The position numbers and the translations under genes were made by a program. 64,000 nucleotides of DNA from Amphibalanus amphitrite (taxonomy: Eukaryota; Arthropoda; Thecostraca; Balanomorpha; Balanidae): the NCBI RefSeq assembly GCF_019059575.1, contig NW_024883002.1, positions 1 through 64,000 of the forward strand. Direction: 5' to 3'. The notes beneath the pieces were generated by a model. That model was not told where the DNA came from, ran no database searches, and was given only the letters and a program-made list of their open reading frames with translations. This document shows positions 1 through 64,000 of the stretch, piece by piece; the first letter of the stretch is position 1, and each line of letters starts with the position of its first letter.

Positions 1-2520
1 TGCTCTTCATCTGCGTGAGACTTCTGAGACTGCGACCGAGGCCCGCCGCCCGTCCCGACCCCGGACGCTGGAAGGTGGGATGCTCTTCATCTGCGTGAGA
101 CTTCTGAGACTGCGACCGGAGGCCCGCCGCCCGTCCCGACCCCGGACGCTAGAAGGTGGGATGCTCTTCATCTGCGTGAGACTTCTGAGACTGCGACCGG
201 AGCCCCGCCGCCCGTCCCGACCCCGGACGCTGGAAGGTGGGATGCTCTTCATCTGCGTGAGACTTCTGAGACTGCGGCCAGAGCCCCGCCGCCCGTCCCG
301 ACCCCGGACGCTAGAAGGTGGGATGCTCTTCATCTGCGTGAGACTTCTGAGACTGCGACCGGAGCCCGCCGCCCGTCCCGACCCCGGACGCTGAAGGTGG
401 GATGCTCTTCATCTGCGTGAGACTTCTGAGACTGCGGCCAGAGCCCGCCGCCCGTCCCGACCCCGGACGCTAGAAGGTGGGATGCTCTTCATCTGCGTGA
501 GACTTCTGAGACTGCGACCGGAGGCCCGCCGCCCGTCCCGACCCCGGACGCTAGAAGGTGGGATGCTCTTCATCTGCGTGAGACTTCTGAGACTGCGACC
601 GGAGGCCCGCCGCCCGTCCCGACCCCGGACGCTGGAAGGTGGATGCTCATCATCTGCGTGAGACTTCTGAGACTGCGGCCAGCCCGCCGCCCCCGTCCCC
701 CCGGACGCTAGAAGTTGGATGCTCATCATGCGTGAGACTTCTGAGACTGCGGCCAGAGCCCCCCGCCCGTCCCGACCTCTGACGCTAGAAGTGGGATGCT
801 CATCTGCGTGAGACTTCTGAGACTGCGGCCGAGCCCCCCGCCCGTCCCGACCTCTGACGCTGGAAGGTGGGATGCTCTTCTGCGTGAGACTTCTGAGACT
901 GCGACCGGAGCCCGCCGCCCGTCCCGACCCCGGACGCTGGAAGGTGGATGCTCTTCATCTGCGTGAGACTTCTGAGACTGCGACCAGGCCCGCCGCCCGT
1001 CCCGACCCACGCTAGAAGGTGGATGCTCATCTGCGTGAGACTTCTGAGACTGCGGCCAGAGCCCCGCCGCCCGTCCCGACCCCGCTCTGAAGTGTGATGC
1101 TCTCTCTGCGTGAGACTTCTGAGACTGCGGCCAGAGCCCCGCCGCCCGTCCCGACCTCGCTGAATGGGATGCTCATCTGCGTGAGACTTCTGAGACTGCG
1201 GCCAGCCCCGCCGCCCGTCCCGACCTCTGACGCTGAAGTGGGATGCTCTTCATCTGCGTAGACTTCTGAGACTGCGACCGAGCCCGCCGCCCGTCCCGAC
1301 CTCTGACGCTGGAAGGTGGGATGCTCTTCATCTGCGTAAGACTTCTGAGACTGCGACCGGAGGCCCGCCGCCCGTCCCGACCCCGGACGCTGAAGATGGG
1401 ATGTCTTCATCTGCGTGAGACTTCTGAGACTGCGACCGGAGCCCGCCGCCCGTCCCGACCCGGACGCTAGAAGGTGGGATGCTCTTATCTGCGTGAGACT
1501 TCTGAGACTGCGACCGGAGCCCCGCCGCCCGTCCCGACCCTGACGCTGAAGTGGGATGCTCATCTGCGTGAGACTTCTGAGACTGCGGCCGAGCCCCGCC
1601 GCCCGTCCCGACCTCTGACGCTGAAGGTGGGATGCTCTTCATCTGCGTAGACTTCTGAGACTGCGACCGAGCCCCCGCCCGTCCCGACCTCTGACGCTGG
1701 AAGGTGGGATGCTCTCATCTGCGTGGACTTCTGAGACTGCGACCGGAGCCCCACGCCCGTCCCGACCCTGACGCTGGTGGGATGCTCATCATCTGCGTGA
1801 GACTTCTGAGACTGCGACCGGAGCCCCGCCCTCCCGACCCCGGACGCTAAGGTGGGATGCTCTTCATCTGCGTGAGACTTCTGAGACTGCGACCAGGCCC
1901 GCCGCCCGTCCCGACCCCGGACGCTAGAAGGTGGGATGCTCTTCATCTGCGTGAGACTTCTGAGACTGCGGCCAGAGCCCCGCCGCCCGTCCCGACCCCG
2001 GACGCTGGAAGGTGGGATGCTCTTCATCTGCGTGAGACTTCTGAGACTGCGGCCAGAGCCCCGCCGCCCGTCCCGACCCCGGACGCTGAAGGTGGGATGT
2101 CTTCATCTGCGTGAGACTTCTGAGACTGCGGCCGAGCCCCGCCGCCCGTCCCGACCCCGGACGCTGGAAGGTGGGATGCTTCTTCATCTGCGTGAGACTT
2201 CTGAGACTGCGACCGGAGCCCGCCGCCCGTCCCGACCCCGGACGCTGAAGGTGGGATGCTCTTTCTGCGTGAGACTTCTGAGACTGCGACCGGAGCCGCC
2301 GCCCGTCCCGACCCCGGGACGCTGAAGGTGGGTGCTCATCTGCGTGAGACTTCTGAGACTGCGGCCAGAGCCCGCCGCCCGTCCCGACCTCTGAAGCGGG
2401 AAGCGGCTGATGCCCGTCATCTGCGTGCGACTTCCGAGACTGCGGCTGGAGGCCTGCCGCCCGTCCCGACCCCGGACGCTAGAAGATGGGATGCTCTTCA
2501 TCTGTGTACAACTACTGGGG
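1..2520. repeat. GC-rich ~80-bp minisatellite, about 30 units
   Basis: A unit of about 79-81 bp beginning TGCTCTTCATCTGCGTGAGA repeats head to tail from base 1. The left units are regular, the middle (about 650-1800) has many small deletions, and the last recognisable unit (~2480-2520) decays into the exon that follows. Units of 81 bp keep a reading frame, so long spurious ORFs appear on both strands. The array is cut by the window edge, so its true length is unknown. Confidence 0.97.
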
Positions 2521-2627
2521 CGACGGTTGGAGCCCCGTCTCGTGTTTCCCCACCTACCTCTGAGACGGGAGTTTGTGGGTCAGTAAAAACCTCTTATTCA
2601 ACAGCACTGCCAACTGAACTGATCGAC

Positions 2628-4563
2628 ATGACGCCGTTCTCTGCAAGCGAGTACGACCTTATGTCACCCACCTGCTCTACTTCGAGGGCTTCAGTCCAGG
2701 ATGCAGGGGACCATGGCACATGGACTTTTCCTGAGCACTTGATGTGCAATCAAACAGAGATCACGGCTCCCGAGAACCACCATTTGGAGGAGAACGAATA
2801 CGGAGAACAGGGAGCTGAGTCTGATGTCAGCGACGGTGTTGAGGTGGCTCCGCCCCAGCACAGTTCTCAGTCGCGTACATCTCAGTCGGCGAGGAACGGC
2901 GCATCGTGCGGCGAAGTGCGGAAAAAAAATGTTTGCATATATTGCAAGCAAAAGAGAAATCTGATATGGCGCCATATCAAGACGGTCCACCGTGACGAGA
3001 AGGAAGTCAAGGATATCCAGGAGTGTGATTCTGAGCAGGAACGAAAAATGAAAATCACCGTGATGATCAACAAAGGCAACATGGAGCACAACAAACTCGT
3101 CCTACAAAGGGGTGAAGGTGACATGATCTTGGGAAGGAAGTCGGACCAGGCGTCCGTGGACGACTACGTGCCATGTCCTTACTGCTATCTTTTTGTGGTT
3201 AAAACCAACATGATGCAGCACATAAAACATCACTGTGTGGCTCGCAAAACAGAATGCCCAGACATTCCCACGGTGCTGGCAGAGAGCCGGACGCTCCTGA
3301 GTGACGGCCAAGAAGAAAATACTGGGTATCACAAGGACATATTGTCTCGTATGCACGACGATGCAGTTACGAAGACCATAAAGAACGATGAACTCCTGAA
3401 GAAGTGGGGTGCCAACTTGCACGCGAAACTTGGAAGGTCGGGTTTTGCGCAGATAAGCCAGCGCCTAAGGATGATGGGCGAAGTTGTCCAAGCAGCCGGA
3501 AAGAGCATGCAAGAGCTGATCAATGGCGAAGGATTTGATACGGTTGTAAGTGCCACCAAATCCGTCTGTGGGTTTGAGCAGGACAAGCTAAACGCCCACA
3601 CGGGGCTGCCCACATACAAAACTCCTTCAAAGGCCATGCGGATTGGAGGCGAACTACGACAGCTGGCTGCTCTCAAGAAGGGCATTGCGCTGATCAAGAA
3701 AGAAGAAAGCGAAGTGAAAGATGCTGAGGCGTTCTTGTATCACGTGGACCAATTCTGGAATGTGAAGATCAGCAGCGTAGCGCTGAAGAACCGCGAGTCG
3801 AACAAGTATGACAAGAAAGACATGCTGCCCTTTACCAGCGATTTGAAGCTTTTCACCGAAAAAATGAAGGAACGAGTGAAAGAAATGACAGAAAAGGGAA
3901 TACATGGCATGACAGACTATGCAAGGCTGAGCAAAGCGGTTCTCGCCCGTTTGCTAGTATTCAACAAACGCCGTCCTAAGGAGCTTAGCAGCATCCTGCT
4001 GCAATCATGGATCAACCGAGAGATGTACAAACAAGAGACGGTAGAAGAAGTGAACAAGTCAATGGGTGAAACAGAAAAGAAGTTGTTCAACGAGCTCGAC
4101 GTCGTCATGTCCCGCGGCAAGTGCGGGAACAAGGTCCCCACCCTGATACCGAGCGACTGCGCGGCTCCGCTGCAGCTACTGGTAGACAACCGGGAGACGT
4201 ACATTGACAAGGATAACAAGTATCTGTTCGCAAACCCTCTGGCGAGGACTACAGGACACTACAACGCAGGCGTGGTGCTTAAAGAGCAGTTGTCGGACAT
4301 GGCACTAAACAGGGCAGATCTCTTCCATGCAACAAAACTACGGAAATATTGTGCTACAACGTCCCAGATTCTAGAGATGGGTGAATTCGATATGGAGGTG
4401 CTCACCCGGCACATGGGACATGACAAAGACGTGCATCGTGGTTACTACAGACTGTCAGACGCTACTCACGAACTGACGCGTGCCTCCATCCTGATGATGA
4501 AGCTGGACGAAGGATGCCTCTCAAAATATAGCGGACGGAGCCTGGAGGAGATGCTCACTGAAG
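2628..4563 (+). CDS. Exon 1 of a C2H2 / tyrosine-recombinase-like gene
   Basis: This open exon encodes about 645 residues from the ATG at 2628 (MTPFSASEYDL). The frame stays open upstream into the minisatellite (to 2256), so the start is a choice. A short Cys2-His-His motif (CIYC..H..H, ~2932-2990) and a second CPYC..H..C motif (~3172-3234) look like zinc fingers. The distal part resembles a tyrosine recombinase: box I Arg in NKRRPKEL (~3966-3990), a box II-like KLRKYCATTSQ with Arg at 4341-4343 (Thr where His is usual), GH at 4416-4421, and candidate nucleophile Tyr in RGYYRL (4443-4448). The exon ends GAA G|GTAACT, phase 1, matching exon 2. Related proteins occur in fish, cnidarians and arthropods, possibly derived from a YR transposon such as a Crypton. 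That origin is inference. Confidence 0.8.
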
Positions 4564-6040
4564 GTAACTAATCGTTTGTACATGTGCTAATCGTAACATC
4601 ACCATTCGTCTGTCATTTTAGCAGACATTTCATGCAGTTAAAGCATTAACCCGCGCCCCGCTGGGGGGGGGGGCAGAATCTGCCCCCCCCCCTCCCGTTT
4701 TTCGCCAATAACTTCTAAACGCGTTACGCCAGCGACGTCAAACTTTCAGTACCTTATCATACATCAATTTGACACGTTCCCTGAAAATTTGAGCGAAATC
4801 CGTCGGAAAATTTTTGAGAAATTGACGTTTTAGTGACGTCATGTTCGCCATTTTCGCCTCAAAAACGGCAAAATTTCAAACGCCGCTAACATCTTCATTT
4901 TTAAAGGAATCAAGACGTAACAAAAAAGGTTATACGTGATTCTACTTTGTCTATCAAATGGCTATCTCGGTTTTTTGAAAATTTTGGATTTTGGCCAACA
5001 TTTTTCCAAAAAACTGACTTTTTTGGGAAAATATTTATAAAATCCAAAATTTTGAGTTTAGCGAAAAAACCGGAATATATGTCAAAGAAGTGGTCTATGT
5101 GCACCTACATACCAATTTTTAGAAGAATCGGTTCAAAAATGTGGGAGTTATTCAAAATTTTATGACGTCACGCCACACAAAAATTTTGAAAAATGATTTT
5201 TTTGGAAGTTCTAGACCTCGTACGGAAACAAAAATAGCACCATTCGATTCGCCGTGAAAAACTGCATCGGATAGACACCTTTTAAGGCCTTAACAACCAA
5301 CTTCAAAATTTGACCTCACTTGACCTGACCTTGACCTGACCTCGACCTGAAATTCATCCAGAGGTGGTCCATATCACTTATTGAGTGTGCCTATTGAATT
5401 CCATGAGTAAAATGACCCATAAAACATGTGTCGCACATGCCCTTTTCTATATTTTGTTTTTGGTGACCTGACCTGACCTGACCTGACCTTGACCTTGACC
5501 TTTGAATGACCTTGTGTGCGACGAATATTGTCTTGGTAGTCTAAGAACACGTTTTGGGCAATCAGTCTCAGTCCATTTTTCGGCAACTACGGTGCAAGGC
5601 CGATACTGTAGAAACTTGCATTTTGTACCCTTGACCTGACCTTGACCTGACCTCTGACCTACTTAAGCAAAAAAATTTGGCTCTTAAGATCCGCCTTGTT
5701 GAGAGCTTTCGATTGCCGTTTTCCCCGTCTTTCTACGACCATCGGTTCGGAAGTTAGACAGGGGGGGCAGAATCTGCCCCCCCCCAGCAGGGCGCGTATG
5801 GCTGAATAGCCCAGCGGGGCGCGGGTTAATTTGCAATGTAGTGTTAAAGAGGCAATGCAATAACACCATGAAGAGAATCGTACAGAGCGAAGGCAATGTA
5901 AGACCGTTAAAGTTCACTGGTACTACTAGGTTATATGCAGACCCATGGTGCTGTACTTCAGATGAAGGACGAGCGCGGATAGCCAAAGCAGTCCGGGTAC
6001 CACCGTAGCACATATGTTCCGTTCAGCGTTTTTTTTTCAG
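4564..6040 (+). other. Intron 1 of the recombinase-like gene
   Basis: GT at 4564 and a polypyrimidine tract ending CAG at 6040. Almost all of the intron is the TTAA element at 4650-5825. The remaining ~200 bp (5830-6040) shows no coding or RNA feature. Confidence 0.65.
4650..5825. mobile_element. TTAA-flanked TIR element (piggyBac-like MITE), 1176 bp
   Basis: The element has perfect 16-bp TIRs, CCCGCGCCCCGCTGGG at 4650 and its reverse complement ending at 5825, flanked on both sides by TTAA (4646-4649 and 5826-5829). Each end carries a G-run, GCAGAATCTGC, C-run hairpin (about 4663-4693 and 5760-5785). The interior is AT-rich and contains TGACCT direct repeats (5325-5345, 5466-5505, 5630-5660). 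It has no transposase ORF, so it is non-autonomous. TTAA target sites are typical of piggyBac, but family membership is inferred. Confidence 0.9.
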
Positions 6041-6187
6041 AAATGCTTGCCCATTATGGCAGGCACTTATTTTGCATCACACATATTCTTAAATCTGACA
6101 GAGACGGTTTTTCAGAGGACTTCGACGAGCCAGGCTCTGAAAATGAGGGCGGTCCGGCTGATGATCGCCAAGAGGACGATGAAGGAG
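6041..6187 (+). CDS. Exon 2, acidic linker (alternative start 6116)
   Basis: The exon lies between TTTTTTTTCAG (ending 6040) and GGAG|GTGAGG (donor 6188). It accepts phase 1 from exon 1 and leaves phase 1. It reads open for 49 codons and ends in an acidic Asp/Glu/Gly-rich stretch (DFDEPGSENEGGPADDRQ). A second acceptor (TTTTTCAG ending 6115) is in the same phase and would give a 24-codon exon. The acidic part is common to both versions. Only transcript data can decide between them. Confidence 0.65.
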
Positions 6188-7150
6188 GTGAGGCGCATTC
6201 ACTACATCTCTAGTGTGTTCCATGTCAAGCTTGCGGCTGAAGTGCTCTGTTGAAGGCAGTGCGTGATTTCTGTGCATACATCTTACATTCTAAGACTCAA
6301 ATTATTGAATGGAGTAGCGCGCTCAGCGAATTGCCTGGAACTGCCAAGGGGACTCCGACCGCAAGCTTGATATGGAACAGACTATAGTCCGGCCTGAAGT
6401 TTTATAGTGGGAGGGCAATTGCATAGGTGAGTTCATATGCATTTATTGAAGCACTGCGATCGATGCAGGATAATAAGCGTATCGCTCAATAACTGCATTG
6501 TCCATGCGAGAATGCCTTTACTCACGTCCGTCTGAGGAGGGAGGGAATCCGACCCATGGGCGATTTTTTTTTTTTGCAATAGCAGCTCGATGGCGGCGTG
6601 AAGCGCCGCCCGCCACCCAACCTCGTCTACCCTCGGCCTCGTTTGCAATTTTGCTAAATCTGTTACATATGAAATGTCATATGCAAAAAAGTATTTAAGC
6701 AACACTCACTGCGTCTCCTTTGGTGAAATCTTGAGCTTAACGTATTGAGACAAAATATTTTGATAAAGCTCGATAGGGCTTGTTCTAAGTTATCGAATGC
6801 TATCTTAAATTGTTCTAGCTTTTATGTTTTTTTTTTCGAGACACGTAGCGTTTCGTGCTGAAAAGCGCCATTTTTATTTTTAATGCTGGCTTTTATCATG
6901 CAAACCCTCTAAATATTGATGTAGTTAGGGAGCGAGGACTCATGAGCCCCTTTCCCATGAAAATTTGCTGTTTTTAGTTCCATGGGAGCGAAACGTAAGT
7001 GGGGTCGTATCAAGCCCCCCCTCCTCCTCAGTCGTTCTTGTTCGGGGTGGCAAAAAAAAAAGCAGTAGACAGGTGCAGGTTTAGGGGACGTCGTGCTAAC
7101 GAAACGACAAACTCAAAATCTTTAACAAGACATGAAGCGAAAAGATCTTT

Positions 7151-9075
7151 TTGGCCGGAGGAATCCAGAGCGTCGTAAGCCTCGTCGTAACTGCGACGTG
7201 TCGCAAGTTGTGTAGTAAGTCGTTTTTGGAGGGATCAATCGATGAGTAGCGTTACTTAAGTAGTAAAGCCTGTCGCAAGTTGCCTGATTTGCGACACAAC
7301 TTACGAATTTGAAATAGCAGTCGTAAGTTGTGTCGTAAGCTAACCTTGCTTTGAGGAAGAGGTCACAGGTCACAGGTCATTCGGGCCATGGTCACGAAAT
7401 TTACATGGTTAGTGTAAAATTGTTTGAACTTGAGTTAAAATTTGGTTACAATCCGTTGACGCTAACGCGAGTTATAGAGCTTGAACCGACGGGTCATCTG
7501 TGAGGCCTCAATCCGTGCCAGCGAGTGTTAAAAATGGTGCATAATATGTTATATTAAAATTCATTGGGGTATTCAGGGATACAAAGCAGCCTTATATCAT
7601 TCCAGCAACTACTGGCGAGTCCAGAAAGGCGATCTTGGACGTTGCGAGGGGCATCCCCCAAAAGATTCTCCCAATTCCAAAAACGACGTGTCTCAGATGG
7701 CCCCCATGACTCCAATTTAGCTCTGTGATGACCCCAGTTGACCTCTGTGATCTGCCGTGTCTCAGATGACCTCCGTGACCTCCCATTGAGCTCTCTCATT
7801 ACTCCGAGCTGACCTCTGTGACCTGACGTGTCTCAGATGACTTCCGAGTTTTGTGATGACCCCAAGTTGACCTCTGTGACCTGACGAGTCCTATATGACC
7901 TCCAATTGAGCTCTCTCATGACTCCGAGCTGACCTCTGTGACCTGACGTGTCCCAATTGAGCTCTGTGATGAGCCCAAGCTGACCTCTGTGACCAGACGT
8001 GTCCCAGATGATCTCAAATTGAGCTCTGTGATGACCCCAAGTTGACCTCTCTGACCTGACGTGTCCCAGATGACCTCTATGACCTCTAAGTGACCTCTGA
8101 TAACCCCAAGCTGACCTCTGTGACCTGACGTGTCCCAGCTGATCTCAAATTGAGGTCTCTGATGACCCCAAGTTGACCTCTGTGACCTGAAGTGTCCCCA
8201 GATGGCCTACAATTGAGCCCTGTGGTGACCTCAAGTTGACCTCTGTGACCTGACGTGTCTCATATGACCCCCATGACCTCCAATAGAGCTCTGTGATAAC
8301 CCCCAAGTTGACCTCTGTGACCTGACGTATCTCAGATGACCCATATGACCTCCAATTGAGCTCTGTGATGACCCCAAGTTGACCTCTGTGACTTGACGTG
8401 TCCCAGATGACCTCCGTGACCTCCAATTGAGCTCTTTGATGACCCCAAGCTGACTCTTGTGACCTGACGTGTCCCAGTTGACCTCCAATTGAGCTCTGTG
8501 ATGACCCAAAGTTAACCTCTGTGACCTGACGTGTCCCCAAGTTGACTTCTGTGACCTGACGTGTCCCAGATGACCTCTGTAACCTCCAATTGTGACCTCC
8601 AACTTCAACTCTCTTACCTCTCTGTGACTTCAAACTCTCTGAACTCATTTCTTCTAAAGCATAGCTTCTAGATGCTCTTTAGCCACGAATCTCCTGTGAT
8701 CGACCCCAAATTTTATGGCAAATTATGTGAGCGTTAGCGATCACAAGTCACCCAGTTGAGACAAAGCTTCAGAATCAGAGAACATGCTTGACCTGGCTGT
8801 CTCATAAGCTCTCAAACCAGAAAGGCGAATGTTCCGTTATGCGTGATAGAGTTTTCGACCTTACTGACGTTTACTACGGGATCAGCTGATCGTGTAGCCT
8901 TTTAAATTCTCGAGTAAAGCGGGTATTTAAGCCTCGTCGTAGCTACGTTCTGTCGTATCCTCCGACAAACCCCTCTTTCCTCAACATCCCTCCTTTTTCG
9001 CTACGACACAACTTGCGACGGGACATGTGTCGTAACTTGCGACGTGTCGTAGATGGACTTGCGACGCCCCGGCCA
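7151..9075. mobile_element. TIR element with CGTCGYAAG terminal repeats, ~1.9 kb
   Basis: The left end reads TTGGCCGGAG and soon CGTCGTAAG. The right end, reverse complemented, reads TTGGCCGGGGCGTCGCAAG. Within ~200 bp of each end, motifs like GTCGCAAGTTGTGTCG recur many times in both orientations (7140-7345 and 8935-9070). A minisatellite fills the centre. No transposase frame is visible and no clear target duplication could be defined, so exact ends are approximate. Confidence 0.55.
7690..8640. repeat. ~62-bp TGACCT-rich minisatellite
   Basis: Degenerate tandem units of about 62 bp, each containing in order GATGACCCCAAGTTGACCTC, TGTGACCTGACGTGTCCCAG and a CTCCAATTGAGCTCTGT segment. Units vary by small deletions. 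Each carries two or three TGACCT hexamers (AGGTCA on the - strand) and a TGACGT. The - strand frame stays open for >160 codons only because of the repetition, so this is not a gene. Confidence 0.9.
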
Positions 9076-9171
9076 AATTTATGTTCTCATGCATAACCAT
9101 GTAATGTTAACAGAATTACATGGTTAAGTGGTTCTATTCCTAATGTTAACTATATTTTTTAATGTCCACAG

Positions 9172-9204
9172 GCCATGAACAGCGGAAGAAGGACCGCAAA
9201 AAAA
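9172..9204 (+). CDS. Exon 3, 33-nt basic micro-exon
   Basis: Bounded by GTCCACAG (ending 9171) and GTAAGT (9205). In phase with exon 2 it encodes GHEQRKKDRKK, a basic stretch that leaves one base for exon 4. Phase consistency on both sides plus consensus splice sites support it despite its length. It may act as a nuclear localisation or DNA-contact segment; that is inference. Confidence 0.65.
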
Positions 9205-10074
9205 GTAAGTGAAAGGTTTGGCGCCTTACATCGCCTGCATCAGCTTTACGTGTTGCATTATTTTCATAAACGTATTGAAATTTCCTGCATTAAATACCCT
9301 CTTTGTTAAATTTGTATACCTTTTTATATGCAAAGAAACAATAAATGTTGATGGTTTGCCCCTCCCGATTTTTTAGACTCGCTAGTAGAGGCACCTATGT
9401 ATCTTGCGGCAATGGCTAACAAACAAAGAAAACGGCAGACAAGGAAGCATGAAGCACCAAGTCCAACACATTCTGCCGTCCAAAGTCAAAACCCCACATG
9501 TCAATTTTGGGTCATTTTTCGTTTTTTACACCATTGTGACCAGCTTGCAAAGCTCTATTTCATGCCATGAGGATTTTTTTCAAAAACCAAAAAAAGCTTT
9601 TTGGGAGAGGAAAAACAAATTTTGGAATTCACACGTCTTTGAAAAGCACGGAAGTGACACAGTCAAAACCCACTACGTCGGCGAAAACCCACACGTCATG
9701 GCTAACCTATGTGCCAGTGACAAAATCCACGTCGGTAAACCCATAGACGTTCTTGCAGATTATGAAATGCTTGCAACGTCAAAACCCAATACGTCGCTAC
9801 ACTACACAAGGACGACGTGAGGGCTTTTGACATGTGGTTATATGCTGTCTGCATTGAGTTTATCCTGTTCGGTCGCGAGGACGTATGGGTTTTTGCCGTC
9901 TTTGAAGCATCTTTAAAGCCGTATCAATGGACATCAGTATCAAATGGACGATTTGAGATACGGAGAGTGGCACGACATGCCTATAGCAAGTCTCACGGTG
10001 TTGCCGAATTCCGAAATGACAGCAGGGGACGAGTTTTGCTGAAGTGGAAAGGATGACGTCACTCAGTTGCTGGA

Positions 10075-10337
10075 GAGCTGAGGGCTGTTCACGGGCCCTG
10101 TGTGCGGTCGGACCGCACACAGCCTCCAAGCTCCGCCCACTGCGTCCCTACGTCAGCCTTCCGTCACCGCACACAGCGACCGCTGTGGCCGGTCGGGACT
10201 GGCCACAGCGGATCGTTCACCGCACGCAGCCGTGACGTCAGAGCCGCCTACCCATCCCCTACCCCCACGCCTGCTGGACGCACCGCACACACCGCACGCA
10301 GCAGTGTGCGGTGCCCGTGAACACCCCTCAGGGTCCT
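10075..10337. mobile_element. Small TIR element inside the gypsy relic, ~260 bp
   Basis: The left end reads CTGAGGGCTGTTCACGGGC and the right end, reverse complemented, CTGAGGGGTGTTCACGGGC. Both continue into CCGCACAC/GTGTGCGG motifs, so much of the element can fold back. It splits the gypsy reading: codons for AVKDPE lie on one side and LQQLSDVI on the other. The TIR is hAT-like in flavour, but no clean 8-bp duplication could be assigned. Confidence 0.65.
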
Positions 10338-10344
10338 TTACAGC

Positions 10345-10527
10345 TGCCTCTCGAACCTTCTTCTCCGTTAGCGGTGATAGGTGTTCGCCCCTGACGCAGA
10401 TGACGACCTTTTCCTCATCGGCTTCTTCTACGGGCCCTGTAGTGGACAGCCGCTGGCGTGACAGTGCGTCAGCGACAGTGATCCTGCTGGCAGGGGCGCT
10501 CGTCACTTCGTAGACGTACGGTAGCAT
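10345..10527 (-). pseudogene. Gypsy-like pol fragment after RNase H
   Basis: The - strand reads a stretch with TVADALSRQ (here ITVADALSRQ) followed by an acidic segment and SPLTEKKVREA. This matches the linker between RNase H and integrase in Ty3/gypsy polyproteins. It has no intact start or end and is interrupted downstream by the 260-bp TIR element. Confidence 0.7.
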
Positions 10528-10769
10528 TCGAGCCTACCACCTAGCAACAGGTGCTCCCGCCCAGTCTGAGAACTTAGGCGAGGAGCGTGTTCATCACGGA
10601 CTGGCCAGTCCGGAGTGTTAAACGTCGCCCTCAGAGGTAGACGTTCCACCGCTCCATTGCTTGCACGGCACTGAGGGCCTCACGGTCGGACAAAGAGCAC
10701 CGCTCGTCAGGACAAAGCACTGAGCCGTCAGGACAGCTGTGACATGATGGCACCAGCACCCAGCAGTGC

Positions 10770-11320
10770 TATCAAATGAATGATTCGGATGCGCGTGGCC
10801 GTGACGTCACCACTGTCGGTAGGTCTCGGTTTAAGGGCGTCAGAACCGGGCTGCTCGGTACCATTTTTGATGGTCTGGAACCTTGACTCTTCCCCCATCC
10901 ACTCGAACAGCACTCCTTCCGTAGAATCACAGCAAGTTGTCGGATGTAAGCGCAGACTGGGATGGAGCGATTCGACCAGCAAGTCAGCGAGAGGAAACTT
11001 CTGAGCTCCCTAACAAGTTGTGAAGGAGATTCTGGCAAGCAGAGTCTGTCGAGACCAGGCCGGAGGTGATTTGCAGAAATCGTATCAACTCACCGTGCGA
11101 GATGAACGCTGATGTTCCTGCTCTCCGGATGGGGTTCCAGTTGCTCACATGCCGACCGGAGATCGATGTTGCTGTAGACTCTGCCATGAAGTCGAGCCTG
11201 GTACTCTTCGATTGTCGAAAGAGGATATATCTCAGCCACAATATGTGAGTTGGGCCACCTGATGTCAACGCTGCCCGTTGAATTTGCGAGAGAAGACCTG
11301 CGGGTTCACCCATGAGGACG
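10770..11320 (-). pseudogene. Decayed gypsy-like reverse transcriptase
   Basis: On the - strand, several frames together show reverse-transcriptase landmarks: a palm segment with SAFISHGELIRF and GLVSTDSACQNLLHNLL (about 11000-11150), then a thumb-like RELRSFLSLTC (about 10985-11010) and VLFEWMGEE (about 10890-10920). Frames change at least twice and the YxDD motif is not recognisable. Best read as a broken Ty3/gypsy pol copy; no function expected. Confidence 0.7.
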
Positions 11321-12107
11321 CTTCAATCTTCTCCACGATGTCTTCCGCTCCTCCTGCACCTCATCTCGAACAGAGAGCAAAAGACGGCGCAGCTTGTAGT
11401 CCGTGGGCTTAGGGACGAGGATGGGACATTTGGGACGAGGATGCTGTAATGCTGGTAGCCATTGATGGTCGGGAGAATCGCATCCCCCTCCTCTTGTATG
11501 GTGAAGACCTCACCTGATGTTGGGAAATGGTGACACCCAGCTTTGCATCAGACCCAGGCCTGTGATGGCTTCCGCAGCGGCCATGTATCCACCAGGAAGA
11601 GGCTGGCATCCACCGACTGGTACCGGGCTGTGGCACGCAGACGTCGCAGAGTATTTACCTGTCACGCTGAAATGCATTCTCCCGAACCTGAGGAGGTTGG
11701 GTGTGGATGGCTCGTAAGTGCATCCCTAGAGACGGCAGACGTACTCTGCACTAAAGTCTCAAGGTCGAGCAGGTTTCACCAGCATCCACCGTAAGTGTCA
11801 TCGCTTGCCTACGCCTCTCTGCCTCCAGGATGACAGGGCCGGTCACCTTACTTACTGCAGGTGTTTACCTTGCACTGCAACACATGAAACGCCATGGTGG
11901 CCTTCTTCACTCGTGTTAACTTCCTCTTTCCGACTGCAGCATAGTGACTTCCTTCCACAGACGCGTCAGGTCACTCGTCTGGCAGGACACTGAGGGGCCC
12001 TGGCTGTTGGCATGGTCAGCGAGCCCCTAGCTCCCGCATGGCCTTCTACAGATGCTGGGTGTTCTGTCAACCGCGGCTGTCGGCTGATATTAGCCACTGC
12101 GTTGTGT
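11321..12107 (-). pseudogene. Gypsy relic, region between gag and RT
   Basis: A degenerate segment between the gag and RT pieces on the same strand, where nucleocapsid and protease would lie. A TLTVDAGETCSTL-like phrase (about 11780) may be a decayed protease active-site region (normally D-T/S-G). Frames are broken throughout. Assignment rests mainly on position. Confidence 0.35.
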
Positions 12108-12277
12108 TCATGACGAGCCATCAGACGACTGGAGGATTGAACGCTCGTAGGCTTCACACAAATCGAGCACCTTCTCCAGGGTGAGGGCACCGTCTTGCAG
12201 GAACTTCGCTAGATGATGATGCAGGATCTGTTCCACCACGAGGTATCTGATCGTCTTATCTTCAATCGTCCTGAAGT
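12108..12277 (-). pseudogene. Gypsy-like gag, downstream part
   Basis: The - strand reads an IEDK..LVVEQILHHH..FLQDGALTLEKVLDLCEAYE stretch, typical of the end of a Ty3/gypsy capsid domain. It is the continuation of the gag fragment at 13351-13532 and is separated from it by the LINE insertion. The repeated TTCAGGACGAT bases at both edges mark the break. Confidence 0.75.
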
Positions 12278-13350
12278 TGTTGCTCTTGTTCTCCGCGGGT
12301 CGGCTCATGGCCGGCCGTAGCCCAACGGCTCTCGGTGACTGAGGTAGCCGCGGCTGAAGGCCGCCACGACACCGCCGTCCCAAAGCTGCGTAGGGTCCGA
12401 TCATATGTTTCCGAGTAGTTGGAGCCTCGCTCCGGCCAAGCATGGGCACCCGAGCAACACGCGCTCCGGTGTGTCCGGACCCTCGCGGCACACCAGGCAG
12501 CGCGCCACTGCACTGGGCAGGCCAGGTCGCTGCACTGTGGACACTCGCGCTCGGGGTGGCGTCCGATCCTGCGCAGATAACTCTACGAGTGGCTCCAGTG
12601 TCCCGCCCGCAGCTGGTGGACGTTAACCGCCTCGTCCCGAGACACCAGAAGCACCGGCATCGGCATCCGGTCTCCCATAATGTTTTTTGAAGATGCTGTC
12701 TGTCCAGCTGCGATGCCATGCCTTGGTGGCGGAGCGGCCAAGGCTGACAGCCTTCACGAAATTAATTCGTATATGATTGTCCAATTCAATTGTCCAATTC
12801 AAACAATCAGCCTTTACGAAGCAGCGGACGTCCATCGGGACGGCGGCTTGCGACATGCTGGAGGCCACTTTAGCCAGCACGTCCACCCTTTCGTTGCCGG
12901 GTATTCCGCAGTGTGCCGGGATCCACTGTATGAGGACTCGGAGTCAGGAGCAGTCGCCATACGGCGGCACCGAGTGCCGTCGGTCGTCTGACTCCCAGCA
13001 CCACTCGCCAGCGTGGCGAGCGCCGCCTGCGAGTCTGAGCAGACGATGACTGGGCTCTCCGCCGGGCCGCCTTCCAGCTGTAGCAGCATCTCCAGAGCCC
13101 CGCGGATCGTCACCAGCTTAGCGCGGGTACTGCTGCATATCTTGACTGCGGGGGCTCGGAGCTCGTGTTCCTCGCCCGAGGGGAGGATTATCAACGCTTC
13201 ACTCCCTCTGGCTGAGACACCTCCCTCCGCCGAGCCGTCGCTCCATACCTACACGGCGTCGTCTGGAAGGGTGGCCAGATGTTCCTCCGTTTCCGAGCGC
13301 CGGACGTCGGCTGGTGCTGTGCGGCTGATGTGGCTGCCGATGTCTAATTT
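12278..13350 (-). mobile_element. 5'-truncated LINE (RNase H plus C-terminal Zn motif) in gag
   Basis: Flanked by a 13-bp direct repeat ATCGTCCTGAAGT (12265-12277 and 13351-13363), the target-site duplication. The - strand shows an RNase H-like domain (WSDGSA near 13240, STRAKLVTIRGALEML and VIVCSDSQAALATL at ~13020-13130), then a C-terminal CLVCREGPDTPE..GCPCLAGA motif (~12410-12490). These are typical of RNase H-bearing LINEs of the R1/Jockey/I group. Frameshifts and a stop before SDGSA show it is dead on arrival or decayed. Confidence 0.8.
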
Positions 13351-13532
13351 ATCGTCCTGAAGTAACATATATTGGCTAGTGCTCGCAAAGCGGACACATA
13401 TTCTGTAGTAGTCTCACCAGGCTGTTGGCCTCTCCGACGGAAGATGAGATGCTCTACCGCAACACTGTTTGGACGCTCTAGGTAGGCCCGTTTACCCGGT
13501 TGATGCCCGCTAAGCAGTGCTGAACTAAACAA
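13351..13532 (-). pseudogene. Gypsy-like gag, upstream part
   Basis: The - strand encodes a capsid-like segment containing FRRRGQQPGETTTEYVSALR, the standard Ty3/gypsy gag signature around a Q-x-PGE core. It ends where the LINE fragment was inserted. No LTR could be recognised on either side. Confidence 0.75.
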
Positions 13533-13977
13533 CCATGTCTGCTATTTATCACTAAATCACCCGGAGCAGACGAAAGTATATCATGCGGGTATAACAGATG
13601 TAAAGTCGGTATCACACCGGGCGTCAGTGTTTCCGAATAAGTATGTAATTAGAAAGTTAACTCTTTGAAACAAAGGTGATGGCCTGAGGTTAAATATTTT
13701 GTGCTGTGAGAAAATCATTTAAAGCAACCAGTAATTGGTTGTGTTTTACCTTTTTGTCTATCAGGAAGTTCGTCAACGGTGTCACAATAGAATAATTTTC
13801 ACCTTTGACAACGTGTATAACTGTAGGGCGGCCCATTACCTGACTAGAAAGGTTGTGAATGCACCCTTGTCCTTCCATCGATGTATTGTGATTGGAAGAG
13901 CGTCACGGCGCTGGTAAAAAACTTGCCTCAGGCTAGTCAAGGCGTATAACAGGGTTAACATTTCTTTATTTTTTCAG

Positions 13978-14153
13978 AGCGATATGTAAAGTGGTCTGTG
14001 CCCGAAGTGCAGAGACTGCGGGCGATACTGAAAGCCCGCGGTGGGCGGGTACCCAGTATGGATGACCTCAGAGACCTGTACAAGAGGGAGCCGTTCAACG
14101 GCCATAATCTGAATGACATAAGATGCAAGATGTACAAACTTAAACAGAAGGCA
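13978..14153 (+). CDS. Exon 4, Myb/SANT-like tail
   Basis: Acceptor TTATTTTTTCAG ends at 13977 and donor GTAAGT starts at 14154. In phase with exon 3 it encodes 58 residues: a basic start, WSVPEVQRLRAIL, then LNDIRCKMYKLKQKA. The spaced Trp and hydrophobic pattern resembles the small Myb/SANT-like domain that follows the recombinase region in related animal proteins. It ends in phase 0. Confidence 0.7.
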
Positions 14154-14239
14154 GTAAGTATTGACAATGTATTGATGCACTTCTTTGTACTTGGCGCGTA
14201 TGTTTGTTGCGATGCGCTATATTCGGTTGCTTATTTTAG

Positions 14240-14254
14240 GCGTGCAAGGGATGA
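14240..14254 (+). CDS. Exon 5, terminal four codons and stop
   Basis: After an 86-nt intron ending TTGCTTATTTTAG (14239), phase 0 reads Ala-Cys-Lys-Gly then TGA at 14252-14254. If intron 4 is retained the frame runs on to a stop at 14291 instead. With all five exons the protein is 768 aa (or 743 with the shorter exon 2). Confidence 0.5.
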   Translation, partial: ACKG

Positions 14255-14717
14255 TTCCTCCTTGATACTAACTGAGTCAATCGTCAGTTAGTTCTTCAAT
14301 GTTCATTGTCATAACTATGTAAGTGTGGATAAGGTGACCTATTTTTGAGTTCATAGAACTGGAGCCAGCAGAGCTCCAACCGCATTTTTTTACTTCAATA
14401 AGCCAAATTCCAGCGGTATTAACCCTCGCCGGACCTATTGGTTTTCTACATACGCGCCGGCCGAGGGGGGTACGACCCCCTCGCCGTTTCGCCCCTGGTG
14501 GAGCTAGCGCGTCGCTGAAAAAACGCTTTTGAAAACCGTAATAGGCTCAATATTGTATTTCCTTCACATAGCTCCATGACTCCGTCCGATTTCACGGCGT
14601 AACTAACATCAGTTCGGTGGTCCCTGCCCTCAGGAGTGAGCTGCTGGAGCGGCCGGGCCGGGCTGTTCTGGGTTGGGTCCGGACGGGACTTGGGGACCGG
14701 CGCCGCCCGCGGCGTCA

Positions 14718-14842
14718 AATACATGTGTCTGCCCGCGCCCCGATGCCGCCCGCGGCGACAATACATGTGTCTGCCCGCGCCCCGATGCCGCCCGCGGCGA
14801 CAATACATGTGCCTGCCCGCGCCCCGATGCCGCCCGCGACGT
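14718..14842. repeat. 42-bp tandem repeat, three units
   Basis: Three head-to-tail units containing ACATGTGTCTGCCCGCGCCC and CGATGCCGCCCGCGGCGACA. The last differs by a few bases. Reading frames through it on both strands are by-products. Confidence 0.9.
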
Positions 14843-15007
14843 CAGCAGTGCTCTCTGTGGCAGCCAGTGAACAGCCGCCACATGGCCTATGTCAGGATCG
14901 CTCGAGGCGCTGCAGTAGGTCCTGCTGGCCGTGTCCGGTGTTTGGTTGTCAAGCTCTGAAGCACCGTTTTTGTTGAGTTTGGTTATCAAGCTCAGAAGTC
15001 AGAGGCA

Positions 15008-15177
15008 CCGTTTTTGCTGCGTGATACCGATGGCACGGACGCATGTACCATGTTCGGTTGTGTCTCGTGTGCCTGGTGTAAGTCTAGTGATTGTGTTGAT
15101 CCGATCGAGTCTGTGCTAGGGTCCAGTGGCAGCGCCCGATGCCGTCGGTCCATGTGTGGTCGGCAAAGGGTGGCCAG
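15008..15177. repeat. Direct repeat, copy 1 (partner 15484-15650)
   Basis: A ~170-bp block starting CACCGTTTTTG and ending GGCAAAGGGTGGCCAG is repeated at 15484-15650. The 3' ~100 bp is nearly identical; the 5' part has small deletions. A related upstream block (14650-14710) recurs at 15375-15450, so the region grew by segmental duplication. Confidence 0.85.
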
Positions 15178-15483
15178 CGGCCTAGCGTACGTCGGAGTCG
15201 TGAGCGTCAAGATGGCGTGTGAAGTGTGTATGGGTTGTTGTGTATCTCGATAACGTGTTTCCTCATAATGGTTTCGATGCTGTAAGTTCTCGTAAGTCCG
15301 TTGTCATCAGTTGTTCTCTGGTGTCCGTCCTTCCCTGTTCGGCACTGGCAGCGGTGCCCGGTGATAGGGCTGAATCGGGCCGGGGGCTGGGCTGTGCTGG
15401 GTTGGGTCCGGATGGGACTCGCGGCCCGGAGCCGCCCGCGGCGTCAGTAAGTACATACATTGAGTTTTACATTGAGACAGAAG

Positions 15484-15650
15484 CACCGTTTTTGTTGAGT
15501 GACACCGATGGCACGGACTTGAGTACCATGATCCGTTGTGTGTTGTGTGCCTGGTGTAAGATTGTGTTGATCCGATCGAGTCTGTGCTAGGGTCCAGTGG
15601 CAGCGCCCGATGCCGTCGGTCCATGTGTGGTCGGCAAAGGGTGGCCAGTC
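15484..15650. repeat. Direct repeat, copy 2 (partner 15008-15177)
   Basis: Second copy of the block described at 15008-15177, with a shortened middle (GTGTAAGATTGTGTTGATCC). Confidence 0.85.
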
Positions 15651-15741
15651 CGGCAGCTGCATTTTTGTGTCCTTATTGAAATACACTGTCAGTCGTCAGA
15701 AAATGAACCTTTTTGCACCGTAGCGGCATGCTGCCGTTGGC

Positions 15742-15895
15742 GTGACGCTGCACATGTCCACACGGAGCCCGTCGGTGGGCGAGCTGCAGGCGGGGCTGGC
15801 GCTGACGGGCGGCGCCAGCCCGCGGCTCGACGGCGCGCTGGCCGACCGGCTCGGCTCCTGCCGGACGCCGCTGGTGGCCTCTCAACTGCTCTGCG
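15742..15895 (+). other. GC-rich open segment of unknown origin
   Basis: A short, very GC-rich stretch encodes STRSPSVGELQAGLALTG and ends at VASQLLC before AT-richer repeats begin. Base composition differs sharply from the DNA on either side and looks exon-like, but there are no convincing splice sites and the family is not recognised. It could be captured host sequence or GC-rich repeat debris. Confidence 0.3.
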
Positions 15896-16340
15896 CCGTT
15901 GCATACCCGTTATTGTCCATTATGTTTTACCGTTCGTGTCTGATTCTGGTCTCCATGGTTGATCCTATGTCGTTCGTGCCAGGTTATGGTAACGTTCTTT
16001 CCTGATGTACATACCATCGCGCCATATTCTGGAACCGTTCGTGCCTGGTGACGGTACGCTCTCCAGTCCAAAATGGTGCCGTTTGTACCAGGTTCTGGTG
16101 CCGGGTCTCATAACTGTTCGTGTTAGATTACGGTAGTTACTAGTTATGCTTGACTGTTCTGTAGTTCGAGCCTGAATTGCCTCACCATTTGTACCAGCTT
16201 ATGGTGCTGAGCCTGACGCTGATGCCGTTCGTTCCAGCATTGGATCCCGTTCGTGATATACAGTTGCGCCAAATTCTGGTCCTGCTCGTGCCCGATTTTG
16301 GCCACATCCGTGCCAACGATTATCTCAGTTGGACTTTATC
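15895..16340. repeat. Degenerate CGTTCGTGCC-type tandem repeat
   Basis: Phrases like CCGTTCGTGCCTGGT and GTTCGTGCCAGGTTATGGT recur at about 40-55 bp intervals with much divergence. No coding signal. Confidence 0.6.
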
Positions 16341-16902
16341 GTCATATTGCCTTCATTATTGACCGCAGAAATGGTCCATTGAACTTCGGCACCTTACAAA
16401 CATTTTATTTGTATGTGCTTGGATTGAATTTATGTGATTTGATTGATTTTATTTATCTTGGATTGAAGCACGCTTTACTCCACTTCGAATGGCGTATCGC
16501 CTCTCTCGTTACACATGGGCTCGCGTCGTTTTTTTTTTCAGCGTGACATTGACCTTGACCTTTGATTTTGAGCACATTTTCGAAATCCTCAGGTTCTCTT
16601 CTTTCGTTTGACACCCAATTTTTCCGGTTTGATGCTGCCTGCGGCCTGCCGTCCTCTAGAAGGCTTACTTTGAGATCACTACACATGTGCCGGTTTTTGC
16701 CTTTGACCTTGACCTCTGACCTTGAAAATTGACCTGAGGTCAAAATTTTAGGTGCTTTAGAATCGTCTCGTAAGGACCTTTCGTTTGGTATCGCTTCTGT
16801 TACCGTAGCTCCCTTATTTACGGAGTTAGACAGGGGGGGGGGGCGAAAAACGCCCCCCGGGCTGCGGTGGTTGGGATTACCCCCCGGGCCCGGCCGGGTT
16901 AA

Positions 16903-19485
16903 GGTGTAGACCTCGAGTCAAGGTCAGGTCATGGAGCCCCTCAGGCCTCAAGTCACGAAGTTGATCAAAGGATATCATATTGCATAGCATTCGATTCTGC
17001 AGGTCTTCCCGAGTCCAATGGTGTCTTTCCCGACTCTCTACTTAAATTTGATCGGGAGTTATTGACGAAAAACTCTTATGACCCTAGTGACGTCGTAAAT
17101 GACGTCACGCAAGGTCAACAATGCAATAGTGAAGCATCGGACCTTGCAAGGAGTGCATGAAATCACGATTCCATGCAGGGACGTACCCAACGGGGGGCGT
17201 CCGCCCCCCCCCCTTGGGTTTTTTAGGAGGCCCCAGATGGAATCAGGGCCCCGTGGGCCGAAGGTCCACGTTGGTTAAAATCACGTCGGAGGCGAACGAA
17301 ATTCACGGGAATCCCCCCCCCCAAAAAAAAAACACGTCAGGACAATCAGGGCCCTCTGACCAGCCTGACAAGTGACAGCTAGGGTCCTTCTTACTTCCTG
17401 GGGCCTCCTGTGAATAACCGTTAGTGTCTGTGTCTGACCGCTAGGGCCCCTCTGACTCCTCAGTAGAGAGGAGGCCTCTGAAGGTAGGAGGCCCTCTGTA
17501 AAGAGGAGACCCTCTGTAGAAAGGAGGCCCCCTGTAGAGAGGAGGCCCCTTTAGAGAGGAGACCCTCTGTAGAAAGGAGCCCACCCGGGATTCCTCCGCC
17601 CCCATCCCTTGGCAAAATTCTAGGTATGCGCCTGATTCCATGTGCTTGGGATAGTTTTAGATCATTCCCGGCGCCAAAATAGCAGTTTTCATATTTACCC
17701 ATTGACTTAATAATGGTGAGGTCACGTAACCGACCTAACCACGTGTGACCTTTAGGAAAAGATCAGAGATATATACAAGTTGTGAGACCTCTGAAGGTCT
17801 CACAGATAAAACTTACATCTTCGTAAGTTTCATCTCCCTGTGAAAGTTCCTCTAGCACTGAGGGCGTTGCGAAGTTGCGACATCTGAGGACCGTGCATAG
17901 GTTCACTTATGTTATAGGTCACGTCACTGACCTGACCTGAGCTGAAAATACGGCTGATCTCACAAGATCCGGCTTGAGTCAAAGGTCAGGTATGCCAAGT
18001 TTCAGCTCTCCATCGCGGGCGTGTTCCGAGCTATTGCCAAAAAAAAGTATGGGGGCGGCACCCGCCCCCCCCCCCCCTTGGCCGGCGAGTGCTCGTCTTC
18101 GACTATTAATTGATGGGAACATATGCCACAATATGCGAATAAACGTAAGATAAGCACCGAATCTGTCCATCGTGCACCTGATAGGTACACCTCAAGAATT
18201 ATTGCATGTCCGTCCCTCCAGCATCTCAACCTCCGTGCCTCACCGGCGAGCGACGCAGCGATTCAATCCATGAAGGAACATATCCGAATTTTTTCTTCCT
18301 AGATAGGCAAAACCTTTCATTAAAAGATGCACAAGTTTATTGCAACATCCTAGATGATGCAATAAATCGAGGCAAAAATGTTGCGATAAACATGTTGCGA
18401 TAAATTGAAATTTGTTCATCTTGTGTTACGATAAACGCGAGAAACTAGTATATATGTCTGTACCACCACAGCCTATACTATTTTTATATGGAGTCCTTCA
18501 TTTGATGAAAGATTAACATACTTGATATACTCGTTACAAATCAAGACAAACACTAAAAAAGTTATTACTCACTCAAAAAACATTGTGAACGCTTAGCAGG
18601 TGGCAAACATGACATACAGCAGCAGCACAGCAGTGACAAACAACAGGTGACGAACACGAGCACTGGTAACCGGTCTAACCCCAGTTCTAACACGTCGAAC
18701 CCCAATTTTCCTCTGCAGCAGGAGTCTGTTCAGCAGATTGAGAACGACGGCTTTGCTGTAGTCTCCCTACAGCTGGTCCCGCCTTCTGTTCGGTAGTGCC
18801 CTGGAACCACAACTCGAGTCTCTTTCTGGCTGTTTCAGACACATCTTAGCGGTCAGCTGCCGCTGAGAGCCACCTTGCTATGATCCATGTCCCAGCGCAT
18901 CTCCAGGAATTCTGCGGCTGTGGACAAAAACAAAAATATGTGCACTTGTAGGTATGTCAATCAGGTTTTACAGCTAGCTACTACATGGAATGTCCTTATA
19001 TTATAGAAACTTCAGCTTACGCTGAAACATGTATGCCATTTTATGAAATTACACTTATTTATAACTTTTTTCCCCACGAAAAGTGCTTAGAAATTGAATG
19101 TGATATACTTTGAATAGTTAATTAAAACAGGAAATAAAAATTCAATAATTAAATTTGTATTTCTAAACATTTCTCATTCCAGGAAAAGTCATTAGGTAAT
19201 AAATGTTTTACGTCTATATTACGCCTTACGAAGTTCTTCGCGAAAGCACTTGACAGATAAATGAACGCCGTTTGACAATTAAAATCGGTGGCTAGTTTAT
19301 CAAGATAACAATGAAGTCCCTTTCACAAGCAGAGCTGTGTAGTAGAGCTGCTGAAGCAGGCTTTTTCCGAAGACAGAAAATGGAGTGCGAGAGCCTATTC
19401 AAAATCCATGTCATTTATTACAATCGCGTCAATCGTTCGCACATCCCTGTAAGCGGTTGATGCGATCGTGATTTCATGTATTTAA
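16903..19485. other. Intergenic region with MITE debris
   Basis: No gene found. Scattered TGACCT/AGGTCA hexamers (16915-16935, 17720-17760, 17915-17945) and G-run/C-run stretches (17190-17215, 18046-18078) are debris of the TTAA element class. 18080-19485 is AT-rich and shows no coding, RNA or repeat feature that I could support. Confidence 0.6.
17460..17585. repeat. ~20-25-bp purine-rich tandem repeat
   Basis: Variants of CTGTAGAGAGGAGGCC and CTGTAGAAAGGAGACC repeat about six times. The - strand ORF through it is repetitive and not a gene. Confidence 0.8.
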
Positions 19486-19489
19486 TTAA

Positions 19490-21345
19490 CCCTATTAGTG
19501 GCAGGCTCCTGGCTACCCCATATTAGTGGCAGGGGGGGGGGGCTGTTTACGACCCCCCCTTGATATCTCGAGATCTAACCGGCCGATTTTCAAAATTCAA
19601 ACGGCATTCGATTTGGCTCAACGAGATCTACATTTCTAAAAAAAATAAAATTAAAAAATGTCAATAGGGGGGTAGAGGGGGGTAAAAACGGGCAAATTGC
19701 AGATACATTTTAGACTGTTTATCACGGCCAGGTTTCTGAACCAATCTTAACGCAACTTTTGCCGATCGATAGAGACTGAACCAGGAATTCACATGGATCC
19801 TAAAAATATGCATTTTCAAAAATCATAGGCGGATACAGATCATTGAGATTGGGGGTAGGGTAAGGGCGGGTAAGAGTACGCGGGCGATAAGAGTACGCAT
19901 CAGCTGTTTCGGTTGCTTAGCAACGCGGGTTTGTCGAGTTCATGAAGTGACATGAAGCCGCCAGTGCGTGCATGTCACCAACGGAACGTGGGCGTTGAGC
20001 GGCGACGCTGTTGAGTTTAAGGCGATGAATATTATTTTCGAGCGTTATGATATTATTATGATATGGTACAATAATTTTGATACTTGGCAGTTGAGACAAG
20101 GTACATTTCCGTGATTGTTGTGGGAAACTTGTGAGGTTATCTGGGGAAATACTGTACAGTGCAATATTCTGTTTGCGAAGCTTTGCACAACGTTTCGGGG
20201 TTGTTTTGTGCGCGAATTGCATGTACGGTAAGAGGACGCACTGTTCAGGAGGGTAAGAGTACGCAGAATGATACATTAAATCGAATATACAGAAATATAG
20301 AATTATTAATCTATCGCTCAATGACGATTGTTTTGTAGGTATATCATCAATGGAGCACTGTGATGCAGATGCGTACCCGAAATACTTCCAAATACGAGTT
20401 ATTCTCCTTTTTGATTGTGCATTTTTTTAAGAAACACACGACATGATTATTTCCTGATTTATAGACTTGAAAGATTTATTTTATGTTTTTCGTTTTGGAT
20501 ACTAGAATTAACTTAAATGCCTTCTGAGTTTGAAGTTAAGCATTTGGACAGTGCAAGCTGCATAGGTGTGTGTTCATATGCTTGCGTACTCCACCCGCCT
20601 GGCGTGCGTACTCTTACACACCCCATATGGTAAGAGTACGCAAGTGCAACGGTTCAGAAAATGTCAGTTTTAGACCACTTCCATTTACGCTGAAGGATCG
20701 TTGCCCCATGGGTTGATGGCTAATTCAATGAACTTTAATATTCCCTATTTGCGATTTCTTTCCTTCAAATATTTAACAAATGAGAGCAAGAAATCCACTA
20801 AGTGCGTACTCTTATACGACTTCACCCTACACGAAAAGTATAGTAAATAAGGTTTTTGTTGGTACTGTTTCTAAAAAGGGTGGCAATGGTCTTGTTATGT
20901 TACAATTTTCTTATGAGAGAACGACTAAAATTGTATTGGTCATGCATAGGCGGTGTCAGGGCACTTATGTTGGGAGGTAAAAAATAACCCCCCCCCCTTT
21001 TTGGACGCCTGGATCCGCCTATTATAGCAAAAACGTGTCAAAAGAGGATGCACAATAACTTTGTATATGTTATCACATGATACCTTTCATTCGCTGTTCG
21101 TAAAACTGGTGCAGCATCGTGATCTTCGCCCAAATGACTCGCTTCACGAATAGGACCCCCAATTCCCAGTGCTCTGGAGCCGCCCCTGGTAAAGTTATGA
21201 ACTTGAAATTTTCAGGGAATGTGCCCAATTTAGTTTTAGGAAAAGTCAGAAAATTTCAGCATCGTAGCTTCAGCGGTTTCGGAGATATTCCCGAAAAACC
21301 TGAGGGGTGGATAAAAACAACCCCCCCCCCCTGCCACTAATAGGG
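19490..21345. mobile_element. TTAA-flanked element with perfect 16-bp TIRs, 1856 bp
   Basis: TIRs are CCCTATTAGTGGCAGG at 19490 and its exact reverse complement ending at 21345, between TTAA at 19486-19489 and 21346-21349. Near the left end is a G-run, spacer, C-run (19529-19558); the right end has C-runs (20988-20999 and 21321-21331). No transposase frame. GGTAAGAGTACGC and its reverse complement recur inside. Confidence 0.9.
19860..20825. repeat. Dispersed GTAAGAGTACGC motif, both orientations
   Basis: The core GTAAGAGTACGC (or close variants such as GTAAGAGGACGC) occurs near 19870, 19888, 20228, 20252 and 20630, and its complement GCGTACTC(TTA) near 20585, 20608 and 20803. All lie within the 19490-21345 element. 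A binding site is a guess. Confidence 0.7.
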
Positions 21346-21385
21346 TTAATGGGCTCTCGCATGAGATTTTCTGGCTGTAGAAAGA

Positions 21386-21607
21386 GTGTGTTTCAGCCTT
21401 AAGACTTGGGTGAAGGACAGATTGTTCAACAGCTCTAAGCTAACCCCCACCCCCATAAACTGCTTACCAGCTTCGCCTGAAAGTCGCTCTTCGGTTGCTC
21501 ATGCGAGCAATTACGCATTAACTCCACGCCGGGTTCATACTGCTGTTGTGGGTTCTGCCAAGTCCCGTCGGAAACCTTCCGGTCGTAACCGGCAGACGTC
21601 CCTCTAG
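21386..21607 (+). pseudogene. Possible retroelement pol C-terminal fragment
   Basis: An open frame ending in a basic Arg/Ser/Lys-rich tail (SAKSRRKPSGRNRQTSL) and a TAG at 21605. About 75 bp later a purine run (GACGGAGG) precedes TTGATGACC, and an AATAAA-containing, LTR-like stretch follows. This resembles the 3' end of an LTR retroelement, but no conserved domain is visible. Confidence 0.25.
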
Positions 21608-21682
21608 AACAGAAGCAGATGAAGCATTAGGCTGATGACATTATATTGTCCGGGCAATTTAAGGATAATCTCAGACGGAGGT

Positions 21683-21832
21683 TGATGACCTCAGTCATTT
21701 TTACGTCATATTCTGCATAATAGACAGTGATCAGGATATTGTGTGTATCGAAAGCTTTGTCTTTTACAATAAACTTGAGTTAGTATCGTCATTTTATATC
21801 CGTCATGGATTCGTTACAATTAAGTGATTTAG
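21683..21832 (+). repeat. Possible solo or partial LTR
   Basis: Begins TGATGACC after a purine-rich tract, contains CAATAAACTTGAG (polyadenylation signal) and ends CGTTACA. TG..CA ends are LTR-like, but there is no second copy in the window. Confidence 0.25.
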
Positions 21833-22290
21833 TTCATTACCAACACAGCATAGCTTCCTCGTCGAGCTGCGTCCTCCGTTGGTGCCGAGTCCAGCTTCTC
21901 ACGCACTGACCCCAGCGGTAGATCACGACTTTTGGCACTGGTCAGACAAGCGGTCACCACATCTCGCCGTTCACCGTCTTCGTTCACAGTGTAGTGTCGC
22001 CTCACTCTTCAGTGCCAACCATGGTCTGACCTGGAGCGGTACCTAGCCCACGGCTTGCTCCCACAACCGCGCGGCGCAGTGACTCTGGACCGACTTCCCC
22101 CGTTCGTCCCGTCTGACACGTCGGCACGGCCCCATTCACGATGACAGATGGCGACAGGAGACGCCCCTCAACCAGATGTGCGGGCGGAACCGACGGCGGC
22201 CGGTCGTTGCTTCCCCTCCCTCCCCTCCCCTCGCTGTGTTGAGGCGACACTGCTCCTACTGGCGGTTGGGATTCGTCTGGGGATTAAGTG
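21833..22290. other. Unassigned GC-rich stretch
   Basis: No convincing gene. Short open frames exist on both strands but lack splice or domain support. If the LTR-like segment to the left is real, this could be degraded retroelement sequence. Confidence 0.4.
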
Positions 22291-22615
22291 TAAAATCCCG
22301 AGCGGGGAATTTCAACAGTTCCCCTACTTTTCCCCAATCAAACTGTTCTAGAAAATGGGTCGGGGATAACGCACCCTTCCCCGTACGGGGAATCTGATCT
22401 TTTACCCGACCGAACCCCAACGGTGGGGTTTGATTGGGAATGCTGCTCTTTCCCCGTACGGGGATCGGTATGATTTCCCCATGTCTTTTGAACATATTAC
22501 CGATACAGTCGGGGAAGGGATGGGGAACACGGACCGTCCCCTGATCCGATAGGGGCATTGTACGTTCTCCCCAAGCTTTCCCCAACACTGTCCCCGCACT
22601 TTCCCCAACCGAATT
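22290..22615. repeat. Cluster of GGGGAA/TTCCCC motifs
   Basis: More than a dozen GGGGAA- or TTCCCC-type motifs occur in ~320 bp, including TTTCCCCGTACGGGGA palindromes near 22377 and 22450. The periodicity keeps a 126-codon - strand frame open. Probably a degenerate tandem or fold-back repeat. Confidence 0.65.
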
Positions 22616-23049
22616 GCTGGCTGGGATATGACCCAAGCGGCATTAATGGGTTTTAAACATGTGATATGATGTTACCCCCATGCATTAGCGTTGGCGTCAA
22701 GGTCACATGAAGGTCAGGTCAGGTCATTGACCTTTGATGACGTCGGTTCACTTTTTCGAGATTTGCATGATTTTAGGCCAGTTTTTTTTTTTAGCTGAAT
22801 TCGAATTTAGTAACCATATGAACATTTACGAAGTTGTTTTGGTGCCTTCGTAACACGTTACGAAGCTGTCAGAGGTGGTTGACACCTACTACGAATACCC
22901 GGCAGGACCCCTATTGGATGACCTGACCTGACCTGACCCGACCTGGCCTAAATGTATGAAGACATCATCTGTGATCAAAACTAACATGATGTTCGTGATC
23001 AGCACCCCGAAAAAAAAATCACAGGAGCCACACTTTACGACGTTCTAAC

Positions 23050-23600
23050 ACAGGGGTCGGCAAATGGTGGGGCATGCCCCCTTTGGGGGTAATGGAGCCC
23101 TTTCGGTGGGGGTAATGAGGGATTCTGAGAAAACCTATCTTTTTAGAGTTAGTGGCTCCATTGATGGAACCATCGTGACTGTTGCATCCCAGGGTTCAAA
23201 GATTAGCCCAGGTCAAAGGCACAGCACACATTGATTATATACCAATTTTCACGTAGCTGCTCGCCTCACCATCTCACCGCGGCTCCGTACAGTCGTACAA
23301 AACCAGCTGCAATTTTTAACCGTCGCCCGTCTGTTGGCGTTTCAACAGCCGCTAACGTAAGGGGGAGGAGTTGATCGGACCCCGCGGCCTCTCGGACTAC
23401 GCCATCTCGAATCGGCCCCGGGGGCCGATTCGAGATGGCGTACTAGGAAGCTAGTAAGACTAGGCGGCCAAGTGACACTTGAATGTAGTGACACTAAGCG
23501 GTATTTTACACCAATCGGCTAGTGGCTCAGCGCGAACCGAAATCGCATAGTGACGCTTGAAATCAAGTGTCACTAGGGCCTTAGTGCGCCAACGCGAATC
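23050..23600. mobile_element. Nested insertion with hAT-like left end
   Basis: This sequence is absent from the related element at 61865-62762. It begins near CAGGGGTCGGCAAATGG, reminiscent of hAT terminal repeats, and contains a perfect 45-bp palindrome. A matching right TIR and 8-bp duplication were not identified, so more than one event may be involved. Confidence 0.5.
23398..23442. repeat. Perfect 45-bp palindrome
   Basis: Two 22-bp arms (TACGCCATCTCGAATCGGCC then CC, and the exact complement) are separated by one base. It could form a long hairpin or cruciform. Confidence 0.95.
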
Positions 23601-23799
23601 GGTCCCCGATTCTCCCGACTTTTGGGTCATTGACCTGACCTGAAAGGTCAACCAATGACCAAGGACCATAAAATTGGGTATCATCGTCATCCTCTCGTCA
23701 CGGGCAACACGCTCGTTTTTACCGCGAAGCTCTAGCTCGATTCGTGGCGAAATGGCAGGGGGGGGGGGGGTCCAACGGACCCCCCCCCCCTTATACGTT

Positions 23800-24545
23800 A
23801 CCGGCTGGAAAAACACCAATACGGGCGATGGCGGCGCTAGGTATGGAGAGTTTTTCTCGAATAACTTTCGAACTAGTCAATATAGGAACGAACTAAGGGC
23901 AGCATCGTGATCCTCACGTCAATCCGCATCGAATGATACATATGTTGACCTCGAAAGGTCAAGGTCAAAGGTTGACCTCAGGTCACGTGACCTCGAGGTC
24001 ATCATGTATATCATTCGATGCGCCTTGACGAGCTGAACACAATGAGACCATCTACGCGGCTGTATCTTGTTCCTGTACGGAGTTATTGTAAAAAAACCCG
24101 CTGGTGACCTTTGATGACGTCACATGACCTTACAGCTGCCCAACAGCAAAACAGACCTCAAGGTAGTGAAGATTGATCGTATATGAGGTCATGTATGGTT
24201 TATGGGGCCATTCCGACCCGTTTTAGTGGTAAAAACAGGGAGTTGATTTTTCCCCCATCGACTTATAATGGGGAGGTCGAGAAATTGACCTGACCTTAGG
24301 TCACCGATATCAAAATTCCGAGATAAACAAATTGTAGCTACTAATGACCTAAAAACATCCTGCGACTTTCAAAGGCCTCCGACATCTACTGTAGCTCTGG
24401 CACGGTGACAAAGTTGAAAAAAGTGACTTGAGGTTGGGTCATTCAAAGTGACCTGGCCGCGGTTTTCCCGCTATTCGCGAAAAACCTCAGGGGGGGGGCG
24501 GATATCCGCCCCCCGTCGGTGCGCGGGTTCACCTGCGACCTGGTG
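23800..24545. mobile_element. Relic of another TTAA-class element
   Basis: Contains the class features: CTCGAATAACTTTCG near the left, AGGTCA/TGACCT clusters (23940-24005, 24285-24302), and a G-run/GGCGGATATCCGCC/C-run hairpin (24488-24514) followed by GTGCGCGGGTTCA, which resembles a decayed right TIR plus TTAA. Confidence 0.6.
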
Positions 24546-24958
24546 GGGGGGGGGGTGATATCCGTGATAAGCTCACTATTTCCATACTATCTCCTTCCTT
24601 GATTCTTCTGCTTTTTTGTGCAAAGTAACTTTTCCGCTACCTCTACCAGTTTTTCTTCTACGGTCTGCCGAATAGAACAATGTTTTTGATACAACTTGCC
24701 CCATGGCTTGGGTGAGTTGTATCACATGGTGGGGTAATTTGTATCACTAGGTATTTCACGTTTCAGGGAGTGTACTTGCTACTGGTTTTGAACATAACAA
24801 CAACATTAAATGGGGTTAATACAATGTATTAAATAAGGGTAATATACAATGTATCAAAGGCTTCACTTTTATTAGACCAAACTTAGGTCAATGCAATCCG
24901 AACGAAACATCGAAACGAACGAAACATCAACAGACTAGACGCAGAAGTGGCCCGTTAA

Positions 24959-26143
24959 CCCGCGCCCCAGTGGCGGTTTCAGCCAACTTCGCCCTAGTAG
25001 GGGGGGGGGGGGGCATATGTTACCACCCACCTCTAACTCAAAAACTAAGAGGGCTAGAAAGACGCGGTAAAAAGCAGTCGACAGCTCTCAATGCGTATGT
25101 TGGAAAGTATATAGGTCATTTTCATCTTAGAGCAATATTGAGGTCACTGTAGGTCATCAAAGGTCAAAATTTGCCAAATGTCATTATATTTCTCAGAACA
25201 CATGCCGCTATCTCAGGAACTATGGTAGCTAGAAAAACGCATGAAAAAGCAATCGATAGCTTTTGAACTCTTCTTTTGAAAAGGTCATTATCAATATTTA
25301 CCTCAGGTCAACGGTTTAGCCTCCAGAGGGCAAAAACTCCAAAAATAGCTGTTTTTACGAAAAGTGTTTTTCGACAATAACTTTCGATTACAAAAAGCCA
25401 CGACATTTATATTGCCAGAATCGTGTTCCCCTCGCCGAGACGCGTCGAATGAACTATAATTTGACCTTGAAAGGTCAACTTGAAAATTTGACCTCAGGTC
25501 AAGGTCATGACCTGACCGGAAAAGGTCATGTTGCATATCAGTCGATGCGTCTCAACGAGACAAACACAATGAGACCATCCCCAGCGTCCTATCTCTTTCC
25601 AATCGCGAGTTATTGGCAAAATACTGTTTGTAGCCTCAAATGACCTCGGATGACCTTTCTAAAGGCTATCAGCAAAAATGACACCTTGGTCATCTCGAGC
25701 GGACTAAATCATTGTGATTCTGAAATATTTGGACTGTTCCTATGCGTACACACGGATCTAGAGGCATTTTTATTTTTCTCCATTGACTTGTAATGGTAAG
25801 GTCACGCCACTGACCTGACCTTAGGTCACGGATATAAAAAATCCAAGATATACAAATTGTAGGTGCCCATAACATCATGCAATCCACCAAGTTTGAAATC
25901 TTTCTGACAAACACTGCAGGCTGGACAGGATTGCAAACTTTTTTAGGCTTGTTCAGTTAACTTGACCTGGTGACCTGACCTGACATGACCTGGGGTCAAA
26001 AATTTCACAAATTGTCCAAAATTGATGTACCAAAAGCTACCCCAAGCGGCGCGGCGCTACGCGCCGCGGTTTTTTATTCACACGCGAAAAACGCGACAGG
26101 GTGGTAACATATGCCCCCCCCCCCCACTGCACTGGGGCGAAGG
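24959..26143. mobile_element. TTAA-flanked TIR element with preserved empty site, 1185 bp
   Basis: TTAA at 24955-24958 and 26144-26147. The related locus reads CCCGTTAAGAGC (63388-63399) with a single TTAA, showing an exact insertion with TTAA duplication. Ends are CCCGCGCCCCAGTG and, reverse complemented, CCTTCGCCCCAGTG. It has G-runs next to CATATGTTACCACC at the left and the complement GGTGGTAACATATG then C-runs at the right. The interior has AGGTCA/TGACCT arrays and no transposase. Confidence 0.95.
26046..26067. repeat. GC hairpin inside the 24959 element
   Basis: GCGGCGCG, a six-base loop, then CGCGCCGC. A perfect 8-bp GC stem close to the right end of the element. Confidence 0.8.
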
Positions 26144-26248
26144 TTAAGAGCAAAGAAGCCAACACATTGTGCCGAAATGGAACGAGCATTGACTAGCTAC
26201 CTACAAACGCGAGCCAGGGCTTAGCTTCCGCGATCAAAAGCAACATAC

Positions 26249-26284
26249 CCATACATACATGCATACATACATACATACATACAT
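26249..26284. repeat. (CATA)n microsatellite
   Basis: Tandem CATA repeats; the matching position in the partner repeat (about 63494-63521) also has CATA units of a different length. Confidence 0.95.
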
Positions 26285-26985
26285 GTTACAACATACCCCA
26301 CCCGGCTCTGATACAACATGTACCTCGCCGCCATCTTGGAAAAAACATCCTCGTGCTCAAAAACAGCGGACAGCTGGAGAAATCCATTTTCACTCACGCA
26401 GCCTTAGAACCTACCCTCACCACCGCTACGGAGATCTTTCAAATTCGTGTACATCTAAATGCCCAAAACACACATTTTCTTGCAACTTATTTTTTTAGAA
26501 TGACATTATAAAAACATAAAATCGGCTCTCACCTCGAGACGCGTCCACCCAGCCACACGACAGAACAGGGAAAGATGGCGCCCGGAAAACCTCGTCGGCT
26601 GGTCGTGTCACGAGCGCTATCTATTGGATAAGTTTGGCACAATTCGCCCCGATACAACTTGGACATGATACAACTCTCCCCGCTCTCCCCTACGTTCGCG
26701 GCTGGAAAAACACCAGAGAGAGAGAGAGAGAGAGAGAGCATTTATTCACACTGCAACAACATAAAATTCATAAATTACATAAGCAATTGGCGCAAAAGTG
26801 CTACGCACTTAACTCTTTGGCGCCGCTTGCAAAGAATGGTAACACAATGAATGAAACTAAATAAGACTCCTACCGCCCTACGCCGAGCCGCAACCCCGCA
26901 ACCCCGGCAGTACGTGCGTTATATTGCGCGTCAAACACGCCGTCATGACTGGACTAGGTACGGATTGGACTTTGGATGTATTAGG

Positions 26986-29265
26986 TTAGAGGCGATGAGT
27001 TTGGATGAGGAAGCGCTGTAGTGCGGTGGCGGCCTCGCTGTCGATGCCCCGACGCAGCCCAGTACCATAAATGAGTGTGTCGAGTTGCTGAGAAGGAGGG
27101 ATATTAGAAAAGTCGGTATCGAGAATTAGGGATAAGGATTGGAATAGGTTCTCTCGTTGGGTGTTATAGAGTGGACAGATTAGCAGGAAATGTCTTGTGT
27201 CTTCTAGGGGGTGTCCGCATGGGCAGGAAGGGGAATCACTTTTTTGCAAGGAAAATAGATGGGCGTTAAGTTTTGAGACGTTGAGCCGTAGTTTTGTGTG
27301 GAGAAGGTTACCGGTTGGTGATCCCAGAAAAAAATACAGAGGCGGGCGGGGTGGTTCTAGAAGCGCTTTTAAATGTTTGTTAAAGGATGTGTGTCTGCGA
27401 TCTGTGCGCATTTGATCGGGTAATGTGTTCCAAATTCGTGTGGTGCAAGGAATAAAGGATCTGTAGTAGGCCGAAGTACGTACCTTGGGAAGTGTTTGTG
27501 TAAATGCATTGCGTAGCGTTCTTTGTGTGTTGTGCTGTCTTGCAGTGGGAATGGTGGATTTGATGAATGGTGGTATTGTAGAATCAAACACAAGCTTGTG
27601 ATAAAACTGAATTTTGTGCATCTTTCTTCTGTCGGTCAGTGAAGTCCAGCCTAACTCCCGTCGCAGTCCGTCAGTCGAAGTCCGCAATGTTGTCCCGGTT
27701 ATGAGTCGTGCAGCTCTGTTTTGTGTTCGTTCCAGTCGTATGCAGTCAGAAGCAGTGATATGTTCGTCGTATATTATGTCACAGTAGTCAAACAAAGGTC
27801 GTATATAAGTTGTGTAGATAGAAACAAGCATGGCTTTGGGAACGTGTCTAGCAATCGAATATAATGGGCCTAAAGAACGATTAAATTTCAGGATAGTTTC
27901 GTTGATATGAACATGAAAGCGTAAGTCTGTAGATAGGGTGAGGCCGAGATGTTTATGGTCTTTTACGATAGGAATGGGTTGTGGTCCAAACGTTAGAGCT
28001 GGAGCATTTGTCTGTTTTAGGTGAGAAAAAGTTTGTTGTTTGGTTTTTGTCGCATTGAATGAAATCGCCCATTTTTGTCCGTAATCGTGAATGGCGTCAA
28101 GGTCGTGCTGCAGTGTTGTCTGTACGTCGCTTAAATTGTGTCTTCGTGAGTAAGTGGAGAGCAAGGAACAGTCATCTGCATAAAAAAGCATTTCGTTTTT
28201 TGTCTTGTCGCAAAGTCCGTTTAAGTAGATTATCGCAAGAAGAGGTCCTAGTACGGAACCCTGAGGGACTCCGGCATCAAGTGTCAGCGTTGAAGAAGTC
28301 GAATTGTTTATAGTCACAGTCTGTCTTCTGTCTGATAGATATGATGTCAGCCACGTCAGTAAGTTCCCTGTTAGTCCAAACTCTCTCTCGCATTTTGCTA
28401 GAAGTCCTGCATGCCATATTTTTTCAAAATATCTGCTTATGTCTAAGTAAATTGTCGTTAAGTCTTGTCCTTTGTCGAGAGAATGATACAGTCTGTTTGT
28501 TAAGTACATAAGTTGTAACTGAGTGTTGTGTCCTGGCCGGTACCCACTCTGTCTGTCAGATAGAAGCGAAGATTCGGTGATGTGCTGATAGATTCGAGAG
28601 AAAACAATTTTACCAAATATTTTTGAAAGACAAGGCAAGAGGCTTATTGGTCTATAGTTATTGACGTCTGATGGTGTTCCTTTTCGCTTAAATATTGGTC
28701 GTACTTTTGCATGTTTCCAGGATGATGGGTATTTTCCGGCTGCGAGAGATTTATTGAAAAGCTGAGTCAGAGGTTCGTAAATAAGTAAAGCTGTTAGTTT
28801 TATAATTTTTGTGGGAAGTTGGTCTGATCCACACGACTTGTTGGCATCCATGTTATTTATAATTTTAAGAACCTCACCTGGCCTGATAACTATGTTATGC
28901 AGAGTGGGTACCGGCTCAGCGTTTGTGGCTATGTATTCTTGGAGCTGTGTGTTTTGTAGATTGTTTATGTTGAGCTGTGTTTGTGCGACAAAGTGGCTGT
29001 TGAACATCATAGCTTTTTCCGTTTCGTCAGTCACCGTGTCTCCGTCAGATTGTACTAAAGGTGGTATGGTGGTGTGTCGTTTGTGTCCGGTTATATTTTT
29101 TAGTATTTGATGGTATTTGTATGGGTCGTGCTTGTGTTGAATAAGACGTGATATGCTATTTTTTATGTGTTCGTCGTAAAGCTGCCTGTTCAAATTGGTT
29201 ACAAAGTTGCGCTGAGATTTCCAACGTACCCATGCTTGTTTGTCTGTTTGCCGTTTTTTTTGCAA
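26986..29265 (-). CDS. LINE reverse transcriptase, C-terminal part of ORF2
   Basis: An open frame of ~758 codons. It contains NYRPISLLPCLSKIFGKIV (~residue 203), the first catalytic Asp in YLDIS (~274), AGVPQGSVLGPLL (~331-343), the FYADD active site (~361-365), and a C-terminal CPCG..H..C-P-x-Y motif near residue 690. These match LINE target-primed reverse transcriptases of the CR1/L2/Jockey side. It has no ATG of its own at the start and should continue from the endonuclease frame, but is one base out of register. It is otherwise uninterrupted, so the copy is young or only just broken. Confidence 0.88.
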   Translation of the reverse strand: MQKKRQTDKQAWVRWKSQRNFVTNLNRQLYDEHIKNSISRLIQHKHDPYKYHQILKNITGHKRHTTIPPLVQSDGDTVTDETEKAMMFNSHFVAQTQLNINNLQNTQLQEYIATNAEPVPTLHNIVIRPGEVLKIINNMDANKSCGSDQLPTKIIKLTALLIYEPLTQLFNKSLAAGKYPSSWKHAKVRPIFKRKGTPSDVNNYRPISLLPCLSKIFGKIVFSRIYQHITESSLLSDRQSGYRPGHNTQLQLMYLTNRLYHSLDKGQDLTTIYLDISRYFEKIWHAGLLAKCEREFGLTGNLLTWLTSYLSDRRQTVTINNSTSSTLTLDAGVPQGSVLGPLLAIIYLNGLCDKTKNEMLFYADDCSLLSTYSRRHNLSDVQTTLQHDLDAIHDYGQKWAISFNATKTKQQTFSHLKQTNAPALTFGPQPIPIVKDHKHLGLTLSTDLRFHVHINETILKFNRSLGPLYSIARHVPKAMLVSIYTTYIRPLFDYCDIIYDEHITASDCIRLERTQNRAARLITGTTLRTSTDGLRRELGWTSLTDRRKMHKIQFYHKLVFDSTIPPFIKSTIPTARQHNTQRTLRNAFTQTLPKVRTSAYYRSFIPCTTRIWNTLPDQMRTDRRHTSFNKHLKALLEPPRPPLYFFLGSPTGNLLHTKLRLNVSKLNAHLFSLQKSDSPSCPCGHPLEDTRHFLLICPLYNTQRENLFQSLSLILDTDFSNIPPSQQLDTLIYGTGLRRGIDSEAATALQRFLIQTHRL

Positions 29266-30391
29266 TTTTAAATAAACGTTCTCGCTTTCTGATATGTCTG
29301 AGAAGTTCCGTTGTCACCCAGGGCTTGTCATGTCTCTGTCTTACACGTTTCGTTGGGATACATTTTCTAGCCGCGTCTATTATATGTGATGTAAATTCTG
29401 TAGTAGCACTGTCTAAGTCCTTGTCGAGAATAGAATTCCAATCTGTCTGCAGTAGTTCTTGCGTTAGTCTGTCAATGTCCATGTTCCGATAGTCCCAGCA
29501 TTCTGTGAAAGGTACGTCTTTTTTATCGTCTCGTTGTATTTTGAGAGTGGCGAATATAGGAAAATGATCAAGTGTTGAAAATGAGGAGAGAAGTCCACTA
29601 TTGGCAATCAAGCCTTCATTAGAAGTGAAGAAAAGGTCTCTTAAATTATGTGTGTCATTCTCGATGCGGGTAGGTTGAGTAATGAGTTGGGTCAAGTCAA
29701 GGGTCTCTGTCATGTCTCTGAGTTTGTCGTCAAAAGCTGTCACTCCACTGTGTTTGTAGGTGAGGGGCGGAAGAAACAGATTGCCAACGTTAAAATCGCC
29801 TGTAATAAATATATTTTGAGAGTGGGCTTGTGCAAGAGCAATGCTGTCAGTTAGTCTTTCAATAAACTCTTGTTGTCGATCTGCTGAAGGGTGTGGTGGA
29901 AGGTAAACTGAGCACAGAAGAAATGTAATATCTTTCACTTTGATTTTTACCCATATCCATTCTTCGCCGGAGAGTTCGAGCGATGTTATTCTGGTAAAAG
30001 CGAGCGAGTCGTGGATGTAGATCGCCGTGCCTCCTCCGTGTCTGTCCCTGTGTCTGGTTAAGGGTGGATGGAAATTGTCAATGGCATATAAACTGGGATG
30101 AACTGTGTCGTCTAGCTTAGTTTCAGTAAGTGCTAAAATTGAAATTTGATTAACTTTTACAAAATTTTCTAATTCTTGAAGTTTTCCGGGAGCTGTTATA
30201 CTATTGATGTTTACATGTGCAATCGAAAGGTGTATGGTACTTTTATAACATGAGTCGGGTCCTGGGTTAATTTCAATTCCTCCTATTAGCAATAAAATAC
30301 GCATGTCAAAAAATAAATTAAGTTTTTTCCATGAAGAATGAGTGCACACTAGCTTGAGTAATATTTGTTGATATAATATTTCATGTTTCAT
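29156..30391 (-). CDS. LINE endonuclease, N-terminal part of ORF2
   Basis: From the first ATG of the frame (30391, MKHEILYQQ) it reads a hydrophobic MRILLLIGGIEINPGPD, then an exonuclease-endonuclease-phosphatase domain: ALTETKLDD, GTAIYIHDS, LLCSVYLPPH, FITGDFNVG and LDHFPIFATL. These contain the expected catalytic Asn/Glu/Asp/His positions. EINPGP resembles the 2A-like motif seen at this place in several LINEs. The frame ends at 29156 after passing an A8 run where the RT frame takes over. It overlaps the RT frame by 110 bp. Confidence 0.85.
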   Translation of the reverse strand: MKHEILYQQILLKLVCTHSSWKKLNLFFDMRILLLIGGIEINPGPDSCYKSTIHLSIAHVNINSITAPGKLQELENFVKVNQISILALTETKLDDTVHPSLYAIDNFHPPLTRHRDRHGGGTAIYIHDSLAFTRITSLELSGEEWIWVKIKVKDITFLLCSVYLPPHPSADRQQEFIERLTDSIALAQAHSQNIFITGDFNVGNLFLPPLTYKHSGVTAFDDKLRDMTETLDLTQLITQPTRIENDTHNLRDLFFTSNEGLIANSGLLSSFSTLDHFPIFATLKIQRDDKKDVPFTECWDYRNMDIDRLTQELLQTDWNSILDKDLDSATTEFTSHIIDAARKCIPTKRVRQRHDKPWVTTELLRHIRKRERLFKIAKKTANRQTSMGTLEISAQLCNQFEQAALRRTHKK

Positions 30392-30399
30392 CCAGTGTG

Positions 30400-31102
30400 T
30401 GGTAGTGGGTAGTGGGTGTATTGTGTGTGTCTCTGTGTGTCTCTGTCTTGTGTGTGTATTGTGTGTGTCTCTGTGGGCAGGGGTGACGGGTAGTGTGCCG
30501 TGGCCGGTGGCTCGACAGGCGGCGCTATAGAGGGTGAGATTGGTCGTGACCCGGGCTGTGGAGAGGATAGGGGCAGGCAGAGGATGGGCGCACAGGGGTG
30601 GATAGCCGGCTTCATCGAGAGTGAGAGTGGTCCTAACTCGGGCTGGGGAGGGGAGGGCAGTGACAGGAGGAGGGACATTCAGGGGCGGACGGCTGGCCTT
30701 ACCAAGAGTGAAAGTGGTTCTTATTTGAGTTGGGGAGAGGATGGGGCTAGGAAGAGGATGGGAGCGCAGGGGCTGACAGCAGGCCGGCCACCGCAGCCGG
30801 GTCGCGCGGGCTGGTTGGTATTGGAGCGTGTGGATGGATTGGGGCGCACGTGTGTGGGGGGTGATGGAAAAAAAGGATGCATAGACAGCGGATTGGGGTT
30901 TCGAACAGGGTAGAAGAAAGGAAAGGAAACAGGAATGAGGATAAGGAATCAATGGCAAGTGGTGATTGGTAGTCAGACGGCGGTCTGACGCGGAGACTAA
31001 AGTCCTAATTGGACCGAGCAGGGCGGCTCCTGCTACGGCGGCGGGCGGCTCATCACGGAGCGCCGTGCTCGAAATATAACTAAGCAAACATATCAAGGCC
31101 AA
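30400..31102 (-). other. LINE leader with three 87-bp repeats
   Basis: The endonuclease frame is open further upstream to 31102 without an ATG. It encodes about three 29-residue Pro/Thr-rich repeats, each ending RTTFTL, RTTLTL or TTNLTL (about 30530-30790). It may be 5' UTR, or the end of an ORF1-like protein. Confidence 0.5.
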
Positions 31103-31500
31103 ATAAGAAAAAAAACAAGCGTAATAAGACCAAATAAGAATAAGTAAACATGAAAGTAAAACGTAAGAATAAGACTAAGGTGAACAATCGTAACATTCTA
31201 GGAAAGAAAATCTGCAGGGCGCGATTTTCACTGATCTGGAGCCATTAGCATTGTCTCCTGCACCCGGAAGCGGGTACGTCAACCATTTCCCCTGTCTGTT
31301 CCTACCTTTTACGTTAATTCTACCATGTAATCTGCCACTTTGATACGTGAATCCGCTGATACCTCACTTACAAACGATACACGAGGGTCGACATTCATGC
31401 ATAAGACAAAACTAGCAACACGAGGGTTCTTTTGAGGCAACAATAAACACAACAACAACAACAAACACTGGCATACACAGCTTATGTAATAGTATAAGGG
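31103..31500. other. AT-rich stretch upstream of the LINE
   Basis: AAATAAGAATAAG-type repeats and no coding signal. It could contain the 5' end of the LINE. Confidence 0.4.
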
Positions 31501-31515
31501 GAAGATGGCTGCCGA

Positions 31516-31903
31516 ATGGGCGTCTTACGGTCTCTCATTTACTTACTTATTGCGGCTCTGGCGGCCACCTCTTTTCCCACGCGCGGACGCCGCAGCCCCG
31601 CCACCCCGCCGACGGCTGCCACCATCGACGCCACCGGGCGTCGCCGGGGAGCTGCCCCCGGGAGCGGGCGACCCAGGGTGAGCCTCGACGCTCGACGAGG
31701 CAGACGAAGTCCCCAGCGACGGCTCGGAACCGGGCGGAACCTCGGCAGCACACGCTCCCGGCGCCGGCTCCGAGGCTCCAGCCGCCGACACCAGCGGCTC
31801 CTCAGCTCCAGCTCGCGGCACTACCGGCTCCGCAGCACCAGCGCCCGCCGGCTTCGCAGCACCAGCGCCCGCCGGCCCCGCAGCGGGCCGGGCGAGGGTT
31901 AAC
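31516..31903. repeat. GC-rich Ala/Pro/Gly- or Arg/Ser-coding stretch
   Basis: Both strands are open (Arg/Ser-rich on +, Ala/Gly/Pro-rich on -) because of extreme GC content and a ~33-bp repeat near 31810-31875. On the - strand it begins TTAACCCTCGCCCGGCCC (TTAA at 31901-31904), like the TTAA-element ends, so it may be one end of a GC-rich TTAA element. No protein family recognised. Confidence 0.4.
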
Positions 31904-31904
31904 C

Positions 31905-32741
31905 ATCGTGGCACGTGCCAAGTGAAAGGGTCAAGGGTGTTCAAGCTGTTTTGCAAAAGTAGTGCCTAAGGCTCATATCTCAGCAATCTCTAGGGTGATT
32001 GTCTTGCAGTAATTTTGTAGGGTAGGTACTAGGTAGGTACCTGCATTCCGTCTTCCAAGCATCGGATACTCCTTATCCATCCCCGCTGCACGTGCGAAAT
32101 GCAAAAGGAATGGGTTCAAGTATGTTCCCATTACAATAACTCGGCAGTATTAAAGCGATTGCGCTGAAACTTTGCATGCATGCAGGTACCCATTGGGCTA
32201 TGAGCATCTTCATATGACAGAGCGGGGAACCACCGCACGTGCGCACGTGCAGGGCTCATTTTCATATCTCGAGAACGGCTGGTCCGATTGAGGTCAAATT
32301 TGGTACATGGCTGGGGATCGGCGAGAAGCGTGCCGTGCAAAAGTTAGTTTGGACCCAGTTTGCACGTGCGCACGTGCAGGGTGCCGTTTTCAGATCTAGG
32401 GAATGGCTGGACCGATTGCATCCACATTTGGCACACCGCTAGTGACTCATGGTTAGTAGGGTGCCGTGCACAAGCCAGTTGTAGGTGCCATCTCACAGGG
32501 CTCACTCTATCGCTCGTTTTTCAGTCTTCACCCAAAACGCGTTTCACTGGTTTAGTATTCATGGAGTACATAAGTTCAAGTAAGACCAATCTTAACGGCG
32601 ATGGGAGACATTTTTCTTCTTGGGGCCCCTCAGCATATGTGAGAGGCCCATTGGCCGGGGGTGGGGGAGGGGGGAGAGGGTAATCTGCACGCAGTTCCCC
32701 GCCGATTCAAAAGTCCTGGTTGCGCGCCTGGATGTAATTTG
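31905..32741. repeat. Helitron-derived fragment with CACGTGCGCACGTG palindromes
   Basis: 32140-32480 carries ~128-bp tandem modules with GCACGTGCGCACGTGC (near 32236 and 32363) and AACGGCTGG(T/A)CCGATTG. The same modules occur in the 33700-35228 Helitron (34735-34940). No gene. Confidence 0.65.
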
Positions 32742-32745
32742 TTGA

Positions 32746-33699
32746 CCCGCGCCCCACTGGGGAGCTATTTATAGCCCACCTCCTGTTTTTCTGCAATAAC
32801 TTCCAAACCGCTTGACGTATCAACGCCAAACTTTCAGTACCTTAGGCTGCATCAATTTGACACCTTGTGTCAAAATTTGAACTTCGTATATACTATAGGT
32901 CGGCCGGAAATGACGTCAGAGTGACGTCATGTTCGGCCTATTTTGACGCATTGAACCACGGCAATCGCTCCCAAGAGCTCAGTTTTTAAGCTAGATCCAA
33001 TTTCTTTGCATGCAAGGACTCAGAATAGACTGCGCTATCAAACTGCTATCTCGGATTTTCGAAATTTTGAAAATTTGGAAAATTTAATATAATAAAATCC
33101 AATATTAATATTTTTACTTTTTTTCAAAAAGTTTTTGACTTTTCGAAAAAAAAACGGAATATATGTGATAGAACGCATTACTATGACTAACTCTAGCAAG
33201 TTTTAGCTAAATATCTTCAAAAATGCCCAAGTTTTACGCATTATTGCAAAAATTCACGATTATTAATTTTTCAAATCAATTTTTTCAGCACGTATTTGAC
33301 ATCGTACGCCAATATGAATAGCACCATCATGTTCCTGAGCTCAAACTGCTTCCAATAGATACTTTTTTGTTGAAAAATTTCAACTTCAAAATTTGACCTT
33401 TTTGACCTGAAAGTGACCTGACCTAAGCTAAATTCGACTCAAAATGACCTCCAATGACACAGACGACATCAACTTCGAAATCCCGGACCTAAATGGACCA
33501 TAAAACATGTGTCACGTGAACGACTCATGATATAATATTTTCGTGACCTGTGATGACCTGACCTTGACCTGAAAATCAAAGTACAAGTTTGGTTCCCTCA
33601 GGGTATCTAGAGCATCTGTTCACGAGTGTGTGGTCCAAAAATGAGCCTGATCTGACTTGTACGACGGCGGCCAGAGCCCAAAACGTGAACAAGCCAAAA
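32746..33699. mobile_element. TTAA-class element, left half (split by Helitrons)
   Basis: Starts CCCGCGCCCCACTGGGG next to TTGA (a one-base variant of TTAA). It aligns along its length with 4650-5825, including AAACTTTCAGTACCTTA and CATAAAACATGTGTC. It stops at GCCAAAA, where the Helitron 5' end begins. The missing remainder is at 60529-60745. Confidence 0.9.
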
Positions 33700-35228
33700 T
33701 CTATATTATGAATTATAAGTTGTCCGTGCGTGCGTGCGTGCGTGATCCGTCATGACTTATGTGTCTTATTGCGCCTGAAAGGCGCCGCGTATCGGCGTGA
33801 AATTTGGCATGCCAAATCTGTGGGCGTGGGCGGACTTTGTATTAAAATTTGGGGGTGATCGGACCAGGGGTGCGCCGTCAGCACGCGCTCGCGTGCGCCA
33901 TAGGGTTAACACGGGAAACGGTCAAAACGAACATCGTACGAAAACCGGCCTGCGGCGCCCACTTCCCGGGCCCAAAACTCGGCGACAGATTGCCGTAGCG
34001 AGGTGGGGTTGCCACCACTGGATAGAGGAGAGATGGGCCTAGCGTATTGATATGGTTTCATAGTATAGCACGCGCCACGTGCAAGACAGCACCCCCGGTT
34101 GTGAAAAAATGACCGATTTCGTGCATTGTGACGGGAAAATCGATGCCGCTGGAAAACGGCTTGACGGAATGAAATCGGTGTTGTATCATTTTGCAGACAA
34201 ATGTATGTGTTATCAGAGAATAGCAAACAAAAACTGATGATCCGTACCATTTCCTTAATAATGAAAAATTAATTTGAAAATTTGATTCGCGTGGAGCGCG
34301 ACGTCCTTTACAACATCAAAACGTATTTAAAACGCTGACCAATCGCTATGAAAACTTTATATTCGGAAAGAGCATTCTTTTCTGACCAATATCCACCCAA
34401 AATATTATCGAAAAGTCAATAAACTTTTGTGAAAATGACTCAAGCATGTGACCGTGTTTTGTTAACGTTACCGGTATTTTTCGACAAAATCCGATCGATG
34501 GCTTATCGCCGGCAAGTCATTCATTTTTTGACAAGCTATCAAAGCATGGGCTGCGATACACCGCCCGCCAAGGGGAATTCCAAACACTGAAAATAAGCGC
34601 CTACCAGTAAACAGCACATTTTTGTACTAGGAATAACTCAGCTGCTACTGGGCCGATTGCGCTGAAACTTGGACTGTGGGTGGAGGGGGCACTCATCTGG
34701 CGATGCATGGTCATGTGTGACAGGTAGGGTGGATCGATTGCACGTGCGCACGTGAGGGGTCCACTTATACATCTCAAGAACGGCTGGGCCGATTTCGCTC
34801 AAATTTTGTACACCGTTAGGAACAATTTAGAAAGGTGGCTGGCACAAGTCATCTAGAGTCTCAGTTAGCGCGTGCGCACGTGCAGTTGGCCGCTTTTATA
34901 TCTCAAGAGCGGCTGGGCCGATTGCGCTCAAATTTGGTACATTACTTTAATCGAGTATGAGAAGGGTAACTACGTGTAGGTTATGAGTAAGGTAGGGTGT
35001 GTGTTGGGTAGGGTAGGATAGGGTGGGTTTGAGTTCGATAAAGGCAAACCATGAGAAAGGCTCTAACAACCCGCAACCAGCACCAGCATACCATGCTGTT
35101 CAAACAAATATCCAACTCCGACAAAATAAGACAAATAAAAATCAAAAGTTCCCACACCCAAACTAATGCCCCCTCAAACGCATCTATCAAAACGCACAGT
35201 TAGGTATAGCGCAAAACATGCCATCTAG
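33700..35228 (+). mobile_element. Non-autonomous Helitron, unit 1 (1529 bp)
   Basis: 5' end TCTATATTATGAATTATAAG and 3' end ..GCCATCTAG. It has the family hairpin GCGCC-TGAAA-GGCGC near 33770, a GCACGCGCTCGCGTGC fold-back, GTAGGGT-type repeats (34990-35030) and CACGTGCGCACGTG modules. It has no Rep/helicase coding. Confidence 0.85.
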
Positions 35229-35232
35229 TCTA

Positions 35233-36131
35233 TCTATATTATGAATTATAACATGTCCGTACGTGTGTCATGCCTTATGTGTCTTATTGCGCCTGAAAGG
35301 CGCCGCGTAGCGACGTGAAATTTGGCATGCCGAATCGATGGGTTGAGGCGACCTCTGTATTAAAATTTGGGACAGATTGGTCCAGGGGTACGCCGTCAGC
35401 ACGCGCTCGCGTGCGCCATAGGGTTAACACGGGAAACGGTCAAAACGAACATCGGACGAAAACCGGCCTGCGGCGCCCGCTTCCCGGCTGTATAAGTCGG
35501 CAACGGGTGGGCGCAGCGAGAAGCGGTTTTCACCACTGGATAGAGGAGAGATGGAACTAGCGTATTGATATGGTTTCATTGTATAGCACGCGCCACGTGC
35601 AAGACAGCACCCCCGGTTGTGAAAAAATGACCGATTTCGTGCATTGCGAAGGAAAAATCGATGCCGCTGGAAAACGGCTTGACGGAATGAAATCGGTGTT
35701 GTATCATTTTGCAGACAAATGTACGTGTAATAATAGGAAAGCAAATAAAAAGTGACGATCCGTACCATTTCTTTAATAATGAAAAATTAATTTGAAAATT
35801 TGATTTGCACGGAGCGCGATGTCCTTTACAACACCAAAACGTATTGAAAACGATGATCAATCGTTATGAAACCTGCATATTCGGAAAGAGCATTCTTTTC
35901 TGACCAATATCCACCCAAAATATTATCGAAAAGTCAATAAACTTTTGTGAAAATGACTCAAGCACACGACCGTGTTTCGCTAGCGTCACGCTGTTTCCGA
36001 CGGATTTTTACTGATTGAGTCGGAATGGAAAACTATCGCCCCCTACCGGGAATCGAACCCGGGACCTTCATGATGGAATGCAGCTACGCTACCGACTGCG
36101 CCAGAGCGGACTCACGTGGGTGACGCTCCAA
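35233..36131 (+). mobile_element. Truncated Helitron 5' unit, copy 1 (899 bp)
   Basis: Matches the first 899 bp of the autonomous element that begins at 37031, including the tRNA-like segment, then stops at GACGCTCCAA. The autonomous element continues TACCG there. Four bases (TCTA, 35229-35232) separate it from the CTAG of unit 1. Confidence 0.9.
36038..36110 (-). pseudogene. tRNA-Met-like module in truncated unit 1
   Basis: The - strand has an A box TGGCGCAGTCGG, D stem GCGC/GCGT, and a B box in a perfect CCGGG-TTCGATT-CCCGG T arm. The anticodon stem does not pair and the acceptor stem has two mismatches, so it is a tRNA-derived sequence, not a functional tRNA. It most resembles elongator tRNA-Met around D and variable loops. 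Confidence 0.7.
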
Positions 36132-37030
36132 TCTATATTATGAATTATAACATGTCCGTACGTGTGTCATGCCTTATGTGTCTTATTGCGCCTGAAAGGC
36201 GCCGCGTAGCGACGTGAAATTTGGCATGCCGAATCGATGGGTTGAGGCGACCTCTGTATTAAAATTTGGGACAGATTGGTCCAGGGGTACGCCGTCAGCA
36301 CGCGCTCGCGTGCGCCATAGGGTTAACACGGGAAACGGTCAAAACGAACATCGGACGAAAACCGGCCTGCGGCGCCCGCTTCCCGGCTGTATAAGTCGGC
36401 AACGGGTGGGCGCAGCGAGAAGCGGTTTTCACCACTGGATAGAGGAGAGATGGAACTAGCGTATTGATATGGTTTCATTGTATAGCACGCGCCACGTGCA
36501 AGACAGCACCCCCGGTTGTGAAAAAATGACCGATTTCGTGCATTGCGAAGGAAAAATCGATGCCGCTGGAAAACGGCTTGACGGAATGAAATCGGTGTTG
36601 TATCATTTTGCAGACAAATGTACGTGTAATAATAGGAAAGCAAATAAAAAGTGACGATCCGTACCATTTCTTTAATAATGAAAAATTAATTTGAAAATTT
36701 GATTTGCACGGAGCGCGATGTCCTTTACAACACCAAAACGTATTGAAAACGATGATCAATCGTTATGAAACCTGCATATTCGGAAAGAGCATTCTTTTCT
36801 GACCAATATCCACCCAAAATATTATCGAAAAGTCAATAAACTTTTGTGAAAATGACTCAAGCACACGACCGTGTTTCGCTAGCGTCACGCTGTTTCCGAC
36901 GGATTTTTACTGATTGAGTCGGAATGGAAAACTATCGCCCCCTACCGGGAATCGAACCCGGGACCTTCATGATGGAATGCAGCTACGCTACCGACTGCGC
37001 CAGAGCGGACTCACGTGGGTGACGCTCCAA
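36132..37030 (+). mobile_element. Truncated Helitron 5' unit, copy 2 (899 bp)
   Basis: Appears identical to 35233-36131, including the same break at CTCCAA before the next TCTATATT. Open frames of 61-114 codons recur in each unit on both strands but have no recognisable domains. Confidence 0.9.
36937..37009 (-). pseudogene. tRNA-Met-like module in truncated unit 2
   Basis: Same sequence and position within its unit as 36038-36110. Confidence 0.7.
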
Positions 37031-37835
37031 TCTATATTATGAATTATAACATGTCCGTACGTGTGTCATGCCTTATGTGTCTTATTGCGCCTGAAAGGCG
37101 CCGCGTAGCGACGTGAAATTTGGCATGCCGAATCGATGGGTTGAGGCGACCTCTGTATTAAAATTTGGGACAGATTGGTCCAGGGGTACGCCGTCAGCAC
37201 GCGCTCGCGTGCGCCATAGGGTTAACACGGGAAACGGTCAAAACGAACATCGGACGAAAACCGGCCTGCGGCGCCCGCTTCCCGGCTGTATAAGTCGGCA
37301 ACGGGTGGGCGCAGCGAGAAGCGGTTTTCACCACTGGATAGAGGAGAGATGGAACTAGCGTATTGATATGGTTTCATTGTATAGCACGCGCCACGTGCAA
37401 GACAGCACCCCCGGTTGTGAAAAAATGACCGATTTCGTGCATTGCGAAGGAAAAATCGATGCCGCTGGAAAACGGCTTGACGGAATGAAATCGGTGTTGT
37501 ATCATTTTGCAGACAAATGTACGTGTAATAATAGGAAAGCAAATAAAAAGTGACGATCCGTACCATTTCTTTAATAATGAAAAATTAATTTGAAAATTTG
37601 ATTTGCACGGAGCGCGATGTCCTTTACAACACCAAAACGTATTGAAAACGATGATCAATCGTTATGAAACCTGCATATTCGGAAAGAGCATTCTTTTCTG
37701 ACCAATATCCACCCAAAATATTATCGAAAAGTCAATAAACTTTTGTGAAAATGACTCAAGCACACGACCGTGTTTCGCTAGCGTCACGCTGTTTCCGACG
37801 GATTTTTACTGATTGAGTCGGAATGGAAAACTATC

Positions 37836-37908
37836 GCCCCCTACCGGGAATCGAACCCGGGACCTTCATGATGGAATGCAGTTACGCTACCGACTGCGCC
37901 AGAGCGGA
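37836..37908 (-). pseudogene. tRNA-Met-like module in Helitron A
   Basis: As 36038-36110 with one substitution (GCAGTTACG instead of GCAGCTACG on the + strand). Confidence 0.7.
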
Positions 37909-38544
37909 CTCACGTGGGTGACGCTCCAATACCGTAGTAAATCAGATCTTGGTAAGCAAATGACTGAAATTTTAATGCGGAGAGAGCAAAAGTGTTTCTA
38001 CGTATATAACTCATATGATTCCTTATATAACATTTTAGATATTTAAGCACACTTCATGCTAATATTTTATTTGCATAGCGTGAGAGATTTATTTATCTAA
38101 ACTTGATCAAAATTTCCTTTTTTAGCCACGACCTTGATTTGTCGCATAGCAACGGGACACGCAACAATAGTGGTAAACAATTTCAGCAAGAGCAGCCGGT
38201 GAATGGGGTGAATGCACCACAGGCTCGAGTGATAGGTTTCGCTGTTGGGATTACTATTGACTATTCGAGAGGCGATCGTTTGAGTGAAATTTTGCGCCTA
38301 TTTGTGCGTATTATCTGCGCTCACTTGATTGTTGATCGTGTCTAAGTAAGCCCTGATGTGAATTTCCTTGCTCAACGGCTGATCATTGAAACCATTGAAA
38401 CTTTGCGCGGAATTATTTGATTGAGTAATTCGAGTCATTCGGGTAGGTACATACCTACCATACCTGCCGTTAGCTTGATTACTCATAAGTTGTCCAAAAG
38501 CATCATCTACTGTCTGCACTTTTACCCAGCTAACTTAGACAGCC

Positions 38545-40025
38545 ATGCCGCGTAATGAGCGGGGCAGTGCTGCTCGGGCGGCGAATGCCGCGGCCCAGCG
38601 CCGGCGGCGTGAACGGATGGCGCAGGCCAGGCGGGAGGCCGAGGCACTCCGTAACGCCGAGCGGGAAAGACAGCGACGGGCGGCCTTTGATGAGGCCCAC
38701 ATGGAAGCAGAGGCCGAGAGACAGCGGCAGCGGAGGGCTGACATGCCCATAGAGGTACGTGACGCAGAGCGGGCGGCCAACGCGAGGGGTCACATGGAGG
38801 GGCGCCGCAGAGCCGACCGGGCCAATCGAGCCGCCTGTGACGCCGACTCCGTGCTGTCCGATCGCCAGCCGGTGGCCAGGCTCGACACGGGGGCACGCGA
38901 CACGGTATGTCCGCACTGCGGCGCCCTCCTCTGGCGAGAGGAGCGGGCCACTCTGTGCTGTTCGGGGGGAAAGGTAAACCTAGATCCCCTGCCCGCCCCG
39001 CCACCGCTACTCCGTGAGCTGTGGACGGGCGACACGCTGGAGGCACGCACATTCAGACAGCACTCCCGGCGCCTGAACACGGCGCTGTCTCTGGCGTCTA
39101 TGATGACACGGGAGGTGAGACCGGCGGACGGTGGGTACGCACCATCAGTGATCATACAAGGTAGGTTGTATCACCGCGTCGGTCCGCTGCAGGCCAGAGA
39201 CGGGGAGCGGCCATCATTCGCCCAGATTTACGTAAATGACCCAGACTGTGACGACCCGGCGGCAGAGGCCGCCCTTCGCCTCGGACATGTGCCGCTGCCC
39301 CGCGGCACCCGGGAGCCGGAGCGGGCGCGCCTGCTGACGCTGCTCGAACAGCTGCAGGTCCTGCTGCGTCAGGTAAATCCCTATGTGCAGGACTTTATCC
39401 ACGCCGCCGAGCTGCCAGAGGAGGAGGTTCAGCAGCAGAGACTGGTGGTAAGTGCCGACGCCCGCCCGGCCGACCAGCACCCCCGACGGTACAACCGCGC
39501 CGAGGGGTTCCGGGAGGTGGCCGTGCTGATGGACGAGGAGCCCGTCCATCAGGACATCGTGCTGCGTCGCCGTGCCGATGCCGAAGGTCCGTTCCTCCAG
39601 ACGGTAAATGAGACGCACCGGGCGTTTGAGGCTCTGCACTTCGTGCTCCTTCTGCCGTTTGGCACAGACGGCTGGCAGCCAGACCTACGGCAGGCGGTGG
39701 CAAACGGGCGCGGGGACGTGAGGGGCGTGACGCTGATGCAGTACTACGCTCATCGGCTGCAGCTGCGACCCGACCTCGATGACTCACTGTTCCGCGCAGG
39801 ACGCCTGTTTCAGGAGTACGTGTGCATGGCTTTTGCGCGCGTAGAGACCCAGCGTCTGCTGTACCTGGCTCGGAACCAGGCCGGCCTGCGTGCCGAGCTG
39901 TACCAGCGCCTCCAGGACGCGCTGCCGGGGGACGCCGAAAGGGAGCTGGCCGGCGGAGACCGCGTCGGTCAGCGTGTCATCCTGCCGGCTTCCTTCACCG
40001 GCGGGCCCCGGTACTACCAGCGCAG
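38545..40025 (+). CDS. Helitron A Rep/helicase, exon 1
   Basis: Encodes the N-terminal region from ATG 38545: an Arg/Ala/Glu-rich coiled stretch (~residues 1-110), a zinc-binding motif CPHC..W..CC (residues ~122-140) and the Helitron-like N-terminal domain ending LPASFTGGPRYYQR. LLPFGTDGWQPDLR and the SFTGGPRYY block are hallmarks of this family. The exon ends CGCAG|GTGAAT with phase 2. All four exons add to 4551 nt (1516 aa), the usual size for a Helitron RepHel protein. A 5' non-coding exon is possible but not shown. Confidence 0.92.
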
Positions 40026-40333
40026 GTGAATTATTTACGAGCGCGTTACATTGCTTATTATGTAGAAATCGGTTGTTGAATCAAATGATTAACCCGTGCC
40101 CTGCTTGGGGGGGGGGGGGGGGTAGTGTGAATTTGAACAGCCCCGCCCCGCTGGGATTTTTCGTGAATATCTCAAAAATTGTTGCCACCGTTTTTGGTAC
40201 ACATCATAGATGCATTATGATATGATGTGTATCATGAAATGAAATTTTCATGATATGACCGTGTTCATGAAACTACGGATATTCTGGGCTCTCGAGAACG
40301 GAAGGGCTGTATTTTGAATACTGACGACGTTAA

Positions 40334-41075
40334 CCCTCGCCGGCACAGGCCATTTTGCGTCCTTCGACTGCACGGGGGGGGGGGCGACCCCCCTCGCGGT
40401 TGGCCCCTAATTGAGATAGAGCCTCGCCGAAAAAAACATCGTGTAGGTCGTCACGAGACGAAGCCAACGGTACCAGGTTTTAAGGTCATAGGTCAAATGG
40501 TGACCTCTGAGGTCAGTTCAATTACCCAAAAGTCGAGAAAATCGGGACCTGTTAGAACGTCGTAAAGTGTGGCTGTTATGGGGCTTTCCGGGGTGCTAAT
40601 CACGAATAGCATATTAATTTTGATCGCAATGATGTCTTCATGCATTAAGGTCAGGTCGGGTCAGGTCAGGTCAGGTCAACCAGTAGGTGTTCTGCCGGGT
40701 ATTCGTGGTAGGTGTCAACCGTCTCTGTCAGCTTCATAACATGCTCCGAAATCCGAAGGCACCAAAACTACTTCGTAAATGTTCAAATGGTCGCTAAATT
40801 CGAATTCAGCTCCAAAGACTAGCCTCGAAACATGTAAATCTCGAAAAGTGAGCCGAGGTTATCAAAGGTCAATGACCTGACCCGACCTTCAGGTGACTTT
40901 GATACCCACCCTAATGCCTGGGACCAACATCATATCACATTGTTTGAACGCTTGAAACCACGAAAAGATTGCAAACGCGCGGCTAATGCGAGCCGACATA
41001 CTCCGAATCGCGATTCCGGCCAAACATGGTCTCGAAAAGTAGGTCACAGGTCAAAGGTCATTTGGGTCAGGGTCA
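40334..41075. mobile_element. TTAA-class element in Helitron A intron 1, right end missing
   Basis: TTAA (40330-40333) then CCCTCGCCGGCACAGG, identical to the reverse-complemented right TIR of the 61865 element, so it is inserted in the opposite orientation. The homology runs to about GGGTCAGGGTCATGAAA (41075) but the other TIR is absent. There a ~90-bp direct repeat of 40237-40327 begins. An adjacent TTAACCCGTGCCCTGC (40090) may be the start of a second, older element. Confidence 0.8.
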
Positions 41076-41348
41076 TGAAATTTTCATGATATGACCGTGT
41101 TCATGAAACTACGGATATTCTGGGCTCTCGAGAACGGAAGGGCTCTATTTTGAATACTGATGACGTCACATTTGTGTCGTGAGGTCACGAAAGGCCACAA
41201 TTCCAAAGAGCCACACAATCTCATCCCCCTCTCTCTCCCCCCAATCAGTTGGTCGCGTTGTGATAGGTGTATATGTCAGCCTTCAGATAGGATTTTTGCG
41301 ATACTTCATTTCCTCATTTGGTGTTTCACCTTTGTCTCAATGTATCAG

Positions 41349-41596
41349 GTACCAAGACGCCATGGCCATCGTGCGAGTGTACGGCAGGCCGACGTACTTC
41401 GTGACGTTCACCTGCAACCCAAACTGGCCTGAGATCCAGGCGGCGCTCCTGCCCGGCCAGGATGCGCAGTCCCGCCCCGATCTGGTGGCCAGGGTGTTCC
41501 ACCTAAAGCTGAAGGCCCTGCTGAAGGAGCTCACCACCAGCGGCATCTTCGGACGCTGTGTCTCCATGCTGATGGTGGTCGAGTTCCAAAAACGAG
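41349..41596 (+). CDS. Helitron A Rep/helicase, exon 2
   Basis: Between TGTATCAG and GTGAGT. It accepts phase 2 and leaves phase 1. Reads YQDAMAIVRVYGRPTYFVTF then TCNPNWPEI, the first conserved motif of the Rep (HUH endonuclease) domain, and ends VVEFQKRG. Without the splice the protein would lack this motif. Confidence 0.92.
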
Positions 41597-42168
41597 GTGA
41601 GTAGGCACTAAAGGTTTGTGTTCGTGTGTGTGTGTGGGGGGGGGGCAAGGGGGGGAGGAGGGAGTGTGAAGGCAACCGATACAGCTCATCATGCATCAAT
41701 TTTACGTCGTGTGCATAATTTTAGCGCTCAGGTCACTTAGGTCAGGTCGAACTTACAAGTCAAAACCGCAAGATTTTTTTTTCAGAATCGCAACATCTGC
41801 CCAGTTGCAATGAGCAAAGTGCAGCTTATGGCCAGCGGCAGCAGTGGCCCGAAAGGTCATGTTGGTTCATAAAAAGGTCACCACCGCGTTTTTCCGACGT
41901 TAACTTTTTCTTGATGCATGGCAGAGCAATGAAAGCACCTGAATTGTGTGAATTTCACCGTCTATGATCGATTGATAAGTAACATTGCCCTTTCCTGTTA
42001 GGTCGTTACCCTCACCTGAGGTAAACTTTTCAGGTTAATATTTTACCTCATTCAACGTATTTGACTGGTCATGCACCCGTTAGGTTATGACTTTGACCTG
42101 AAGTAAATTTTTTTAAGGTCCTATTCTATCTCAAACGCCGCTTAAAACATTATTTACTTTCCCTGCAG

Positions 42169-44050
42169 GTCTGCCGCACGGCCATATCCTGGTCATCGTC
42201 CGGCAGGAGGACCGCCCGCGGACTGCCGACGATGTAGACGCAGTGATCACCGCGGAACTGCCCGACCCGGCCAGGTCAGACCAGGCGCGCCGCCTGCACG
42301 AGATCGTGGTGAGTACCATGGTACATCGCCAGTGCGGCGCCGCCAACCCGACGGCCGCCTGCATGGACGGCGGCCGCTGCTCCAAGGGCTTCCCCAAGCC
42401 GTTCGCCAACGCGACAGAGTGGCGGGATGACCATCCGTACCCTGTCTACAGGCGGCGACCGGCGGCCGAGGGCGGCCAGGAGTTTGTGCGTGACGGACGG
42501 CTCATCACCAACCAGTGGGTGGTACCCTTCTCTCCATACCTGTCCCTAAAATATGAGGCGCACGTGAACGTGGAGGTGTGCTGTTCGGTGCAGAGTGTGA
42601 AGTATCTTTTCAGGTACATCTACAAGGGCCCGGACCGCCAGATGGTGCGCGCTGACAACCTGATCGGCGGCGATGACGAGATCGCCGAGTACCAGGACAT
42701 GCGCTCGATCGGCGCCAGTGAGGCCTGCTGGCGTCTGTTCGACATGCCGATGAGCCAGCGGCAGCCGAACGTGGTCGCCCTACAGGTGCACCTCGAGGAC
42801 CACCAGCTGGTGTACTTCGAGCCGGGACAGGAGCGGCAGGCGGCCCAGGCCGCCCGACGCACCCACCTCACCGCCTGGCTGGAGTATAATCGGGAGTCGG
42901 CCGCCGCCGACCCGGACTGCCGCCGACTGCTCTACCCGGACTTCCCGTCCCGGTATACCTGGCAGGCCGGCCAGAAGGTGTGGCGCAAGAGGCGCCAACA
43001 GCAGGCGGCAGAGGCAATCGGCCGCGTGGTGAGCCTCTCACCGCGTCACGGCGACGTGTTCTACCTCCGCGTGCTGCTGCACCACGTCGCGGGGGCGGCG
43101 TCCTTTGAGGAGCTGCGCACCGTGGACGGCGTGGTCTGTGCCACCTATCGTGAGGCGTGCTGTCTGCGCGGCCTTCTGCAGGACGACCGCGAGTGGGAGG
43201 TGACGATGGAGGACGCGGCGCACGCACAGATGCCGGCTCAAATCCGGCGCCTCTTCGTGACGCTGCTGCTCTTCTGTGCACCAGCCGATCCGTCAGAGCT
43301 GTTCAGGCGTCACCTGGACGCCATGTCTGATGACTTCGGCCGCCGTCATCGCGACCTGCCGGACGAGCTGCGCGCTGCACTAACACTGGTGGACCTGGAG
43401 CGGCAGCTACAGCAGGCCGGCAAAGAGCTCCGAGACTTCGGTCTGCCGGAGGTGACGCCCGATCAGCGGGCGCAAGCGGCTGAGCTGCAGCAGGCCGCCG
43501 AGCTGCGCCAGCTGCCGCGGCTCATTCAGGAGGAGCTGGAGTATGACGCAGCAGCGCTCAGAGACCAGGTGGCCATCCAGCTGCCCACTCTGCTGCCGCC
43601 GCAGCGCCACGTCTTCGACCTGGTGATGACGGCCGTCGACGGGCGGCGTCCGCTGGCCGTGTTCGTGGACGCCGCTGGCGGCACCGGAAAGACGTACGTC
43701 TTCAACACGCTGCTGGCGGCGGTGCGCTCTCAGGGTCTGGTAGCGCTCGCTGTGGCCTTCAGTGGAATCGCTGCCACTCTGCTGGACGGCGGGCGCACAT
43801 ACCACTCGCGATTCAAGGCACCGCTGCAGGTGGACGCGACATCAACGTGCGCCATCAGCGCGCAGAGCCCGCTGGCGGAGCTCATCCGACGGACGGCGCT
43901 CATCGTGTGGGACGAGGCTCCCATGGCCCACCGTCACCACCTGGAGGCGTTCGACCGCACGCTGCGTGACGTCACTGGCAGCGAGGAGCCGTTCGGCGGC
44001 AAACTCCTCGTGCTGGGCGGGGATTTCCGCCAAATTCTCCCAGTCATCAG
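42169..44050 (+). CDS. Helitron A Rep/helicase, exon 3
   Basis: Starts after TTTCCCTGCAG. The first codons give GLPHGHILVIV, the HUH metal-binding motif. The two-tyrosine catalytic motif is VKYLFRYIYKG (~42600-42625; Y-x3-Y). Then come a linker and the PIF1-like helicase: Walker A AAGGTGKTYVF (~43674-43705), DEAP Walker B (~43909-43923) and GGDFRQILPV (~44018-44046). It ends ATCAG|GTAACT in phase 2. All key catalytic residues of Rep and of the first helicase half are present. Confidence 0.93.
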
Positions 44051-44335
44051 GTAACTAGCAACAACAGGCATTCAGTGTGTATGAGAAAAAAAAAATGTGT
44101 ATCCAAAAATAGCTGTGGTACGTTTGCTATTTTTAGTGTAATTGAATACGACTGATATAATGCTCTTCCGCGCAATCGCATTACTGCAGTTAACAGTTTA
44201 ACATGTGAACTAAGTCGTAGCCATGAACATTCAACCGCTATGCCTTCAGAACGTATTCACTGATTTATATCGATGCCAGCGTCGTAAACATACTGCCGCA
44301 GCGGATTGATCGTAGACCGCATGCTTTGTGGTTTC

Positions 44336-44869
44336 TTTAGCTTCGCCCTGGTGGGAGGGGCTTTTTGACCACACTCGCCAGTTTACACTCACACTCGCCC
44401 ACACAGTGAGCCCAGTAAAGAAATTTGAGCTAAATTTGTTATGGCCGATAATAGATCAAATGTGCATCGTATGAGTTATTTCTTATCTCCGGTCACATAA
44501 GGTCAACGGGTCTCCAGATTAAGATTAAGACGGGTCATCCAGCATTTTTTGCGATAACTTTAGGTAAACATGTTAGAACGATGCAAACACGTTAGTTAGA
44601 TGGATTCAGTTAAACGACACAAATCGACAGTTATGACACATGACATTTTCTGGTAGGGTCACGACCTCGACCCTAGGTCAGATTTTGCAGTCGGTCTTTT
44701 GAGGTGAGATTATACTTCATTCGACGCGTCTCAACGAGCGGAATGCGTCGCAGATAAAATCGACAGTACAACCTTGATGAGAAAGTTTCGCAGAAAAACG
44801 TTTCCCGCAAAATGTTAATGCTTTAGTTTTTCCCCTGTGGCTTAGACCCCCACCAGGGCGCCGGCTAAA
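44336..44869. mobile_element. TIR element in Helitron A intron 3, 534 bp
   Basis: Ends TTTAGCTTCGCCCTGGTGGG and, reverse complemented, TTTAGCCGGCGCCCTGGTGG. The flanking TTAA appears as TTAG/CTAA. The interior has AGGTCA-type motifs. No coding capacity. Confidence 0.7.
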
Positions 44870-44935
44870 CAGCCATTTCTGAGCATAAGTGGCCGTCTCG
44901 GCGCGTTTTTATATGCATATTTTTGTCCGTTTCAG

Positions 44936-45875
44936 GCACGGTACCCGCGCACAGGTGGTGGACGCCTGTCTGCGGCGGTCAGCGCTGTGGCGTCACTTCA
45001 TTGTGGCGCCGCTGCTGGAGAACATGCGGGCGCGGCGGGCAGCCGGGCCGGACGGTCCAGAGCTGCGGGCGTTCTGTGACTGGCTGCTCGAGCTGGGAGA
45101 GGGACGCGCAGAGGGCCCCGAGGATGGGTTTGTTCAGCTGCCCCCGCACCTGGTGATGGACGCCGATGTCGACGCTGTCATTGACTGGGTGTTTGATGAC
45201 CTGGCAGGGCGACACGGCGACCGGGAGTGGATGGCGTCGCGGGCTGTGCTCGCGCCGCGAAACACTCGGGTCGACGAGCTGAACGCCGCAGTCACCGAGC
45301 GCTTCCCCGGAGAGGCCGTCCGCCTGCTGAGCGCCGACAGTCTGGTGGAGGAGGCCGAGCAGCTGGATATTCCACATGAGTATCTAAACACTCTGTGCGC
45401 TCCCGGCTTCCCACCTCACTGCTTGATGATAAAGCCAGGCATGCCACTCATGCTACTTCGTAATCTGTCCGCCACTGACGGACTGTGCAATGGCACGCGA
45501 CTAATCGCTGGTCGTATCATCAGCCCGCGACTCATGGAGGCCACTATCGCCTGCGGCAAAAACGCCGGAAGGCAAGTGCTTATTCCACGGCTTCCACTCC
45601 AGCCCCCGGATGACGCGTTTCCCTTCCGCTGGGAGCGTCGCCAGTTCCCCGTGCGGCCAGGTTTCGCCATGACGGTGAACAAAGCCCAGGGGCAGACGCT
45701 CGGTCGGGTCGCGGTCTTCCTGGAGGAGCCAGTGTTCAGTCACGGGCAGCTGTACGTGGCTGCATCGCGGGTCGGCCGGCCGGCGGATCTGAGGATCGCG
45801 CTGCCCAGAGGTGGCCAGGGCGCAACACCCAATGTGGTGTACACGGAGGTGATGGGCCGAGGTGATGGCCGGTAG
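44936..45875 (+). CDS. Helitron A Rep/helicase, exon 4
   Basis: Acceptor TGTCCGTTTCAG. Encodes the second helicase half: HGTRAQVVDACLRRS, then LMLLRNLSATDGLCNGTRL, MTVNKAQGQTL (motif V-like) and LYVAASRV (motif VI), and stops at 45873-45875. This is the expected end of a PIF1-type Helitron helicase, so the gene looks intact. Confidence 0.93.
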
Positions 45876-47148
45876 ATCAACGGGTCGCAGAGGCGACGGG
45901 TAGCCAGAGCGCTACGAGCAACGCGGAGAGGAGGAGCGAGGAGCAACGAGGAGAAAACGGCCGGCCGACCGTGATGCAGGACGGATAAATCCTGGCGAGC
46001 CAATGCGCCGTCAAGTGGAAAATTTACACATTTAACATAATGCCGCAACTGGCTTTGGTGACCTCCAATGCGCGAGCGCAACTTATATTTTGAGGATAAA
46101 TCAATGTATTGAGTGGCATGTTATAAAACATGTTTGATATGCTCTGATGATATATTTGATATTTGATGATATATTTTGATATTTGAGAGCACATCTAACA
46201 ATGGGCGTTTGCCCCCAGCTATACAATCGGCTGCGAGTAGCACACACCGAGTACTTCTCGGGGGGCCTTATTGCCGCTGCCCACGGCCGCCGTGTCTTCC
46301 CTCACCAGAGGTGTGCGCTCTGCACTCGGTGAGGGGTCTCGGGCGTTAAATAGAGACGCAATCCGATGTGGCAGCCTCCACGTGGCGGGTTGCGGGGTAA
46401 AAGCTAATAGCCACACAGAGCGACACGTAAGTATTTCACTGTTGTATTCACTAGATTTGATTGCGTTGCAGAAACATGTCATGTGCTGTCACCTGCCCAC
46501 TGCATCTGCTTCCACTTCTTATCACGACATGACTTAGTGTCAGCCCCGAGGAAGGCAAGAGGACGCACGAGCGCTGCGCTGGATTCTCCGACAGCATCTT
46601 CTCAGTCGCGGTGGTGACTGATACAACCAGCGTCTTACGGGTAAGGCAAGAAGTAAAGTATGGTTTGGTATGTGTTGAGTAGAGCTTCTGGGTAGGGTAG
46701 GATAGTGTAGCGTATGGCAAGGTTGAGTGCATAAGGGGCCAGCATGCGAAAGACTCAAACAACCCGTAATCAGCACCAGCACACTTTAAAGTATCAAATT
46801 TCACCTAACTTATACGAATGAAAATATAACCTCATACATCAAACTAATGGCCCCATGAACAATAGCAATCGAAACGTACAGTTATCGCGTGTATCCATCC
46901 ATCAATCCTGGGTAGGGTAGGGTATTGTAGTGTATGTTAAGTTTGAGTGCATAAGGGCCCAACATCCGAAAGACTCAAACAACCCGGTAATCAGCACCAG
47001 CATACCATACAGTTCAATTAAAACCAAATGTCAAACTTCACCTAGCTCATACAAATAAAAATATAACCGCATACACCCAAACTAATGCCCCCGTTAAACA
47101 TATCTATCAAAACGCACAGTTATCGCGCAAACATGGCCATCTATCTAG
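45876..47148 (+). other. Helitron A 3' non-coding region
   Basis: 1.27 kb after the helicase stop. It contains GATATATTTGATATTTGATG repeats (~46145-46185), GGGTAGGGTA repeats and two related blocks with ACTCAAACAACCCG (46752 and 46974), then the 3' terminal block. No credible gene. The same region in copy B is 55993-57261. Confidence 0.7.
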
Positions 47149-47953
47149 TCTATATTATGAATTATAACATGTCCGTACGTGTGTCATGCCTTATGTGTCT
47201 TATTGCGCCTGAAAGGCGCCGCGTAGCGACGTGAAATTTGGCATGCCGAATCGATGGGTTGAGGCGACCTCTGTATTAAAATTTGGGACAGATTGGTCCA
47301 GGGGTACGCCGTCAGCACGCGCTCGCGTGCGCCATAGGGTTAACACGGGAAACGGTCAAAACGAACATCGGACGAAAACCGGCCTGCGGCGCCCGCTTCC
47401 CGGCTGTATAAGTCGGCAACGGGTGGGCGCAGCGAGAAGCGGTTTTCACCACTGGATAGAGGAGAGATGGAACTAGCGTATTGATATGGTTTCATTGTAT
47501 AGCACGCGCCACGTGCAAGACAGCACCCCCGGTTGTGAAAAAATGACCGATTTCGTGCATTGCGAAGGAAAAATCGATGCCGCTGGAAAACGGCTTGACG
47601 GAATGAAATCGGTGTTGTATCATTTTGCAGACAAATGTACGTGTAATAATAGGAAAGCAAATAAAAAGTGACGATCCGTACCATTTCTTTAATAATGAAA
47701 AATTAATTTGAAAATTTGATTTGCACGGAGCGCGATGTCCTTTACAACACCAAAACGTATTGAAAACGATGATCAATCGTTATGAAACCTGCATATTCGG
47801 AAAGAGCATTCTTTTCTGACCAATATCCACCCAAAATATTATCGAAAAGTCAATAAACTTTTGTGAAAATGACTCAAGCACACGACCGTGTTTCGCTAGC
47901 GTCACGCTGTTTCCGACGGATTTTTACTGATTGAGTCGGAATGGAAAACTATC

Positions 47954-48026
47954 GCCCCCTACCGGGAATCGAACCCGGGACCTTCATGATGGAATGCAGC
48001 TACGCTACCGACTGCGCCAGAGCGGA
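47954..48026 (-). pseudogene. tRNA-Met-like module in Helitron B
   Basis: Same module and position as in Helitron A, with the GCAGCTACG variant of the truncated units. Confidence 0.7.
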
Positions 48027-48662
48027 CTCACGTGGGTGACGCTCCAATACCGTAGTAAATCAGATCTTGGTAAGCAAATGACTGAAATTTTAATGCGGAG
48101 AGAGCAAAAGTGTTTCTACGTATATAACTCATATGATTCCTTATATAACATTTTAGATATTTAAGCACACTTCATGCTAATATTTTATTTGCATAGCGTG
48201 AGAGATTTATTTATCTAAACTTGATCAAAATTTCCTTTTTTAGCCACGACCTTGATTTGTCGCATAGCAACGGGACACGCAACAATAGTGGTAAACAATT
48301 TCAGCAAGAGCAGCCGGTGAATGGGGTGAATGCACCACAGGCTCGAGTGATAGGTTTCGCTGTTGGGATTACTATTGACTATTCGAGAGGCGATCGTTTG
48401 AGTGAAATTTTGCGCCTATTTGTGCGTATTATCTGCGCTCACTTGATTGTTGATCGTGTCTAAGTAAGCCCTGATGTGAATTTCCTTGCTCAACGGCTGA
48501 TCATTGAAACCATTGAAACTTTGCGCGGAATTATTTGATTGAGTAATTCGAGTCATTCGGGTAGGTACATACCTACCATACCTGCCGTTAGCTTGATTAC
48601 TCATAAGTTGTCCAAAAGCATCATCTACTGTCTGCACTTTTACCCAGCTAACTTAGACAGCC

Positions 48663-50143
48663 ATGCCGCGTAATGAGCGGGGCAGTGCTGCTCGGGCGGC
48701 GAATGCCGCGGCCCAGCGCCGGCGGCGTGAACGGATGGCGCAGGCCAGGCGGGAGGCCGAGGCACTCCGTAACGCCGAGCGGGAAAGACAGCGACGGGCG
48801 GCCTTTGATGAGGCCCACATGGAAGCAGAGGCCGAGAGACAGCGGCAGCGGAGGGCTGACATGCCCATAGAGGTACGTGACGCAGAGCGGGCGGCCAACG
48901 CGAGGGGTCACATGGAGGGGCGCCGCAGAGCCGACCGGGCCAATCGAGCCGCCTGTGACGCCGACTCCGTGCTGTCCGATCGCCAGCCGGTGGCCAGGCT
49001 CGACACGGGGGCACGCGACACGGTATGTCCGCACTGCGGCGCCCTCCTCTGGCGAGAGGAGCGGGCCACTCTGTGCTGTTCGGGGGGAAAGGTAAACCTA
49101 GATCCCCTGCCCGCCCCGCCACCGCTACTCCGTGAGCTGTGGACGGGCGACACGCTGGAGGCACGCACATTCAGACAGCACTCCCGGCGCCTGAACACGG
49201 CGCTGTCTCTGGCGTCTATGATGACACGGGAGGTGAGACCGGCGGACGGTGGGTACGCACCATCAGTGATCATACAAGGTAGGTTGTATCACCGCGTCGG
49301 TCCGCTGCAGGCCAGAGACGGGGAGCGGCCATCATTCGCCCAGATTTACGTAAATGACCCAGACTGTGACGACCCGGCGGCAGAGGCCGCCCTTCGCCTC
49401 GGACATGTGCCGCTGCCCCGCGGCACCCGGGAGCCGGAGCGGGCGCGCCTGCTGACGCTGCTCGAACAGCTGCAGGTCCTGCTGCGTCAGGTAAATCCCT
49501 ATGTGCAGGACTTTATCCACGCCGCCGAGCTGCCAGAGGAGGAGGTTCAGCAGCAGAGACTGGTGGTAAGTGCCGACGCCCGCCCGGCCGACCAGCACCC
49601 CCGACGGTACAACCGCGCCGAGGGGTTCCGGGAGGTGGCCGTGCTGATGGACGAGGAGCCCGTCCATCAGGACATCGTGCTGCGTCGCCGTGCCGATGCC
49701 GAAGGTCCGTTCCTCCAGACGGTAAATGAGACGCACCGGGCGTTTGAGGCTCTGCACTTCGTGCTCCTTCTGCCGTTTGGCACAGACGGCTGGCAGCCGG
49801 ACCTACGGCAGGCGGTGGCAAACGGGCGCGGGGACGTGAGGGGCGTGACGCTGATGCAGTACTACGCTCATCGGCTGCAGCTGCGACCCGACCTCGATGA
49901 CTCACTGTTCCGCGCAGGACGCCTGTTTCAGGAGTACGTGTGCATGGCTTTTGCGCGCGTAGAGACCCAGCGTCTGCTGTACCTGGCTCGGAACCAGGCC
50001 GGCCTGCGTGCCGAGCTGTACCAGCGCCTCCAGGACGCGCTGCCGGGGGACGCCGAAAGGGAGCTGGCCGGCGGAGACCGCGTCGGTCAGCGTGTCATCC
50101 TGCCGGCTTCCTTCACCGGCGGGCCCCGGTACTACCAGCGCAG
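48663..50143 (+). CDS. Helitron B Rep/helicase, exon 1
   Basis: Same structure as exon 1 of copy A, at an offset of 10118 bp. One synonymous change was noticed (A39681 versus G49799, both Pro). The frame and the GTGAAT donor are intact. Confidence 0.92.
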
Positions 50144-50449
50144 GTGAATTATTTACGAGCGCGTTACATTGCTTATTATGTAGAAATCGGTTGTTGAATC
50201 AAATGATTAACCCGTGCCCTGCTGGGGGGGGGGGGGGGTAGTGTGAATTTGAACAGCCCCGCCCCGCTGGGATTTTTCGTGAATATCTCAAAAATTGTTG
50301 CCACCGTTTTTGGTACACATCATAGATGCATTATGATATGATGTGTATCATGAAATGAAATTTTCATGATATGACCGTGTTCATGAAACTACGGATATTC
50401 TGGGCTCTCGAGAACGGAAGGGCTGTATTTTGAATACTGACGACGTTAA

Positions 50450-51192
50450 CCCTCGCCGGCACAGGCCATTTTGCGTCCTTCGACTGCACGGGGGGGGGGG
50501 GCGACCCCCCTCGCGGTTGGCCCCTAATTGAGATAGAGCCTCGCCGAAAAAAACATCGTGTAGGTCGTCACGAGACGAAGCCAACGGTACCAGGTTTTAA
50601 GGTCATAGGTCAAATGGTGACCTCTGAGGTCAGTTCAATTACCCAAAAGTCGAGAAAATCGGGACCTGTTAGAACGTCGTAAAGTGTGGCTGTTATGGGG
50701 CTTTCCGGGGTGCTAATCACGAATAGCATATTAATTTTGATCGCAATGATGTCTTCATGCATTAAGGTCAGGTCGGGTCAGGTCAGGTCAGGTCAACCAG
50801 TAGGTGTTCTGCCGGGTATTCGTGGTAGGTGTCAACCGTCTCTGTCAGCTTCATAACATGCTCCGAAATCCGAAGGCACCAAAACTACTTCGTAAATGTT
50901 CAAATGGTCGCTAAATTCGAATTCAGCTCCAAAGACTAGCCTCGAAACATGTAAATCTCGAAAAGTGAGCCGAGGTTATCAAAGGTCAATGACCTGACCC
51001 GACCTTCAGGTGACTTTGATACCCACCCTAATGCCTGGGACCAACATCATATCACATTGTTTGAACGCTTGAAACCACGAAAAGATTGCAAACGCGCGGC
51101 TAATGCGAGCCGACATACTCCGAATCGCGATTCCGGCCAAACATGGTCTCGAAAAGTAGGTCACAGGTCAAAGGTCATTTGGGTCAGGGTCA
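50450..51192. mobile_element. TTAA-class element in Helitron B intron 1, right end missing
   Basis: Counterpart of 40334-41075 at the same position and with the same missing right end, showing that the insertion came before the two Helitron copies separated. Confidence 0.8.
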
Positions 51193-51465
51193 TGAAATTT
51201 TCATGATATGACCGTGTTCATGAAACTACGGATATTCTGGGCTCTCGAGAACGGAAGGGCTCTATTTTGAATACTGATGACGTCACATTTGTGTCGTGAG
51301 GTCACGAAAGGCCACAATTCCAAAGAGCCACACAATCTCATCCCCCTCTCTCTCCCCCCAATCAGTTGGTCGCGTTGTGATAGGTGTATATGTCAGCCTT
51401 CAGATAGGATTTTTGCGATACTTCATTTCCTCATTTGGTGTTTCACCTTTGTCTCAATGTATCAG

Positions 51466-51713
51466 GTACCAAGACGCCATGGCCATCGTGCGAGTGTACG
51501 GCAGGCCGACGTACTTCGTGACGTTCACCTGCAACCCAAACTGGCCTGAGATCCAGGCGGCGCTCCTGCCCGGCCAGGATGCGCAGTCCCGCCCCGATCT
51601 GGTGGCCAGGGTGTTCCACCTAAAGCTGAAGGCCCTGCTGAAGGAGCTCACCACCAGCGGCATCTTCGGACGCTGTGTCTCCATGCTGATGGTGGTCGAG
51701 TTCCAAAAACGAG
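51466..51713 (+). CDS. Helitron B Rep/helicase, exon 2
   Basis: Counterpart of 41349-41596 with the same acceptor, donor and phases. Contains the TCNPNWPEI Rep motif. Confidence 0.92.
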
Positions 51714-52285
51714 GTGAGTAGGCACTAAAGGTTTGTGTTCGTGTGTGTGTGTGGGGGGGGGGCAAGGGGGGGAGGAGGGAGTGTGAAGGCAACCGATACA
51801 GCTCATCATGCATCAATTTTACGTCGTGTGCATAATTTTAGCGCTCAGGTCACTTAGGTCAGGTCGAACTTACAAGTCAAAACCGCAAGATTTTTTTTTC
51901 AGAATCGCAACATCTGCCCAGTTGCAATGAGCAAAGTGCAGCTTATGGCCAGCGGCAGCAGTGGCCCGAAAGGTCATGTTGGTTCATAAAAAGGTCACCA
52001 CCGCGTTTTTCCGACGTTAACTTTTTCTTGATGCATGGCAGAGCAATGAAAGCACCTGAATTGTGTGAATTTCACCGTCTATGATCGATTGATAAGTAAC
52101 ATTGCCCTTTCCTGTTAGGTCGTTACCCTCACCTGAGGTAAACTTTTCAGGTTAATATTTTACCTCATTCAACGTATTTGACTGGTCATGCACCCGTTAG
52201 GTTATGACTTTGACCTGAAGTAAATTTTTTTAAGGTCCTATTCTATCTCAAACGCCGCTTAAAACATTATTTACTTTCCCTGCAG

Positions 52286-54167
52286 GTCTGCCGCACGGCC
52301 ATATCCTGGTCATCGTCCGGCAGGAGGACCGCCCGCGGACTGCCGACGATGTAGACGCAGTGATCACCGCGGAACTGCCCGACCCGGCCAGGTCAGACCA
52401 GGCGCGCCGCCTGCACGAGATCGTGGTGAGTACCATGGTACATCGCCAGTGCGGCGCCGCCAACCCGACGGCCGCCTGCATGGACGGCGGCCGCTGCTCC
52501 AAGGGCTTCCCCAAGCCGTTCGCCAACGCGACAGAGTGGCGGGATGACCATCCGTACCCTGTCTACAGGCGGCGACCGGCGGCCGAGGGCGGCCAGGAGT
52601 TTGTGCGTGACGGACGGCTCATCACCAACCAGTGGGTGGTACCCTTCTCTCCATACCTGTCCCTAAAATATGAGGCGCACGTGAACGTGGAGGTGTGCTG
52701 TTCGGTGCAGAGTGTGAAGTATCTTTTCAGGTACATCTACAAGGGCCCGGACCGCCAGATGGTGCGCGCTGACAACCTGATCGGCGGCGATGACGAGATC
52801 GCCGAGTACCAGGACATGCGCTCGATCGGCGCCAGTGAGGCCTGCTGGCGTCTGTTCGACATGCCGATGAGCCAGCGGCAGCCGAACGTGGTCGCCCTAC
52901 AGGTGCACCTCGAGGACCACCAGCTGGTGTACTTCGAGCCGGGACAGGAGCGGCAGGCGGCCCAGGCCGCCCGACGCACCCACCTCACCGCCTGGCTGGA
53001 GTATAATCGGGAGTCGGCCGCCGCCGACCCGGACTGCCGCCGACTGCTCTACCCGGACTTCCCGTCCCGGTATACCTGGCAGGCCGGCCAGAAGGTGTGG
53101 CGCAAGAGGCGCCAACAGCAGGCGGCAGAGGCAATCGGCCGCGTGGTGAGCCTCTCACCGCGTCACGGCGACGTGTTCTACCTCCGCGTGCTGCTGCACC
53201 ACGTCGCGGGGGCGGCGTCCTTTGAGGAGCTGCGCACCGTGGACGGCGTGGTCTGTGCCACCTATCGTGAGGCGTGCTGTCTGCGCGGCCTTCTGCAGGA
53301 CGACCGCGAGTGGGAGGTGACGATGGAGGACGCGGCGCACGCACAGATGCCGGCTCAAATCCGGCGCCTCTTCGTGACGCTGCTGCTCTTCTGTGCACCA
53401 GCCGATCCGTCAGAGCTGTTCAGGCGTCACCTGGACGCCATGTCTGATGACTTCGGCCGCCGTCATCGCGACCTGCCGGACGAGCTGCGCGCTGCACTAA
53501 CACTGGTGGACCTGGAGCGGCAGCTACAGCAGGCCGGCAAAGAGCTCCGAGACTTCGGTCTGCCGGAGGTGACGCCCGATCAGCGGGCGCAAGCGGCTGA
53601 GCTGCAGCAGGCCGCCGAGCTGCGCCAGCTGCCGCGGCTCATTCAGGAGGAGCTGGAGTATGACGCAGCAGCGCTCAGAGACCAGGTGGCCATCCAGCTG
53701 CCCACTCTGCTGCCGCCGCAGCGCCACGTCTTCGACCTGGTGATGACGGCCGTCGACGGGCGGCGTCCGCTGGCCGTGTTCGTGGACGCCGCTGGCGGCA
53801 CCGGAAAGACGTACGTCTTCAACACGCTGCTGGCGGCGGTGCGCTCTCAGGGTCTGGTAGCGCTCGCTGTGGCCTTCAGTGGAATCGCTGCCACTCTGCT
53901 GGACGGCGGGCGCACATACCACTCGCGATTCAAGGCACCGCTGCAGGTGGACGCGACATCAACGTGCGCCATCAGCGCGCAGAGCCCGCTGGCGGAGCTC
54001 ATCCGACGGACGGCGCTCATCGTGTGGGACGAGGCTCCCATGGCCCACCGTCACCACCTGGAGGCGTTCGACCGCACGCTGCGTGACGTCACTGGCAGCG
54101 AGGAGCCGTTCGGCGGCAAAGTCCTCGTGCTGGGCGGGGATTTCCGCCAAATTCTCCCAGTCATCAG
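52286..54167 (+). CDS. Helitron B Rep/helicase, exon 3
   Basis: Counterpart of 42169-44050 with HUH, Y-x3-Y, Walker A and Walker B motifs retained. Base 54121 is G where copy A (44004) has C, changing Leu to Val just before LGGDFRQ, a conservative difference. Confidence 0.92.
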
Positions 54168-54452
54168 GTAACTAGCAACAACAGGCATTCAGTGTGTATG
54201 AGAAAAAAAAAATGTGTATCCAAAAATAGCTGTGGTACGTTTGCTATTTTTAGTGTAATTGAATACGACTGATATAATGCTCTTCCGCGCAATCGCATTA
54301 CTGCAGTTAACAGTTTAACATGTGAACTAAGTCGTAGCCATGAACATTCAACCGCTATGCCTTCAGAACGTATTCACTGATTTATATCGATGCCAGCGTC
54401 GTAAACATACTGCCGCAGCGGATTGATCGTAGACCGCATGCTTTGTGGTTTC

Positions 54453-54986
54453 TTTAGCTTCGCCCTGGTGGGAGGGGCTTTTTGACCACACTCGCCAGTT
54501 TACACTCACACTCGCCCACACAGTGAGCCCAGTAAAGAAATTTGAGCTAAATTTGTTATGGCCGATAATAGATCAAATGTGCATCGTATGAGTTATTTCT
54601 TATCTCCGGTCACATAAGGTCAACGGGTCTCCAGATTAAGATTAAGACGGGTCATCCAGCATTTTTTGCGATAACTTTAGGTAAACATGTTAGAACGATG
54701 CAAACACGTTAGTTAGATGGATTCAGTTAAACGACACAAATCGACAGTTATGACACATGACATTTTCTGGTAGGGTCACGACCTCGACCCTAGGTCAGAT
54801 TTTGCAGTCGGTCTTTTGAGGTGAGATTATACTTCATTCGACGCGTCTCAACGAGCGGAATGCGTCGCAGATAAAATCGACAGTACAACCTTGATGAGAA
54901 AGTTTCGCAGAAAAACGTTTCCCGCAAAATGTTAATGCTTTAGTTTTTCCCCTGTGGCTTAGACCCCCACCAGGGCGCCGGCTAAA
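54453..54986. mobile_element. TIR element in Helitron B intron 3, 534 bp
   Basis: Counterpart of 44336-44869, same ends and position. Confidence 0.7.
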
Positions 54987-55052
54987 CAGCCATTTCTGAG
55001 CATAAGTGGCCGTCTCGGCGCGTTTTTATATGCATATTTTTGTCCGTTTCAG

Positions 55053-55992
55053 GCACGGTACCCGCGCACAGGTGGTGGACGCCTGTCTGCGGCGGTCAGC
55101 GCTGTGGCGTCACTTCATTGTGGCGCCGCTGCTGGAGAACATGCGGGCGCGGCGGGCAGCCGGGCCGGACGGTCCAGAGCTGCGGGCGTTCTGTGACTGG
55201 CTGCTCGAGCTGGGAGAGGGACGCGCAGAAGGCCCCGAGGATGGGTTTGTTCAGCTGCCCCCGCACCTGGTGATGGACGCCGATGTCGACGCTGTCATTG
55301 ACTGGGTGTTTGATGACCTGGCAGGGCGACACGGCGACCGGGAGTGGATGGCGTCGCGGGCTGTGCTCGCGCCGCGAAACACTCGGGTCGACGAGCTGAA
55401 CGCCGCAGTCACCGAGCGCTTCCCCGGAGAGGCCGTCCGCCTGCTGAGCGCCGACAGTCTGGTGGAGGAGGCCGAGCAGCTGGATATTCCACATGAGTAT
55501 CTAAACACTCTGTGCGCTCCCGGCTTCCCACCTCACTGCTTGATGATAAAGCCAGGCATGCCACTCATGCTACTTCGTAATCTGTCCGCCACTGACGGAC
55601 TGTGCAATGGCACGCGACTAATCGCTGGTCGTATCATCAGCCCGCGACTCATGGAGGCCACTATCGCCTGCGGCAAAAACGCCGGAAGGCAAGTGCTTAT
55701 TCCACGGCTTCCACTCCAGCCCCCGGATGACGCGTTTCCCTTCCGCTGGGAGCGTCGCCAGTTCCCCGTGCGGCCAGGTTTCGCCATGACGGTGAACAAA
55801 GCCCAGGGGCAGACGCTCGGTCGGGTCGCGGTCTTCCTGGAGGAGCCAGTGTTCAGTCACGGGCAGCTGTACGTGGCTGCATCGCGGGTCGGCCGGCCGG
55901 CGGATCTGAGGATCGCGCTGCCCAGAGGTGGCCAGGGCGCAACACCCAATGTGGTGTACACGGAGGTGATGGGCCGAGGTGATGGCCGGTAG
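55053..55992 (+). CDS. Helitron B Rep/helicase, exon 4
   Basis: Counterpart of 44936-45875. A synonymous G/A difference (45113 versus 55230) was noticed. It retains the KAQGQTL and YVAASRV motifs and ends at the same TAG. Both tandem Helitrons therefore appear coding-competent. Confidence 0.92.
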
Positions 55993-57261
55993 ATCAACGG
56001 GTCGCAGAGGCGACGGGTAGCCAGAGCGCTACGAGCAACGCGGAGAGGAGGAGCGAGGAGCAACGAGGAGAAAACGGCCGGCCGACCGTGATGCAGGACG
56101 GATAAATCCTGGCGAGCCAATGCGCCGTCAAGTGGAAAATTTACACATTTAACATAATGCCGCAACTGGCTTTGGTGACCTCCAATGCGCGAGCGCAACT
56201 TATATTTTGAGGATAAATCAATGTATTGAGTGGCATGTTATAAAACATGTTTGATATGCTCTGATGATATATTTGATATTTGATGATATATTTTGATATT
56301 TGAGAGCACATCTAACAATGGGCGTTTGCCCCCAGCTATACAATCGGCTGCGAGTAGCACACACCGAGTACTTCTCGGGGGGCCTTATTGCCGCTGCCCA
56401 CGGCCGCCGTGTCTTCCCTCACCAGAGGTGTGCGCTCTGCACTCGGTGAGGGGTCTCGGGCGTTAAATAGAGACGCAATCCGATGTGGCAGCCTCCACGT
56501 GGCGGGTTGCGGGGTAAAAGCTAATAGCCACACAGAGCGACACGTAAGTATTTCACTGTTGTATTCACTAGATTTGATTGCGTTGCAGAAACATGTCATG
56601 TGCTGTCACCTGCCCACTGCATCTGCTTCCACTTCTTATCACGACATGACTTAGTGTCAGCCCCGAGGAAGGCAAGAGGACGCACGAGCGCTGCGCTGGA
56701 TTCTCCGACAGCATCTTCTCAGTCGCGGTGGTGACTGATACAACCAGCGTCTTACGGGTAAGGCAAGAAGTAAAGTATGGTTTGGTATGTGTTGAGTAGA
56801 GCTTCTGGGTAGGGTAGGATAGTGTAGCGTATGGCAAGGTTGAGTGCATAAGGGGCCAGCATGCGAAAGACTCAAACAACCCGTAATCAGCACCAGCACA
56901 CTTTAAAGTATCAAATTTCACCTAACTTATACGAATGAAAATATAACCTCATACATCAAACTAATGGCCCCATGAACAATAGCAATCGAAACGTACAGTT
57001 ATCGCGTGTATCCATCCATCAATCCTGGGTAGGGTAGGGTATTGTAGTGTATGTTAAGTTTGAGTGCATAAGGGCCCAACATCCGAAAGACTCAAACAAC
57101 CCGGTAATCAGCACCAGCATACCATACAGTTCAATTAAAACCAAATGTCAAACTTCACCTAGCTCATACAAATAAAAATATAACCGCATACACCCAAACT
57201 AATGCCCCCGTTAAACATATCTATCAAAACGCACAGTTATCGCGCAAACATGGCCATCTAG

Positions 57262-58394
57262 TCTATATTATGAATTATAAGTTGTCCGTCCATGCGTCAT
57301 GCCTTATGTGTCTTATTGCGCCTGAAAGGCGCCGCGTATCGGCGTGAAATTTGGCATGCCAAATCTGTGGGCGTGGGCGGCCTTTGTATTAAAATTTGGG
57401 CGTGATCGGACCAGGGGTGCGCCGTCAGCACGCGCTCGCGTGCGCCATAGGGTTAACATGGCAAACGGTCAAAACGAACATCGGATGAAAACCGGCCTGC
57501 GGCGCCCACTTCCCGGGCCCAAAACTCGGCGACAGATTGCCGTAGCGAGGTGGGGTTGCCACTGATGGGTAGAGGAGAGATGGACCTATCGTATTGATGT
57601 GGTTTCATAGTATAGCACGCGTCACGTGCAAGACAGCACCCCCAGTTGCGAAAAAATGACCGATTTCGTGCATTGTGGGAAGAAAAGCGATGCCGCTGGA
57701 AAACGGCTTGACGGAATGAAATCGGTGTGGTACCATTTTGCAGACAAATGTATGTGTAATCAGAGGATAGCAAACAAAAACTGATGCTCCGTACCATTTC
57801 CTTAATAATGAAAAATTAATTTGAAAATCTATTTCGCGCAGAACGCGATGTCCTTTACAACATCAAAACGTATTGAAAACGCTGATCAATGGCTATGAAA
57901 CCTGCATATTCGGAAAGAGCATTCTTTTCTGACCAATATCCACCCAAAATATTATCGAAAAGTCAATAAACTTTTGTGAAAATGACTCAAGCATGCGACC
58001 GTGTTTTGATAACATTACGCGTATTTTCCGACGAAATCGGATCGGTGGCTTCGGCAGGCAGGCCCAGGCAGGCCAATGAACCTTTGACAACAAACGGTAG
58101 CGGAAGGCACCTCTCGCCAGGGGAATTCGCCAGTAAATAAAATAAATTTATTCTTGCAATAACTCAGCCGCTACCGGGCCGATTGTGCTGAATTTTGGGA
58201 CTGTCCACGGGCACGTATCGAACGACACAAAACCATATGTAGGGTGCTAAATGCTAATGCACGTACACACCTGGAAAGGAGCAGTTTCCTATCTCAAGAA
58301 CGGCTGGGCCAATTTCTCTTAAACTTGGTACACACTACAGAACCAGTAAATCAATTAAATACCATACAGTTATCGCGCAAACATGGCCATCTAG
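57262..58394 (+). mobile_element. Non-autonomous Helitron (1133 bp)
   Basis: 5' TCTATATTATGAATTATAAG and 3' CAGTTATCGCGCAAACATGG then CCATCTAG. Closely related to unit 1 in the first ~750 bp, with the same GCGCC-TGAAA-GGCGC hairpin. No coding capacity. Confidence 0.85.
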
Positions 58395-59502
58395 TCTATA
58401 TTATGATTTATAAGTCGTCCGTGCGTGCGTTCTCCATCCATCCGTGTGTCATGACTTATGTGTCTTATTGCGCCGGAACGGCGCCGCGTATCGACGTGAA
58501 ATTTGGCATGCCGAATCTGTGGGCGTGGGCGGCCTTTGTATTAAAATTTGGGCGTGATCGGATCAGGGGTGCGCCGTCGGCACGTGCAAAAGGGTGCTCC
58601 CATAGGCTTAACACGTGGCCGGCGAAAACCGCCAACGGGCGAAAATCGGGCCTGCAGCGCTCCTTTCCCGAGCTTATATCTCGGTAACCGTAAGTCGCAG
58701 CGACATGCGGTTTTCACTGATGGATACAGAAGAGATGGGCCTATCGTATGCAATAAGTTTTTTTCTTGGGTATATGTCACGTGCAAAGAAATAGCCTCTA
58801 ATCTCGAGAAAACGGGCATTTTTTACACACTTCAGGAAAAACGTTGGCATTTGAAAACGATGCATTGGAATGACACCGGATGCATTTCACGGACTACAAG
58901 AGGATCTGAACTGTTCAGAAAACATATATTTTTGCTCATTCACTCGCACATTTTTATAATTAAACGCTTACAAATTGCGAGTTTTACGTGAAACAGGCAC
59001 GCTCACCTTTACAACATCATAATATATTGATAACGTAGACTTATGGCTATAAGTCCTTAATGTATTGAAAGAGCACTCTTTTCTGATCAATATCCACCCA
59101 AAATATTTTCAAAAAGTCATCAAGGGCTCTAAGAAACAGAGCAATGATTATACCGTTTTCGACGCATTTTTACCGGTTGAGCGGCGGCGGCCGGGCTTGA
59201 ACGCGGCACCGGCGCGGTAATATTACCGTGTGCTTTATATTTGTCTAATACTCGCCGCTCAGCCGCTGACGGCGCGGCCGAGTGGATAAGATGCCAGTCT
59301 CCTAATCCGAAGGCGGATAGTTCGCGGCCGGTCAGCGACATAGTTTTTCGCCCGAATCGTCCCTAGGTAGCATTCGGCCAGCCGGCAACCGCCGAGAGGG
59401 CTGCGAATGTTACATTTTAACGAGCTGGCGTACCGTTAGGGATCGACTCAGCAACAAAGCATTCTTACTCTCAGATCAATATACCGAAAGCTGGCCATCT
59501 AG
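58395..59502 (+). mobile_element. Divergent non-autonomous Helitron
   Basis: 5' TCTATATTATGATTTATAAG with hairpin GCGCCG-GAA-CGGCGC. A 3' candidate is GCTGGCCATCTAG at 59490-59502, but the next base is G rather than T, so this end is uncertain. It contains two degenerate tRNA-like segments (about 59185-59225 and 59270-59335). Confidence 0.65.
59270..59340 (+). pseudogene. Second, different tRNA-like segment
   Basis: GGCGCGGCCGAGTGGATAAG followed by CCAGTCTCCTAATCCG and GATAGTTCGCGGCCGG has tRNA-like A- and B-box spacing, but the arms pair poorly. It lies at the position equivalent to the Met-like module in the other units. Confidence 0.4.
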
Positions 59503-59803
59503 GGTATGAGTACTAAGTAGTGTATGGGCAGAGTAGGTATGGGCAGGGTAGGGTATGGTTAGGTGACTGGTAGGATAGGGTAGAAGTTGGGTATGGGCCG
59601 GGTAGGGTATGGGCAGGGTAGGATAATGGCAGTGTTAGAGTATGGGCAGGGCAGGGTATGGGCAGTGCAGAGTATGGTTAGGTGATGGGTAGGATAGGAT
59701 AGAAATTGGGTATGGGCAGGTAGGGTATGGGCAGGTAGGGTATGGGCAGGTAGGGTATGGGCAGGGTAGGGTATGGGTAAGGATCCAAATAATACAAGTA
59801 AAA
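59503..59803. repeat. GGGTATGGGCAGGGTA minisatellite
   Basis: About fifteen variants of GGTATGGGCAGGGTA. Similar G-rich repeats stand 300-500 bp before the 3' ends of the other Helitron units, so this may be the 3' part of the preceding unit. Confidence 0.85.
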
Positions 59804-60528
59804 TCTTACTTAATAAATTATAAGTCGTGTCTGCGTCCGTCAGCCTTATGTGTCTTAAAGCGCCGGAACGGCGCCGCGTATCGACGTGAAATTTACTGGG
59901 CACAAACTTTGGGTGGGGCGGACGATCGTATCAAAAGATGGGCGCAATCGGACCAGGGGTGCGGCGTCAGCGCGTGCATCTCTGCCCCAGGCTTGCCGAG
60001 GCCGGCGCCGAGCAGAGAGCACGCGCGGTAGGCTCATTTTCTTCGCTTGCAAAACTGAGTGAAAACGATGAGAGCCAGCTCGGGAAGTCAACTCTGTGGA
60101 TATGGTGGATATCAAGAATACAGGTTTGCGATGTTTGCGATTAGGATCGGGTATAGGCGCAGGTACAGGTATTTGGTACAGGTTTCACCGGTAAATAAAA
60201 TAAATTTATCATTGTCACATCCCCACTTACGTGTACCTGGACGCGCCCCTGCGGCCCCGCTCGAGCGGGACCGCTGACCGGTCGGCAGTTGCCCGCTCGC
60301 TGTGCTCGCGAATACATGTGACAATCATCAAGCGAGCGAAGCGAGCAAACTTTCGGATCAGTAGTGCTCCTAGAAAAGCTATGCCTACCTTCTATAGGTA
60401 CAATGCAGGTAAGTAACTACCAAACACAACCCTACTTATATAAACATACAAGTTTTGACAACCAAACTAATGGCCCCATCAACAATATCTATCCAAACGT
60501 ACAGTTATCGCGTAAACCTGTATTCTAG
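59804..60528 (+). mobile_element. Last, most divergent Helitron unit
   Basis: 5' TCTTACTTAATAAATTATAA with hairpin GCGCCG-GAA-CGGCGC at about 59860. The 3' part GTACAGTTATCGCG.. ends TATTCTAG at 60528. It contains a GC-rich centre (60225-60310) not seen in the other units. Confidence 0.7.
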
Positions 60529-60745
60529 TGCTAATAATTTTTACTTTGACCTGACTTGTGACGTCATCGGTGACCTCGAGGTCAATGAAATTAGGTTTTG
60601 CTCGACATTTTTTTCTGGGGCTATCAGACGGCGTTTGAATTTTGACGATCGGCCCAGTAGTTTCGGAGTTAGGAGGGGGGGGGGGCTATGAATAGCCCCC
60701 CCCCCCAGTAGGGCGTGTTATACGCAGACCCCAGTGGGGCGCGGG
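60529..60745. mobile_element. TTAA-class element, right half
   Basis: Begins TGCTAATAATTTTTACTTTG directly after the last CTAG and runs to CCCCAGTGGGGCGCGGG, the exact complement of the 17-bp TIR at 32746, then TTAA (60746-60749). It has a G-run/GCTATGAATAGC/C-run hairpin (60673-60707). Left plus right halves make 1171 bp, close to the 1176 and 1185 bp of intact relatives. Confidence 0.9.
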
Positions 60746-60749
60746 TTAA

Positions 60750-61860
60750 GCAGCAGCTAGAGCTCAATGTGGAAGCATGCCTAAATGCTGATAATTTTAC
60801 TTCTACCTGACCTGTGACGTCACCCCCAGTCACTTGCGCTATGGAATGTACTCGTACCTTATAGTCCTGTGCAGATGCAGTAGGTGCATGTTTGGCCTCC
60901 ATCGTCCGACGAGACTCGGAGGCTGGTGAGCATACCTTCCCGCCTGGCCGTGTCTCGTGTCGTGACCGGCGGCGTCCCGGCCCGGCGATCGCCGGCTGCC
61001 GATAGCTGGCGGCCGCACCGTGCAGAGCGTATCGCCCCGTCTGGCGGACCATTCACTCCTCCGGACCGATGGCGCCGCGGCCCGACCACAGCACGGCAAA
61101 TTACACCCACTTACAAGTACATAGATTGCGCCAAAGGCGGCCTCCCGGTCGAACTAATGGTGTTGTTGCCCGCTGAGAATGCCGGTCGGTCCGTGTTCCA
61201 GTCGGCGCCGCCCGCGGTTCGTGCCCCCGCGGCGGACGGAGCAGTGGAATCGGTCGGCGGATCTGGCTGTCGGTGCCGACACGCCGCCGCCGCCCTGCCA
61301 TTTACGTCGCACGACAAAGTCCCACAGCGCTCTGCTGGCCATCTAGAAGGCCTCCAAGTGTCCGATTTCATTCGAAATTTCCCAACTCACAGCCCGTCTC
61401 GCGAGTTTGCCGCTTATCAACTCCATGGTGTTGTCACATAAACACGGTTACTCACCATGTTGATGCTCTGAAGCATCAACATGGTGGTTTGCAATGTGTT
61501 CACGTGGAATGTTTGAAAATGTGAATTTTCTGCCGATATTTGTGAGCTTCCCGTTGTGTCTGACAAAAGTTCTGTCTGGCTTATTTTGATAATGACCTGT
61601 GGTCGAAATCATCAATAATTATTTCATTATGTCATCATTTGGTATTTCATTGTAAGGAGGCCATTAAAAAGCTTTTTTCTCATAGATTGTGAAACATTTT
61701 GAAACACAGTGATCAAGGTCGTATGTGACCGAAAGCTTTGCGTATTTTAAAAGTAATTAAAAGATAAGCATCGTTTTGCAATCTTGAGTTTCTTTAGTTG
61801 GCGTTATACTTATATACCCAACTCGAAAAAAGGAATCAAGTTCATCTAAGGTCAATGGCC
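60750..61860. other. GC-rich region without an assignable gene
   Basis: 60884-61441 is open for 185 codons on + and in parts on -, driven by GC content. No domain, start context or splice support makes a gene call safe. A - strand donor-like CTT|GTAAGT lies near 61118. 61500-61860 is AT-rich with no feature seen. Confidence 0.4.
61453..61486. repeat. Perfect 15-bp hairpin
   Basis: CACCATGTTGATGCT, loop CTGA, AGCATCAACATGGTG. It could be a structured RNA element or the end of a small fold-back repeat. Confidence 0.95.
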
Positions 61861-61864
61861 TTAA

Positions 61865-62762
61865 CCCTCGCTGGCACAGGGGGGGGGGGGGTTGATGCCA
61901 CCCCCTAAGGTTTTTCGCGAATAACTCGCGTAAAAAGCGGCCGATCGCGACGAAACTTTCAGTACCCTCCATTAATCAATTTTACACCTACCCTAAAAAT
62001 TTCAGGACCCTGACCCAAATGACCTTTGACCTCTGACCTCTTTTCCGAGAACATGTTTGGCCGGAATCGCGATTCGGCGTATGTCGGCTCGCATTAGCCT
62101 TGCGTTTGCAAGCTTTTCGTGGTTTCAAACGTTCAAACATGTGATTTGATGCTGCTCCCATACATTAGGGTGGGTGTCAAGGTCACCTGAAGGTCAGGTC
62201 AGGTCATTGACCTTTGGTGACCTCGGGTGACCTCGGTTCACTTTTTCGAGTTTTACATGTTTCTAGGCTAGTTTTTTTAGCTGAATTCGAATTTAGCAAC
62301 CATTTGAACATTTACGAAGTGGTTTTGGTGCCTTCGTAACATGTTACAAAGCTGTCAGAGGCGGTTGACACGTATTACGAATACCCGTCACAACCCCTAC
62401 CGGTTGACCTGACCTGACCTGACTCGACCTGGTCTAAATGCTTAAAGACATCATCTCTGATAAAAACTAACACGATATTCGTGATCAGCACCCCGGAAAA
62501 CCAAATAGCAGCCACACTTTACGACTTTCTAACAGGTCCCGATTTTCCCGGTTTTCGGGTCATTGACCTGACCTGGAAGGTCACCCGATGACCTAGGACC
62601 TTGAAATTGGGTATCATCGACTTCTTCTCGTGACGGGCAACACGCTCGTTTTTTTCCGCGAAGCTATAGCTCGATCAGGGGCCAAACGCGAGGGGGGTCG
62701 TACTAACCCCTCCCCCCCCCTTGTGCCGTCGAAGGACGCCAAATGGCCTGTGCCGGCGAGGG
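61865..62762. mobile_element. TTAA-flanked TIR element, 898 bp
   Basis: TTAA at 61861-61864 and 62763-62766. TIRs CCCTCGCTGGCACAGG and, reverse complemented, CCCTCGCCGGCACAGG (15 of 16 match). G-run/TTGATGCCA/C-run at the left and G-run/TCGTACTAA/C-run at the right. TGACCT arrays near 62020 and 62404-62425, AGGTCA near 62190-62205. This is the full-length reference for the relics at 22640 and 40334. Confidence 0.92.
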
Positions 62763-62766
62763 TTAA

Positions 62767-63019
62767 GCTCTGCGCGTAATGCTATAAGACCAGAAAGTCT
62801 TACGCTTGTAAGAAAATGTGCAATTTATGGGAATATCGTGATCGTGAAAGACAATCTCGGCTTAAACGAAGCAGATGGTGTGAGTGAAGATAAGATCCAA
62901 GTAGGTATCAATTGATTGCCTAGACATAGAAAGAGAAATAATTCGAGATAAAAATTTTGTCCCAATAGGAGTGGGGTGGGTTGTATCAGTTTTTACTCCG
63001 AGACCCATAACCTCGTAAC
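62767..63019. other. Short unassigned stretch
   Basis: AT-rich, no gene or repeat recognised before the interspersed repeat begins. Confidence 0.5.
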
Positions 63020-63935
63020 TATCCGTGATAAACTCATTATTTCCATACTATCTCCTTCCTTGATTCTTCTGCTTTTTTTGTGCAAAGTACCTAACTTTCC
63101 GCTACCTCTACCAGTTTTTCTTCTACGGTCTGCCGAATAGAACAATGTTTTTGATACAACTTGCCCCATGGCTTGGGTGAGTTGTATCACATGGTGGGGT
63201 AATTTGTATCACTATTTCACGTTTCAGGGAGTGTGCTTGCTACTGGTTTTGAACATAACAACATCATTAAATGGGGTTAATACCATGTTATGCTCAAAGG
63301 CTTCACTTTTATTAGACCAAACTTAGGTCAATCCGAAAGAAACATCGAAACGAACGAAACATCAACAGACTAGACGCAAAAGTGGCCCGTTAAGAGCAAA
63401 GAAGCCAACACATTGTGCCGAAATGGAACGAGTATTGACTAGCTACCTACAAACGCGAGCCAGGGCTTAGCTTTCGCGATCAAAAGCAACATACCCATAC
63501 ATACATACATACATACATACCTACATGTTACAACATACCCCACCCGGCTTTGATACAACATGTACCTCGCCGCCATCTTGGGAAAAACATCCTCGTGCTC
63601 AAAAACAGCGGACAGCTGGAGAAATCCATTTTCACTCACGCAGCCTTAGAACCTACCCTCACCACCGCTACGGAGATCTTCCAAATTCGTGTACATCTAA
63701 ATGCCCAAAACACACATTTTCTTGCAACTTATTTTTTAGAATGACATTAAAAACATAAAATCGGCTCTCACCTCGAGACGCGTCCACCCAGCCACACGAC
63801 AGAACATGCAAAGATGGCGCCCGGAAAACCTCGTCGGCTGGTCGTGTCACGAGCGCCATCTATTGGATAAGTTTGGCACAATTCGCCCTGATACAACTTG
63901 GACATGATACAACTCTCCCTGCTCTCCCCTACCTC
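63020..63935. repeat. Interspersed repeat, copy 2 with empty TTAA site
   Basis: Aligns to 24555-24958 plus 26144-26693 with small differences. At 63388-63399 it reads CCCGTTAAGAGC with one TTAA, the uninterrupted version of the site occupied at 24955-26147. Includes a CATA microsatellite (~63494-63521). Confidence 0.92.
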
Positions 63936-64000
63936 ATTTTTATGTGTTCCAATTCAGCCTCGTGTCTGTTCCTTTACTCCTGCGTGTGTCCCTATACTCC

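What the first reader, a model, noticed from the sequence alone, without database searches (positions are those of the whole stretch)
33700..60528. 26.8-kb head-to-tail Helitron concatemer at a single A|T site
Seven or eight Helitron units in one orientation fill one insertion. Four boundaries read CTAG|TC with no host DNA between 3' and 5' ends, two others join truncated units, and the outer ends lie between A and T. Tandem Helitrons are known and fit rolling-circle replication that misses its terminator. Here autonomous, truncated and divergent non-autonomous members are mixed in one array, which a single runaway replication of one element cannot explain. Repeated insertion at the CTAG|T junction or template switching between family members are alternatives.
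Basis: partly seen in the sequence, partly recalled or inferred. Interest (0 to 1): 0.93.

Follow-up and report, generated by a model that had tools for sequence, protein, structure and literature searches.

The report
Barnacle Helitrons stacked at one site
A 27-kb row of eight jumping genes (Helitrons) in a barnacle genome sits in one spot and was most likely built by new arrivals landing, one after another, at the front end of the copies already there, which would explain how such rows form.

Summary
The array is real. Eight head-to-tail Helitron units fill 33700-60528; the two flanks joined occur 1,294 times in the genome (up to 1 mismatch), so the array sits in one A|T of a common dispersed repeat, nothing duplicated or lost. 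The host is the barnacle Amphibalanus amphitrite. It is not one runaway concatemer: of 607 exact 5' ends of this family 337 directly follow CTAG, none is exactly head-to-head, and units of one array are no closer (10.5%) than units of different arrays (10.1%). Only U2-U5 are near-identical, a recent local amplification whose 899-bp joint is found nowhere else. Side of growth: in three cases a unit lies five bases inside a resident family-D element, same orientation, resident bases on both sides; age order agrees weakly (p 0.018; two related tests not significant). I infer oriented insertion at the resident's 5' end, where Rep nicks. Tandem and adjacent Helitrons are known; growth side, orientation rule and scale are what is new. 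Against: D copies lacking TCGGA, one failed prediction, possible composite elements.

The parts
33700..35228 (+). U1: non-autonomous unit, 5' TCTATATTATG, 3' type-a end ...CATCTAG; left flank is host AAAA
   Evidence: 96.7% to a unit on contig C22
35229..36131 (+). U2: truncated unit, extra TCTA then the first 899 bases of the autonomous element, ends CTCCAA
   Evidence: without TCTA identical to U3 and to bases 1-899 of U5
36132..37030 (+). U3: truncated 899-bp unit ending CTCCAA; exact joint found only in this window
37031..47148 (+). U4: 10.1-kb RepHel-bearing unit, ends CTATCTAG
47149..57261 (+). U5: second 10.1-kb unit of the same kind, 99.9% identical to U4
57262..58394 (+). U6: 1.13-kb non-autonomous unit, type-b 3' end
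58395..59803 (+). U7: divergent unit (95.5% to a unit on contig C79 over 1.1 kb) without a canonical 3' end
59804..60528 (+). U8: unit of a second 5'-end family (TCTTACTTAATAAATTATAA), type-c 3' end TATTCTAG, followed by host T
38545..40029 (+). ORF in U4 with the first part of the Helitron_like_N (Rep) domain
   Evidence: PF14214 E 3.9e-13
41179..41604 (+). ORF in U4 with the second part of the Helitron_like_N (Rep) domain
   Evidence: PF14214 E 1.8e-34
42243..44054 (+). ORF in U4 with the two-tyrosine motif KYLFRYIYKG and a PIF1 helicase; an HUH-type motif (GLPHGHIL) is encoded just upstream in the same frame
   Evidence: PF05970 E 2.9e-54
44889..45875 (+). ORF in U4 with the C-terminal part of the PIF1 helicase
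   Evidence: PF21530 E 5e-17
33668..33699 (+). left host flank, part of a dispersed repeat
   Evidence: 2,595 matches with up to 3 mismatches
60529..60541 (+). right host flank; joined to the left flank it gives the empty site
   Evidence: 1,294 matches with up to 1 mismatch

Best explanation
The array is a stack of separately arrived Helitrons of related families, presumably moved by the same RepHel-type machinery. The first unit inserted at a host A|T. Later units inserted, in the same orientation, at the 5' end of the unit already there, using the A|T made by the host A and the element's first T, or in family D a second A|T five bases in. Inferred mechanism: Rep recognises and nicks the 5' end of a resident element as it would to start transposition, and that nick, or the single-stranded DNA round it, is the acceptor for another element's circle or single strand, so the stack grows at its 5' side. 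Shown: the array and its single A|T site, the genome-wide excess and orientation of the joints, the separate ancestry of most neighbours sampled, and units lodged five bases inside D elements. Inferred: the Rep nick as acceptor, a shared Rep, and 5' growth for the X-X joints themselves. On top of this, U2-U5 are a recent local amplification of one autonomous element (an extra rolling-circle lap, or a copy inserted at its own donor's 5' end), with an 899-bp partial copy present twice that I read as aborted replication rejoined to the 5' end in place.
For: 337 of 607 exact X 5' ends directly follow CTAG; reversed-pattern control 0. No exact head-to-head joint at the X 5' end. In each of 22 regions (284 kb in all) the X 5' ends lie on one strand, 85 of 85. 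60 distinct units: same-array mean distance 10.48% (87 pairs), different-array 10.13% (1,683 pairs); nearest relative in the same array for 1 of 60, expected 3.1. Nested cases with resident D bases on both sides, TCGGA|unit|TATATT: C22 twice and C11 once, where the left TCGGA was predicted from the right side before it was fetched. D has about 152 AT dinucleotides, and no X or U8-type 5' end was seen inside the D bodies spanned in C11, C22 and C2137, so chance use of this one site in one orientation is unlikely. Age order: the right-hand unit has the longer terminal branch in 63 of 98 within-array pairs, permutation p 0.018. Empty site found 1,294 times. The 899-bp joint is found only in the window and its reciprocal was not found.
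Against: Two related age tests are not significant (leftmost versus rest p 0.28; adjacent pairs 26 of 46, p 0.18), and branch lengths depend on sampling. CTAG|TATATT occurs 15 times, but by spacing at least 5 of these follow a D 5' end by about one D length (C924, C503), so that joint alone does not prove nesting; my prediction of TCGGA-TCGGA at C503 failed. Of 7 exact TCGGA|X left sides, 2 have a verified D right side, 1 has a candidate 4.1 kb away, and 4 showed no unit end in the 600-bp windows fetched, so mobile TCGGA-X composites are possible. The three nested cases were noticed, not drawn at random. X-X joints carry no polarity by themselves. Most regions came from a query that spans a joint; the 337 of 607 count does not depend on them, but it counts exact matches only and may count haplotigs twice.
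Confidence: 0.68

Rival explanations
1. One runaway rolling-circle replication that missed its terminator produced the whole array and inserted it at once.
For: Exact CTAG|TC joints are what Helraiser circles have (PMC4778049, passages). U2-U5, C736 units 1-2 and 3-4, C993 1-2 and 3-4, and C1037 3-4 are near-identical neighbours.
Against: Outside these sets neighbours are about 10% apart and no closer than units of other arrays. U1, U6, U7 and U8 belong to other subfamilies or families than U2-U5.
Confidence: 0.05
2. Stepwise growth at the 3' side: each new unit inserted at the CTAG|T joint (a G|T site) after the resident.
For: Gives the same CTAG|TC joints; one of two orders considered for the maize pair in PMC2267711 (passages).
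Against: Needs a non-canonical G|T target; the age trend runs the other way (63 of 98 pairs, weak); the nested D cases show entry into the 5' end.
Confidence: 0.12
3. A chimeric concatemer made by template switching between family members during one rolling-circle event was inserted once.
For: Would mix diverged members with precise joints and needs only one insertion at one A|T.
Against: Predicts one insertion age per array; the nested D cases show entry into elements already present; the near-identical units C11_2 and C979_1 (0.13%) have different neighbours.
Confidence: 0.08
4. Assembly artefact in the near-identical stretch U2-U5.
For: Identical 899-bp and near-identical 10.1-kb copies are hard to assemble; the 899-bp joint is seen only here.
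Against: The joints begin exactly at the element's TC; U4 and U5 differ at 4 substitutions, 2 small indels and the last joint; joints of the CTAG|TC kind are common elsewhere.
Confidence: 0.07

Closest known systems
Tandem Helitrons of the bat Myotis lucifugus (Pritham and Feschotte 2007, not read; seen as cited in PMC2267711 and PMC4067079, passages)
   Same: Head-to-tail joints of Helitron ends.
   Different: There read as bypassed termination of one element; here most sampled neighbours have separate ancestry and over half of the exact 5' ends are joined.
Adjacent maize Helitrons of the r1 region (PMC2267711, passages)
   Same: Two unlike Helitrons head-to-tail at a G/T joint; consecutive insertion proposed; both orders considered.
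   Different: One pair, order left open; here there are 337 exact joints and some evidence for the 5' order.
Clustering of Helitrons in maize and bats (PMC3288121, passages; PMC4067079, passages)
   Different: No side or orientation rule in the passages I saw.
FoHeli self-insertions of Fusarium oxysporum (PMC5148889, passages)
   Same: One element 2 bp upstream of another's 5' terminal sequence; elements with several 5' termini explained by self-insertion.
   Different: Other termini and target; few cases.
Helraiser (PMC4778049 and PMC5876387, passages)
   Same: TC...CTAG ends, HUH Rep plus helicase; circles with the same end joint.
   Different: Helraiser has a 3' hairpin; none is seen in the last 61-62 bases of the three 3'-end types here.

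Membership tests
Helitron superfamily | RepHel protein: Helitron_like_N/Rep with HUH and two-tyrosine motifs, and a PIF1-like helicase | tested here: met
   Pfam PF14214 and PF05970; KYLFRYIYKG in the alignment; HGH in a frame read of the gap between ORFs. Which residues make up the motifs is from recall and the alignment. The ORFs are separated by stretches with stops; splicing was not tested.
Helitron superfamily | 5' TC and 3' CTRR | tested here: met
   TC...CTAG in U1, U4, U5, U6 and U8, U4 ending CTATCTAG. U2, U3 and U7 lack a normal 3' end.
Helitron superfamily | Insertion between A and T without target duplication | tested here: met
   Joined flanks occur 1,294 times.
Canonical Helitron (Helitron1) structure | Short hairpin just upstream of the 3' CTRR | tested here: not met
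   The last 61-62 bases of U1, U5 and U8 fold no better than shuffles (MFE -1.6 to -1.9 kcal/mol; z 0.09 to 0.75). PMC4778049 says the hairpin is not absolutely required (passages). I file the array under the superfamily, not under the hairpin-bearing canonical type.
Helentron / Helitron2 | Insertion within TT (as given for Culex Helentrons in PMC4067079, passages) | tested here: not met
   The outer site is A|T.
Helitron superfamily | Circular or single-stranded transposition intermediate | not testable with these tools
   Needs DNA from the animal.

The most novel reading that the evidence does not exclude
A resident Helitron's own initiation site is the preferred landing site of new Helitrons: the Rep nick at the 5' end serves as acceptor, in one orientation only, so that stacks grow at their 5' side, and in family D the A|T five bases in works both as cut site and as target. 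Donor nick and target site would be the same thing.
Probability: 0.45. Interest if true: 0.75.

Novelty: new variant of a known kind. Interest (0 to 1): 0.62.

Why it matters
[quoted passage not shown] Here 337 exact joints in one genome, with family D as a polarity marker, make the question testable: most sampled neighbours arrived separately, in one orientation, at what looks like the older element's 5' end. If right, it says where Helitron Rep delivers DNA, gives a way to build satellite-like arrays without runaway replication, and means that stack order can be used to order insertions in time.

Tried and rejected
Rejected: whole-array runaway replication. The 899-bp units as a separate mobile truncated element: the exact joint gave 2 hits, both in the window. 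The 899-bp site as a nested-insertion scar: the reciprocal joint gave 3 hits with up to 2 mismatches; two are U4 and U5 themselves, and the third, on C799, has no match to U5. TCGGA-TCGGA predicted at C503 for D inserted into D: not found. The extra TCTA as a nested remnant of X in X: no CTAG|TATTATG among the contexts printed, so left open. The tRNA-like stretch: 21.2 bits in the one copy tested, Rfam's cut-off being 29; no family reached its cut-off in the window. The window's other allele: the right-flank search was swamped by a repeat and the left flank is a dispersed repeat, so no true allele was found.

Rows dropped: one search counted 60 of 76 units, leaving out six divergent or short units, one cut at 70 bases, one outlier (C2137_3a) and eight repeat copies within an array. 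One search used 68 units; left out were seven named units (C317_7, C868_7, C79_4, WIN_7, C1037_3, C1037_4, C979_3), any under 700 bases, contig C2217 (near-copy of C173), one outlier (C2137_3) and repeat copies within an array. An earlier form of the age test with repeat copies left in gave p 0.028. The strand scan hid tandem units on the other strand by its filter; redid it without that filter.

Literature: what I say is or is not in print rests on searches (16 of 16 papers listed; 30 of 102; 20 of 26; 15 of 263; 12 of 21; 7 of 7) and on the passages named; no paper was read whole. Pritham and Feschotte 2007, Thomas 2014 (not held) and Xiong 2016 were not read.
Full report
What is there. The window is bases 1-64000 of contig C1505 of an 807.6-Mb assembly in 2,644 contigs. 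A protein search with the window's helicase ORF names Amphibalanus amphitrite in several hits, and one hit (P0005) has a contig of 1,833,276 bases, the length of contig C22 here, so the host is this barnacle. Eight Helitron units in one orientation fill 33700-60528: U1 33700-35228, U2 35229-36131, U3 36132-37030, U4 37031-47148, U5 47149-57261, U6 57262-58394, U7 58395-59803, U8 59804-60528. U4 carries a RepHel-type gene in several ORFs, with an HUH-type motif and the two-tyrosine motif; U5 is 99.9% identical to it.

One insertion site. Joining the last host bases before U1 to the first after U8 gives a 29-base sequence found 1,294 times in the genome with up to 1 mismatch, reversed-pattern control 0; the left flank alone is found 2,595 times with up to 3 mismatches. 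The stack therefore sits in one copy of a common dispersed repeat, exactly between A and T, without duplication or loss.

It is common in this genome. The 5' end TCTATATTATGAWTTATAA occurs 607 times; 337 of these directly follow CTAG. The exact head-to-head arrangement that an insertion in the other orientation at the same A|T would give occurs 0 times. In each of 22 fetched regions (284 kb in all, the window's array included) the X 5' ends lie on one strand, 85 of 85: 57 after CTAG, 20 after A, 8 after another base. Stacks on opposite strands do lie near each other elsewhere, for example on C57, each at its own A|T. The regions were chosen mostly by a query spanning a joint, so their share of tandem units is biased; the 337 of 607 is not, though it counts exact matches only and the assembly may hold some haplotigs.

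Separate arrival. After collapsing near-identical copies, units of one array are as far apart (10.48%, 87 pairs) as units of different arrays (10.13%, 1,683 pairs); shuffled labels gave a same-array mean at or below the observed one in 0.90 of trials, and the nearest relative is in the same array for 1 of 60 units (expected 3.1). This rejects runaway replication as the general origin. The exceptions are near-identical neighbours: C736 units 1-2 and 3-4, C993 1-2 and 3-4, C1037 3-4, and the window's U2-U5, plus one identical but not neighbouring pair on C79. U4 and U5 differ by 4 substitutions, 2 small indels and their last joint over 10.1 kb.

Side of growth. X-X joints give no polarity. Family D (about 2.5 kb, 5' end TCGGATATATTATAAAAGAG) does, because an A|T lies five bases in. 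In C22 two D copies are split there by a unit in the same orientation, with TCGGA on its left and TATATT on its right; one is an X unit, the other a 2.95-kb unit with a U8-type 5' end. In C11 I saw the right side first, wrote down the prediction that TCGGA would lie about 10.1 kb upstream, fetched it, and found host AAA, TCGGA, then a 10.5-kb unit. Resident bases on both sides mean that the newcomer entered the resident's 5' end. Genome-wide, CTAG|TATATTATAAAAGAG occurs 15 times against 150 exact intact D 5' ends. Not all 15 are such cases: on C924 and C503 at least five follow, by spacing, a D 5' end about one D length upstream, and where I looked that D had CTAG|TCGGA on its left. My guess of TCGGA-TCGGA at C503 failed. 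These joints fit D copies that start at the inner A|T and entered the same inner A|T of a resident, but that is an inference. Of 7 exact TCGGA|X left sides two are paired with D; one has a candidate right side 4.1 kb away; four are undetermined because no recognisable unit end fell in the windows fetched. A mobile TCGGA-X composite is thus not excluded. Of eight D 5' ends in the regions fetched, four are intact and all four directly follow CTAG, three are the split ones, and one is preceded by other sequence.

Age order. On a tree of 68 units the right-hand unit has the longer terminal branch in 63 of 98 within-array pairs (p 0.018); leftmost against the rest (p 0.28) and adjacent pairs (26 of 46, p 0.18) are not significant. 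The trend is in the direction of 5' growth and is weak.

U2-U5. U3, and U2 after its TCTA, equal the first 899 bases of U5 and end at CTCCAA, where the full element continues with T. The exact CTCCAA|TCTATATT joint is found twice in the genome, both in this window, and the reciprocal joint that a nested insertion would leave was not found. I read this as an in-place event: replication from the 5' end stopped at 899 and the new end was rejoined to the element's 5' end. A stem-forming stretch precedes the stop, but it folds no better than shuffles (MFE -10.5 kcal/mol, z -0.45).

3' ends. The three 3'-end types show no hairpin in their last 61-62 bases. Canonical Helitrons have one; Helraiser does not absolutely need it (PMC4778049, passages). 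I therefore place the elements in the Helitron superfamily and do not call them canonical.

Known and new. Tandem Helitrons and bypass of termination, and unlike Helitrons directly next to one another (PMC4067079, passages), preference for landing near other Helitrons in maize (PMC3288121, passages), an adjacent maize pair with open order (PMC2267711, passages), and self-insertion with several 5' ends in Fusarium (PMC5148889, passages) are in print. In my searches (lists partly capped) I saw no report of a genome-wide orientation rule or of 5'-end polarity for mixed stacks; the library holds only open papers. Of the 15 papers listed by the search for Helitrons and barnacles (263 held two of the three terms), the one holding the word Helitron is on decapods.

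Noticed in passing
C81:1020452-1037778 and others: Family D itself forms same-strand runs with a period of about 2.4-2.6 kb, eight intact 5' ends in a row on C81.
   Followed up: no
C924:177104-196867 and C503: Runs of D 5' ends lacking the first five bases follow an intact D 5' end at about one D length.
   Followed up: partly
window 35229-35232 and 47141-47148; contigs C979, C868, C79, C640: Several joints carry an extra TCTA or short TCTA...CTAG pieces between units.
   Followed up: partly
window 36037-36111, 36936-37010, 37835-37909, 47953-48027: tRNA-like stretch on the minus strand in U2-U5; the one copy tested scores below Rfam's cut-off.
   Followed up: partly
window 40239-41166 and 50355-51283: In U4 and U5 the Rep region holds a dispersed repeat between 92-bp direct repeats; a relative lies at 61996-62766, and that one has many relatives on other contigs.
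   Followed up: no
L021/L022 (C22:1685906-1688859) and L039 (C820): A unit with a U8-type 5' end has an internal CTAG followed by GCCGGCC and, on C22, runs on to a second CTAG, as if its first end had been bypassed; on C820 the later end was not fetched.
   Followed up: no
C2137 and C79 regions: Elements with inverted ends and TA at the borders (Tc1/mariner-like by recall) sit in a CTAG end and in an X 5' end.
   Followed up: no
C57:345300-347700 (L042): Two stacks face each other with their 5' ends 1.85 kb apart, each at its own A|T.
   Followed up: partly
L003 (C2217) and L005 (C173): 5.3 kb with the same stack is 99.94% identical on two contigs, probably haplotigs or a recent duplication.
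   Followed up: no
window 1-2504: 81-bp tandem repeat, about 32 copies.
   Followed up: no
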